Origin: Mixia osmundae IAM 14324
Lineage: Eukaryota > Basidiomycota > Mixiomycetes > Mixiales > Mixiaceae
Direction: 5' to 3'
NCBI RefSeq assembly: GCF_000708205.1
Contig: NW_014575556.1
Coordinates: 430,267 to 494,266, forward strand
DNA length: 64,000 nt
Positions within the stretch are counted from its first letter, which is position 1. Each line of letters starts with the position of its first letter. The position numbers and the translations under genes are program-made. The notes under the pieces are model-generated. The model saw only the letters and a program-made list of their open reading frames with translations. It had not been told where the DNA came from and ran no database searches. Shown piece after piece: positions 1 to 64,000 of this stretch.

Positions 1-775
1 GGTCGAGAGTGGACGAGACAGGCTGACCGGGCGCGACGCGGAAAAGATCTACATGTCTCTGGAAAGCGTCATTGCGTCGTTCACTGGCCGTGTAGTAGCG
101 TCCGTAGCGCTCTTCGCGAGCATGCCAGTAAATGCGCGTGTGCTTGGCTGGGTGCCTAGTGAGTCGTGTTGCAGCTGTCGCGGACTTGAAGCATTCGCGG
201 CAAAACCCTCCGACGAAGCCGTGAGGCAGGCGCGAATCAAGTCTGGCGAAAATGGGTGGATCGCACGGCCTCTGACATCCCGTGCAATAGCGTGAGAGCT
301 GGCCAATCGCGATCTCGCGCCAAGTCTGATGATTCTCCCGGCGGAGTGCACGCGGGTTTGGTAGCATGCTTAGCCAGATGAGGTCGTCCTGCGCAAGTTG
401 TCTGAGGTGTACGCAGGCTTGCGATAGAGCCACAGCNTCGCGTACGTCGGCTTTGCCAGCTTCGACGAAAATATGTCGCAACATCTCTACAGGGAGACGA
501 AACAAAGGTGCTGCCTGCAAGGCGCGCTTGAAGCCGGCTGTGGCGACTGTGGCTGCTGATATTGACATAAGCGAGCTAGCTTGCGCTGTAGGGCCGGAAG
601 AGGTCATATCGACCAAGAGCGAGCGTCCTGTGCGGTAGTCGTCAAGACTTAGTCCGAGGTTTCGCTGATCTCCCCAGTCATCATAAGCGCTGCCGTGTCG
701 TTCGCGACGCTGCCGTACAGGCGGAAAAGGAGATACGTCGAGGAACGGCGGCCAAGCACGCACGTAATACGCCAT
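1..775 (-). CDS. F-box protein, partial (duplicate copy, 3' end off window)
   Basis: This is the inverted-repeat twin of the gene at 12343-13326. Reading from ATG 775 leftward, the frame stays open for 258 codons to the window edge, with one ambiguous base at 437. It shares the N-terminus MAYYVRA, the F-box core (LFRLPVEMLRHIFVEAG, about residues 89-105) and the downstream pair CTGC ... CREC, a possible Cys4 zinc site. An in-frame TGA lies just before the ATG in the right copy, which supports this start. F-box proteins are substrate adaptors of SCF ubiquitin ligases; the substrate is unknown here. Several conservative amino-acid differences from the twin suggest that both copies have been kept as coding sequence. 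Confidence 0.75.
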   Translation of the reverse strand, partial: MAYYVRAWPPFLDVSPFPPVRQRRERHGSAYDDWGDQRNLGLSLDDYRTGRSLLVDMTSSGPTAQASSLMSISAATVATAGFKRALQAAPLFRLPVEMLRHIFVEAGKADVRXAVALSQACVHLRQLAQDDLIWLSMLPNPRALRRENHQTWREIAIGQLSRYCTGCQRPCDPPIFARLDSRLPHGFVGGFCRECFKSATAATRLTRHPAKHTRIYWHAREERYGRYYTASERRNDAFQRHVDLFRVAPGQPVSSTLD

Positions 776-1528
776 CGCTCAGCCTTGCGCCTCGAAAGTC
801 GATCTGGTCGCAGTCGCTGTGACTGATCTCAGGTGTCGGGTTGGGATGCTCGATGGGTTCGCTCACTCAAGTACGACATATCATACTTGTCGCGTACTGG
901 TCCAGCAAAGTAGGTATGGATGTGTTGTTGCGCGAGTCAGCCTAAGCCTTGACAGATGCGGCGGCTGATGGCGCGACTTTTGGGGAACGCGCCGAGGTCG
1001 CACACCTTCGTGATCGATATGATCCCCTCGAAGCGGTGTAGCTGTAGCCGGGAACGGGAGTGAATATTGAAGCCACATGGAGCCATTGCGTCATCATCAT
1101 GGTCGCCGATAGGGTGCTGCTGCGTCGGCGGGTTGCACCGAATGACCGTCCATGCATTCAGTGTCGCAGCTGGCCGCGATGCTGAATGCGATGCTCAAGG
1201 CGCGAGATGCGTATGCGCTAGGGCGACAGCATTGAGAAGAGGTCGCTGGATCGTTGAGCATCGAACGAGCGCACACAGTCTCCGGACGGATACGATCGCA
1301 CGACACAGTCATTGGCAGCTAGCGAGCGACCGAGCCAGATTCGACTTGAAGGCCATCGTCAAGGCTACATCGATGCAGCTCATTGACCGATGCAAACAGC
1401 AGGAAGACGAATGCATGGTGGAGACTCGACGAGAAGCTCACGTCTTCAGAATTTGTCCGCGCCGGCGCAAATCGCCGACACGGCACGCACCACAAGCCAA
1501 GGCTGACCGCTGCGCGAGAGCTTGTTCA
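1..1528. repeat. Left arm of a >=1.5 kb inverted repeat
   Basis: The reverse complement of this stretch matches 11591-13117 nearly base for base; by eye identity is in the mid to high nineties percent, with scattered substitutions and a net indel of about one base. The match stops sharply near 1528 and runs off the left window edge, so the true arm may be longer. The arm holds the 5' two thirds of an F-box gene and about 750 bp upstream of it. The two arms enclose about 10 kb of unique genes. It is a segmental inverted duplication; I see no transposase or terminal motif that would make it a mobile element. Confidence 0.93.
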
Positions 1529-1942
1529 GTCCACAAGGTGACGGTCTGGCGTTTGCAACAACGGCAGATCCCCGCTCTACAGCTACCTCACATAAGTCGG
1601 CCGCATCCGTCCTCTCGTACTCTTGCCACCGTCATCGATCAGTTGATTTTCCAGGGAAACTGTCCTTTACGCTACACATGCTTCTGCAGTCATCTCCAGA
1701 CACAGCGTCAACTCGATGCGGCGACCATCTCCATTACCAGCTCGTGGCGCGAGAACTGCACTGACCAGCGACCACTCGCCGTGTTGAGTGTCCTGCCCGC
1801 CGATTACCTAGACCTGTACCACAGAGAGAATGGGACTCTGTGCACGATGGCCTCGCATTGGGCTATCTATCCAACTGAGCATATACTTTTACATCGCTGC
1901 ATTCGTGACAATTCGCTCGCTGCTCGCACTTTCGCTCTCGTC
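776..1942. other. Intergenic: upstream of F-box copy and 3' side of SSD1
   Basis: About 1.17 kb between the F-box start and the SSD1 stop codon. Its first 750 bp belong to the inverted repeat. A 338-codon plus-strand open frame crosses it, but the frame is not kept in the other repeat arm and it overlaps the SSD1 3' end, so I do not call it a gene. I see no RNA gene. Confidence 0.6.
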
Positions 1943-4900
1943 TTAGGCGAAAGGATTAACAGCGATGACCTAGGGGGCGGAGCTGACTGTCAGCCTTTGC
2001 ACGGATTCGAGAGTAGAATGCATACCTTGATCACCGGTGGCGACTTCTGTACGTCGGCCGTGACGATGACGAGGACCTCCTGAAGGTCACGCACAGTCTG
2101 GGTAAAGTGACCGGATGGAGTAGCTTCGAGAGCGTCGAACACGAATCGTTGCTCTGAGCGCGACTTGTCATGCTGTCGGGAATCGATCGCAGTCGCTGGA
2201 TCGCTGTGCTGAGCATGACTGCTGTCTTCGTCGAACAGATCGTGCTCGGATGATCGTTGGCCGTTACTGACATGCATATTCGTCGTATGGTAGGCTGCCT
2301 GATCGCGGAGCATCTGCAGATGAGCATCTGCAGAGTGTTCTGCCAGCCATTTGACGACATCTACTCCTCGCTTCCAGTACAGTGTCAGCGAATTCTCTCG
2401 TGGTTCGTGCACGTGGTTCTGCCGAGCGAGCAGCAGGCAATTAGCATGATGAGTCAACATCGAGCACTGTCAAAGCTTACGTCAATAGGCATCTGATCGA
2501 TGTGCACACGCTTCTCGATGCCAAACTCGGGCACGAAGACGTCAAACGCCTGATCAAGGACAGCGACGACGTTAGCTGGTCGGACGACTGGGCCGTACTT
2601 TTGCGTGAGCTCCGAGATCAGCATGCACAGGTAGAGATGCTGCGAGGCTTCTTGTGCGGATTTGGCCGCGCTTCGCTTGACGTTGCATTGTTGAGCAATT
2701 TGGCCCACGCCTTCTGCATCGACGCCAAACTTGATGTCGGCTGTTGCTACATTGGACGGGCGAGAAGAGATCAGTCAGGCCTAGGGACACAGAAGAGCGA
2801 TGTGCTCACCACCCAAAAGGACTGCTTCTAGCTGGCGATGGACGAGCACGTCGGCGTAGCGTCTGATCGGCGATGTAAAATGCGTGTACAGCTCAACGTT
2901 GAGTGCATAATGGAGATACTTAGAGATGTCGAGAAGACCAGTGCAAAAGTATTCGGCCTGCTTCATGGTCTTGACGACTAGCAGTTGCGTCAGCAAATGA
3001 CTGGCAGCGTCTTTGTCTTTTATGGCGTCAAAGCTGCGTTGCAGTGCACCAGCGCTGCTCGTGTCAAGCGTAAGACCCATTGCCTCCACTTTCGCCTCAA
3101 AGGCTGTAAGGCGACGCTCTACTGGACCTTCATGGCGGCGACAGAGTGCTTGCTCAGGCAGACCATTTGCCACCTTGATTGCGACTGAGGTATTGGCGAG
3201 CAGCATGAACTCCTCGATAAGCTCGTTCGAGGCGCGTCTGACAATGGCGTCGCAGTCAACCGGCGAGCCTCGATCGTCAAGCGCGAAGTAGAGCTTGATG
3301 TTGTCCACACGGAGCGAGCCCTGATCTGAGCGTCTAGCTCGGAGCTTTTGCGCAAGAGTATCGAGCAGTCTGATGCTCTCTTCAACCTCGCTCCGAGACT
3401 TGCCATTGGAGATCTTTGCATCGTCTGGCAGCGGACGGCCTTCGATGACCTCTTGGGCGAAGCTGTAGGCAAGCTGACTGCAGGAGCGAATGACGGTCTT
3501 GCCGAACCAAGTGTTGATCACTTTGCCATCGGGGGTCAAGTTGAGCACGACGCTGAATGTCAGCTTGTCCTCGTTTGCGCGGAGACTGCACAAAGTCTCG
3601 CTGAGCGCAGCTGGTAGCATGGGTATGACCTTCTGGACCAGGTAGACAGATGTTGCTCGTCTACGGGCTTCGCGGTCGAGTGCAGTATTTGGCTTGACGT
3701 AATGACTCACATCGGCGATATGGATACCGACCTCGAAATTGCCATCCTCGAGCTGACGGATGTGAACGGCGTCGTCCAGATCTTTTGCTGTAATAGGATC
3801 GATCGTGAAGACTGTCTCCTGACGATAGTCTTTGCGAGCATCACACTCTGCTTCCGAGATGGTAGGCACAGGCGGCAGACATTTGAGCACGACTTCAGCA
3901 AAGGGCTCTGCGGCCACATTGTTGTCGGCGAGGATGGCTTGCGTCTCGGTCTCGATATCACCGATTGGACCGAGTTCGTTTACGAGTGTGCCGAAGGGAT
4001 GAAGCGAGGTAATAGGCCAACGTTTGATGCAGGCCACAAATAGTCGAGACGAGTAGGCATCAGGGTTGGCGCAGAAGTCTTCTGGAACGTCACTGACAGG
4101 GATGGCGACTAAAGGCACGCGCTTATCAGTCGGCTTGAACCAACAGATCTTGGGCTTCTCCTTCTGACGATGATCATCCCGAACATCTATACCATCTCGT
4201 TCGCGCTTCTCAGCGTCTTGCTTCTCCTTCGTCGCAGCAGATGAGGGTCGCAAGAGCCCGAGCTGTCCAGAGAAGAGCTGACCAGGCTGCCTGGAGATAA
4301 CGGCGACGACGTGGCCTGCATAAGTCGGCTTATGTTCGTCTGTTACCTCATCGTCCTCGAATAGCGTCAAGCCTTGTCCTTCTACCTCGACGTCATCCTT
4401 CTTTTTCTCGTGACGACGCATCGTTTGAGCAGCGCGCGGATCGTATGACGTTGCCTCTTCTTTCTTTCGCTTCTTGTCCTCCTTTTCCTTTTTGCTGCCC
4501 CAGACCTCATCAACATCGAGCAGCTCGACGGCGACGGTATCAGACTCCAGTGCGCGATTGCGATCCTTTGAACCGCAAATATAGATATCCGACTCGAGTC
4601 CCTCGGCAGTAACATATGCATCCGAGCGATTGCGCTTATTGACACGGAGGACACCGATGACGAGCTTCCCGGTCGCGAGCAGAGGCGGGATGGACGCCTG
4701 GGGCAGGTAGGGTGCAAAGAGCGACTTGCGCTGTGACGAGCCGTGCGATGGTGCAGGTGCTGGACTGCCGAAATGCGCCTGACTGAACGAGGGTACTTTC
4801 GCATGACCGGCTGTGGCGCGGTACTTGCTCAACTCGGCCAGCTCGTACTGAGCTTGTGCTAGGTCGTTGGCAGGGAGGGGAGCGTTGTTCTGAATCTGAT

Positions 4901-6587
4901 GACTCGAATCTGGGTGGGCTCTCATGTCAGTTGCGCGTCAGGCGACATCAGTGCAGCGAAGCTCACTCGTTCCCCATCCTTGCAGATTACCGACGCTGCC
5001 TCTTCTGACATGCGTTGCATAATTCTGTCCGACAGCAGGCATCGGCAGCTCGACATCACCGCCGCCGATGGCGGATTCTTCGAGATATCGAGGCGTGTTG
5101 CCGGGAAAATGGAATGCCCCCATCGAGCCCACTGAACTTTGCGATGTGTGACCTGCACCATTTGCAACGGTTCCAGTCGCAGGTCGGCTAGCGAGGTTGG
5201 CGCTATGGCGCCTGCCGTGACCAGTGCGATTCGTCGAGAGACTCTGACCTGCGCCGATGCTACCCATTGCGCCTGCGCCGAAGGAGGCCGCTGGCGAGGC
5301 AGCAAAATTAGACGCAGCCGTACCAGTGACTTGCTGACTCTGATGCCGACGATGGCTTCCATGAAGAGGAGCTGGTCCGCGCGGTTGTGCGGACGCGCTG
5401 CCCGTCGGGACTTGGCCGCCAGAGATGGCAACATCGCCGAAGCGGGCGATCAGTGCGTCTTGCTGTGCTCTGAGATTTTCGAGCTGGGCTGTAATGGCCA
5501 TCTGCTCTGCGACGAGATCATTCACGCTTTCGGAAGGCGGAGCCTGCGCGAGCACAGGCGGCGGTGCGGCGCGACCGTTCTGGCCCATCAGCGCAACTTG
5601 CATCTGCGATAGCAAGTTCGATTGCATCTCGATCATTTGGGTAGGCGACAGTGTGCCCATAGCCTGCATGTTCTGGAGCTGTTGGAGTTGCTGGAAGTGA
5701 TTCTGGAGCTGCTGCTGCTGATGGAACTGTTGCTGCATCTCTGCATACTCGCCAGCGGATGCATGTGCAGGTATCTGATGCGCAAGCTCGGCAATACCAT
5801 CGTATTGCGAGCCGTGCGACGGTGTGATGGTAGTGGACTTGAAATGACCCGTGACCGGCGTCAGGAGAACTTCCCGATCGACTTCTTCCAGCGAATGTAA
5901 GCCGGGTTGAAAGCCACCTGCACTCGGGTTGAGCGTAGACTGATTGGCCAGAACCGGTTCGGGAGGTGGGTTTGCAATCTGCGCGGTAGAGTACAAGGTC
6001 TGATTGTCGGTCGTACGACTGTAGCGTGAAGTAGACGGAGCAGAGCCGATGCTAGATGTCGAACCTGCACCTTTGCGGTGACCAGGCACGGCATGATTGG
6101 CGCGATTTTTGGCTGGGCTGGCGCTAGCTGAAGCATTGGAAGCAGTCGAGGCGTTCTTGCGGTGCCGTGAGTCCGTCTGGCCATCTGAAGTCTGCCGGAG
6201 ATCGGAAAGGATGTCTTGTATCTTGCGCTCGCCTTCCGAAGCCGGCTCCTGGCCTGGCAATGCGGCATTGGCAGGAGCGGGCGAAGGCGGTCCGGAGCGC
6301 TTGCCGGTCGGGCGACGATTGCCTTGACCGCTTCCTTTGCGGGTCATAGAAGGCGAGGAGGGTGCCGAGCCACGCCCGCCACCGGATGATCTGGTCGTGT
6401 TGGGAGTGTTGGTTGCCGAATCAGAGGGCGTGGAAGAAAAAGTTCTTGAAGCTGCAGGCGAACTCGTGCGAGAAGCGCGGCCGCCACTGTTTGATCGAAT
6501 TGAGGCCGGTCGACCGCCCGTCTGTGACGAGGGAGTGTTCACGTCTGCAGGCAGCCCAGCCGTCTTGGTTGTAGGCGATGAGGCCAT
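1943..6587 (-). CDS. SSD1: SSD1 homologue, RNase II (RNB) family RNA-binding protein
   Basis: Five exons: 6587-4967, 4909-2810, 2746-2481, 2418-2026, 1969-1943 (introns of 57, 63, 62 and 56 nt, all GT-AG), giving 1,468 residues. The long Ser/Gln-rich N-terminus includes a polyQ stretch, a docking-type peptide FHFP (about 492) and phosphosites HRRHQS (412), HGRRHS (457) and HVRRGS (526). Cold-shock domains follow (LFAPYLPQAS ... VNKRNRSDAYV), then the RNB domain with IDPITAKDLDD (about 910-920) and THFTSPIRRYAD, and the short terminal exon VIAVNPFA. In yeast, Ssd1 binds mRNA 5' leaders for cell-wall proteins and is controlled by the NDR kinase Cbk1. The metal-binding Asp set and the catalytic-type Arg are all present here, unlike the non-enzymatic yeast protein, so nuclease activity is possible. 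The paralogue Dis3L2 is the alternative name, but the N-terminal layout favours SSD1. Confidence 0.96.
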
Positions 6588-7219
6588 GCGAATGCGTTGT
6601 GATCGGCAGCAACGATGCGAGCTTTTAAGGTCGGGTCACGAGGGATGAGCACGTCGATGCGCGATCGAAAGGGGGTTTGAAGCTTACCCGCTTGACTCGT
6701 GGGAGATGTTGGATAGCTGAGCCACCCGAAGGTCGGACTACGCGCGTAAAAGCAGAGCGATGAAGGGTCGAGTCGTTACTGCGGCGAGAGCTCGCGAAAG
6801 ACGTAGCAGTGGGATTTCAGTGCCGTCGGCGGTGTCGTCAGTGGCTCGAGACCAGAGCAGAGGGAGGAGTGGTGTGCTGATGATTTGCGGTGGTCTCAGG
6901 AGAGCAGAAAGCGACCTTGTCAGGCGTCGTTCCTCACAGGCACCGAACCTTTTGTAAGGCTCGTAGGGCCCAGCAAGCGACGAATAGACGCCTTCAGACT
7001 GTCAGTGAGGTAGCCATACGTCAGATGCTTGCCATGCTGGCGCAGATGAGCGCACCTTGACTCTTCTATATGCTCAAATCGGCCGGTCTGCTGTCCAGGC
7101 CACGGCGCTGGTGTCGCGTCGCGCGTGCGTCGGAGACAAATCAGTAATTGTCGGAATATCAACGCCAGGCTGCTCGTCATCGACGTTGCAGGTCAGGGAC
7201 GATAAGCAAATCAACGACA
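6588..7219. promoter_or_regulatory. Divergent intergenic region SSD1 / transaldolase
   Basis: 632 bp between two start codons on opposite strands, so it must hold both promoters and 5' leaders. I see no clear TATA box, operator or conserved motif that I can defend, and no convincing small gene. Possible upstream untranslated exons cannot be excluded. Confidence 0.6.
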
Positions 7220-8647
7220 ATGACGGCACTTGACTCTCTGAAGAAGTATACTACGGTGCGCACGGATGGACTGCATCCGTCCCTTTGCGTCTGCTGAACG
7301 GGCGAGGACGTTGGGACAGGTTGTCTCTGACTCGGGTGACTTTGCGAGTGAGTGCCGGCCTCGACCGTCTCGTCCCTCCTTGGCCTGACAGGCAATTCGA
7401 CTTGTAGGCATCTCGCAGTACAAGCCCCAAGATGCTACGACGAACCCGTGAGTCTGTTCGAATACGGCAAATCCTCGGAACTGACGAACTGGCTCTTTGA
7501 CGTTTGACCTGCTCAGCTCACTCATCCTCGCCGCTACTAAGAAGCCAGAGTATGCAAAGGTGCGTGCACGATCTGCTTCGTCTATTCGTATTGAGCTCAT
7601 GGCTTGTGTTAGCTCATGGACGTCGCGGTCGACTACGCTAAGCAGCACGGTGGCGATAAGGATACTCAAGTGGACGCTGCCATTGACCGTCTGGTATGCC
7701 TTCCAACGATGAGCGATTAGTCAAGGCTGACGTGTTGCTTCCCTCTGTACAGCTTGTCGAGTTCGGCAAGGAGATTCTGGCCCTGATCCCAGGCCGAGTG
7801 TCGACAGAGGTCGACGCTCGCTTCTCCTTTGACAAGGATGCGACGATCAAGAAAGCGCTGCACATCATTGACCTGTACAAAGAGATTGGCATCTCCAAAG
7901 ACCGTGTGCTCATCAAGATTGCGTCTACTTGGGAGGGCATCCAAGCCGCTCGCGAACTCGAGTCAAAGCACGACATTCACTGCAACTTGACGCTCTTGTT
8001 TGGATTTGCCCAGGCCGTCGCTTGCGCAGAGGCCAAGGTCACTCTCATTTCGCCGTTCGTCGGTCGCATTCTCGATTATTACAAGTCAGCCAAGCCCGAT
8101 GGTGACTATGACGGTGCCAAAGATCCCGGTGTCGTCTCGGTCAAGAAGATCTACAATTAGTCTGTCTCTCTCGGCTTCTGCTCAACTTCGTGCTGATACG
8201 CAATCAACAGCTACAAGCAACATGGCTACAAGACTATCGTCATGGGCGCCTCTTTCCGATCAGTCGACGAGATCAAGCAGGCAAGTCGACTCGTGTGCCC
8301 CATTCGCTCAAGACTTATCCCCTGATACAGCTCGCTGGATGTGACTTCTTGACGATCGCGCCTGCATTGCTCGAAAAGCTCAAGGCTGAAAAGGGCGACA
8401 TTGAGGAGAAGCTCAACGCATCCAAAGCGTCGAGTTCTGACCCGATCGAGAAGGTCTCCTTCGTCGACAACGAGCCCGAGTTCCGATGGGAGCTCTTGCA
8501 AGACGACATGGCCTTCACAAAGCTGCACGAGGGCATCAAGAAGTTTGCAGAGGGTCAGCTTTCGCTTCGGCTACTTCTCGTTGCACACTCATTTCCCGTT
8601 CCACAGACGCGGTCACGCTCAAGGGGATCTTGTCGGAAAAGCTATAG
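7220..8647 (+). CDS. TAL1: Transaldolase
   Basis: Nine exons: 7220-7255, 7320-7347, 7408-7447, 7517-7559, 7613-7693, 7753-8159, 8211-8280, 8331-8553, 8607-8647, giving 322 residues, the usual length for class I transaldolase. The enzyme moves a dihydroxyacetone unit between sedoheptulose-7-phosphate and glyceraldehyde-3-phosphate in the non-oxidative pentose phosphate pathway, in the cytosol. The Schiff-base lysine lies in [12 protein letters not shown] at residue 131, and the family signature QDATTNPS spans the exon 3/4 junction. Intron 7 (8281-8330) starts with GCAAGT, not GT; no GT donor keeps the frame into LAGCDFLTI. The start [12 protein letters not shown] is standard. The gene is unusually intron-rich for a small enzyme, and its stop codon is only 42 bp from the stop of the convergent dehydrogenase. 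Confidence 0.97.
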
Positions 8648-8689
8648 AGTCCGATCAAAGTACCTACAACAACGAATGCAAATGCTATC

Positions 8690-9644
8690 TCATGATCCGA
8701 TGAGGTCCTGAAGCTGCTTCCATACTATTCGGCGATTCTCAGGCGATTCGACCCAAGGATTGAGCTTGAGCTCTTTGAGTCTGTTGTTGAGATACCTCGG
8801 GCCTTCTCTGGCTTGCTCGCTCGCTGCAAGGTAGACCGGTACATCTGAGAAGTACTCTGGCGTGCTCGCTACCGTCCTTGATAGTATAGGGCGCAAGAGC
8901 TTCGCGAGCTGCACAATTGGCATTGGGAAGCCTTGGTTTGATAGCGCATCGGTGAGTACGAAGCCCGGGAAGACATGGAACCAGGCCAAGCTGGGATACT
9001 GGTTTGATCCTTCCTCTGTTATGACATCAAGCAAGACCGAATCCCTATTGCCGGAGCCAATGAGATTGCCACCGGCTTTCTTTCTCTGTATATCGTCGCC
9101 ATCAAAGTCCCTGACACCCGAGCCGGGAGCACCGACACAGACGACGGAAGAATTGAGCTTGCCTGCTTTTGCAAGCAGATAGGGCAAGCCGAAGCGAGAG
9201 AGACATTGCACGGTAAAATGAAACTCGTTACCCTCCTTGGTGAGGGATTGTCGACCATTGGGCGGGCCGCCCTGTGTCTGTACCAAGAAATCTACACCAG
9301 CTGATCCGGCTCTGGTCTCGATCTCCTGTGCAGCTGCTCGGATGCCCGTCACGAGACTGAGCCGATAAAGCAATATGAGCGGCCCAAGTCGCGTCAGACG
9401 GACTGAGAGCGTACCTCAGATCAGCCTGGACGAATCCATGGCTGCCCTTTGAATTGGCTCGAGCGCATTGAGATACGACTTGTTCGCCACGTTCTTTCGA
9501 TCTGCCGACGATGAGTACGGAAGCGCCGAGTTGGGCGAATCGGATGGCAGTTGCCGCTCCGATTCCTTGCGTACCGCCTGAAACGACGGCGGTCTTGCTG
9601 CTCAGGTTGAGTGTCGCATTGGTTGCCTTTGCGATGGCTGCCAT
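8690..9644 (-). CDS. Atypical short-chain dehydrogenase/reductase
   Basis: Two exons, 9644-9415 and 9356-8690 (58-nt intron, GTACGC donor), 298 residues starting MAAIAKATNATLN. The Rossmann nucleotide-binding loop is clear (VVSGGTQGIGAA, about residues 20-31), followed by an Arg of the NADP-type (VGRSKERG). The middle keeps the NAG-equivalent and the PG-V/T segment (FHVFPGFVLTDAL), but the usual catalytic YxxxK is not visible; in its place is a DFDGDDIQRKK stretch, as seen in a divergent fungal subgroup of the family. Substrate is therefore unknown and it may be a non-classical reductase or a binding protein. It shares a 122-bp divergent promoter with prefoldin subunit 5. Confidence 0.85.
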
Positions 9645-9766
9645 TGGGGGGAATGAAACGGCCGCTGGAGCGCTCAGGTGTAGTGGTCGATCTAGCGGGT
9701 CAGCCAGGTCTGCCAAAGCGCGTCATCAATGTCATCTCGAGGAGACCAACTATTGAAGAAGCCGTC
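9645..9766. promoter_or_regulatory. 122-bp divergent promoter, dehydrogenase / prefoldin 5
   Basis: The two ATGs face away from each other with 122 bp between them. An open frame continues upstream of the dehydrogenase ATG, but it has no earlier ATG, so the start at 9644 is preferred. No specific element is recognisable. Confidence 0.6.
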
Positions 9767-10386
9767 ATGTCTGTGCCTGTCGATCAACTCACCGTCGAAC
9801 AACTTGCCTCTGTCAGACAGCAGCTAGACCAAGTAAGCGGACCGTTCACCTTGCTCGCGAATCGCTAGAAGTTTTGGAATTCTGCAGGAGATTCAGCATC
9901 TCACTCAGTCTTTTGCTGCGCTCAAGCAAGCGGAAGCCAAGTTTAAAAGCTGCAAAGAAGCCTTGGAGTCTGTCAATGCCAACGCAGCAGGTTTGTGATT
10001 GGCACCCAATCCTTGAGCTGAACGCTCAAGTAGAGCGCTGGCCCTCAGAGAAAGACATCTTGGTGCCTCTTACGAGCTCACTCTATGTGTCCGGAAAACT
10101 CAGCGATACCTCGAACGTCATCGTAGACGTAGGTACAGGCTACTTCGTCGAAAAGGCGCGCTCCGTTGGTCTTCAAGACGCCATCTAGCTGACGAGAATC
10201 ATGCAGTCTGTCAAAGAAGCTCGAATTTTTTACAACAGCAAGGCGATGGCATTGCGCAAAAACCTCGAAGAGATACAGCCGACGATCGAACAGAAAGAAG
10301 AGAACAGACAGCTCGTCATCAATCTGCATCAGCAAAAGCTGATTTGGCAACGACAGCAAGCCGCCAAACAGGAGTCATCCTCATGA
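9767..10386 (+). CDS. GIM5: Prefoldin subun 5 (GIM5/PFDN5)
   Basis: Four exons: 9767-9832, 9888-9990, 10049-10155, 10207-10386, giving 151 residues, typical for the alpha-class subunit. Prefoldin is the hexameric cytosolic chaperone that passes nascent actin and tubulin to the chaperonin CCT. The sequence shows the two-helix coiled coil ([18 protein letters not shown] ... and [16 protein letters not shown]) around the beta-hairpin segment ([13 protein letters not shown] ... [11 protein letters not shown]). Intron 3 is best drawn with a GC donor (AAG|GCGCGC at 10156), which aligns the protein without gaps to yeast and human subunit 5. A GT donor at 10165 is possible but adds three residues. 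Confidence 0.94.
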
Positions 10387-10457
10387 GGCGGCGCAAGTCG
10401 TCGCCATAGCGTTTTGCCCTTGCCTAATGGGCTACACATTTGCATCGCGGATCTGGT

Positions 10458-11053
10458 ATGGTGATCAAGTACGCTAACATCGTGATGGCCCTGCTCTTGC
10501 TCGCGGTCGGCATCTGCACTGCTCTTGTCACACCGCAAGCCGATGCGAACACATTGGCTACACGCCAGTCGAAGTTGCTCACAGCTCCCGCTGATCAGAT
10601 CTGTGCGCTGACCAGATCTGTAATTTCCAATGGCATCATTGCTGGCGTTCAATCCCTAGGCTTCAATGGCAGCGCTTACACAAGCTGCGACGTCATCGGT
10701 TCATACGCGGTGCTGAGCTTTGACACTGCTCTACCTGTAGGCGCTGGCAGGACCGGCTTGATTCGCAAGTCTACCTTGTTCCCCGCCGCTAGTCTCAGGC
10801 CTGACGGATCTCACAGTGACGTCCCGCCGGATTCACCTTCCCTTGAAAGCGCTTGTCCATGCTTGTCCAGAGCAGCACACGCGGCGAGATCACAGGCCTC
10901 AACGCGATGAAATCGTCAGTTGTCACTCCGATCATGCTTGCACCTTCTGAAGCTGTTCGCCAACAGATTCGTCTCCGTCTCATACCTTATCTGCGGTGGC
11001 AAGACCATCCCAGTCCTCAAGTAGCCGCTGCGATTGCAGACATAGACATGTAG
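10458..11053 (+). CDS. Putative secreted protein, gene structure tentative
   Basis: From ATG 10458 the frame encodes a clear N-terminal hydrophobic signal (VIKYANIVMALLLLAVGI) followed by a soluble region containing two Cys and several small residues (SLGFNGSAYTSCDVIG). The 3' part needs splicing. One workable model ends exon 1 at about 10747 (GC donor), uses a small exon around 10797-10820 and a last exon from about 10879 ending at 11053 (SSTRGEITGLNAM ... AAAIADIDM). I do not recognise the family. The signal peptide call is good; the downstream exon choice is a guess, and reading through without splicing ends at 10910 instead. Confidence 0.4.
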
Positions 11054-11590
11054 CTCCCATGAAGCCGTTCCTTTGTCTCGCATCGCATGATAGCTCGCGC
11101 GATCCGGAAAGACACAATGGGATCCTCAATGCTCCAACCAAGGTGCTGAATATGCGCATGCATGCACGAGCGACGATCGCCCGACACGAATGATTGTGTT
11201 CGCGCAGCTACACATCTGCAAAGGCACCAGTGATCCCGTGATGAGCTGACCTCGGGACCCTTGAAGATATGTGACGAATGCAATCAGGACTACCTCGGGC
11301 TCACTGATGCTGTTCGTGTCAATGAAGTGACGCATCCAGAGGAGGAACCTGAGAGTTCACAAAGGCGACCTCGTAGGGCAGAGTTTGCCAGAAATCGTTA
11401 AAATCTGAGCAGACCCCAGAGCCATTTTCGGGATATCGAAAGAAAGGTCTTGCCATGCCGTGACTGCGATACATTGCTACTGGATTGCATGATTCGGACA
11501 ACTCTGCGACGCTCGAGAGAGATCAGACCTTCGTAGATCTTGATAAGCAACGGAGCGGAAGGTGCCGTGTCTTCAGCTAGCAAGAAGCTT
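11054..11590. other. Gene-free stretch
   Basis: About 540 bp between the tentative secreted-protein gene and the right repeat arm. Only short overlapping open frames on both strands without family features. Nothing else seen. Confidence 0.5.
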
Positions 11591-13117
11591 GAGCAAGCTC
11601 TCGCTCAGCGGTCAGCCTTGGCCTGTGGTGCGTGCCGTGTCGGCGATTTGCGCCGGCGCGGACAGATTCTGAAGACGTGAGCTTCTCGTCGAGTCTCCAC
11701 CATGCATTGGTCTTTCTGCTGTTTGCATCGGTCAATGAGCTGCATCGATGTAGCCTTGACGATGGCCTCCAAGTCAAGTCTGGCTCGATCGCTCGCTAGC
11801 TGCCAATGACTGTGTCATGCGATCGTATCCGTCCGGAGACTGTGTGCCCTCGTTCGATGCTCAACGACCCAGCGACCTCTTCTCAATGCTGTCGCCCTAG
11901 CGCATACGCATCTCGCGCCTTGAGCATCGCATTCAGCATCGCGGGCAGCTGCGACACTGAATGCATGGACGGTCATTCGGTGCAACACGCCGACGCAGCA
12001 GCACCCTATCGGCGACCATGATGATGACGCAATGGCTCCATGTGGCTTCAATATTCACTCCCATTCCCGGCTACAGCTACACCGCTTCGAGAGGATCATG
12101 TCGATCACGAAGGTGTGCGACCTCGGCGCGTTCCCCAAAAGTCGCGCCATCAGCCGCCGCATCTGTCAAGGCTTAGGCAGACTCGCGCAACGACACATCC
12201 ATACCTACTTTGCTGGACCAGTACGCGACAAGTATGGCATGCCGGACTTGAGTGAGCGAACCCATCGAGCATCCCGGCCCGACACCTGAGATCAGTCACT
12301 GCGACTGCGACCAGATCGACTTTCGAGGCGCAAGGCTGAGCGATGGCGTATTACGTGCGTGCAGCGCCGCCGTTCTTCGACGTATCTCCCCTTCCGCCTG
12401 TACGGCAGCGTCGCGAACGACACGGCAGCGCTTATGATGACTGGGGAGATGAGCGAAACCTCGGACTAAGTCTTGACGACTACCGCACAGGACGCTCGCT
12501 CTTGGTCGACATAACCTCCTCCAGCCCTACAGCGCAAGCTAGCTCGCTTATGTCAATATCAGCAGCCACAGTCGCCACAGCCGGCTTCGAGCGCGCCTTG
12601 CAGGCAGCGCCTTTGTTTCGTCTTCCTGCAGAGATGTTGCGACATATTTTCGTCGAAGCTGGCAAAGCCGACGTACGCGACGCTGTGGCTCTATCGCAAG
12701 CCTGCGTACACCTCAGACAACTTGCGCAGGACGACCTCATCTGGCTAAGCATGCTACCANACCCGCGTGCACTCCGCCNGGAGAATCATCAGACTTGGCG
12801 CGAGATCGCGATTGGCCAGCTCTCACGCTATTGCACGGGATGTCAGAGGCCGTGCAATCCACCCATCTTCGCCAGGCTTGATTCGCGCCTTCCTCACGGC
12901 TTCGTCGGAGGGTTTTGCCGCGAATGCTTCAACTCCGCGACAGCTGCAACACAACTCACTAGGCGTCCAGCCGAGCACACGCGCATTTACTGGCTTGCTC
13001 GCGAAGAGCGCTACGGACGCTGCTACACGGCCAGTGAACGACGCAATGACGCTTTCCAGAGACATGTAGATCTTTTCCGCGTCGCGCCCGGTCAGCCTGT
13101 CTCGTCCACTCTCGACC
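11591..13117. repeat. Right arm of the inverted repeat
   Basis: Reverse-complement match to 1-1528. It begins abruptly at 11591 and its outer limit cannot be judged because the left arm is cut by the window edge at the base matching 13117. Ambiguous N bases occur in this arm and just beyond it, which suggests that reads from the two copies were partly mixed in assembly. Confidence 0.93.
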
Positions 13118-13326
13118 ANACTGACCGTTGGGCAGAGCTCTGGCATGTCAATATAATGAAGCCATCAGACATGCCTTCCTGGTGCAGTCTGCCTTTTCAA
13201 CGCCTCTGTCGAGCCTACCTTTTCNATTCTACTGCCAACGCCGTCCATTTAGACACAATCTTACAGGCTAGAGAAGGCTCGCTCAGCTCAGATCCCCCTG
13301 CAGACTTTGCGCTGATCAGCGTCTAG
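12343..13326 (+). CDS. F-box protein with Cys-rich segment
   Basis: Single exon of 327 codons with an in-frame TGA immediately upstream of the ATG. The F-box lies at about residues 89-140: LFRLPAEMLRHIFVEAG, then the helix ALSQACVHLRQLAQDDLIW. This is the Skp1-binding part of an SCF ubiquitin ligase adaptor. Just after it, CTGC and CREC, about 30 residues apart, could bind one zinc ion. The C-terminal half shows no leucine-rich, WD or Kelch repeats, so the substrate-binding mode is unknown. Four codons contain N bases, so single residues are uncertain. A near-identical copy faces it at the left window edge. Confidence 0.8.
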   Translation: MAYYVRAAPPFFDVSPLPPVRQRRERHGSAYDDWGDERNLGLSLDDYRTGRSLLVDITSSSPTAQASSLMSISAATVATAGFERALQAAPLFRLPAEMLRHIFVEAGKADVRDAVALSQACVHLRQLAQDDLIWLSMLPXPRALRXENHQTWREIAIGQLSRYCTGCQRPCNPPIFARLDSRLPHGFVGGFCRECFNSATAATQLTRRPAEHTRIYWLAREERYGRCYTASERRNDAFQRHVDLFRVAPGQPVSSTLDXTDRWAELWHVNIMKPSDMPSWCSLPFQRLCRAYLFXSTANAVHLDTILQAREGSLSSDPPADFALISV

Positions 13327-14345
13327 TAGTTCTGCAGCGTCGCTGGATCGAATTTCGGTGGTGGATCCTTGGGAACTCGTGGACACACCTTCGCGCGACG
13401 CGTCGGTTGCGAAGGCAGCAAGACGAGGACGACCGGACCACTGATCTGACGGTCATCGCATTAGGGACGGACGATCGACCAAATCTGTGGCAAAATCATG
13501 CAGAGGCCGATGAGCAGCGCCCTCATCTGAACGTCAAGAAGCTCGGTGTCGCCCTGAACAAAGCCGAGATGAAAGTACTCTCCCGCACCTTTGGTCGACC
13601 ATCACTGCAGAAGGGCGACCCTGACTACACGTACGATTTGACANATATNATCCTGAGGAATCGCAATGACCAGCTCCCCCTGGAGACGCAAGTCGACCTT
13701 GTTCCCAGTTGGCTCGCTCTGACTTCGCNNGCCGGCGACTGCGGATGCGTCCGCCGCCGCTGCACCAATAGCAGCACCCCAGGTTGTATATGTTGCCTCT
13801 GCAGTGAACATTGTACGGCTCTCGACCGACAATATTTGCGGGTTGACGAACCCTGCCCGGTCCATCCTCAAGGAGACAACGTCAGAAGCTCAGCCCTAGC
13901 CACGAGCGAACTTGTTCCGGCCGCTTCGAGATGAGCCATGCTACACTGCAGCGACCGTCCGCGTTCGCAGTCAGCATCTCCAAATCGCAGTGCTGGCAAC
14001 GCTGCAAAGATCACTCAGCGACTCAGGCACGGCGAAGTGTGACGTTCGGTCATTTCTTCACGCAGCTCAATCCATTGTACCCCATAGCAAGTATCGCGAC
14101 GTTCTTCCGCGTGAATGGCCCTTGCTGTGATCTGCATTGAGGCCGCGATNNNAAGCCGCTCGGNAGANTAGNCTCATGCAGGCGGCACGTCAGCAGGCCC
14201 TATGCCGCCCAAGTTGACGAGATGGTCGAGATGGGAAGGATCGACCTGCTGCCATGCAAAGAACTGATCTTGACCTTGACTCGTTAGGACAGATCTACGA
14301 ACCACAGATCAGTCCCTGCCGTTTCATAGCAGATATGACCGTCAC
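13327..14345. other. No confident gene; low-quality sequence
   Basis: About 1 kb with several N bases (13644-13730, 14150-14172). A plus-strand frame of 175 codons at 13407-13934 and a minus-strand frame at 13602-13871 overlap each other; neither shows a family motif, signal peptide or clean splice pattern. Either could be a degraded gene. Nothing else is recognisable. Confidence 0.4.
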
Positions 14346-15290
14346 TTACTCGAAAAAGTGACTTTCCGATAGGAAGAGATCAAGTGGGTCATTGCCAACG
14401 GTAGTACCTTGACCATTGTTGGCAGAGGCAAAGGCAGAAGGCGTGTGCGTGCCAGATAGGTGACCGCTTCGATTGGTGGGTGCAGTATAGCTATAAGACG
14501 AAGTAGGCAGCGGCTGGTTGAGAGGCATCGTTGGTGAAACAGCAGCGGGCGCCAGGGTGACGTCAGAGTGGTCGCTTGCGCCTGTCAAACCAGGCTGATG
14601 CGCGGCGTTGATCTCACTGCCAAACTTTGGCAGACTACCTCCAAGCTGACCTGTCTCCATGGCTCGCCAGGATGCCAACAAGACGCGCAACATGATATGG
14701 GCAGTGCCGGCAGCATGCCGCGCATCGGTGGTCGCATTTTGACAATCTGTGATGGTCTGGACGACCGCTCGGTGTAGATCGTCAGAAACTAAGCGTGACT
14801 TGGAGACTTTGACTTTGATCAAGAATACGGCAGCATAGACGACGATGACCCTGCTGTATACGCGATTCGGAGTGATGTCGAGTCCCCAGTATAGTAGAGC
14901 TGTACTACGTTGGCCGGCTGGGCATGGCGGGGGAAGGCGTGAACGAATGCCCGGCGCGCGACTTGTGTGTGGGTCGAATGAGCAGGCCGGGGCAACGGTC
15001 CATCGCACATGCTGACTTGCTCTCCTTTGCATGGCAGCACCGGCGCTTCCTGGTATCACCCCNTGATTGACAGTCGGCTGTATGCCGCCTTCATGGGCCT
15101 TACGATACCCATCTNCGCCATCTGCAATATCGTGAGACTGACAGTTTCCGAGCATGGCAGCACTTGGACGATATTCGAGGTCCTCCCCCCAGTCGTGCAA
15201 GTGATCATAGAATCGCTTCCACAGGACCTCTTTCTCGCCCGTCGCGAATGCATCATAGTCCTGGCCCTACAGGCCTCGTCGTCCGAAGAT
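14346..15290 (-). pseudogene. Remnant of a fungal zinc-cluster-type transcription factor (C-terminal part)
   Basis: The minus strand carries pieces that resemble, in the right order, the middle and C-terminal regulatory domain of Zn2Cys6 regulators: VLWKRFYDHLHDW with LEYRPSAAMLGN, then PANVVQLYYTG, then VVYAAVFLIKVKVSKS, RAVVQTITDCQNA and HIMLRVLLASWRA, ending in a Ser/Thr/Asn-rich tail. The pieces lie in at least two frames, and no Cys6 zinc cluster was found upstream to about 16.5 kb. N bases at 15063 and 15115 mean that some frame changes could be sequencing error or missed introns. I read it as a decayed or poorly sequenced gene; confidence in the family is moderate. Confidence 0.45.
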
Positions 15291-16573
15291 TGCCAGGTAT
15301 CGGCTGAGCATCGACTTGACTTTCCCTTGCGAACAGCTTTTGAGGAAGGTGCAACTTTTCCGGGGGCCTGTATACCCCAAATTCCACGCGCCAGCGGCCG
15401 ATGTGGGACATGTGGGGGTCAGCGCGGCTTGCAGCTTGCGGCGCTGGCATGCAGCCCTTGCTAGTCGCTGCACCATGCTCTGCGTCACTCCCTGCGCATG
15501 TCTGAGCTCTAAGCTGAACAGTATAATGCCTTCGATCGCATCCTTCCACGAACTGAGACGTGTGCCATGCAATCTCAACAAACCTGAGTACGAGCCGCTT
15601 TCACTTCTACTTTACATGTTACGCTCAGTATATTGCTCAAAGTGCATCGTATACACATGATGCTTCAGGCCAGAACTAGCGGTGTCTCTCGGTGGCCTTT
15701 GGAGACAGGCAGAGGCTTTGTTCCTATCTACTGCGCAGAGAGTCTGCTCGGGCTCAACCATCTAGTTGCCACTCACTCAGCCGCTACACGGTGCGCTATC
15801 GCTGCAACGGAGGCCCACGCTATGAGTGCATATGATACTTGCATCGCGCTGCGCTACATCAGGACAGGGTACCGGGATGTAGCCCTGGCGACTGCGATCG
15901 CTTGCGCCATCGTCCTTCTCTGATTCTTCTGCCACACCTGGCTCGTTAGCTATGCTTCCCATGATCGCACAGCATCTGTCGGTTAAACTGCGCTGTCAAT
16001 CTTAGCTGAAGTTCTGATTGGCCACTGTCGAGCAGCCTCGGACCTGTAGACGGCCGCTGTGCGTGGCAAGCTATCCCGCGCTCTTAGATACATCGGCGGC
16101 TTGATTCTGGGCGATGCACCTGCATCGATACCGCGTGTGAGCGTTGAAGATGGGCTGCCGAGACAGAAGAACGGGACTGACAGTTTACCGATCGTAAGAC
16201 CAGCTGCGGTGTCGATTTTTACCCAGCTCGATATCACCAAGGCTGACTATCGTCGGGTGATTTTGCTCGAAGTCTGTACTCATTTCGGGGGGCAATTGCA
16301 ACTCATAGGCCCATCCGACCCTCAGGAGACATGACGACCCGCTGTCGTTTCTACAATGGGCCTAGCATCAGACATGAAAGCGTCGGTTTGGCTGCCTACC
16401 GCGTACATCACATGCTCCGACGCAGCCTGGCCTAGTACATATGCCTCGTTTCGCGACATATCGCCGCTGTTGCAGTCTTGCTCGGTGATGTGACCGCGCT
16501 ACAAGGCTGCCTGCTCCGCTCTCCTCACCTTTTGACATTGCCCAAGTACGGCAATTCGACGAGCGCAAGATTA
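15291..16573. other. No confident gene
   Basis: About 1.3 kb. Minus-strand frames at 15253-15581 might hold further upstream pieces of the transcription factor remnant, but there is no diagnostic motif. Plus-strand frames around 15633-16334 look random in composition. No RNA gene seen. Confidence 0.4.
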
Positions 16574-17055
16574 ATGACATCGAGCATGAGCATCTCTACT
16601 AGCGCTGTCGCATCAGGAATCGCAATTTCCGCCGTTCGTGCGGCCTTCGCTGCGCCTAGCGCCAGTGCGGTCAGTCTCGCCAACGGCAATGTGGCGACCA
16701 AGGCGGCCCTCCAGGCGCCCATCCAAAACTCTTGCTCTCTTGAAGTTCCAGGCAGATTCATCAAAGTCAAGCTGAACAGCTCTCAGGAATGACGCCTGGC
16801 ACGAGATACACGTAATTTCATCGCATGCAGTCGTCATTGGACCGCTGAGTACCGAGCCGGGCGAATCGCTTTCTCAAAAAACGTGGGACTTCGCGCCAGC
16901 GTACGTGCAGACTACCTTATTAGGACACAGTCACGACTGCAAGCGCTTCCATGTATTGGACCCTGCACTCGAGTGCCCACACCGGTCGTATCACAGGCTA
17001 CGCTCTCTCGTTGGAGCATGTCTGTGTCAGCGTCTGCAGGTCCCTCAGGAGCTGA
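16574..17055 (+). pseudogene. Broken paralogue of the secreted protein at 17245
   Basis: Starts with a signal-like segment (MSISTSAVASGIAIS, ATG 16574 or 16586). It then shows, in the same order as the intact downstream gene, NSCSLEVPGRFIKVKLNSS (compare LICTLKISYIPVEIDLSDF), AWHEIHVISS (compare SWHSLKLSFP) and HTGRITGYALSLEHV ending VCR (compare NAGHLTGYSLPGVLV ending YCR). These parts occupy three reading frames, and I find no GT or GC intron that would join them. This is best explained as a tandem duplicate that has decayed. It is a host gene of unknown function. Confidence 0.5.
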
Positions 17056-17244
17056 TCAAGCAGACTGCAGTGTTGGTGCGCTCGAGTGCGAAGGCTTGCC
17101 TATTCCCCGCGTCAATGCCAATCTGCCAAAGTAGCCAATGCAACCGGACCCTGCTCCAGTGATCCCATCCTACGCGTCGCGATGTGTCACTGGCGAGGAT
17201 GGACAAAATCCCAAATCCATGCTATACCGATCATTGCTACGCCA

Positions 17245-17700
17245 ATGAAGCTCGCTCATGCCGCAATCGCAGTCGCTGGTCCGATGTTTTCATCGTTTGT
17301 TAGAAGCGTGGGCGCGCAAGAAGAGGTCGTTGTCAAGCGTGTTGGCGACGGTGTTTACGCAGATGGCAATCTGATCTGCACGCTCAAGATCAGCTACATT
17401 CCTGTCGAGATCGACTTGTCGGACTTCTCGAATGAGTCGTGGCACAGCCTCAAGCTCAGCTTTCCTGCCGGAACGACACATCTCGAGAGTACCAAACCGG
17501 GTCATTCCACGTGGACATGTAAGCGTACATTTCTCTCCGACACAGAAGAGTCTACTGATGAGGAGCATACAGTCGAGCTGACAGATCATCCCGGTACACA
17601 TTCTCTGAGCGTCACGAATTCGAATGCTGGTCATTTGACGGGATACTCCTTGCCTGGCGTGTTGGTCACCTTTCCGCCGGCGTACTGTCGCACGCGCTGA
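17245..17700 (+). CDS. Small secreted protein, function unknown
   Basis: 151 codons in one exon. MKLAHAAIAVAGPMFSSFV forms a signal peptide with likely cleavage after VGAQ. The mature part is beta-rich in pattern, contains three Cys (LICTL, WTCKR, AYCRTR), and ends at the third Cys plus three residues. Polar and acidic segments (SDTEESTDEEH) suggest a soluble extracellular protein. No enzyme motif is visible and I do not recognise the family. It sits directly after a decayed tandem paralogue, which is common for fast-evolving secreted proteins of plant-associated fungi; that ecological reading is inference. Confidence 0.65.
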   Translation: MKLAHAAIAVAGPMFSSFVRSVGAQEEVVVKRVGDGVYADGNLICTLKISYIPVEIDLSDFSNESWHSLKLSFPAGTTHLESTKPGHSTWTCKRTFLSDTEESTDEEHTVELTDHPGTHSLSVTNSNAGHLTGYSLPGVLVTFPPAYCRTR

Positions 17701-18301
17701 CAGTGTACAGGACGAGTGATCATGCATTGACGTGCAAGGGCGAGCGCATTGCCTTCATTTGAGGAGGCTTCTGATTCGTGGGGAGAGCGCCATTGCATTC
17801 TGCCACGTCATCCGATCATCTTCGAGTGGGCGGAGTCGAGTCGTGGAAAGAAACGCCAGAAGCAGTCAGCTCTTGAGCATTGCGCTGACGACCGCAGCAA
17901 AGGTAACTTGTGTTCTCTCTGCTGCTGCAGAGAAGACTCGCTGTGGCTGTCGAGGTCGTCTTGGCGAGGTGTACACGCGGAGGCAAGCGGGGTAACGGCG
18001 CACCGCTCCGCTCTCGTTGGCCAGTCCGGAGCTCTACAGACAGCTCGTCGTCTCTTCGAGATAGCCAGCTCGCTGTTCACCAGCATCTTCGTCAACGAGC
18101 TTGCAAGGGCTGCACGCAGCATCACAAGTCAAAGAGGCAGGAGCAAGTAAAATTGACTGTGACGTTGGCTGCCCGGTCCCTCTAGCGCTCCGGTCAGTCG
18201 ATGTCATCGACAGCTTAGGTCTGAGCACCTTGCCAGTTCGAGACGGTGAGAGCAGCATCTGACCGCCAGACGGTCAACGAGCTAAGGCTGGGCAAGTAGT
18301 G
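17701..18301. other. Upstream region of the MGA2-like gene
   Basis: 600 bp. A 133-codon plus frame at 17749-18150 lacks any family feature and ends before the MGA2-like ATG. It is most likely promoter and 5' leader. No distinct element can be defended. Confidence 0.5.
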
Positions 18302-21300
18302 ATGCAACTCTCCGATTTTGTCTATACATCTCCGCCAGGTCGCTACTTCATCGACGAGGATTCCCCTTCGCCGCCTGCTTCGCCTTTGCAGCATACCTCG
18401 GACTTCAAACGATCAGACTTTGGAATCTCTCTCGAGGACTTTGAGCCGCACACGACCCACGTCGAGGAGCGTCATCGTTCGCTTGAGAGAACCCACTTCA
18501 GGAACCCTTCACTCTCACCTGAAGGCTCTCAGTCTTCGCCTTCGTCTTCCCAGCAGTCCCAACCATCCACAGGCGACGAGGGACGCGCATCAGCCGCGCA
18601 TCGCTCTGAATATCCTTATGATCTAGCCTCAGTCTCAAGCTATCCACTCGGCCAGGGCAACACCCAAGCTCTGTCAGGCTACCAGTCCTCGCCCGCCACT
18701 ATCGAGAGTCTCACGCTGACGCCCGATCAGCCAGACTGTGAGGCTCTGTCAAGCCGACCAGAGAGGCACTTCAAGTCCGAAGAAGTCGAGATGCTCGGCC
18801 TCAGCATCACATCAGACTCGCCTGTGCTCGCTCCAGGCTCCAAGAATGGGCAGAAGCGCAAAGTCAAAGATGAATCGCCTCCCTTCTTCTTCGACGCGCC
18901 CTCGCCCTCTGATCCGTCTGCGCTCAACTCGCTCAACCCAAGTGCGGGTCAGACGCCCGGCATAGCCGACTATGAGCTTTCGACCTCCTTCTGGACCTCG
19001 CCCAGAGGCATTCCCTCGCCGGCCCAGCCTCAAGCACGCACATCCAGTCGTGCCTGGGGTGACTCCTACACTGGCTCGCCTCAATCTAGTTCTAGTCATC
19101 CTGCCGCATCGCCCGCCTCGGCTCTGGCGCGTGCGCAGCAGGTCGACGTATCGCTGACTTCGCCAGGTGCATACGCCAGTGCAATGCGAACACCCTCTTC
19201 ACTGAGAGCGTAGGTGCCTGCTTGGAGCAGTAGTGTTTAAGTCTGAGCCTTGCCTCGTTTGCAGTGTCACCGACGAAACAGATATGCTCAATCTGACCAG
19301 TCCGAATCCGCCCGTTCTCTCTTTAGGCAACTATACCTCGCCATCTTCTAGCGCATCGCAATACTCACTGTCACCCATCACCACGCTGAGCGAAGCATCT
19401 CGACCTCTATTGAAGCAAGAGACCTCTTTCAAGTCATTCACATCGAGCGATTCAGCACGAGAGCGCGACCCAAGCCCTACGTATTCGCATCGATCATACC
19501 CGCCCACGCTTCCCATCGAGCAGGGTCGCAAGTATATCAAGGTGCCCGTGACAGGCTCGGGAAGTCTTCATGCCATGCGTGCACCCCCAGTGTCGACGGA
19601 GCAAGTTCTGCCAGAGGGCCTAGCTTCGCTAGATGCCGCGCACACTTCACGACCAGTCTCGCCGGCTTCGTTCACCCATCGTAGCGTTCGCTCATCGCGA
19701 CAGGCGACCGTGGCTGCGGCACAGCATAGCAATCCAGGCTCTGCGAATTCGACGGCGTTCAATACTGCGGCCAACTCGCCCATCAGCGGCTCAAACTCGA
19801 ACGGTGACGATCTCGACCCGTATACCCCGTCTCACTATATCAGTTCAGAAGTGTCGAGCCTCGTTCTATACCCCAATGCGCTGTCGTTGCCCCAGTTGCT
19901 CATCATCGGCTTGCCGGAAGAAGGCGCAAAGAGTCGCGTCGAGACACAGCTTAAGCTCGCTCTCTCGCTCGTCAGAGCAAAGTCGAGCGCTCGTTTCGCG
20001 AATGATCTCAGTCTTGCGCCTCAGACGTACTTCGATCAATTTCAATGGCGCACGCCAGAAGGCCATCTTCGAACAGATACTGATCGCGATCTCGAGCGAA
20101 TCAGTCAATGGAAGTGGATCAAGCTACCCGCTTATGCCGCCGTCAAACGGAAGAATCGCAAGGCGGACACGATCGACAGACTGCCCGAAGAGACACTCTT
20201 CCTCGATTGCTGCGTTCTCAAGAGTACCGAGCCTCACGAGGACGTGACCGTCTGCGAAGGTTGTCAAGCTCGCGAGACGAAACGCGCCCAACGCAGAGGC
20301 GACACTCGCCGGAAAATGGCCACCGAGCAGGACAGCCGGCTTGAGCCGGACGAGGTCGCCGCAGAAGCTCAAAAGATACTCGTCTTCAATTGCAATGAAT
20401 ATCTCGACTTTGAAGGCGGCGAGACCAATCTGCCTGCTCGCATCACTTGCTACTGTCGACATCATGGCGAGAAAGTCGGCTTTTCCCTCGTCTTCACTCT
20501 CAGGGACCACTTTGGTTCGATCGTTGCATCGAGTCACAGTCCACCGATCATGCTCACAGATGATCACAAGGCTAAGAACGTCGCGCCAGCCAGGAAGCCC
20601 GCAAAAAGTGCACGTGCAAGCCAGAAGAGCCAGAGAGGCACGGGCTCATCTCGCGGCTCATCACGCAAGAATTCGGCGACCGAGAGCAGTGGCGCCGATG
20701 AGCCTCAGGCACCATCTGCCGAGGCCACCACGCCGACGTCACCCAAGCGCGTGCACGCGAAGCCCTACGATGCAGATAGCCGGCCGAAGAAGCGCCTTCC
20801 GTCGTCTTCGTTTGCCATGACGCCACTCAACGTGTCTCGTGGACATAGTCCTACGCATTCGCGACACTACTCCCTGCCAAATCTACGACAAAGCTCACAG
20901 TCTGCGCCAGCTACGCCTTCCGGTCTGCCTGGCACCCTGGAGAATCTCTTATCGATCAACAACAGCACGCAGTCGCAAGCGCCGTCCTTCTTTTTCGGCA
21001 ATCTCGATGCTGCCAATCGCTCGCCCAATAATGCGCCTTTCTCGCTCCAGTCACCCCTCACGTCATCTGCCACCGGTCTTGGTCTGACCGTGCCACGAGA
21101 CCGCGCACAGTCTCTATCCACACAAGCAGAAGCTGAAGAGCTGACTCGTCAGTTGGCAAGTATGCGCGCGCCTGCAAGGGCATCAGATGCGATGGACCTT
21201 GGCGACAGCAGCGAGGCTGCTACGCCCACCATATCGCGCATCATACCTCATGGTCCGTAGTCTAGCTTGTTTCTCAGATTACGACTGATCTTGTCGTCGC

Positions 21301-22882
21301 AGAGGGCTCTATTCAAGGCGGCATTGAAGTCACAATCCTAGGACAGAACTTCGCGCCTGGCATGGAGCTGTTCTTTGGCGACATGCCAGCGGCCCCAGTC
21401 CAGGTCTGGTCCTCGTCGACGATCATTTGCACACTTCCGCCAAGTCCCTGCGCTGGCCCTGTGCTAGTGTCGTTCCGCGGCGCGCCTGCTACAACAGGAC
21501 GAGAAGTCAAGTTCTTCAACTACTTGGACGTCACTGATCGAAATCTGATGGAACTTGCTCTGCAAGTGGTTGGGCTTAAGATGACGGGCCGCATTGAAGA
21601 AGCGCGAAACGTCGCTCTGCGAATCGTCGGCAATACTTCGGCAGGGCAAGGCCCGAATGCGGACGCGAGTATGAGCTCAGGCACTCAAGCATTGGATGTC
21701 GTCTCGCTCGTCAACACGCTGAGCCTGATGACGACTACATTCCACGGCAGCGCAGGCAGTCGCTCAGTCTCGCGCAAATCTTCAGCAGTGTCTCTGAGCG
21801 CACCTGTTGTGGCCAAAACGGCTCGAGACTTTCAGTCAATCGTCATCGAATTTCTCTCGTTACTCGATTTGAGCGCAGAGGAATTCCCGTCGGCTGACTC
21901 CGCCAATTTCAATCCACTATCGTTGGCAGACAGCGAGAGGCATACCTTGCTTCACCTTGCGACAGTCATGGGCTTCGATCGACTAGCAGGTTGGCTACTC
22001 GAGCATGGTATCGACTTTGATGCACCAGATCGCGGTGGCTTTACGGCGCTTCACTTTGCCTCAATATCCGGTAGACTTGCGATTGCACGTCTGCTTGTTG
22101 GCGCTGGCTCGGCAACCTATCTGCGGGCCAGTGCCGGACACACTTCTGCCGACCTCGCACGTATGCTACATCAGCAAGACGTGCTGGAGCTACTGACAGC
22201 TCGGTCTGCACCCAGCACACGGTCCCTCCGGCGCGCAGCGTCGCTTGGCGAGCCAGACGCTGCATCCGATCATGCATCCAGTGACGGCCGGTATGATGAC
22301 GACGACAACGAAAGTGACGGCAGCAGCTATCGAGGGTCCGATGCGGCCTTCGAAGCATCCGAGTCTGACATTGAAAGTCGCTTGTCACGTAACGCTTCGT
22401 TCACTTCGCTCGAGTACGTCCAGACAAAGCGCGTGCGACGTCCACAATCATCTCTGGCTCTGGCTACAACGGCTTGGGTAAGCAAACAAGCTACTTTGTC
22501 GAGAGATGCGGACAGCGTGCCGTTGTACCCTCTCAATCACGCATCACTGCCGCCGGCGTCCAGCAAACAGCTTAGTTCGACCGTCCTACAAGCAAAGCTG
22601 GCCAGGCGGTTAGGCTATACACCCGAGCACCTGGTGGGTACTAGGCCTGCTTTGTCACGCTGAAGCTGACCGTCGGTGCAGAGCGAGGGAATCGTCGAGT
22701 CATATCGCTATCATTCGTCAAAGTATCAGAGTCTCAAGCAAGATCGCATGCTCTATCTCTGGTGGCTTCCCGTACTCCTCATCGGACTGTCCTATGCAAT
22801 CTTCCAAGGCTTTGATCTCATTCTTCGACCTGCGCTTACGAACTTCCTGCCAAAGTACGCATTTGCCACGCGCTTGTATTGA
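18302..22882 (+). CDS. MGA2: MGA2/SPT23-type membrane-anchored transcription factor
   Basis: Four exons: 18302-19209, 19265-21252, 21303-22633, 22682-22882 (introns of 55, 50 and 48 nt), 1,475 residues. Yeast Spt23/Mga2 are ER-membrane precursors that are ubiquitinated by Rsp5, cut by the proteasome and released to activate the OLE1 desaturase gene. Visible parts: Ser/Pro-rich N-terminus; the conserved SPT23/MGA2 region with GLPEEGAKSRVETQLKL (about 520) and CEGCQARETKRAQRR; an IPT/TIG domain (GSIQGGIEVTILGQNF, about 966-1050); ankyrin repeats (HTLLHLATVMGFDRLAGWLL and GGFTALHFASISGRLAIARLL, about 1175-1260); a membrane span (LYLWWLPVLLIGLSYAIF, about 1433-1450); and FLPKY near the C-terminus. 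LPKY is the Rsp5-binding motif known in yeast. The ATG at 18302 follows a GTG that is not used. Confidence 0.95.
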
Positions 22883-22977
22883 ACCTTGCCCATCATCGAA
22901 ACCGTCACACATTACCGCGGGCGATTGTCTCTTGTATCGATTGCATGACGGCTCACAGTTGCATAGCGAAAGACATG

Positions 22978-25187
22978 TCATTGAATTATACGGATCACAG
23001 AGTCGGCGCGCAAAAGATCACAGTCATCAAGAAAGAGTGGCTCGATAGTATCCGAGTTGGAGTCTGCGATGGGGAATGAGCTAAGAGGTGAGCCAGTCAG
23101 CAAATCCGAAAGCGATCGTCTGCTCCTGACTGTCTTGTGAGTCGACTTTGAGCTCGATGCGTCGGAGAAGCTGCTAGTGGCAGTGGCGATTGACTCCTTC
23201 GATGGACGGCGCGAAAGTGCGCCAGGCAGAAGAAATTCAGAGGTCGGCAGGCTTGGTGCGTTCTGGAACAGCTTAGCGGGTGAAGCTGCCATTGCACCCA
23301 ATGAACGCCGCGCTGCTTTCAACCGGCTGTAACGCGCTTTTGACTTTGGCAGACTGGCTCTATAGAGCGTCGTCCGCTTCGAATGACGAGGCGAATCCTG
23401 CTTGGGCGATGGCTGGCTACTGTAGTCAGACAGGTCTGACGGGGCGTTCGAGCCAGCTGCTGTTGGACAGAGGAAAGGATCGTCGGTCACGGATGGCAGG
23501 GTGTTCAGTGACGCAAAGATCGTGTCCGTTTGAGGCGATACTACAAGCAGCGGTGTGGCTGCCTTGGCTAAGTTGCCCAACTCTTCGATGCGCGTGGGTG
23601 AGAGCAGCGAGCTGCCCAATTGAGCCAGCGCGTCTAGACGTCTCGAAAGTGCAGCCTGTTCTGCGCGCGACTCGTGCAGCTTCTGCTGCAGCTGTTCCAG
23701 CTCGATTTGTCGAGTTGCCAGAAGATGCTCCAGTTGCAGCACATTCAATTGATGCAGCCTTTCCTGTCGTTCATGACACGCGGTCGCAAGCTTATCAGCT
23801 CGTCCGATGGCAGCAACAGCGGCCTGGAGATGCCGTGATGCTTCGGGAGTGTTCATTTGCTCGAGATGATCAACGTGCCGTAGGACACATCGTGATCGCT
23901 GCTCTTTCTCGCCCTCGTACCGTGCTGCTTGCTCTCGTCAGCACAATGGCAAGATTGTGATTCAGGAGCCTACTTTGCTCTTGTGTGTATGAGCGAGCCT
24001 CACTTTGGATGCGCATGCCAAGCTGGTCCAGGCCATCGCTCTGCAGATGCAAATCTTTGCGGCATAGATGCACTCGAGCAGAATCTAGCATTTTGTGAAT
24101 ATCTGCCTGCGATAGGGTCATCTTTGCGTGGTCCAGCAGAATGCTGAACAGATGCAGCGAAGGCGAAGGAGCGTCAGGCGTGTTGGATGGCTTCTTGTAC
24201 GCGATCCCCAAGTCAACTGACATGCTTGTCGTACGAGGGTGGGGCGCGATCTTTGCTGGATCCAGCATCAGCTCCCGTAACCGATTGACAGACTTGGTCG
24301 AGCTCGAGTCGTCTTGCTCATATTCTGTTATTGCATTGAAAGTGGGCGAACCTGCTTGGCCGACCGCACCGCTGGGTAGAGAGATTGCTAGATCGATATC
24401 CATTCCCACCGTCTGTTCTGCTTGGAAGGGCAAGGTAGACTTAGTAACATATTCGAGCGAAGGCAAATGCTCGTCGACTGAAGTGGTCCAAGGCGTCAGA
24501 AGTGACGAAGAAGGGATGTCGGGCAGGGCAGCTTGTATCATACTGGCGCGGCGCGTTCGTCTCGCAGCTTTTGCAGCCGTCCCTGCAGCAATGGCTGTGA
24601 TGGTAGATGCGCGAGAGATGGCTGTTTCGTTCGATCGCCGAGCGAGGGCCTTGTCAATAGGTGAATCTGGCTCACAAGCCGTCTTTGCCGGTTTCGGAAA
24701 GTTTTCCTCGTGTACTTTGCCCAGATTGAGCGGGGGAGGTGCTATGCGTGACAAACTGTTATTGCTTTCCTTGCGTGGTCTGATAGAGAAACTATTGATC
24801 TCGAGACTGGGTGTCGATAGCTTGGGCTGTCGAGGTAGATGGTTCTGCTTACCCGTTAGCTCTAGTGGCGAGGGTCTCGATGCAGAGGCGACGAACCGCT
24901 TCTCGCTGACTTGTGCGCTGTCCCGAAGTTGTCGTGATGTCAATGACATCAGAGTCCTTTGCGATGTCAGTGCTCGTCAGATCCATCCATTCCTGCTGAG
25001 TAGGCGGCGGAGGTGCTTTGCGCGGTGGCGATCGGCCTGGCATTGTGTAAGATTTGACCGAATCTGTTCGAATGGATGCAGCTGGGCTCGCTCGTGCCGC
25101 TCTGAGCCAGTTGGGCGATCCCAGAGAACCGGCAGGCCCGAGCGAGGCAAAGTGGTCAGGCGGCAGGATACAGCTGGGTCGCTTCAT
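22978..25187 (-). CDS. Coiled-coil protein, function unknown
   Basis: Three exons: 25187-24853, 24806-23921, 23859-22978 (introns of 46 and 61 nt), 700 residues. The N-terminal half is disordered, rich in Ser, Thr and Pro (SPPRKAPPPPTQQ). The central part has an amphipathic run (HLFSILLDHAKMTLSQADI ... RVHLCRKDLHLQSDGLDQL) leading into a coiled coil with heptad Leu (RQERLHQLNVLQLEHLLATR ... QLQQKLHESRAEQAALSRRL). The tail is Ser-rich and basic. The layout resembles spindle-pole, septin-ring or autophagy scaffold proteins, but no specific family is recognised. It is convergent with MGA2, 95 bp between stops. The splice choices keep the frame open throughout; the second intron has a weak donor (GTACGA). 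Confidence 0.65.
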
Positions 25188-25500
25188 GATGACTGCTCAC
25201 GATCCGACTTGGGGCTGACCTCGCCGAAGTGTCGTGACAGAGGGAGAGGATGCAGGAAAGAGACGTTGCTAGGGAGATGGAAGAGTCTGCCAACTAGGCT
25301 CGCGCGCTCGTGGGTCGGTGCGCAGAGCCGACCGTGCACGCGCAGAACATACTTGCAGAAGAGAGTGACAAGGTGTATTATGCACTGAGGACTTCTTGCG
25401 CCGGCGATCCCCCTGTAGGCCTAAGCCACACGGGTGCACTGGCTCTCTGCCTGCTCGTCAAATGTGAGTACTGCTCTTTGACGTGATGGCTGAAATGCGC
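25188..25500. other. Short intergenic region
   Basis: 313 bp between the start of the coiled-coil gene and the stop of the uS2m gene, both on the minus strand. Presumably it holds the 3' leader of one and the promoter of the other. Nothing distinct seen. Confidence 0.5.
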
Positions 25501-26531
25501 TCACTTCGCAAGGCGACGCTCAAGACCGGTTCTACCTGCTTCGCCGAGTATACCCGCAATGAGCTGGATCGTCCGGGGACTGTCATCATTCGCTGGTATC
25601 GAGTAGGTGACACAGCGTGGATCAACGTCTGTATCAGTGATGCCGATAGTGGGTACATGCGCCAGCGTCGCTTCCCTCAGAGCGTTCTGCTGCTCTCGTG
25701 GCGCCATAAGCACGAGCAGAGAAGGCTTGTAAGCGAAGGGGTTGATCGCTCTTGATCCCGCATCCTCTCCTTCCTCGCCCTCTTTCGTCGGTTCGCGGAA
25801 AGCATGAGCCTGCTTCGCGTAGACCGAGCCAGCATTGGTCAGACTGCCTGCAAGCCAACGATTGGTCGCAAAGCCATTCGGGCCACATCGCTCGGCTGCC
25901 AGTCTGATCGCTCGTTCCGTGCCATCGAGCGTGGAGAGAAAGACGATGATGCCGTCATTCTCGACAGTCCCGCTGATGACCTGAGCGGCTCGCTTGAGAT
26001 GAGTGAGAGTCGTACGCAGGTCTATGATGGATACTTTTGCTCGAGTACCGTAGATATACGGCAGAGCAGAGGGATGGGCAAGCGACCGATGATGGCCAAG
26101 ATGAGCTTGAGCAGCGACGAGATGGGACAATGTCAATTCTGACGCAGGAGGAGCTCGAGTGAGCACGTGGTGAGCCTGGAAAGTGCTATGTCTGTTCTGG
26201 CTTGACCCAAATCGCTCCATATGTTCGGCTGCGGAGTCAGACGATGAGCATGGACGGAGCTGTGGCTGACCCGAAAAGGGCACTCACCTATGGCTCGCCT
26301 GCGTCGTCTAGCATCCACTGTAGCTTTGGCAGCCAGAAGAGCGGCATCTGGCACCGCGCCTGACTCGTTTCCCTCCATTGCCGTTGAGAAACTCGATGAA
26401 GATGTCGCCTCGAGGTCGGACAGAGGTGTCGCACTCGTGCTAGCAACGGGCGCATTGGCATAACGTCTACTGCTAGCCGGACTTGCCAGCCTTCGTGCGG
26501 TCGGCGTAAGGAGCTTGCTGACTGTCTGCAT
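25501..26531 (-). CDS. MRP4: Mitochondrial small-subunit ribosomal protein uS2m
   Basis: Two exons, 26531-26288 and 26228-25501 (59-nt intron, GTGAGT), 323 residues. It is a structural protein of the mitochondrial small ribosomal subunit. The N-terminus MQTVSKLLTPTARRL with ASSRRYA looks like a matrix-targeting presequence. The S2 core is clear: LTLSHLVAAQAHLGHH, YIYGTRAKVSIIDLRTTL, ADRCGPNGF-like RCGPNGFATNRW with GSLTN, and the C-terminal signature PTIGITDTDVDPRCVTYSIPANDDS. The ATG at 26531 is preferred over upstream possibilities because it gives the presequence directly. Expected length for fungal uS2m is somewhat longer or similar. Confidence 0.94.
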
Positions 26532-26880
26532 GATCCTACTAGCTCTCTCTCTTTCGTTCGGGCTTGCCAAATTGCTTGCTTCGCTGTCGACAAGCTGAAT
26601 TTCAAATCGATCGGGCATTGTCGATCTCCAGCTGTCGCACGCTCGAGCGCACAAGCCAAACCAGAACACGGCGCGCGCACGAGAGGCTTAGCCGATCTGG
26701 ACAGACTATCGCGAGAAGACCAGTCTAGCGCAGCTTCTACAAGCATGCGGAACCTCTCCGTCTGACCGATCAAGCCCTACCAGCCGGCAGAAAGCCTGTC
26801 ACTTGACCCCAGGATTTGGCGGACGTCGACGAACGAATGTAGGTCATCTGCTGCTGAACAGACAGCACACGTCGCCCGAC
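26532..26880. promoter_or_regulatory. Divergent promoter uS2m / PDK1-like kinase
   Basis: 349 bp between divergent ATGs. Open frames extend from both genes into it but without an ATG context that would be preferred. No recognisable element. Confidence 0.5.
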
Positions 26881-29378
26881 ATGGCGAGCCTGCAGGGACC
26901 GCTGAGCTTATCCGACGACGCACTGCACCATCGTCAAGCACTCGCAGAACTCAAAACGCGACAGCCAGGCTCGAACGCACTCGGCGGATCAATCGCAGCG
27001 CATCATGACCTCTTAGACCGAGCACTCGCACCATCGCCCGCAGACGAGCAAATAGATCAGCAAGCACTAGACGAAGCTACCCTGCGACAGAGACCAAAGA
27101 TCACAGCCCGGCCACTGTCGGATATGCTCGCGACGACGAATACGTCGCCCGTGGATGCACTTCCGCCGCCGCTGCACAATGCAGACAGGCCGACACCGCC
27201 TGCTGAGCCGGAAGGACTGCATCATCATCTGACTCAAGCTCTAGCAGCAGATGCCGCTCCGGGCTCTGTGATCTCGCCTGGCGAAGAGACGATTGGGTCA
27301 GGTGCCAGTTCGCTCAGTCGGATGTCCTCTGTCACGAGTACCGATTCGGTCCAAGCTGTCCCGATAAGGACGCCTGCATCACGCTTGATGAGCCGGCAAT
27401 CGTCTGCCCAGGCAGCGGGCTCGGCTGGAGGCTATTTTTCCTCTCGTTTTGGCGGCCAGAACGCCAATCTGCCCGTCCTCACGCCTGGCGCACTACCGTC
27501 TGGTCGTCCAGTCGTATCTGGTGGAGGATGGACTCCGGGTCAATCTGCTACAACGAGCCGGCGCAATTCCCACGTCGATATGCTAACGGGCGCCGAACTC
27601 ACTGCGGATCAGATGCCCGTTCTGCCAGGCCCGCCGCTGACACCACAGACTTCCAACTTTCCAGGTCAACTGCAGCTCACACCCGGGCTCCTACGAACAC
27701 CGAGGCAAGGCATGGTCGAATCAAGGCGAGCCTCCCAGACGAGCATCAACGGCATGGCTGTGCCTCGCAAATCGGCGGCTGATTTTGAGTTTGGCGACAT
27801 CTTAGGCGAAGGCAGCTATTCGACCGTCTTCGCTGCGACCGACAAGCTCCCGCCGCATCGACAATATGCACTCAAGATCCTGGACAAAAGGCACATCGTC
27901 AAAGAGAAGAAGATCAAGTATGTCAACATCGAAAAGGATACCCTCAATCGTCTCGAACGTCATCCTGGCATTGTCCGCCTCTTCTGGACTTTCCACGACG
28001 AGTCAAGTCTATGTAAGCGGCAAAGGGTCATGATTGCTCAAGTGCTGATATCACTGGCAGACTTTGTTCTCGAGCTGGCCGAGAATGGAGAGATCCTCAA
28101 ATATATCAAGCAGAATGGCTCATTCGATGTGATCAGCGCGAGGTACTACTCCGCGCAGATCCTTAGCGCTCTTGAACATATCCATTCTCGGGGCGTGCTA
28201 CATCGCGACCTCAAGCCGGAGAACATCTTGCTCGATGCCCATATGCGCATCAAGATCACTGACTTTGGTACGGCCAAGCTGCTCGACCCGACTTCCTCAG
28301 AAGCAGGCGGCAATGACGCCACCATGGAACGTGCCAATTCCTTCGTTGGCACCGCAGAGTATGTCAGTCCAGAGCTTCTGACAGAAAAGACGGCATTCAA
28401 ATCATCAGACTATTGGGCTTTTGGCTGCATTGTTTATCAAATGCTTGCCGGACGACCGCCTTTCAAGGCGGCGAACGAGTATCTGACCTTTCAGAAGATC
28501 GTCAAGCGAGATTATACATTTCCCGAAGATTTTCCTGCCGATGCAAAGGATCTCGTCGAGAGACTGCTAGTCCTAGATCCCATGCTACGACTCGGAGCAT
28601 CTCCTCCATCTGGCATACAAGCCATCAAGCAGCATTCTTTCTTTGACAGCATAGACTATGAGACGATCTGGACGATCTTACCGCCTAGTATACAGACAGG
28701 CATTACGCCGCCCCTGCCATCGCCACAGTTGAAATTGTTCGAAGACTTTGGCGCACTGCCAATCGACGATTCTGACGAGGAGAGCGAGCCTGCCGATTCG
28801 CCACGCAACAGTAGACGGCCTTCCCAAGTACAGGTCGCCCGGGAAGACAATCATGCGAGCAGTCAGCCAAAAGCCTCTGCGGTCATCGCAGAAGTCGAAT
28901 CCAACGGATCCAAATGGTTTGTGCTCCCCACTGAATCTACGCTTCGCTCACACGTGCACGCAGGTCGAACGTTCTCAAGCCTCGCGAATTACTTGTCTAT
29001 AGCTCCGAGATACTCGACCGCTCTGCACTCTTTCGCAAGAGGCGTTCCCTCATCCTGACCAGCTTCCCACGATTGCTCTGCGTCAAAGAAAATCGTACGA
29101 CGGTCAAGGTCAAGTGCGAGATCACCTTTCCAGAGCAAGGACTTGCGCAGGTCCAACAGACCCGGTCTAGAGGGCATCAGACCAAAACGGCAAACGAGGC
29201 GACATTGTCATCTAATTGCCTCATCGACATTTTCGAGGAGTCGTCAAAGGTCTTCTCCGTCCGCACGCTCGCGAAGCTGTACCGCTTCGAAGACCCGAGT
29301 GGTCAATCGCAGCGCTGGGCAGCGGAGCTGCGAGAAGTCGCGACGGGAGGTGGCAAGGGGCTCAGCCCACCTGCGTGA
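26881..29378 (+). CDS. PDK1/PKH-type AGC kinase with C-terminal PH domain
   Basis: Exons 26881-28012, 28061-28916, 28964-29378, 800 residues. PDK1 (Pkh1/2 in yeast, Ksg1 in fission yeast) phosphorylates the activation loop of other AGC kinases such as Ypk, Pkc and Sch9. The kinase domain starts near residue 301 (FGDILGEGSYSTVF) with VAIK-equivalent YALKILDKRHIVKEKK, the catalytic loop HRDLKPENILLD (about 424), DFG (ITDFGTAKLL), an activation loop with the PDK1-type SFVGTAEYVSPELL, and RPPFKAANEYLTFQKI. After a spacer comes a PH domain: ELLVYSSEILDRSALFRKRR, LILTSFPRLLCV, YRFEDPSGQSQRWAAEL. The second intron (28917-28963) is needed to enter the PH frame. A further in-frame intron within 29148-29240 is possible, since that part adds about 30 residues to the domain. 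Confidence 0.93.
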
Positions 29379-29706
29379 TCGTCTGGCACCATGCCCACTG
29401 CAGTGCAGCCGTGTATCATGTCTGGTTGTTGTAGGACTAACGAGCGTTTCACGAAAGCAGCATAGCTGACAATGTCTGCAAGACTGGTACAATCGTCGTG
29501 TATAACTAAAGACGGGTATCTTTGCCTGCGGTAAAAGTCCATGAGCGGCAGTGGAATGACTTCCGTTGCGGAATGCGGTGCGCGCTGCGTGCGATGCGTT
29601 GCGTTGCGCGATTTGCGAGATGTCAAGCTCTCAGAGCTAGCCTCTGGGGAATGGGAGAAGGCTTTATACGGTAAGGACGGAAGGATCGCCATTCTGTGAT
29701 GTCTGA
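29379..29706. other. Convergent intergenic region with GCG/TTGCG-rich patch
   Basis: 328 bp between two stop codons. Around 29570-29612 there is an imperfect short repeat of TGCG units. Probably 3' leaders only. Confidence 0.5.
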
Positions 29707-32700
29707 TCAGCACTTCAATATTGGTGAGATAGCGCATAGACGCACGAAAGGATGGCGCCAACCACATCCCCATTCTTCCCGCTTGTATAGACGGTCAGGC
29801 ACAGTCGAGGCGTTGTGTCCAAGATGTCGCATGAGCAGTCGCTGGCTCGTCACCAAGCCCGTCTTGCCCCAACGATCGCCCGGAACTGCAAACGGTTCAC
29901 GCGCAGTTTTGACGGGCGCATTGAGCCATCGGCGGTAGCTGTAAGTTGCGTGCGTAGAGCTGAACGATGTTGAGCGGGTCGATCGACTGAATGGCAACGG
30001 AGCGGCACATGCCTCGCAGCCCTCAATGTTACCAAGCAGACAGTCCTGTATCACAACATCAGGAGGAGATGCGTTGATGTCTTCGGCAGGGATGTTGATG
30101 CCAGACTCCCGTTGAAGTGCTCGGGCTTCGCGCAAATCGCCATTGGTATCATTACGACCAAGCAAGAGCGCAGGCAGTCGCTCGGCAAGCCAAGATCGAA
30201 CAGCCAAGCCGCTACCGCCAGTACCAACAAAGACACCACAATGACCGGCCTCGGTCTGCTGCATGCTACCGCGTGCTTGATCGGGCATCCATCGGTTCGC
30301 TTCTGCCAAGACGCGCAGCATCTCGTTCCAAGCTTGGCCGTATGAGGTATGTTGAGGATGCTCCACCTCATAGCCCGCCCAGGTGCCAAAGGGCGCATCG
30401 TCGCGCCGCCACAGCTCCTCTTGATCAAAGTGGTCTACGCCATCTTCGCACAGCGGAAAGTCGTCTTCCGCAAGAAGGACATATGCTGAGTCGTATGTTG
30501 TCGTAACGTGTTTGAGTGCACGAGCGAGATGAAGACGCTGATCGAGGCGATCTACGGTGATGGATGGATGTGAAGGAGCTGTCACGAGACCATAGGTCAG
30601 CCTTTGTCAATAATCTAGAGGGCACACATACAGCTAGGCGCCAGTGGCAGCCTTTGAACCCAATCGACGTAGGCTTCGGCCTTGGGACTGTCGGCGAAAA
30701 CCACGTCGCGGGCCTGTTGAAAGACGGGATGATGGGCAAAGTGCGTATAGACGACGATGCGCACGCGTCCTGCGAGCGCCGTTCGAGAGCCAAAGTTGTC
30801 TTCGCCGGGTTCAGGCATATTCGCTAGATACGACTCGAGGGTCCTGATTAAGAAATCAGGGTGACCTGGTCGAGGCGCAGTCATAAGTAAGATCGTCAAG
30901 AGCTTGTCGTGACCGGGATGCGCAGATGCAAGCAGCTTGTGAATGTGAGACGTCGTCGCGGAGAGCGCAAGAGACGACACAGCTGAAGGGAAGCTGGATG
31001 GAAAGGAAGCCAGCGAGGGAACTGGCGCATATATCGATGGCGTCGGTCTGAGCGTGGTCGCGACGAGGATGATCGTCGCCAGCAGAGGCAGTACGACAGC
31101 GCTTGCGCAGTAGACGCGATATAGAAAGTTGAGCACTCGCCTGCTCGCTGGAACGCGTCTGACGTCTGGCGTAGTGCTCGAGATCGATCGTAAACCTACA
31201 CCAAAGAGTGCGAACAATGCGCCAGCGGTCAAGCCGCTGATCGCCCACCAAGTCATCCCATCCGGGGTTAGGAACAAATTGGAAACAGCCAGAAGCGCGT
31301 GAAGCAGCGTTTTAGGCACAGAGATGGCCAGGTATTGGCTCGAATGGCGCGGGGATCTCTGGGGCACGCTTGGCTGCTGACGCCCCGAGAAGACGACTTC
31401 GTAGACCGCTCGCGGCAACAGTGATTGAATGACGATCAGGCCAAAAACGAGAGGCGCTAGACCTATAGCAGGAGTCAGCATCTGGTCGGAAAGGTAACGA
31501 TAAGACACATGCCACTGCCCGTCTCCGAGACGCTGTCGCTCCAAAACCACTTTGGAGCTGCCCAGCCCGTCCAGCGACTGAATGCTTGTCCGTAAAGCAG
31601 CCGAATGCTGATGATCAAGATCCAGAGACCTGAGCAGAGCAGCACCATCGGCCAGAGGTGTGGCTGATGAGCGTCATTGTGACCTTGTAGACTCAAGCTG
31701 AGAGCATTTGAATCGAGATGAAGAGAAGATAAGTGTGCTCTACGATGACGATGCGATTGACGACGCTGTAGCTCGCCAGATGCGACGAGCGAGTCCTTCT
31801 GCTTGTTTGCCTTGACCTGCGCAAACGCATGTCGTCTGAAAGCATCTTCGAGAAGACCCAAGATGGCAACGTTGAGCAAGCTAAGCAGAAGTTTGATATA
31901 GAAGCCTTGCATGGCTGGGCCAGCTTGTGAGCCTGCACCAACCAGGAACAAGGACAAGAACGCGTTGGCGTATTCCGCAATACCGGTCCCGTATCGCGGT
32001 CTGAGCATGTTGATCGGCGCCGAACACATGACTGGGTGGGGCAGATGCTTGAGCAGTCCTGCGGGTAGGCGATCTGTAGTAAACGGCGGGAGCCAGATTG
32101 AGGCAACGTTCACGAGCAGGGAGACAAGAATGAAGCTTTGCGTGAGGGGCGGAATGGGCCAGCTTATCCGCAGCCCAGATGCGCTGCTGGCAGATGTCGA
32201 TGCTTTGCGAACTACAGCACGATGGTGCTGCTGACTGTGCGGATGCTGCGCCAGCTTACTTGACAAAATTGAAGCTGACGCCGCGAGAGCCGAAGGATGA
32301 TGCCCCACGAGGTGTTGAACGGGGTACGCCGATGCGCCATAGCTTGTTGATAGCGTGTTCCGTCTCCGGCGACATGTACTCGACGGCAGCATAAATATGC
32401 GATCGGATAAGTCTGATACGCCAGCAGAAGAGACGATTGTGTCACCGCCTCTCGCTTGGATTGCTCGCTGCTTGTCCTGCGTGAGGGATGCGAGCGAATC
32501 AGTCGAGGAAGCCGCTTCATCGGACAAATGGATTGATGAGAGCGATTCTGAGGAGTAAGCGGGCGAGAAGATTCCAAGACTGCCAGCTGATGCGAGCGAG
32601 ATGCTGGAAGCTGACGCGGAGGAGGCGCTGCCGCTTGAGATTGAACGCGGGGGATGGCCAAGCGTGTGACGCCTGCTGAGCGAAGACGGAGAGCCGATCG

Positions 32701-33859
32701 ACAGCGACAATTCTACTGCCTCTCTTCTGCGTGTAGACCGCATCGTACTATCGAGATCTGTACGATCTGATGAGGTAGACTGCAAGTGTACGCGCTCTTT
32801 GGCTTTGTCGAGATCAGATCTGACCTGAGAGGTCGAGCGACGCTTGCCGCTCGAATCGCGCACGAGAAGACCGCGCGTGCGCGCATCCTCATCACCAGCC
32901 TCGCTGCAGGCAGTCGTGGACGGCACGCTCGAAGCGGAGTAGTTCGAAGACAGCGATCCGAGGCTGTCGCGCGATTGCAAACCTGCCCGTAATCGCTCTG
33001 GGAACTTGAATGATGCAGACGAGGCTGACGAAGAAGACGACAGTCTGGACGACGAAGATCGCGCAGATTCGGATACGCTGTCGAGATCGCTAGGACTTTG
33101 CAAGTAAGGATGCGATCTTTGCTCGAAGCGACCCAGGCGTGGCGGTGCGAGCCCTTCAGTGTCTTCTGGCTTGCCCTGCCGGAGCGTTTGCTGTCGCTCG
33201 AGCTCGATCACGCGAGACAGGGTGAGATGGGCGTGATCAGACTGCGTTCGGCGGTGGAAGCTATCCTGGTTGGGCGTCATGCTGTCTAGCTTTGTGGGCG
33301 ACACAGACGGAGTTGCTGCGGGTGAGAGCGTCTCTGGGCTAGCCACGATCAATTGAGCAGTTGTGTCGATCTTGGGCAAGACGCGAGACTTGCGAATCGC
33401 AGTCGGACTGTGCGAGGATCTCTGCCTTTGCATGGCTTGGGGCACAAGCATTGTCGTGATGGGCAACCAAGGCGATGCGCTCGAGTAGATTGTATGAGAA
33501 GCTGTTGCGAGCGTTGTAGCAGCAGAGGAGCCAGAGGAGGAGTATGAGCGCGAGTGCGTTGATCGAGCAGGCGACACTGGTCTCACGGTGCTCGTGCTCG
33601 CGTCCGCGCTCTCTCTCCTCCTCCTACGCCTCCTAGCAAGCATCTCTCTGGCGGAGGTCGAGCTAGAGCTGCTCGCTGACCCCGATGAGAGCGTAGGACC
33701 AGACATGGGGACTGCAGAGGTCGAGGCAACAGGAGAGCGCGATTGCTCTGTTCTCGGTTGGTGATGAGCAAGATTGGCAGTGCGTTTGATTGAAGCCAAG
33801 AGGGTGGCCGACCTGGGATGTGCGCCGTCGGCAGATCCCAGTGTTGGCCTGTCCTCCAT
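29707..33859 (-). CDS. Multi-span membrane protein with C-terminal glycosyltransferase-like domain
   Basis: Modelled as three exons: 33859-31532, 31481-30632, 30578-29707, 1,349 residues. The first about 530 residues are Ser-rich and disordered. At least six hydrophobic spans follow (for example SFILVSLLVNVASIWL, MVLLCSGLWILIISIRLL, LAPLVFGLIVIQSLL, VLPLLATIILVATTL). The lumenal-type end has features of GT-A enzymes: LLMTAPRPGHPDFLIRTL, VVYTHFAHHP, the acidic YVLLAEDDFPL, GTGGSGLAVRSW and PPDVVIQDCLLG. This pattern recalls PGAP4/MGAT4-like transferases that act on GPI anchors or N-glycans in the Golgi; the exact reaction is unknown. The junction of exons 1 and 2 (donor GTCTCG at 31531) is weak, so two separate genes are an alternative: a membrane protein and a transferase starting near 31481. 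Confidence 0.6.
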
Positions 33860-35579
33860 GACGAAGAGACAAGATGTTTTCCGGTCAAAGTCAAGCCAAA
33901 CTCAATTCGTCATCAAGAGGCTGTCACACCGTGTCAGCTGGCTCAAATCTGATGACAAGATGCGACGACTGACACTGTCAGGCTATGCACAGGTGGAGGT
34001 GCGCGTGAGGATGGGCCGGACAAGCAATGTCCGATTGCCACTGTCTTGGGCTGTTGTCCGTGGTCTCAAGAGAGCGTTCGTTCTCAAGTTGATCGGTCGG
34101 CAAGCATACAGCAGTCTGAGCAAGCGGCCAGAAGCCAAGAGACCACCAGTTTTGTTGAGGATGCTGCAGACAAAACAGAATTGCGATGTCGCGTGAAGGC
34201 CGACTGCGCAATGTGTTGGGTCTAGCTGCGCGTCTGCGACGATCGGCGGTCTTGCTGCGGTCTGCCGAGTGTGGTGAGGCTAGTACAGCACAGATCAAGT
34301 ATGGCGTCGAGCCTGATTCCTCCTTCCTCTCTTGACCAATGACTGTACCGCAACAAAACCTGCACTCTCGCCCAAAATCGCTGTGTTTCTCGCTGTTCCT
34401 CGCGCTCGGTCAGCCTTCCTTACAAATATTAATTCCTTCCATCCATGGATGGCAATATTGATGATGATGACGACGACGAGAGACATTTGAAAATATCCTG
34501 GAAGCCAATCTTGGCCCCTCTTCGTTCGTTCACCTTGACTGCGATCCCGTGTCACTCAGATTCTACAGCAGCGCTGCTGGGCACGGATCGATGAGCTGAT
34601 GAGCGCGAGCCATCTCAGAAACCACAGGCATGCACCTTGCAATGTCTCGAGCGATAGGGTTTGCGAATAGGCCTCAAAGTTTCAGAAGTGGGTACAGAAT
34701 GCCCCTCACTCGGCACATGGCCTGGCTTGTGTTCAATCTTTGCATCAATTCGTAGCCGAGGCGCGATGTACTGACCGAGCTGCCGAGGCTACCTCACATT
34801 TCGACGGCTTCGAGAGAGCAATGAAGCCTTTTGGCGGGACTGAAGCTGGTCTGGCTCCATTTGCCTGAGCTTCGCGCTAGCTTGACCTTGATTTCGTGGG
34901 AATCTGCAGATCCAGGGACCTCATCTGCCCACCGATCAAACGTCGATGACTGCAACTGCGAGGCGAACAGAGCAAGAAGCATTCCAACACACCACATAGC
35001 TCTTGGGTCAAGCTAGGTAGCATGGCCGCCTGTTCACACATGCAACGACAAGACATTGCAATATACCTATGTGCTGTTGCCGTCTGAGCTGGCTCACAGG
35101 TGGCTGTTCCTGCGTTCCTGAGCGCGTCGATGGGCGGGCAATGACTGAGGTCGCGAGTTCTCTCAGAACGAGTAGGATGGCTAGGCCAGAAAAGCCTGTG
35201 CAATGGGTACGAATTGCGCTCGGAGCAGTGTCTGAGAGGTTCCAAGGCGTTGCCGTTCCTTGTATGGGCGTGAAGTTGAGGCACAACCGCGACAAAGAGG
35301 CAGACGGCCAGCGCTATAGGCTGCAGTTCGAGTCGTCGTCGTGCGCATGTCGTAGTACACACAAATGAGTGAGATGCAAGCAAAGTGGCTTGCAGCAGTG
35401 ACAATCACCGACTTTGACAAAGTTTGGCGAGTCGAGAATTTGTCACGACGCAGTGCCACGACACAACTTGGCAGGCCAGGCCGTCACCAAACCACCTCAG
35501 GTCCCTCCCGCTAGCTCAAGCAGGCTCAGTAGAGCAGCTCGACAGGTGAAAGAGCCCGAGCAGAAGTACATCAGCCAAC
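33860..35579. other. 1.7 kb without a confident gene
   Basis: This lies between the start of the glycosyltransferase-like gene and YJU2, so it holds two divergent promoters. Open frames such as 33774-34196 (+), 33978-34298 (-) and 34877-35404 (-) overlap each other and lack motifs. An AT-rich patch with ATTGATGATGATGACG lies near 34460. No RNA gene is recognisable, although a non-coding transcript could fit. Confidence 0.45.
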
Positions 35580-36536
35580 ATGTCAGAACGCAAGGTGCTG
35601 AACAAGTACTATCCGCCCGACTTTGATCCAGCGGCGATCCAGCGACGGCGTGGACTCGGGCCGAGGCAGCAAGTCGTCCGCCTGATGGCTCCCTTCAGTA
35701 TGCGCTGCAACTCATGCGGCGAGTACATCTACAAAGGCAAAAAGTTCAATGCTCGCAAGGAGGACTCCAAGGAGACTTACTACAGCATCAAGATCTACCG
35801 GTTCTACATCAAATGTACCCGCTGTTCTGCCGAGATCACCTTCAAGACGGATCCCAAGAATACAGACTATCAGGCAGAACACGGCGCCTCACGTAATTTC
35901 GAGCCTTGGCGAGAGGAGACGGACACGGAGCCCATCGACAAGCTCGCAAGGCTGGAGGAAGAGGAGAACAATCCCATGGCAGAGCTTGAGAACAAGACGG
36001 TAGACGCAAAACGAGAGATGGAGATCCTCGACCAGCTGCAGGAGATCAGGACGCGAAACGCTCGCTTTGAGCGGACAAAGCTAGATGAGGAACGAGTACT
36101 TCAGACAGTCAGCTCACGCGTCGATACCGTCGACGACGAGGCTCTTGCTAAGTCTGCACTCGATGACGAACAGAGAAGGCAAGAAGAGGAAGACGAGGAA
36201 CAAGTCAGACGAATCTTTGCGCGAGGCGCAGTGCCGTCCATTGAACTCAATGAGACACCCACAGCAGATCCTGCTGCCCCTCTTGCCGGTCCCTCAGGAA
36301 CGACACCCGACGAAGAGGATGCGGACGAAGGCCTCATCTTGCCACCCAAGCCGAAGCCAGAGATCGTCGTCAAACGAAAGCTGGATCTGATCGAGCCAGA
36401 TGCGCAGACGCTACTCTCAAGTGATGCACGGGCCTTTGTGGCCAAAGTCGACTTTAGCGCCAGGCCGGTACTGAAGAAGAAGCAAAAGGGTCCCAATGCC
36501 ATGGCGGCCAAGCTAGGCATCAAACTCAACAAGTGA
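35580..36536 (+). CDS. YJU2: Splicing factor YJU2/CWC16 (CCDC94)
   Basis: Single exon, 318 residues, ATG directly followed by the family start [19 protein letters not shown]2 joins the activated spliceosome with the Prp19-associated proteins and promotes the first step of splicing. The four-Cys zinc site is intact ([10 protein letters not shown] near residue 42 and [10 protein letters not shown] near 79), with [10 protein letters not shown] and RFYIKC between. The acidic-basic coiled-coil tail ([17 protein letters not shown]) is typical. It is notable as one of the few intron-less genes here. It converges with the homeodomain gene. Confidence 0.97.
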
Positions 36537-36771
36537 GTGACCGGCAAACCGTCGACGCAATGAGGCTGTAGCGCTGCAAAAATGGTGTTGTTGGTATGTA
36601 CAACACGCATTACAATTTATGGTACTATACATCTAGTCGCTGCGGTTTGCGATTGGTAGTGATCGCTACAGTATGCGAGTTGCTTACGTGGTGGCGCGAA
36701 TAGCGCCCGATCATCTTCAGGTATTCTCTACAAACGATTTGCTGGTGCAGACGTTGCGCACTGTGAGCATA

Positions 36772-38084
36772 TCATGCACGTCGCTTCTCTCTCGCAAGAG
36801 TGTCGATTGCGATATCGGCCAGCAAATTGATGCCGTCTCGGCCTTCGGCTCGTCTGGCCACGCCGTCAGGCTCGTGTGGGCGCGGTCCAGCTGGTCGCGA
36901 TGGGCCGCCTGCAGCCCAGGGCGGTGGCAAGGTGACTGCATTGGGCGCGCTCTTCGTTCGCAAGCCAAGAAAATTCGAACGGGGATCTGGCAGACGAGGT
37001 ACTGTGCCGGAAAAGTAGCCTTCTGCTCTAGCTTCCGAAGTCGTGCGCGTCAGACTTGGAAAGTAGCTATCGCGCTTGATGTCCATCGAATGAGGCGTCC
37101 CGCTTTGAGAGGATGCAGAGGTAGCATATGCACTGCTTGGCGTAAAGGCAGCATGTGTACCGGGTGTAGACCCGGTTGACGGGGGAGAACGTATGATGAT
37201 GCGATCGTCTGACGCAGGGCAGGCGCGCATGTAGGGACGCTGATCAGAGCGCGATCGCTCGATACCTTGCATGCTGGGTCGACTGGATCCGAATGGTTTG
37301 ACTGCATGATCAACCATGTGGCGACTCTCATGCGGGGGCGAGTCAGGTGATGAGTCTGATGAGGGAGACTCCTGTAGCCATGCCGGGCTTTGGTCTTCCT
37401 GTTGTCGCTCGCGACTGACTTTTGCGCGACGGCTACCACCGCGTCAGTTTCAGTGAAAACGCTGGCCAAAGAAGCTCACTTTTGAAACCAAACTTGTACC
37501 TCTCTGTTCGTCATTCCGAGGCGGCGAGCGAGCTGCTCACGGTCTTCGAACGACAGCGTGGTAGACAGTGCAAAGACGTTGATGAGCACATCGAGTTGCT
37601 CTGGCATGATCTTTTTGCGTCTTGGCCTTGGTGATAGTCTTGCGAGATCACGCTGACCGAGCTGACCGTGACGTGCTTGCTCGGGATGAAAGTGACCGCT
37701 CTGTTTGACCATATCGCCATATTGCATCGTACTGTCGGCAGCCATGTGCAACGGCGCGGGTGCGCTCTGAACGTGTGGCATCGAGTGTCGCCTTGGACCG
37801 GAGCGCCAATGAAGGGGCTCTGCAGGGACCGAAAAGCGATGATCAATAGCAGGGTGGCCGTCAAGCTTGGCAGGAAATTGAAGTCTTGTACGATGTGATA
37901 CTTGCAAAGCAGTGTTTGAACTTGCTTGAAACTGCGCCTGGGTTTGATACCGCTGGGCGCGTGCAAGAGCATCTTCTTGGCTCGTCGCATAAGGACGGGA
38001 GGAAGAACAATCTGACAATGTCCTCGACATCGGGGACGATTTGTAAGCAGGCTCGCGGTGAGCAGTCGCAAACGTGGTAGCCAT
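36772..38084 (-). CDS. Homeodomain transcription factor
   Basis: Two exons, 38084-37480 and 37432-36772 (47-nt intron, GTGAGC), 421 residues. The homeodomain is of the typical 60-residue class: RPRRKKIMPEQLDVLINVF, TTLSFEDREQLARRLGM, then recognition helix TNREVQVWFQNRRAKVSR. The intron splits the Asn of WFQN, and splicing restores the invariant Asn and Arg that contact DNA. Flanks are Ser/Pro/Gln-rich. It is not a TALE (three-residue-loop) type, so it is unlike the bW/HD1 mating-type class. It more resembles general fungal factors of the Phx1/Yox1 kind; target genes are unknown. The frame is open upstream to 38135 but the first ATG is 38084. Confidence 0.88.
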
Positions 38085-38894
38085 CTTGACCCTTTTGGCT
38101 TCAGGTCCCTCTCTTGCGAGGGTGAAACGCCTCAAACGCGAGCCTTGGCGGCAATTAGTCCTCTTATCGTTGCGTGACAGGTACGATCGCTCGAGATTGC
38201 GTCGTTATGGGCAACTTATAGGGTGCAGGATCTGAAAGTGCGCAAAGCGTCGTCAAGTCATGGTGTGAAGGGCAGTGTCGATGCGTGCGGGCGAGGCAGG
38301 CTATGTCTGGTAGATTGATGTTCTCAAGCACTCCATCGAGGCGTCTGTGCACTCTTTTAATTCTTGCTTACTGTGAGATCGACTCTTTGGCGCCGGAGAA
38401 AGGCGTGTGCGTACGAATGAGTGTTGGGTGTATCGTGCGGCGGTGACAAGATTGAGGGCGGCACTGGTACCGGCTTGGGCGTTTATGCGATTCTGTTGTT
38501 GAAGCGAAGGAGAGCAGGTCTGTCGAAAAGGTGAGATCTGGCAGTTCCTGAAGGAAGGAGTGGATTGGGATGGAAAGGCGAATGACTGCGTCTGCGCACA
38601 TCGCGAGATGACTCAATAACAGAGCCAGGGGCTCCCAAATCGAATTGTCGATGTTCAGATTCCGCATTATCTGAGGATCGGCCACTCTTTGCCACTTCTG
38701 GCACGTGGAACGCGCGTTTTCGGGCGAGCATCAGCCAAGGCATCGCGCGCGCTAGGAGCAGTGCAGGCAAAAGTCAGCCTCGAGCCGGACAAAAGGGCAT
38801 CGCACTCTGGAATGCACTCGAAGGACGTGAAAAGTCTCGTTGACAAAAAGAACGCTTTAAGGTGGTGGATGGGATCGTCCGAGCCGGATACGCT
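38085..38894. other. Promoter region of the homeodomain gene and SAR1 3' side
   Basis: 810 bp between the homeodomain ATG and the SAR1 stop, both on the minus strand. No gene or element can be defended. Open frames at 38164-38770 (-) look like chance. Confidence 0.5.
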
Positions 38895-40040
<1,146 letters not shown>

Positions 40041-40130
40041 CTTGAGCAAAGGGCGCCTCTCTGCCTCGACGATGGGCTGTCGGCAGCGCGTCCACCAAAA
40101 AAAAATAAAAGGCGACGGCCATCAACGACG
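40041..40130. promoter_or_regulatory. 90-bp divergent promoter SAR1 / MTO1
   Basis: Only 90 bp separate the two annotated ATGs. It contains an A-rich run (about 40096-40110) that could exclude nucleosomes and serve both genes. If MTO1 starts at a later ATG (40164 or 40267), the region is up to 226 bp. Confidence 0.55.
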
Positions 40131-42556
40131 ATGAGTCTCTGTCCACATCCAGCATGCCGATCCATGGCATTGCATACCCTCAGACGAGTCGAAGCTCGCG
40201 CCAAATCGCCGCCTAGCGACTCACTTCGCCTGATTTCGTCTATTGCAAGTTCCAGGCCCAAGAGCAATGCAGAGCGCCTTTCGAGCCGTAGGTCAGCATG
40301 GCCGCCTCGTTTGCACGACCAACAACGCTTTTTGGCTACGCAAGTATCTGGAAATTCACTTGAACCGGCCGCCGGAGGGATGCATACCAATGCAGACCAA
40401 GCAGAGGACGATTTCGATGTGGTCATCATCGGCGGAGGCCACGCAGGCTGTGAAGCAGCTGCAGGCTCGGCTAGAGTAGGCGCACGAACACTGCTACTCA
40501 CACAGAGACTCGACACGATTGGCGCGCTCAGTTGTAATCCGTCCATTGGCGGGATAGGCAAGGGAACGCTCGTGCGCGAAATCGATGCTCTCGATGGCCT
40601 CATTGGTCGTCTGGCCGGTCCGTCCCTGATGCTGTAAGCTTACATCAGGCTTAGGCAGACTGACGTGTTGGCAGATAAATCGGCCGTACAGTTCAGAGTA
40701 CTCAACAGATCAAAGGGTCCCGCCGTACATGGACCGCGAGCTCAGATCTCAAGAACGCTCTACAAGCAGCACATGCAAGAGACCCTCAACGCCTATTCCA
40801 ATTTATCACTTCGGGCCGGTAGCGTCGATGACTTGATACTCGACGCGCCCACTCGACCAGGATCAGCAGGTCGCGTTATTGGCTTACGATTAGGTTCGCT
40901 CCAACGGGTAGCCAGCAGATCTCTGCTGATACTTGTAGTCGAGGATAGAGACTGGTGAAGTTATCAGGACCAGGCATATCGTCATCTCGACGGGCACTTT
41001 CCTGGGCGGCCATGTACACATTGGTCTCGAATCGACACCTTTTGGCAGGTTGGGCGAAAGAGCATCCAATGCGCTCTCTGATTCACTTCGCCAAGCTGGT
41101 TTCGCACTGTCGAGACTGAAAACGGGCACACCTCCTCGGATCGACGGACGGACAGTCAACACTGCCATACTGGGCCGTCAAGATGGCGAACGACCTGCTA
41201 CGCCGTTCTCGTACCTCTCTGAAGGGCCCCTACCCAATGAAGATCGACAGCTACCTTGTTGGCAGACACAGACAACGCTAGCGTCGCACGCGCTCATAGA
41301 AGCAAATCTAGACAAGACTATTCACATTCGAGAGGAAGTCAACGGGCCGAGATACTGCCCCTCGCTCGAATCCAAAGTCGTTCGATTCAGGTCGAAGAAC
41401 CATCACGTCGTCTGGCTGGAGCCGGAAGGTTACGATACGGATACGGTCTATCCCAATGGTCTTTCGATGACTGTGCCTGCCGACGTGCAGGAAGCTGTAC
41501 TCAAGACGATTCCAGGATTGGAGAATGTCACGATGACTCAACCTGGGTATGGCGTAGAATATGATCATGTCGACCCAAGGGAGCTTAATCGTGAGTCTCC
41601 TTCATTCCACGGATCATCTTCGTAGCTCGAAGGCTGGCTTGCAGGCACACTCGAGACAAAGAAGATACAGGGTCTGTTCCTTGCCGGACAAATCAACGGA
41701 ACGACGGGCTACGAAGAAGCCGCAGCGCAGGGCATCGTGGCAGGCATCAATGCCGGTTTATCTGCCGCCCGTGCGCCACCTCTGCTCCTGTCTCGAACGG
41801 ACAGCTACATCGGCGTACTCATTGACGATCTGACGACGCAAGGCGCTTCGGAACCTTATCGCATGTTCACGAGCCGAAGCGAATATCGTCTCTTCCTCCG
41901 CGCGGACAATGCCGACAAGCGGCTGACCGAGAAAGGTATGTCTCCTGGTTCTCGCTGAATTCTGCTCATTGTGAGATAGGATCCCTCGCGGGTTGTGTCT
42001 CTGCCAGTCGATACCATCATTACTGTGCTGAACAGAAAAGCATCGACGAGTGTATCGAGATGCTACAATCTATCGAGCTGTCGCCACACAGATGGACAGA
42101 CCTCGGCTTGCCCGTTCGTCTAGACGGCACATCACGCAGCGCTTTCGACGTTCTACGCCACCAAGGCTCGACGCTGCCACTGCTCACCACAGCACTTCCC
42201 CAGATGATACAATATTCGCCTCGTGTGCTCGCAAGGGTGGCCATCGAAGCAAAGTACAAGCCTCATCTCACTCGTCAATCTGCCGATGTGGACGCTTTCA
42301 TCAAAGACGAACATATCTCGCTGGCCGACCGAGTCGACTACGATCAGATCCACGGCCTGAGTACAGAGGCCCGCCAGCAACTCTCTCGCTATCGACCCGC
42401 AACTCTGGTCAGGCTCTAGTTCTCCCACAATGTGACGCTGGCTAATGGACGAAGCAGGCCGCAGCTAAGCGTATGGCTGGCGTGACCTCTGCGAGTGCCA
42501 TGGCCATACTGCGCTACGTCCGTAGCGGCCGCTCGACCGTTGAAGCTGCTTTGTAG
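40131..42556 (+). CDS. MTO1: MTO1/GidA mitochondrial tRNA wobble-uridine modification enzyme
   Basis: Six exons: 40131-40617, 40675-40893, 40949-41590, 41645-41935, 41980-42407, 42458-42556, 721 residues. With Mss1, Mto1 installs the carboxymethylaminomethyl group on wobble uridine of mitochondrial tRNAs, using FAD. Visible: FAD-binding [15 protein letters not shown] (about residue 94), the GidA signature [75 protein letters not shown], and the C-terminal helical part ending [12 protein letters not shown]. The first about 85 residues are Arg/Ser-rich, consistent with a mitochondrial presequence, but the exact start is uncertain: ATGs at 40131, 40164, or a short exon at 40267 (MQSAFRA) are all possible. 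Confidence 0.94.
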
Positions 42557-42695
42557 GCATACATGCAAGCGCGGTACTACAACAATACGAAGCCCAACGT
42601 GATCTCATGAGCTCTTTATCTTCGCCAACTGAGGGTTCTGCCTTTGCCAGCTGCTTGCCAGTTCAGATGAGACGGTATGCATGGAGTGCGGGAGC

Positions 42696-43212
42696 TTACT
42701 CATATGCGCGATAGAGCTGGTATCCGCCCGTTGCGCCCACGAAGAAATTGACCTGCTCACTGATGATAAGTAGACGCGATAGAGTTGGGTGACCATGCTT
42801 ACAGCTGCTAGAGAGTAGTTGACTGGGGTGATGACCAAGCTGTACCTCACCCAGATTGCGCCCGTGAGCATCAAGGCTATCGTGCAAGTATGAGTTCCTC
42901 AGCTCGTGGAGACGGGCCGTTGGGACTTGCCTGCGTTTTGAGGTATGGACAGCTTCTCGGCAGGCCGCGATAGATCCTTGAGACCAGCAATGACGAGACA
43001 CCTGCGTGAGGCATTCATTGTCAGCATGCGAGCGGCTGATGGCATGCGACACTCGCCATTTCATGAGAGGTGCATAGAAGAATATGGTCCTGCAGGCAAC
43101 CAGAGGGCTCTTAGCGCAGGCGGTCTGAGCTCGGCACTGAAGCCTACTTGGGACCCGCGGGATGATTCATGAAAGCTGATAGCTTGCTCGTCGTGGCAGG
43201 TGCTGCTGACAT
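42696..43212 (-). CDS. MPC2: Mitochondrial pyruvate carrier subunit, MPC2 type
   Basis: Five exons: 43212-43148, 43089-43057, 43001-42931, 42876-42803, 42752-42696, 99 residues. It forms a heterodimer with MPC1 in the inner mitochondrial membrane and imports pyruvate. Family landmarks: AFMNHPAGPKTIFFYAPLMKW, CLVIAGLKDLSRPAEKLS, TGAIWVRYSLVITPVNYSL and NFFVGATGGYQLYR. Intron 2 (43002-43056, GCGAGT) and intron 3 (42877-42930, GCAAGT) begin with GC. Intron 3 has no frame-keeping GT alternative; intron 2 has one (GTCGCA) that would add two residues in a conserved stretch. ATG 43212 gives MSAAPATTSKLS, a usual short N-terminus. It is convergent with MTO1 and divergent from ILV6. Confidence 0.95.
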
Positions 43213-43325
43213 GGCTTGACGGTGTGCGACAGCGGCGTCGCGCGAAACAGCTGCAAAGGCATTTTTCTGCTCCACGAGGCCACAAGCCGGCCAACTGACT
43301 CGGACCCTGACTGCACTTCCTCAAC
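43213..43325. promoter_or_regulatory. 113-bp divergent promoter MPC2 / ILV6
   Basis: The ATGs of the pyruvate carrier subunit and of the acetolactate synthase regulatory subunit are 113 bp apart on opposite strands. It contains CTGACTCGGACCCTGACTG near 43295; the TGACTC core matches the Gcn4/CPC1 binding site known from yeast and filamentous fungi, so amino-acid control is plausible but unproven. Confidence 0.5.
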
Positions 43326-44676
43326 ATGAAGAGAGCAGCAAGAGCTCTGCCGGGTGCATGGCGAGCACAGCACGTCCCGGCGACCAGAGGCAAGGCTACT
43401 CTACGCTTTGCAGCAAGATCAGCCCCATTCAGCTCCTCGGCAGCTCATCAGAGAGCTCAGCATGACGAGCCTACCGCACCGGGCAAACCTACCAAGCCAG
43501 TACAGAGTGCCACGAGTGCACTGGACTACAAGATGTCGCACCCTGCCAAGAGACCGCCGCGTCTGCCGACAATTGATCCACCTAAGTGGTCAGCCGAGGA
43601 AGCAGTGACTAACATCTTGTACAACAGCAAGTCGGGCCAGACAGAGCTCATGTCGAGATACTGATGGTTTGCTTGTTGCAGCACCGCCACCCAGCAATCA
43701 GCCGTTCGTACGACACGTGCTCAATTGCCTCGTTCAAAACGAGCCAGGCGTTTTATCGCGCGTCTCTGGCATTCTTGCCGCTCGTGGATTCAAGTGCGTT
43801 GCGAAGGTCTTGCGTACTCTGTGCGAGGACTCACCGTCTTCTCGATGCGCAGCATTGACTCGCTTGTCGTCTGCGCAACAGAGATCAAAGATCTCTCGAG
43901 AATGTGTATCGTTCTCAGAGGTCAAGATGGCGTCATAGAACAAGCCAGACGGCAACTCGAAGATCTCGTCAGCTTGATCTCTTCCCCTCCCGCCACTCTC
44001 GCTGACAGTCTTCATCGTGTGCGCAGGTACCCGTCTGGGCAGTCTTGGACTATACCCGCACAAAGACCATCGAGCGAGAGCTCTTGCTCTGTAAAGTGTC
44101 GATCCTCGGCCCCGAATATTTCGAAGACCAGCTCAGACACAAGATACAAGAGGGCGCTTCTTCACCCCATGCTGCCTCACAAGAAGGCGAAGCCACCAGT
44201 CCCGATCATGCAAGCGGAGGCGATCCAGGCTTAGCCATTCAGTCTGAGATCCACAGACAATACGATGCCGAGCATCACGCACAAGGATACGCAACGCCTA
44301 CTTTCGAATCTCTCTCGCCTTCGGAAGCGCTCAGACAGAAGCACGCTCATATGTCTGCCATTGCTTTGCTCGCCTCCCAATTCCAAGGCAAGATTGTTGA
44401 TATCAGCAATGACGCTGCCGTCGTCGAGGTATCCGGCAAGACTGAACGAATAGACGCTTTCCTCAAGCTCATCCGACCCTATGGTGTCCTCGAAGCTGCT
44501 CGAACAGGCAAGCCTCGCATTGCAAGCTCAGCATTTCATGGCTGATGTGCGAGAACGCAGGGACGATGGTGATGCCGAGGGCGCCCATCATCAGTCAATG
44601 GAGTGGCATGTCAGATGAGGAACCCTTGGAAGAGGAGACGGTTCAGATTGACGCGAGTCAGCTCCCACCGGGCTAA
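43326..44676 (+). CDS. ILV6: Acetolactate synthase regulatory (small) subunit
   Basis: Five exons: 43326-43626, 43682-43793, 43853-43967, 44027-44507, 44561-44676, 374 residues. Ilv6 activates Ilv2 and gives it valine feedback inhibition in mitochondrial branched-chain amino-acid synthesis. The N-terminus (MKRAARALPGAWRAQ) is presequence-like. The ACT domain is clear: VRHVLNCLVQNEPGVLSRV, GILAARGFNIDSLVV, LSRMCIVLRGQDGV. Later landmarks are VPVWAVLDYT, ERELLLCKVSILGPEY and GVLEAARTGTMVMPRAPI. Introns 1 (43627-43681, GCAAGT) and 4 (44508-44560, GCAAGC) start with GC, and neither can be replaced by a GT donor without losing conserved residues. Without splicing intron 4 the protein would lose the ARTGTMVMPR end that is typical of the family. 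Confidence 0.96.
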
Positions 44677-45105
44677 GCGTGCACCATGTAGCATCAGCAA
44701 TGCAACGTTGATCAGCCAAAAGCTTCTTAGATCCGACTAAAGCTGGTCAAAAGCGGATGCGAGGAGCCAGGAGAGTCAGAGAGCGACTGTTGCGGAACGT
44801 CGGATAAGCGAACCATCACCAGAACCACGATTGACCACGACCAGCGCGGCTGTATGCGAGCGATGATATTATGTCAACAACACGTATCATTGCAAAACCT
44901 GAGCTGATCGTGAGGTAGAGGTGGACCTCTGTTGCGGCACAAGCCATACGATTGCCTGGCCTGTTGCCAGGACAGAGCCACGCAGCCTTTCGCCTGTGTG
45001 TCTTGCGTTCACTTGTGTTCTGTAATTGTGCGCCACGGCAAGCCAATCGGGCGAGTGTTGGGGTTGTAGGTAGCTGTCGAGGATCAAATTTGACATCATG
45101 ACAGT
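44677..45105. other. Convergent intergenic region
   Basis: 429 bp between the stop codons of ILV6 and the STB6-like gene. Probably 3' leaders. No gene or RNA feature seen. Confidence 0.55.
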
Positions 45106-47745
45106 CTAGTAGTCCGCAGGCGGTGAGACGACAACTGTGGGCTGAATGATAGAGCCGCCTGGAAATGTCGGGGGCGGCGTGGGAACAGATCTGCCAAAGA
45201 AAGCATAGAGGTGAGCTTTGGCATCTGCGATCTTCTCGATCATCGTGCGAGCTTGGGGCGACGGGAGCTTCTCGGACATCGAGCGCAAGTGATGCTGCAT
45301 TGTGCCTCGGTCTCCCGCACGCTCCTGCATCCTGCGTAAAAAGGCTAATCAGCAGTTGGAGAACAGCGGACGGCGACAAGCTTGCCGATCACGGAAGGAC
45401 TCGATGTCTGCTTTCTTGTCCGTCAAGATGGCAGAGGCATAACGAAGTCGCTCGTTACCGACTGATAGCGTAGCGATGGCGCTGTTACTCGTAAAAACAC
45501 TGCGCATCATCTCGATAGCCTTGCGCGCCTCTTCCTCCAGCGACTCGATCGCTTCGCGTCGCCGCGTCAAAGCAAGCTCGAAGGATTGTATCGCCTCGCC
45601 GTACGACTTGTCGATCGCCTGCGGGCATAATGAGCTCTGATGAGCCGAAGCAACGCAATAGCATGCCTCTAGACCCTCGATAATGGTCTGCATCTCAAGC
45701 TCCTTAGCACGTAGCTCCGTGTAGCCATGTTGCAGATCTATATCGAGCTTCATGCTATGTGGCGACATCGTCCGGCCTACACCATTGAGCTCACAGAGAT
45801 GCGAAAGCGAATGACGTCGGGTCAAGTCAGACGCAGTACTGGTCTCTTTTGTTGGCAGATCGCTGTAGGACGTAGCAAAGTACTGATATGCCTCGGTGTC
45901 GCCATCTGTCAATGCACGAGATAGCACGGGTGCTCGCGGCCTCTCATCTTCTTGCTGCTCGGAATCTCGCTTGGCCTGACTGTCTGATGCCGTCATCACA
46001 TGTGCTGCACCTGCAGACTATCAGACACATGTTGGCCGAAGTGCGTATTGCTCACCAGCAGGATCTTGATGGGTTGTATGCGGACTAGGTCCTCGCGAAT
46101 GGTCTGCATTCGAGGCAAAGGCCCGAGCTGTGCGATCGTGGAAGCCTCGCAAGACTCGTCCCGGTAGGCGGTGCGCTGCTTCGGCATCCGTATCGCTCGT
46201 CGCATCATTCGAGGTATATCCATCCTTTGCCGAAAGATGAGCGGTCGACCCTCGACCATGTCGGTGTAATCCGATTCGTACTGTTCTGCTTGTGCGCTTG
46301 TGATGTTGTCGTCTCTTAGCAGCCGTTGTAGACCAGAGGCTGGCAAGCGTGAAGACCTCCGACCACGCCCCTTGATTGAGTGATCGTGCAGCGAGATCGA
46401 GATCGAAGGTGCCATCCTCAATGTTCTCAGCAGCATTGCGAGCTGCACCTGGGTCCGTCCGTGACAATGGGTTGAGCCCGCGATCGGCTATATCATCGAT
46501 CCGGTTACGCAGCATTTTACCGACTCGCATTGATTCTGCTTTCCGGTCATCGACAGTCCGCTTCAGTGCGGCTATGCCTGGCGGAGTAAGGTACAGAAGC
46601 TGATGAGCGTGGCTGACTTGTGCACCTTGATGCCCAAGTGCTTGTATCGTCAGGGTATACGTAGAGAGGAAGCGATGGCGAGAGACAAAAGGATCTTTCG
46701 GCGGATGTGCATAGCCTAGCGCATGGACTTTAGCCCGAACAGACGCCACGATTGTCAGAAGACCAGCAAGGGTCGAAGGTGTCATTATTTGGGAGCTGGA
46801 AGTAAGACCAGCGGGTGCAGTCTGCGCAGATGAAGCTGGATTTGATGTTGCTTGCTGATTGAAGATGTCATTCCATTCTGCAAGACCTGCGATCGTTTCT
46901 TCACAGAGCAGTCCATCGGGCGCGAGCTGGTCGATGCCTTCATTCGGCAGCGCCTGATGGTGCGAGAGCGAGTGCTTTTGCGGAGGCACGAGGGGGCCCA
47001 GGCCAAAAAGCGCGAGCGCGCATTGTACGATCGCGATCACGTCGAGCAGCTTGTTCTCTAGCTCTTGAACACTAGCCAAGGAGTATGGCAGCCGATAGAG
47101 CTGCGCGAACCGCTCAAGTTGTGCTGTCGCAGGTGGGGTGAGCGATAGACTGGATCGCCCGCCCAGTCCAAGTCGCCTGAGCGCTAAGTTCTGATAGAGC
47201 GTGTCCCTTATCTGCTGCGTCACCTGTCCGCCTGGTATGGACACAAGCGAGCGATCGCCTTGTAGATTGGCCAGCGAGGTCACGAAGATCAATCCAAGCG
47301 ACGTTTGCTTGGGCCGCCCGCCTTCACTTCTGAGCGAGGACTCGAGATCGCTCATACCATCTGAGCGAGTCTCAGTCGGCTCGAGTACATCCACAGAGAT
47401 GACATCGTCTGTCCCGCCCGTGTAGACCACCAAACCAGGTGTGAGGCGCTGGCGGTCGACGAGCCATTGCTCAACGCAGTAGACCTGAAAGCCAGCGAGC
47501 CTGATGCCCGTCTTGACGACGCTATAGTCGTGTATGAGCGCATTGACTCGTCTTGATCGAGGCTGCGGAACATGCTCCTTGCTCTGTGAAGCAGCGCCGG
47601 TGGAAGAGGTTGTCGATGATCCGCCATAGAGATGTAAGGCCGAAGTGGACGAGGCAGGTGAGAAGACAGCAGACGGGGCCTCATCATCTGCCGCTTGCAG
47701 GCTGTCCAAGACACCTGTAGGCAGCAGGATCCGCTCTGACTTCAT
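45106..47745 (-). CDS. STB6/STB2-like protein
   Basis: Four exons: 47745-46357, 46280-46056, 46017-45386, 45331-45106, 823 residues. Yeast Stb2 and Stb6 bind the Sin3 repressor complex. The conserved N-terminal part is recognisable: GFQVYCVEQWLVDRQR, VVYTGGTDDVISVDVLEP, then a long helical region (RRLGLGGRSSLSLTPPA, HGY-like HALGYAHPPKDPF). The C-terminal half is coiled-coil-rich (ELRAKELEMQTIIEGLEACY, RREAIESLEEEARKAIEMM). Intron 3 (45332-45385) has a GC donor (GCAAGC) as the only frame-keeping choice into MQERAGDRGTM. Introns 1 (76 nt, donor GTCTTC) and 2 (38 nt) are less certain. Whether it works with Sin3 here is unknown; the family name is the safe part of the call. Confidence 0.72.
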
Positions 47746-49037
47746 CGCTGGCGGCACGGTTGCATCACATCCGGGACGAGCTGTCCGCTTGCACGAGGAC
47801 AGCCGAGTTCATTAAGGGCTCTTGCAGATCACTCCACAAAGTCCGCATGGCCTTGCTCAGCGCTCGACCCTTATCCGAAGTTGTTCAAGTATGCGAGAGC
47901 ATACGCTGCAGAGATGCATAGCAGGGTTCGCCGAACGCTCGACAGATGGGCACAGCCGGGGCAGCAGAACAGCCATAGTGCTCGCTGGACGCACCACCAT
48001 CGCTACAATCACAGCTCTCAGCCACGCATCTCCGCGGGCTCGTAGCCTTTCCTATGTGTCCTTGCTTGTCTGGCCAGCCACATCGACAGGCCTATACTTG
48101 CCCGTCGCCAGGCATGCTGCGGTTGCCAGACTGCGAGGCACGGCGTGCCAGTGCGCGCCTATGGCCGATGACGATGGAGCAGCTGGTGCCTGAGCCTCGT
48201 CTGTCCATGCATGCCTGGCTAGATCGCTTCTGCCGCCTTGCTACGCGTGCAAGGCTGCACGCGCACGCTCAAACAGCAATCCGACACACTGGCTCCAAGC
48301 AAGCTACGATCAGCGTTCAGTAGCTTGGCTCGGCTCGCGCACCGTTTTGCCTCGCGAGAGATCTCGATCATGGAGAAGGCGTGCCGATCGACAACTTTCC
48401 AAATTTGAACGCGTCTGTTGACGTCTGGAAAGACAAGTGGTATGGGTTTGTCTCTCTCGCCTCCGCATTCGATTTGCGCCTGTGCATCCCGCAAGGCAGA
48501 CCGGCCTCTCGTCTGTTGCATAGGACGAAGAGGCGACGAACGCACAGCCAGCGTGCGAGTGCCGGAAGGGGGCAGCGAGTAGGATACCCCATCTGTCAGC
48601 CGACACCGACGGCGACCACTCCAGCATTCAGGCTTTGCAACCTTCCTTTCCTTTTGTGACTAATTTTGACAGGGTATCATTGTCGCATCGCCACGCAAGA
48701 GCTTGGCCAACAAGCAACATAAGGAGCATTCAGTCACTGCAGCAGAGCCTGCAGGCACTAGCCTAAACGCGTTCATTCAGCATGTCGACTCAGCTGGGTG
48801 ATGATGGGTCAGTCCTGCTCACTCGATTCGCGCATGCATGTCCCGCATACTGACGCTGTCTTGCCTCTTGCCCTTGCTTCGTTCCATTTCGACATGATCA
48901 ATCGATGACATTTTGACATCTCTCGACGAATTTCTGGACCCAATCTGGTGGTCACGCTCGCTTTTCGTCTTCTCGCCACTGCATCGATTCACAGATATAT
49001 CCACTATGACGGCGCAGACTCGCGGGCCGAGCAGCCC
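47746..49037. other. Divergent region STB6-like / TAG1-like, possible upstream exon
   Basis: 1.29 kb. Short overlapping frames at 47822-48193 and 48219-48659 lack motifs. A good candidate first exon for the next gene lies at 48782-48807 (MSTQLGDD, donor GTCAGT) and could splice to 48995, in frame with ATG 49038 through YIHYDGADSRAEQP. That would give a 187-nt 5' intron, longer than most here. Nothing else seen. Confidence 0.5.
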
Positions 49038-52000
49038 ATGTCTGAAGCCAGTCAAGGCCTGCACTCGAACGGCCACATCTCACGGTCGCCTACGCCTGAA
49101 GGATCGGGTGGCGACTCCACCATCTCTGCTGGCAAGTCGTCAGCGCGTACCACATCGACCGCGCCTTTGACCCGATCTGGCAAGGCCGGCGGTATTTATT
49201 CGACCTACGATGGCACTTCACGCTCGAGGACTTCCTATGGCAGTTCCTCGAAGCCAGAGGGCTCGCTCGATCAGGCCTACAGAGCTGGCATGCCTATCGG
49301 TCTCCTTGCCGCGATGGGTCAGTCGCGTGACCCTCACGCCATTGCCACATGCTGAAATAAATGTGATAGGCACACCGTACGCAAAGAAGCCGCTCTACCG
49401 AAGCACAAAGTGCAAAGTGCTGTGCTTGGCGATTTTGCCCATCACCGTCGTCGTCGTTGTCTTGATCACCGTCTTTCCCGTGCTCAAAGCCATCGCAAAA
49501 CATGCGCTGCACACCTCTGTGCTTCACGTCTACGCTTCCAACCTCACGCAGCTCACGAACGAATCGTTTGCGCTCACGCTCGACGGCGAGGCGAAGAAGA
49601 CGGGCATCTTCCCTGCTCACATCAACTTTGGACAACCTGTCTCGGTTTTCTGGGTCAATCCAGACAACATGCAAGAGGTGCAGCTGGGTAGCTTCCCACT
49701 TGCTTACCTTGGTGCTGCGGCCGGTCACGGTCGCATTCATCAGGAGACCTTCTTCACCATCACCGACACGGCCGCCTTTGGTCGATTCTCTGCATTCTTG
49801 ATCACTCAAGAATCCTTCACCTGGCGCTTGCGGTCGTCCAACGTCCAAGCCAAAGCATTTTCATTCTTGGCCACGTCGTCACTCGACTTTGTCAAGGATC
49901 TTACTCTGCCGGCTATGGCCAATTTCACCAATGTAGCCATCGCGGACTTCCAGCTGCCAGGCGACGATCCTGCTGGTGGTATCACACTCGATGTCGTCAC
50001 GACGCTTACCAATCCTTCGGCATTCGGTGTCGAAATTGGCACGCTGGTCGTTGATCTCTACTACGACGGTCTCTACCTCGGTCCTGCACAGACCTCGACA
50101 AGCGTCAACTTGACCTCTGGCTTCAATAGCTTCCCACTCACTGGTCGACTGCTTTCGTATGCTGGCAACCAGACTGCGCTCGCGCAGCTTGGTGTGCTCT
50201 TCACGAATTACGTCAATGGTGATTCGACTCTGGTTACCGCCGTCGGTCGCAGCGCCACGCTACCCAACGGCGAACAGATCAGCTGGCTCAGCGAGGGCAT
50301 CAGAGCTCTGCAGCTCATCGTTCCTCTGAAATCGCCCACTGGACCCCTCAATCCCATCAAGGATATTCAGATTCAGACGTTCAGCCTTACGTTCCCAGGA
50401 ACGCCGGACTCGTATCAGCCTACAGCTGCATCGAACAATCTCATGGCAGGCATCGGACTGCCATTCGGCTTCAGCTTGAACATCTCAGCGGTCGCTGCAG
50501 CCATTACCATCGTTCAAAATGACACGAGCATCGCACAAGTGCAAGGCGTCACGGGCGCCGCAACGACCATTCTCACCTCTGTGAATGCTGGCTTCACCAC
50601 TGGCAACCTCGCATTGACCCTACCGCCCTCGCCTCTCGTAGTGCCGGATACGTACGAAGGTCATCTAATTTACAGTCAGTTCCAGAAAGACTTTACCGCG
50701 ACGAACGGCAGTGCCTTCTATCTCAATGTGCGTACATAACCTTGCCCACTGACCGCACTCATGTCGCTTGTAGGGTACGACCACCGCGACCACGTCTACA
50801 CCGATCGGCGAGATCATCCTCAATCCCGTAAATTTCTACGTACCAGCTGGCTTGATCGGTCTGCAGCTACTGCAGACTGCACCTACACTGATTCTTTCAG
50901 TCGATGTCACGGGCGGTACGCCAGATTACATCGAGCTCAACATTCTCGTGGGCTTGACGAACCCATCCAATCTACTGTTGGACGTCGGCGACGTTACATT
51001 CCAGCTGTTCAGAAACGGTGAATTCCTGGGTAGAACAATCTTACCAGCTCTGTCGCTTTCGATCGGCTATCAGACGCATACCTCAGTCGGTCAGTTTGAG
51101 GCAAACAACAATCCGACAGCGCTCGATACCCTCAACCGCTTCACCCAGGGTCTCGACTCGCAGCTCAGCATTGGCGGATACAATGGATCGAGTCCATATG
51201 ATTCATTACAGCAAGCCTTTATGGCACTGCAGCTCAATGCGACGCTCGGAGGCCTGCAGACGCAGCTGCTGAACTACGCCGCGCTGACAGTGCTGCCTAC
51301 GACCAACTTTGCAGACAATATTGCGGACACGACCGTCTCGCTGCAGAATCCTTTCACCTCAGTGCTTGACATTACGAATATCCAGAGCAACATCACCTCG
51401 CGAGGCCTATATCTCGGCTCGATCGTTACAGACACCAACTTCGTTGCTGCTGGCAAGGCCGCGACTGTCTCGCCCTCGTTGCCCTTCGGTCTCAATCTAT
51501 ATCCACCCGACATCTTCTCGCTTCTTCGCGAGCTTGTCCTTGAGGCCGGGCTCAATCCAGATTATCTCGATGGCATCGTACAGCTTGGCGGATATCAATA
51601 TGTGCCTACTACTGGCGCTGGCACGCGCAAGGTTAAGCGGTCCCTGGACGACGAAGATGACGAATCGCTCTGGTCCACATTCGGTGCAGACGGCCTCAAC
51701 GACTTGCTTTCAGCGCCCGGAAAGAGCGCTGCGGTACCGGGCGGCCTCACTAAGGAGGAATTGTCCAGTCCCGACTACGCAGACCATCAAGTCCGATTCC
51801 AGAAACGGGACAACCTGTACACCGGCTTTGACTTGCCTACCTATGTTGACACCGCGTTCAAGCAGCTCACTGTCAACGTAGCGCTCGTCTCTGTCGTCTC
51901 GATCGGCCAATTCACAACGGATCTCACGTACTCTCAGGTATGCTGCAGTCGTGCGTGAGGAAAGCATCACTGATCATAATATCGCAGAACGATGTGCCTG

Positions 52001-55000
52001 TCATCACGGATCAAACCCTCAATCTGCTCTTACCAGTCCTGGCCCAGCCGATCGTGCAGAAGATCGTCGATGGCTCGGTGCTCGCAGTCGACACGGTCAC
52101 CATCACCGATCCTTTGCTCAATTCCTTTGGCACGGGTCTTACAGGCTCCATTACTCAATCTGGACCTTTCGACGCTGTCATCTCATTCCCGCAAGGTCTT
52201 ACTGTCGCATGGAATGGCGCACCGCTCGGTCAAATCGCGATGCCTGACGTTTCCCTAGTCGGCGATGTCGGCGCAACACTCAACCTTCAGGCTGCATTCA
52301 GTGTCGCAGACGTTGGACACCTGACCGACTTCACAAGCTATCTGTTGACCGAGAAATCGTTTACTTGGGAAATCTATGGTCAAGATCTTGCCGTCGCCGC
52401 ACTTGGCATCACTGTGCCTGGTATCAGCATCAGCAAGACCGTCGTCCTTGCGGGCATGGACAGCTTCATCGGCGATGTCATCATCAATTCGTTCGATTTG
52501 CCTGCAAACGATCCGGCTGGTGGCATCACGCTTACGTTGCAAACGACGCTCACAAACCCTGCCAGCGTAGGTGTGCAGCTGTCAACAATCGTCTTTGAGA
52601 ATACCTTCGGACAGACCGACATTGGACCAGCAGCTAGCACGGCTGCATTCATCTTGCCGCCGAAGGGCTCGCTGCAATTGCCCTTGGCAGGCCGTCTGAT
52701 ACCGCAAACAACCCAGCAGGGTCTTGACGATGTGTCGACCATTTTCAACGGCTTTGTGCATGGCGTGCCAGCGCAGCTCCTTGTTCATGGCGTCACGGCT
52801 GGTCCCGACGGGGTCACTTGGCTCAACGACGGCATCAAAGCGCTTGAAATCCCTGTCACGCTCCCTGCAGCAGCAAGCCTGCAGATCATCAACTCGATTA
52901 CGCTGAACCAGCTCACACTCTTGTTCACTGAGGCGACTGCATGGTCACCCTCATTCTCGACCTCCAACACTGTCGCCGCATTCCAGCTGCCGTTTGCCTT
53001 CCCCCTTGATATCACCGCAGCATCCACCAACATCATTTCACAAGATGCGGGCACCGACTTTGCGCTCATCACAGTTCCTCAAATACCTACAACGACGGAC
53101 GTGACAGCGCGCTTGCTTACCCTGGCATTCCAGAACGTGCCCTTCGCAGTGGATCCTAATTACAGCGGTCAGCACGCGACATTCTCGCAGTTCCTGACGG
53201 ATACAACAGACAATGTCAACAAGTCATTCGTTCTCCATGGATCAGCAAGCACGGTCGCCAGCACTGCCGTCGGGAATCTTAACATCAACGAGATCGCATT
53301 CCAAGTCACAACGGAAATTGCAGGCCTACAGGGACTTAATGCTCAGCAGACGACAGTCTCTGATCTCGATGTCTTCCATGGCTATCCTGACTACCTTCAG
53401 ATCAACGTCAACGCACACATTTTCAACCCATCGGAGATCACGATCGGAACTGGCGATGTTGCCTTTGGCCTGACGTTCGAGAATACTGCGATCGGTACGG
53501 CAAACATTGCCAACCTTGTCCTAGTGCCAGATCAGAACGTCGTCGCTACCGCGGTTCACTATCAGCCGGAAGGCGATGCCGCTGTCGCCGTCGGTCAACA
53601 GTTGCTTGAGAAGTAGGTCTTGCCTCGTCTGCAAGCAAGCGTTTACTGATTGTGCTTGCAGTTATGTGCAAGCTGTACCGTCCGATACTATCATTGTTGG
53701 CAGTGCCTCAACGACGCCAATTGAGTCTCTACAGCAAGCTCTCGGTACCATCCGGCTCAACACGGTCATTCCACCCTTGATGCAGAACTTGATCACGCAG
53801 GCGAACCTCGTATTCCCGTTGGACATTGTGCAGACCGGCATTGCGCAGGCAACCTTCAACCTTGACAACCCTTTCACTGCTGCCATCAATCTGAATGCCG
53901 TCACTGCCGTGGCGATCTATCCCCTAACTTCGCCGAATCTCAACCTGGGCAATATTACACAAACTAATCTGAATCCTGAGATCACTGCGACTGGCCACAC
54001 CCAGATCACCAGTCGCACGCTACCTTTCAACTTCAATCTGGACCCGAAGACGATCATTATGCTTCTCATCGCTCAAGCCGCCAAGAACAATGTTGATCTT
54101 GGTCCACTGGTTGATCAATTCAACTATGTACTTGGCCTCGCTAGCACGGCTAGTCAAGTCACGACCGAAGTCGATCAGGCGGCTTCGACCTGTGTAAGCG
54201 GCGCTCAATTCGACGTCTTTGGCGCCATCTTGGCGTCCCTGAAGAATCTCGATGTCAACCTACAGATCCAGTCCACTGTCCATCTTGATGATTACGGCAC
54301 CGACCTGAACTTCAACCAGTTCAACATCCCAACAATCACTGACAGTACTGCTCTGTACTTGATCGGAGCTGTTGGCAAGACGATCGTGCAGCATCTCGTA
54401 GACCAATCCACCCTCACAGTCGCGTACGCAGATGTCTACGATGTCACAAACGATGGCTTCACAACAACGCTGCACGGAACCCTGGCTGGCACCGGTCCTT
54501 TCGACGCATCCGTCAGCTTCCCGGATGGCCTGTTGATCGATTACAATGGCAACACGATCGCAAGCATTGCCTTGCCCGATCTCTGCGCTGCAGCTGTCAC
54601 GTCCATCCCCAACCTAGTCACAGTCGGCACGCTTACTATCTTGAACCAAGACACCTTCACAGGCTTTGCGACAGACATCCTGCACAATCCTTCATTCGAG
54701 TGGTATCTGCATACAACGACGCTTCGCGTCACGGCGCTCGGAACCATCTTTAGCAATGTCAACTTTGGCAAAACTATCACACTCGCTGCCTTCAATAACC
54801 TTCCGGGTGTTGCCATCACTTTCTCGAACTTCCCTGGTGATGCGCCGAATGGAGAAGGCATCAATATCGACACCCAGACGACAATCCCTTCGCCTGCGCA
54901 ATTGGGCATCGATCTTGGAACAGCCAATTTCATTGCTTCATACAACGGAGTCGTCGTTGGACCCATTCACAATACTGGCGATCTCGTTCTGGCTCACCAA

Positions 55001-57651
55001 GCCACGACGCCAGCCGAACTTGTCGGGTATATCCAGGTGCAGCGTACGCAAGCCGACCTCACGACCATTGGGCAACTGTTCGGTGCATATCTCAAAGGGC
55101 AAGATTCAACCTTGACCGTTACAGGCGACTCTGTCGTTTCGACTGCTCAGCCCAACTCCCCAGTCGGCTGGCTTACGACTGCTTTCAAGACGCTCACGCT
55201 GTCGGTCGTTTTGCCCGGCCAGATCTTCACTATCATTAAGAGCGTAAGTGTCTGCCCGTAGACTTTGCATAGTCCGCTGACGTGCCAGCAGATCCAACTT
55301 TTGGATCTCGAGGTCAGCATTATGAACCAAGCGGAAGCGTATGCCGTCGACACTTCGAATATGCAGACCGATGCAGTCTATGCCAACCCTTTCACGTTCA
55401 GCTTGCAAGCTTTGTCCACCGCAGTACAGATTGCCATCGCATACCAAGGAGCGGCAACAGCTACGCTCGACCTGCCAAGCCGCGATGTCACGGCCGGCAC
55501 CTCGACAGGACAAAATGAGCCGCTCGTGCTCAGCTTCATGAACGAAACGCTCAACGCCGTCACGCAAGGAGCCTTCAACAACTTTTTCCGTGATGTGACT
55601 GATACAACCGGCGTCACCTTCGATCTCAGTGGCTTTGCAGATGTAGTAGCCAAGACCGCCATCGGCAATGTGCCGATCCCGCAGATTCCATTCGGTTCGT
55701 CAACACAATTCCCGACCGTAGCAGCAGTCACGTCTTCCCTCGTCGGCATCAACTCGTTTGGTGGAACCGCTACTATACCCAACACGCCCATTACCATCGG
55801 CACAGGCAATACGGACTTCAGCACTGATCCAGGAACGGGCTACATCCGTATCACCATTGATCCCGTCACTCTTAGTAACCCCTCCAATATTTCTGTCTTT
55901 ACCAATCAAGTCGCTCTTCCGGTGCTCTACACTGGCGTTGCGACGGGTCGCGCGATCATCAATCCACTTGATCTTTTCCCAGGCACCAATAATCTTGTCT
56001 CAGAGTTCCACTTTACGGCCACTGACGCAGCTGCGCTTGTTCTGATCACAAAATATCTCACCAATATCCCTGGACCAACCGGCGAGAGAATCCCGATCAC
56101 GATCCAGGGTAACACGGCTGCATCGCCCTATGGCTCACTTCAAGAAGCTTTAGCCGGTGTCACTCTTACATCAGAGTTCCCTGGGTACGTACATCGGCGA
56201 GGGCGCAAGGTCGTTGCTGATATCGATCCGCAGCATTGGCGCCCGGCTCGTCGATGAGATTACGGTCTTTGTCAATTTGGTCACTGTCGTTTGCAAGAGT
56301 ATGGCGACTTTCAGCTTCTCAGTCAACAATCCGCTTCAGGCGCCGCTTTCTATTCAAGCCATTCAAGGCACGGCACTACAGCCAGGACCCTATCAGGATG
56401 GAGTTCAGAACGGAGGCGAGGTCCCATATGCTTTGTTTGACTATTCGTTCGAAAATAACGGAGGCGCGTTCATCGTCGCAGCCGGCACAGCAGATGGTAG
56501 CACGGTGACTGGCCCCTCTCCCGTTGTGCCTGCTTCGCTTCCTCAGTCATTGCTCGTCAACGCTCAGCTACTCAATAACGCCAATAATATCCCAGGATCA
56601 ACGATGCCCGGCCTCGATGTGACGCTATCAATCCGCACTCAAGTTCTGGACGGATCTGCGCCAGCTGCAGCTGGCTTTCAGCTCGTCGATCTCATATACG
56701 CTGAAGTAATCATTCCCTACAGTCAGTACCCCGTAGGCTTTTCGATTACATGTACTGACATTCGGACACTCAGATGTCGTTTTCGTAGCCGACGATGGCA
56801 CTGCCGAAAATGGCAGCGGCACGAACACCCCCACGGGCTCGCCCATCGTCGCACCTGACTTGGGCGAGACAGACTTATTCAATTTCGTGTTAGGAGCTCT
56901 GGCTCCTGGCCTTGTCGGCTGTCTGGCAAGCGGTCTTGGCTTCTTCGTGCCTATTGATAGCGCCGGGCTCTTCGGCGGCCTCACTGATACCTTGCTTGGC
57001 TATTTGAATACACTCGGCGTCCCGTCCGAATTCGATCAATTCGTCACAGGCGTAGCTGATGCAACCGTCACTCCGATCAACATTGCCGGCGGTCCGGATT
57101 ATACAAGTTATCCGTTCCCTTCAATCATCAGCTCGCTCTACTCGCAATGCTCGAAAGCAGGCTCTGCGCCTTGTGCCGCTTCCCTAGCTTCGGCCAACGG
57201 TGGCGCTAATGCTGCTGAGGCCGCATCAGCTCAAGCGATTCGCGCGTCGGGCCTGGCAGTGGCCAGCGCAATCTCTGCAGCTACTGCTGCGGTGGCTTCC
57301 AGTCTGGCAGCGGCGGCTTCAGCAGCGACTGCAGCCGCTTCTACGGCCGTAGCGGACGCCACTTCTGTGGTAGGTCAAGTGACCGCCGCGGTCCTGCCTT
57401 CCTCGTCGAGCGCAACATCGGCAGCGACAAGTACTTCGACAACGACAACGGCAGCACTCCTACCGACGACTGCGCCGGCTCTTGGCAGGCGTGCGATCTC
57501 CGAACATCTGTTCGTGCAAGGGCAGGATGGCCGGACGGGTGTCGAGGTCACCGTGGAGGAAGCGCTCGAGATTGCGAGAAGACGGGCGGAGCAACTGGGC
57601 GACAATATTCCGGTTGATTATGCAAGAAGGGCGCTAGCATATGGACTTTGA
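49038..57651 (+). CDS. Giant TAG1-like (DUF3712) membrane protein with three repeated modules
   Basis: Eight exons: 49038-49317, 49370-50727, 50774-51937, 51988-53612, 53662-55243, 55292-56184, 56234-56721, 56774-57651, about 2,755 residues; all seven introns are GT-AG of 46-52 nt and keep frame. A Ser-rich N-tail of about 110 residues precedes one membrane span (CLAILPITVVVVVLITVF), so it is a type II protein with a large lumenal part. At least three homologous modules follow, marked by FQLPGDDPAGGITLDVVTTL (nt 49950), FDLPANDPAGGITLTLQTTL (52493) and FPGDAPNGEGINIDTQTTI (54829), each preceded by a SFTW/SFEW segment. The C-terminus has an Ala/Ser/Thr-rich stretch (about 57180-57480). The yeast relative Tag1 is a vacuolar protein of about 600 residues that ends autophagy during long starvation; function here is inferred. 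An upstream exon at 48782 may give the true start. Confidence 0.85.
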
Positions 57652-57887
57652 GTACACAAAAGTATAACAGCAACCGTAATCTCGTAGTCCAGAGGCAATT
57701 CGTGTACCATTATGGCATTGAATGCATTGATGTATGGAATCAGACGGGATCTCGCCCTCGAGCGCTTGAGCATTATTGATGACGTGGCAGGCTTGAATCA
57801 ACCTATTAATCAAAGCCGCCGCCAACGACTTGCTCCGCGAGCGCTCGAGCCGTGAGGAAGTGTCAGCAGGTCATCTCTCAGTCGACG

Positions 57888-60769
57888 ATGGAGATGACAA
57901 GGCCGAAGCCAACGAGTACAGGCTCAGGCTACTTCTCGGACGTCAACAAGCGCTCGACGTCTCCTGACACGGGGGAGATGCAGGCGTCAACAAGTGATGT
58001 AGAAGCTAGCTCAAGCCTGTCTGCCGAGTATGCCATGGTCCAATCGCCTTCTGTCTTCGATGTCAAGGACCGGCCTTCGCTCTCAAGATCGGGCTCGGAC
58101 ACCTCGATGACGAGCGCCGAGGGCAGCGAGCAGGAGATCAAGTTTGAGGACAATCGAGCCGAGTGAGATCTCCCTCACAACATTGCCACTGCATGGGCTC
58201 ATTGACTTTTCCTGCAGGCTCGGACAGCGCATCGAGGTAGCTGCCGACATGGCGAGTGCACTACAGAGCTTCAACAGAGATCACAAGACACTTGTCTATC
58301 CTCGGGCAACGACCTACACGACCGCGAGCATCGGCGATCAAAGCCGGCCTGGTCTGTCTCCCCTGCCCAGCCAGGACAACAGCATGCGCAATGAAGTACT
58401 GCGTGCTGCCATGCTTCGTACACAGTCGACTTTGAGTGCGGCAGGCGAGATACCCGCCTCGGCACTGCAGCCACGAGCCCAGCCGGTACGATCCTACTCT
58501 GCCCCGCCAGATTCGGCAGCACAGGGATTGATCGTACTCGGTGTCGATCTCAAGATGGGCCATCAGTCTGTGCCCATCTCACCCTCTGCACCTGGAGCAC
58601 GAGGTTGTCAGCAAATCGAGGCGGGCATGGACCCGGTCACGCTGGCCGCCATGCTTGCCCGCCGTCTCACTCATGTCACTCGCCATCTGAGCTCGCTCAA
58701 GACTCGCATTGATGACAATTTGCTCCGCATCCTGATCACAGGCGACACCAATTCGGGCAAATCCACCTTGCTCAATGCGTTCTTGCGCCGTATGCTCATG
58801 CCTGTCGATCAGCAACCTTGCACGACCGTGTTCAGCGAGATATTGGATGCCAGCAGCAATGGCGACGTTGAGGAAGTGGTGGCGCATCTCATCGATGGCG
58901 AAGAGGATAGTGTCGAGCGCTTCGGCGTCGATGAGCTAAGCGAGATCTCGTCTGATCTCGCAGACAAATATGACAGCATCAAAGTCTACGTCCAAGGCTT
59001 GCATGATCCAGTGAGAAGTATCCAGCCAACGGAAGAGACGGGCGAAATCCAGCCCTCGTTCGTGCAAAGCAACGCCTTTTCCATCTCGCTCATTGATGGG
59101 CCCGGCCTCAATCGAGCAAATGCGATGACAACAGCGCTATATGCGCAGCAGTCAGAGATCGATGTCATTCTCTTCGTTGTCGCCGCCGAATCTCACCTGA
59201 CACAATCAGGGCGAGACTTCCTAGAGGCTGCCAGCCAGGAGAAGCAACATCTCTTCTTCGTCGTCAATAAATGGGCTGGCATCAGAGACAAGCCGCGCGC
59301 CTACAGAGCAATAGGAGCACAGATCGAAGAGCTCAGCCCGGCTACTTGGCGCAACCGCATCGAGCTCGTTCACTTTGTCGAGTCTGCTTCTGCCGTGCCC
59401 GAGCCGGGCCAACCACTGCTTATGCAAGATGGCGGCCTGGCCCACCTCGAAGCCAATGTTCGCTCGTGCGCACTCAAACATCGTACGCGCTCGAAGCTTC
59501 AACCCGCCAAGAACTTTCTCTGCAATGTCCAGAGCGACTTTGTTCAGATCGCAAAGGCCAATCTTGCCGATGCAGAGCAGATCCTCGAAAAGGCGCACGC
59601 CGAGCTCAGCTTGATCAAGCCGCTACAAGTCGCCATGACACAGCAGAGCGAATGGCTCAAGCGAGATCTGCACGATCGTCAGGATGCAGTATCGAGCCAG
59701 ACAAGCCAGATGGCCGAAGAGCGTCTCCGTCGAGCGCTGTCCGCTGTAAGCAATGGCAAGCTCTGTCCTGCTTTGCCAGACACTGGCGTCGTTCCTGCTA
59801 GCTACAGCAGAATCTCGACAGCTCGTCCGAGCGTCTTGCCGCCCTTCCCAGGCGTGTTTGGCATATGGTCCTGGGCGGACGAGATTCGCAAGACGCTCGC
59901 TCAATCGATCGAACACGAACTGCAGCAAGCCGAAGATGATGCCAAGCTGACAACGTACAAGGCCATGAAGGACACTATCAAGGAGATGCCTGACTTGCAG
60001 CTAGACTCTGCCGACTGGGAGGCCTATGTCGAAAAGATCGAACGCTTCCACCCGGAGATCATGTACGATCGCCGACGGAGGAATCGCTCGATACTGCAAG
60101 TCTTGGATGCCAACACGGATGCGCACGTCAGTCAGATCGACTTTATCGACCTCGACAAGCTCACGAGCTTCTTGACGACCGGAGCCTCAAAGAAGTCTGA
60201 CGCTTCCCGTGTTGGCGGCATGGGGCTCGGATTGGGTGCTGTCACCGTCTTTGGCAGCCGTGCGATTGGCATCTCTGCCTTTATAGAGTCCACCAATCGC
60301 CTGCTCGATTTCTTGGCCAGCGATTCCGTTCGCAAATGGGCTGCTCCTCTTGCTGCGGCAGTTGGTACGTTCCTCTCCTCGCATCTGCGATCACAAACTG
60401 ACTCGTGTCACAGCTCTGTCGTTCTCTGCGTACGTCGTTTGGGATCTGCCGCAAGCGGTGCCGCGCAATGTCGGTCGCAGGATCGTAAAGACACTGAATG
60501 ACAAGTCAAAGGCGACTTACCATGACGCCTCGACTGCCTTCAGCCGAGCGCAAGCTCGCGAGGTCTCCCGAGAAGGCGCCAAGTGTTTCGCGATGGCATC
60601 ATGGGATCTACAGCAAAGGCATGCCTCTACGCTCGAGCGACGTACGACCGAGCGAAGAGGCATCGAGTCGACGATCAAGAAAGAGAGTCAATCCCTACAA
60701 TGGTTTGACAGGTATCTCGCTCAAGCGAGGGCAGAACAAGCGCGTCTTGCCGCACTACAGCTCAGCTGA
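57888..60769 (+). CDS. FZO1: Mitofusin, mitochondrial outer-membrane fusion GTPase
   Basis: Three exons: 57888-58162, 58218-60364, 60414-60769, 925 residues. Fzo1 tethers and fuses mitochondrial outer membranes. The dynamin-type GTPase motifs are G1 GDTNSGKSTLLN (about residue 267), G2 PCTTVFSEI, G3 DGPGLN and G4 NKWAG. Heptad regions lie on both sides of a C-proximal pair of hydrophobic segments (GLGLGAVTVFGSRAIGISAF and WAAPLAAAVGALSFSAYVV), split by intron 2, and a coiled coil follows (SREGAKCFAMASWDLQQRH). Length matches fungal Fzo1 (about 850 residues) with a longer disordered N-terminus. ATG 57888 is the first in frame. It is convergent with the RhoGAP gene. Confidence 0.95.
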
Positions 60770-60938
60770 ACAGTGCAAAGCTCGATCTGTCCGTTCAATC
60801 AACAAAAAAAAAAAGACAACTGTGTGCCTCGAAGTTATGCTGCATGAACGTGTGTGTGATGTAATGATGAATGCACGTCTCCTCTCTAAACAGTGTCCTG
60901 CTGTACACAAAAGCAACACAAGCACTGGCTTTCTCCTT

Positions 60939-62827
60939 CTAGGGTGATATGATGACGGATGCCTCGAACTGGTTCGAAGCTTGCGAGTGTGTAGAGACCA
61001 TCGATGTTGGCCTGGTAGACGGTAGGATTGCGATCTGCGGCAACTCGTTGCGCGAGCCGGTGAGCAGAGGCGGTGCTCTTTGAGCCTTGAGACTCGCTAG
61101 CGTCGTCGGGCTGCCTGTGAGACCGGACGGACTCCGCTTCGGAGAAGCAGGCGCAGTAGCGACAGGTTGCGCAGCCTTGCTCGCATCTGGACATGGCGAA
61201 CTCGACAGGTTGAGCTCCTCAAGATCAGAGTAGATCCATTTGGAGTGGTTGATCATGTCCTTGATCACGTTGGCCGAGAGACCAAAGTTGGACATGGACA
61301 GTGCGAAGCTCTCGTTGGAATCGATCGGTTTGAGCAGAGCGGGCGAGAAGATGATGGCTAGATTGTGTCCTGCCATCTGATTGACAGACGAATGCGCGAG
61401 AACCTTGTCGAGATGCTCGAACAACCGCTTGACCACGCTCGCGTTGGGCTCTGGCAAGTCGCGTACTAGTTTGCGCAATTGCCGTCTGTTCAGTCCAAGT
61501 CAGCAGGTGTGATGTACAGAAAAGTGAGGGGCACGCACATCCGCTGCTCTGTGGTTGTGATCTCGTTGACGGCGATGAAGCTGCCATAGGCACTGTAGGG
61601 TATCGGCGGTTCCGGTAGCTCTCTGAACCAGAGCTTGAGCGCGCCCGCAACACAATGCGGATCAGAGTATTCTCCCGTGGAGAGGTTGACAGATCTGGGA
61701 TCATCTGCTTTATCGAATGCTGCTTTGATGGCATCGACGATGAGCTTCTCGCCCGAGATACGATAGATGCCGACTTCGTCCAGACCTGCACTAGCGTCAG
61801 CTCGAGCCTCAGAGAGAGAGAGAGAGAGCGTTAGCAAGGTGAACGCACCTTTGGCCTCGATCTGACAGAAGCACTGATCCATGATGGCCGGCACTGGCTG
61901 ACCATCTCTCGCTGCAAGATCGCTCAGACTGACGCCGTACATATTCGCCTTTGGCTTTGCGGTATGTCTGATATTGCTATCCGATTTCTTGCTGACGAGA
62001 CCGAAGAAAGAAGTCTTTCGTTTGCGAGCAAGCAGGGCAGCATGGCTGTCCTCCCTCGACCCGTGCGACGAAGCAGAGTCGGCCAGCGCATCTTCCGATC
62101 CTCTCCGGTTGTGGGTCTTCCTGCTGGGCGATAGAAAGTTGGGTACTTGGCTGGACGTGCTCGACTTGCTCGTCTTTTCGCCCTTGGAATTGACGGACGA
62201 CATGGGAGCAGAGATCACACCAGGCCCTTCTGACGATTTCTGCTTGGTCATCCATCGCATGGAAGGTACCTTGGGCAGCTCTCCCTGTCTGAGTGTCTCC
62301 TGTTGCCTCTGAGCCTCGTGACCGGCAGACGAGAATGACTGAGTTCTCGACGATAGCGCGTCTGACAGCGGCTGGCTAGAGTACGTCGGACTATCGGGCA
62401 GCTCAGGTGCAGCGAGTTCTTCGGTCTGTACTGCCGTTTCTGCCGTCGGTACGGGTGAAGCGACGGGCGAGCTGAGGGTAAAGTTGAGGGGCAACGAAGC
62501 GAGCTGAGCGATCTCTGGCGGCCTGTCCTCGCTCGCAAAAGCTCCACGCAAGCCGTCCGTCGAGCCAGCACGTTCGGCCGTTGTGGAGGTCCGCGCAGTC
62601 TCGTGAGACTGTGCAGATGATGCGGGAGTGATGGGTTGGCTGGACTCTGATCGAGGTACCTGGGTCGACGGGCGTCCTGCGCTACTGACCGTCTTGCTGC
62701 TGCTCTCCGAGTTGGCCTTGCGATGCCTCGGACGGGTGAGAGCAGATTTTGCTCGGCTGAAGAGATTCGTCTTGCTCGTACTGGGCGAGACAGCCTGATT
62801 GTTCGAGCTTGCAGGTGTCGGCGTCAT
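60939..62827 (-). CDS. RhoGAP protein, SAC7/BAG7-like
   Basis: Three exons: 62827-61849, 61785-61539, 61485-60939, 590 residues. It should speed GTP hydrolysis on a Rho-type GTPase. The domain covers about residues 300-490: FGVxL-equivalent MYGVSLSDLAARDG, the arginine finger in VGIYRISGEK, VAGALKLWFRELPEPPIPY, LVRDLPEPNASVVKRLFEHL and the helix NQMAGHNLAIIFSPALL. The N-terminal 300 residues and the tail are Ser-rich and disordered, with no BAR, LIM or PH domain. This layout fits yeast Sac7/Bag7, which act on Rho1 in wall-integrity signalling, but assignment to that pair is inference. Intron 1 carries a (CT)9 tract on the sense strand. The frame is open further upstream but without an ATG. 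Confidence 0.88.
61811..61828. repeat. (AG)9 microsatellite in RhoGAP intron 1
   Basis: Eighteen bases of pure AG on the plus strand, which is (CT)9 in the transcript, inside the 63-nt intron 61786-61848. It makes a strong pyrimidine tract, but lies well upstream of the acceptor. Length variation among strains would be expected. Confidence 0.9.
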
Positions 62828-63039
62828 GACCGAACGGGTCTGGATGCCGTTCCTGCTGAGACTTGCTCGCCCGTGTAGAGCTCGTATGTGCCCGTCCAAG
62901 CGTGCTCTGCTAGCCTGAGACACCAAATGGGCACGGTCACGGTCCCTGCGTACGCCGGCGCCGTCGCGTCGTCAAAATCAGAGGGAAAGCTGGAAGACGC
63001 GTCGCTCTCTCTTTGTCTTTGCCCGCCACCAGGCCAAGC
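62828..63039. promoter_or_regulatory. Divergent promoter RhoGAP / tubulin cofactor A
   Basis: 212 bp between two divergent ATGs. It includes a short pyrimidine run (about 63004-63020) just before the cofactor A start. No defined element. Confidence 0.5.
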
Positions 63040-64000
63040 ATGTCAAACGATGAGGAGCCAACAGTCGAGATCAGACAACTCAACTTGCGCTCCCGAACGA
63101 CTCAGCCGACGAGTGGTCATGTCGGTAGCAGCACGACCCGTCAAAGCACGAAACCCTCTGCGCTCAAGATCAAAGCAGGCTCGGCATCGCGGTCCGTTTG
63201 GCCACCCGTCGTCATGCTCGACTGCCAGCTCAAGGCCATGCGACAGGTTGCTGAAGGAAGTGAGCATGTACACACGAGAGGCGAGAGGGCAGGCTAAGCA
63301 TCTCGAGGCAATGGAGGCCAACGGGGAAGATATCTACAAGATCAAGCAAGAGGTTCGTCGAGCGTCATCAGGTGCCACTTGCCGTGCCTGAAGATGCCGT
63401 TCATCAACAGAGGAACGCCTACAATGAGACACTGGCCATCATACCGGACTCGCAAAGGAGGCTCGTCGTTGCCATTGCCGCACTGCGAGATCACGTCAGC
63501 CCGGACAAGTCAGGTTGCCAAGCTGGCCCGTGCTGATGCCAAGGGTGACAGCTCGCTTCCGGTTCGGCAGACTGTGCAGACGAACCCGTCGTCCTCTCTG
63601 CCCAAGCTACGATCAAGCAGTACGAAGCAGAACAGGCCAGTCATTTCGAACCTGTGCCCACCCAGACCAAACCGACAAGGCAAGAGACAGCTGCCAGTGG
63701 CTCTGCGCCTAGCCTCATCATGATCAAGACCAACGCGGTCAGGCGGCTACACAGGGAGCTCTGCGATTCAGAGCAAGATGCCGAGCAGCAAGGTCGAGTG
63801 GCCGATCGGTATCAGGCCGAGGGCAAAGACGTCTACGATGTCAACCAACAGGTTCGTGCGGACAGTCGCAGACAGCTCTACGTTCTCTGAGGACCCTACT
63901 CGAGCAGAGGCGGGTCCAAGCCGAGTCGCTCAGGATGATACCCGAATGCCAGCGATTGCTAGCGCAGGCCATCACCGATCTCAGATCTGTTGCTCACAAG
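63040..64000 (+). CDS. Tubulin-binding cofactor A, apparently two domains in tandem, partial
   Basis: Exons 63040-63191, 63247-63352, 63411-63494, 63552-63851, 63908 to the window edge. Cofactor A binds free beta-tubulin during tubulin folding; it is normally a three-helix protein of about 110 residues (yeast Rbl2). Domain 1: LKIKAGSASRLLKEVSMYTR, YKIKQE and IIPDSQRRLVVAIAAL. Domain 2, after a linker of about 60 residues: IKTNAVRRLHRELCD, YDVNQQ and MIPECQRLLAQAITDL. Both domains have a phase-0 intron at the same place, after KQE and NQQ, each beginning GTTCGT and followed by an exon starting AGG. This points to duplication of an exon-intron unit. If the 57-nt intron 63495-63551 is not removed, domain 1 would end at a stop after about 16 more residues and domain 2 (ATG 63720) would be a separate gene. 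The 3' end is off the window. Confidence 0.78.

Follow-up and report, generated by a model that had tools for sequence, protein, structure and literature searches.

In fungi, on average 98.7% of the introns are of the GT-AG type (PMC7072748), and for Ganoderma lingzhi a GC-AG share of 1.85% is given (PMC11590231). Far higher shares have been described for three algae. GC-AG introns make up 39.6% in Aureococcus anophagefferens and 22.2% in Micromonas pusilla, whose genomes have a GC content of 69.5% and 65.9%, respectively (PMC3033335), and in Emiliania huxleyi, with a genome of 65% GC, 56% of 241 curated junctions are GC-AG and 4% of the donors are GA (PMC4028052). In the literature we found, shares of this size are otherwise met only in such very GC-rich algae; the composition of the genome has been blamed for them and the mechanism has been called an enigma. 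No fungal precedent was found in the literature searched. Here we report that Mixia osmundae IAM 14324, a basidiomycete belonging to the Pucciniomycotina, appears to use GC in place of GT at the start of roughly every fifth intron, as judged from the genome sequence.

Our starting point was a window of 64,000 nucleotides (contig C8, positions 430267–494266) in an assembly of 13.51 Mb and 19 contigs. A first-pass annotation of this window had named nine introns with a GC donor. By sequence lookup the bases were as given at 9/9 of these donors, and for each of the nine junctions a protein alignment without gaps or a published gene model gives support (Table 1). A tenth GC donor, at position 45666 in the STB6-like gene, was absent from the earlier list and is spliced in the published protein E5Q_01800. 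The E5Q proteins, which come from the same strain, were placed on the window by exact spliced matching with GT being preferred wherever possible. Matched in this way, two of the four introns of ILV6 and two of the three introns of the STB6-like gene have a GC donor, and AG acceptors are seen in the exact matches of both proteins (E5Q_01801 and E5Q_01800). In addition the ILV6 protein of Rhodosporidiobolus could be aligned without gaps over both GC junctions of ILV6.

Table 1. GC-AG introns of the window with the support for each junction (positions within the window)
Gene	Donor	Position	Strand	Support
Transaldolase	GCAAGT	8281..8330	+	Gap-free junction versus a solved yeast transaldolase
Prefoldin subunit 5	GCGCGC	10156..10206	+	Gap-free alignment with solved prefoldin 5
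SAR1	GCGAGT	39404..39461	-	No gap at junction versus yeast SAR1
SAR1	GCGCGT	39258..39311	-	No gap at junction versus yeast SAR1
MPC2	GCGAGT	43002..43056	-	Gap-free versus human-type MPC2 chain
MPC2	GCAAGT	42877..42930	-	Gap-free versus MPC2 chain
ILV6	GCAAGT	43627..43681	+	Exact spliced match E5Q_01801; homologue alignment
ILV6	GCAAGC	44508..44560	+	Exact spliced match E5Q_01801; homologue alignment
STB6-like gene	GCAAGC	45332..45385	-	Exact spliced match E5Q_01800
STB6-like gene	GCATGC (intron of 48 nt)	45619..45666	-	Exact spliced match E5Q_01800

The E5Q models were produced with AUGUSTUS, for which Ustilago parameters and the alignments of 34,962,178 RNA-seq reads were used (PMC3376729); the searched text of that paper contains neither "intron" nor "splice". 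Another paper states that AUGUSTUS on its own does not recognise GC-AG introns (PMC5677156), and the GC introns of the E5Q models therefore probably rest on the reads. We also enumerated GT alternatives for the nine junctions, allowing donors and acceptors within 45 nt which keep the frame and introduce no stop codon. A GT donor with G at +5 was found for five of them (transaldolase, prefoldin 5, SAR1 at 39461, ILV6 at 43627 and the STB6-like gene) and none for the other four, and each of the alternatives listed alters the protein by at least two residues. The earlier split into six sites without and three sites with a GT alternative is thus not recovered exactly, four sites standing against five in our enumeration.

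Genes outside of the window gave similar junctions. In ARP6 three GC introns fit the homologue as well as the published protein, the predicted ARP6 being identical over 410/410 residues to the start of L969DRAFT_604578 of the same strain. Three GC introns of the RAN gene fit the homologue, one of them with the acceptor shifted by 15 nt, and the same holds for two GC introns of adenosine kinase and one of CCT7. Together with the window genes (two junctions each in SAR1, MPC2, ILV6 and the STB6-like gene, one each in transaldolase and prefoldin 5) 19 GC junctions in ten genes are supported by homologues or published models; the ratio of GC introns in these ten genes is not an estimate of their share because it was the GC calls that led us to select them. 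The U1C gene has a GCAAGT intron of its own in the part encoding the zinc finger, as judged by eye against known U1C sequence, and DBP8 was judged solely by eye.

The share of GC donors was estimated in a sample of 264 kb, consisting of the window and of positions 200001–300000 of contigs C1 and C2 (the three stretches have GC contents of 0.558, 0.558 and 0.546). The self-trained gene model used for this purpose scored coding sequence, donor, branch, length and acceptor, and an AG acceptor was required. For the low-prior test the model was trained on GT and all 15 non-GT dinucleotides were given one equal prior q, so that the 14 besides GC all served as decoys. With q=0.01 GC was called 32 times and the runner-up TC 8 times; with q=0.003 there were 18 GC calls and at most 3 for any other dinucleotide, and with q=0.03 there were 47 GC calls versus 16 for GA. 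In the equal-prior test GT and one further dinucleotide had the same prior, and the margin of an intron was the loss of the best path if its donor was forbidden. Five of the 14 dinucleotides (GA, GG, TC, CC and AT) were used as decoys here, and the training exons for the coding term came from a run in which GC was permitted. At a margin of >4 nats, which keeps 62/206 GC and 222/458 GT introns, the decoys reached 5 (GA), 1 (GG), 11 (TC), 6 (CC) and 5 (AT); at >5 nats 39 GC and 165 GT introns were counted along with 3 GA, 0 GG, 5 TC, 0 CC and 2 AT. Subtracting the mean decoy, the GC share in the 264 kb is 18.1–20.5% for cut-offs between 2 and 8 nats, and subtracting the largest decoy it is 16.7–19.4%. 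At a margin of >0 the decoys swamp the test and the share is 12.0% with the mean decoy and 2.8% with the largest one.

The share of 18–20% bears out the claim that GC-AG introns are unusually common and lies above the 9/66 (14%) of the first-pass annotation. Counting donors beyond the window had been proposed as a check, and the high share is also seen in the sampled parts of C1 and C2 (GC/GT at >4 nats: window 15/40, C1 20/90, C2 27/92). A further 11 loci of 33 kb in total point in the same direction (GC 7, GT 25; decoys GA 3, TC 3, AT 1, GG 0 and CC 0 at >4 nats), this set being small and two of its loci sharing about half of their sequence. The raw GC counts of 150/659, 167/675 and 129/665 in different model runs were not taken as an estimate because self-training inflates rare classes; when all 16 dinucleotides were left free TC climbed from 8 to 46. 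As a control the non-GT calls were turned to GT and the model was retrained, which gave one GC call in the first round and none later. This control is a mild one, since GT was inserted at those very sites. In the gene model MTO1 has no GC intron among its six, in agreement with the first-pass annotation, and for the TAG1-like gene, in which none had been noted, the raw output holds three putative GC calls among 12. The proposed clustering of GC introns in some genes was not recovered: pairs in the same gene are not in excess (permutation p 0.12, 0.17 and 0.70 at three cut-offs).

U2-type GC-AG introns typically have a stronger consensus around the donor than GT introns, and this is also what we find for the GC introns of Mixia. 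At a margin of >4 nats AA is present at +3/+4 in 24/62 GC introns (39%) versus 29/222 GT introns (13%, p=2.5e-5), and the donor is preceded by A at -2 and G at -1 in 25/62 versus 51/222 (p=0.009). The pairing with U1 outside of +1/+2 is on average 3.86 for GC and 3.43 for GT introns (p=0.0017). In other respects no difference was detected between the two classes. G at +5 is found in 61/62 GC introns, a pyrimidine at +6 in 57/62 GC and 204/222 GT introns with purines being rare in this position, and the fraction of introns with a length divisible by three is 23/62 versus 68/222 (p=0.36). Local GC content does not differ detectably either, the median lengths are 53.5 nt (GC) and 53 nt (GT), and the branch motifs look alike by eye. 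At +6 C and T occur 28 and 29 times in the GC introns and 90 and 114 times in the GT introns; C/(C+T), which is 0.54 in the bodies of the introns, comes to 0.45 at +6 and to roughly 0.19 at +2, where purines stay at decoy level in the equal-prior test. Tolerance of a mismatch at +2 does not by itself predict that +6 is confined to pyrimidines, with C and T about equally frequent. A position which is nearly free between C and T and yet avoids purines leaves room for an any-pyrimidine reading at +2 and +6.

We also inspected the spliceosomal components that read the donor. Two identical U1 copies are present at C4:1086418-1086591 (+) and C4:1110569-1110742 (-); their 5′ end AUACUUACCU is canonical, both retain A7 opposite +2, and a TATA-like box upstream and the motif CAUUGCAC are present. 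They match the Rfam model over the full length with 32.8 bits, below the gathering score of 69.5. Another similar U1 copy was not found in the genome, a search which a strongly diverged copy could escape. A changed U1 had at first been suggested by the 11-mer ATACTTACCTG, whose exact matches are three coding-looking sites in the genome, and by an Rfam U1 search of the genome, which returned nothing; this idea was dropped once a search with a 10-mer had found the canonical copies. Patterns for the U1 loop and the Sm site gave no useful match. U6 was found with 80.3 bits and an intact ACAGAGA, the zinc finger of U1C reads normally by eye, and SNRNP27 (PF08648) is present and looks ordinary. For PF05971, the METTL16 family, there is one match above the cut-off at 26.4 bits and one below. 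The inspection of the U1 5′ end and of U1C called for earlier thus yielded a canonical end and an ordinary-looking finger. The suggestion of an altered 5′ splice-site recognition by U1 finds no counterpart in the letters, the U1 base opposite +2, the ACAGAGA of U6 and the U1C finger all looking normal.

We consider it likely that the GC-AG introns of Mixia are ordinary U2-type introns in which selection against C at +2 is unusually weak. U1 would tolerate the mismatch between A7 and C at +2 provided that pairing is good in the remainder of the duplex and that the intron has strong signals elsewhere, here a length of about 53 nt, the CTSAY branch, the mostly CAG acceptor and the near-invariant G at +5. 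Since a mismatch would be tolerated under these circumstances, selection against C at +2 would be weak and GC sites could build up by mutation and drift, without having a function of their own. In a simple mutation–selection–drift equilibrium with C/(C+T) of 0.54 from the intron bodies, the scaled selection favouring T at +2 would be about 1.6 for a share of 19% and about 4.8 for a share of 1%. The first-pass annotation also suggested that the 5′ splice site is recognised in a relaxed manner. For +2 this is supported by a share about 10–20 times the fungal norm, which is seen in the two other contigs as well.

A trans-acting change, namely modified A7 and A3 of U1 or an altered U1 snRNP protein, U6 or Prp8, could instead cause +2 and perhaps +6 to be read as any pyrimidine, with a donor code G-Y-N-N-G-Y. 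The pyrimidines at +6 in both classes and the decoy-level purines at +2 speak for such a change, and for their GC-rich cases a role of modification or of proteins was proposed by Iwata and Gotoh (PMC3033335). However, the letters of U1 and U6, the U1C finger and SNRNP27 all look ordinary, and C and T are far from equal at +2. Moreover, GC donors need better pairing elsewhere, and this suggests that C at +2 remains worse than U, which counts against a pyrimidine code. We regard a trans-acting change as unlikely, and it is likewise unlikely that the Mixia spliceosome reads +2 and +6 as pyrimidine specifically because U1 is modified at A7 and A3 or because one of its snRNP proteins is changed, with GYNNGY as the true donor code.

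That the GC introns form a regulated class, with weak donors and with retention or alternative splicing depending on the conditions, is very unlikely. Genes with alternative splicing do show an enrichment of GC donors in mammals, nematode and Arabidopsis (PMC3488318), and retention of the intron at 45666 would leave the reading frame open. Outside of +2, however, the GC donors of Mixia are stronger and not weaker, the fraction of lengths divisible by three, +5, +6, local GC content and median length show no detectable difference between the classes, and clustering in genes is not significant. Genes with housekeeping functions, among them RAN, CCT7 and SAR1, also contain GC introns, and alternative forms are annotated for only 148 genes (PMC3376729). 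With these data the earlier proposal of a regulated class of weak introns could not be upheld. That the GC calls stem for the most part from flaws of the gene model or from sequence errors, the true share being near the fungal norm, seems highly improbable to us. Self-training does inflate TC as well, the share drops at a margin of >0, and two of the GC calls that our model made are wrong or questionable (the one at 43413 is left unspliced in the published ILV6, and at 35648 the gene reads open through). Against this stand the 19 junctions which fit homologues or published models, the steadiness of the decoy-subtracted share from cut-off 2 to 8 and the use of the same GC introns in two published annotation sets.

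For annotation, gene finders limited to GT-AG would break or shift many Mixia genes. A high share in a fungus of about 56% GC with a canonical U1 means that no extreme composition is required and that the cause does not lie in the letters of U1. Tolerance of C at +2 thereby becomes a testable question in a fungus with a small genome, and Mixia could help to show how the spliceosome tolerates the GC exception.

Mixia joins the GC-AG-rich lineages and is unusual as a fungus of moderate GC content. A GC-AG share above about 10%, the trait of the three algal lineages, is found in 264 kb of the 13.5 Mb, whereas a genome of at least 65% GC, which is common to the three and is the proposed cause, has no parallel in the Mixia stretches. 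Other fungi also have U2-type introns with a GC donor, but the share in Mixia is about 10–20 times higher. With Emiliania huxleyi Mixia has in common that GC donors with AG acceptors are very frequent; GC is the majority donor in the alga and a minority donor in Mixia, where GA moreover stays at decoy level. Mixia resembles Aureococcus and Micromonas pusilla in a share far above 1% and in canonical donor-pairing bases at the U1 5′ end. These two are, however, GC-rich algae with G at position 11 of U1, whereas Mixia is a fungus with 55–56% GC in our sample and U at this position.

The zinc-finger coding part of the U1C gene of Mixia osmundae appears to be itself interrupted by a GC-AG intron with the donor GCAAGT. 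A second gene with a U1-type zinc finger, located on another contig, is not U1C, judging by the rest of its sequence.

Two of the GC introns called in the window by our self-trained splice model are false or doubtful. At position 43413 the sequence of the called intron is retained as coding in the published ILV6 protein, and at position 35648 the reading frame of the host gene, which by eye resembles a YJU2/CWC16-like splicing factor, stays open across the called intron. The window also harbors two predicted genes with nearly identical starts which are likely a local duplicate pair; 13 of the 17 N letters in the window lie at 12760-14172, within or close to the second copy.

Coordinates of the genes discussed (L, extracted loci; C, contigs of the assembly)
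Feature	Position	Contig	Strand	Remark
U1 gene copy 1	L028:1501-1674	C4		
U1 gene copy 2	L029:1337-1510	C4		
U1C gene	L036 about 1490-1798	C1	minus	
Gene with U1-type zinc finger	L035 about 1422-2623	C7		PF06220, 30.3 bits
Predicted gene, first of pair	window 1-775			start MAYYVRA...
Predicted gene, second of pair	window 12343-13899			start MAYYVRA...

The two U1 snRNA genes on C4 are identical and lie in opposite orientation with about 24 kb between them. The usual motif of the Sm site is AAUUUUUGG. Both Mixia copies differ from it, carrying GCAAUACUUCCUAC at the expected position, and in both of them position 11 of U1 is a U and not a G.
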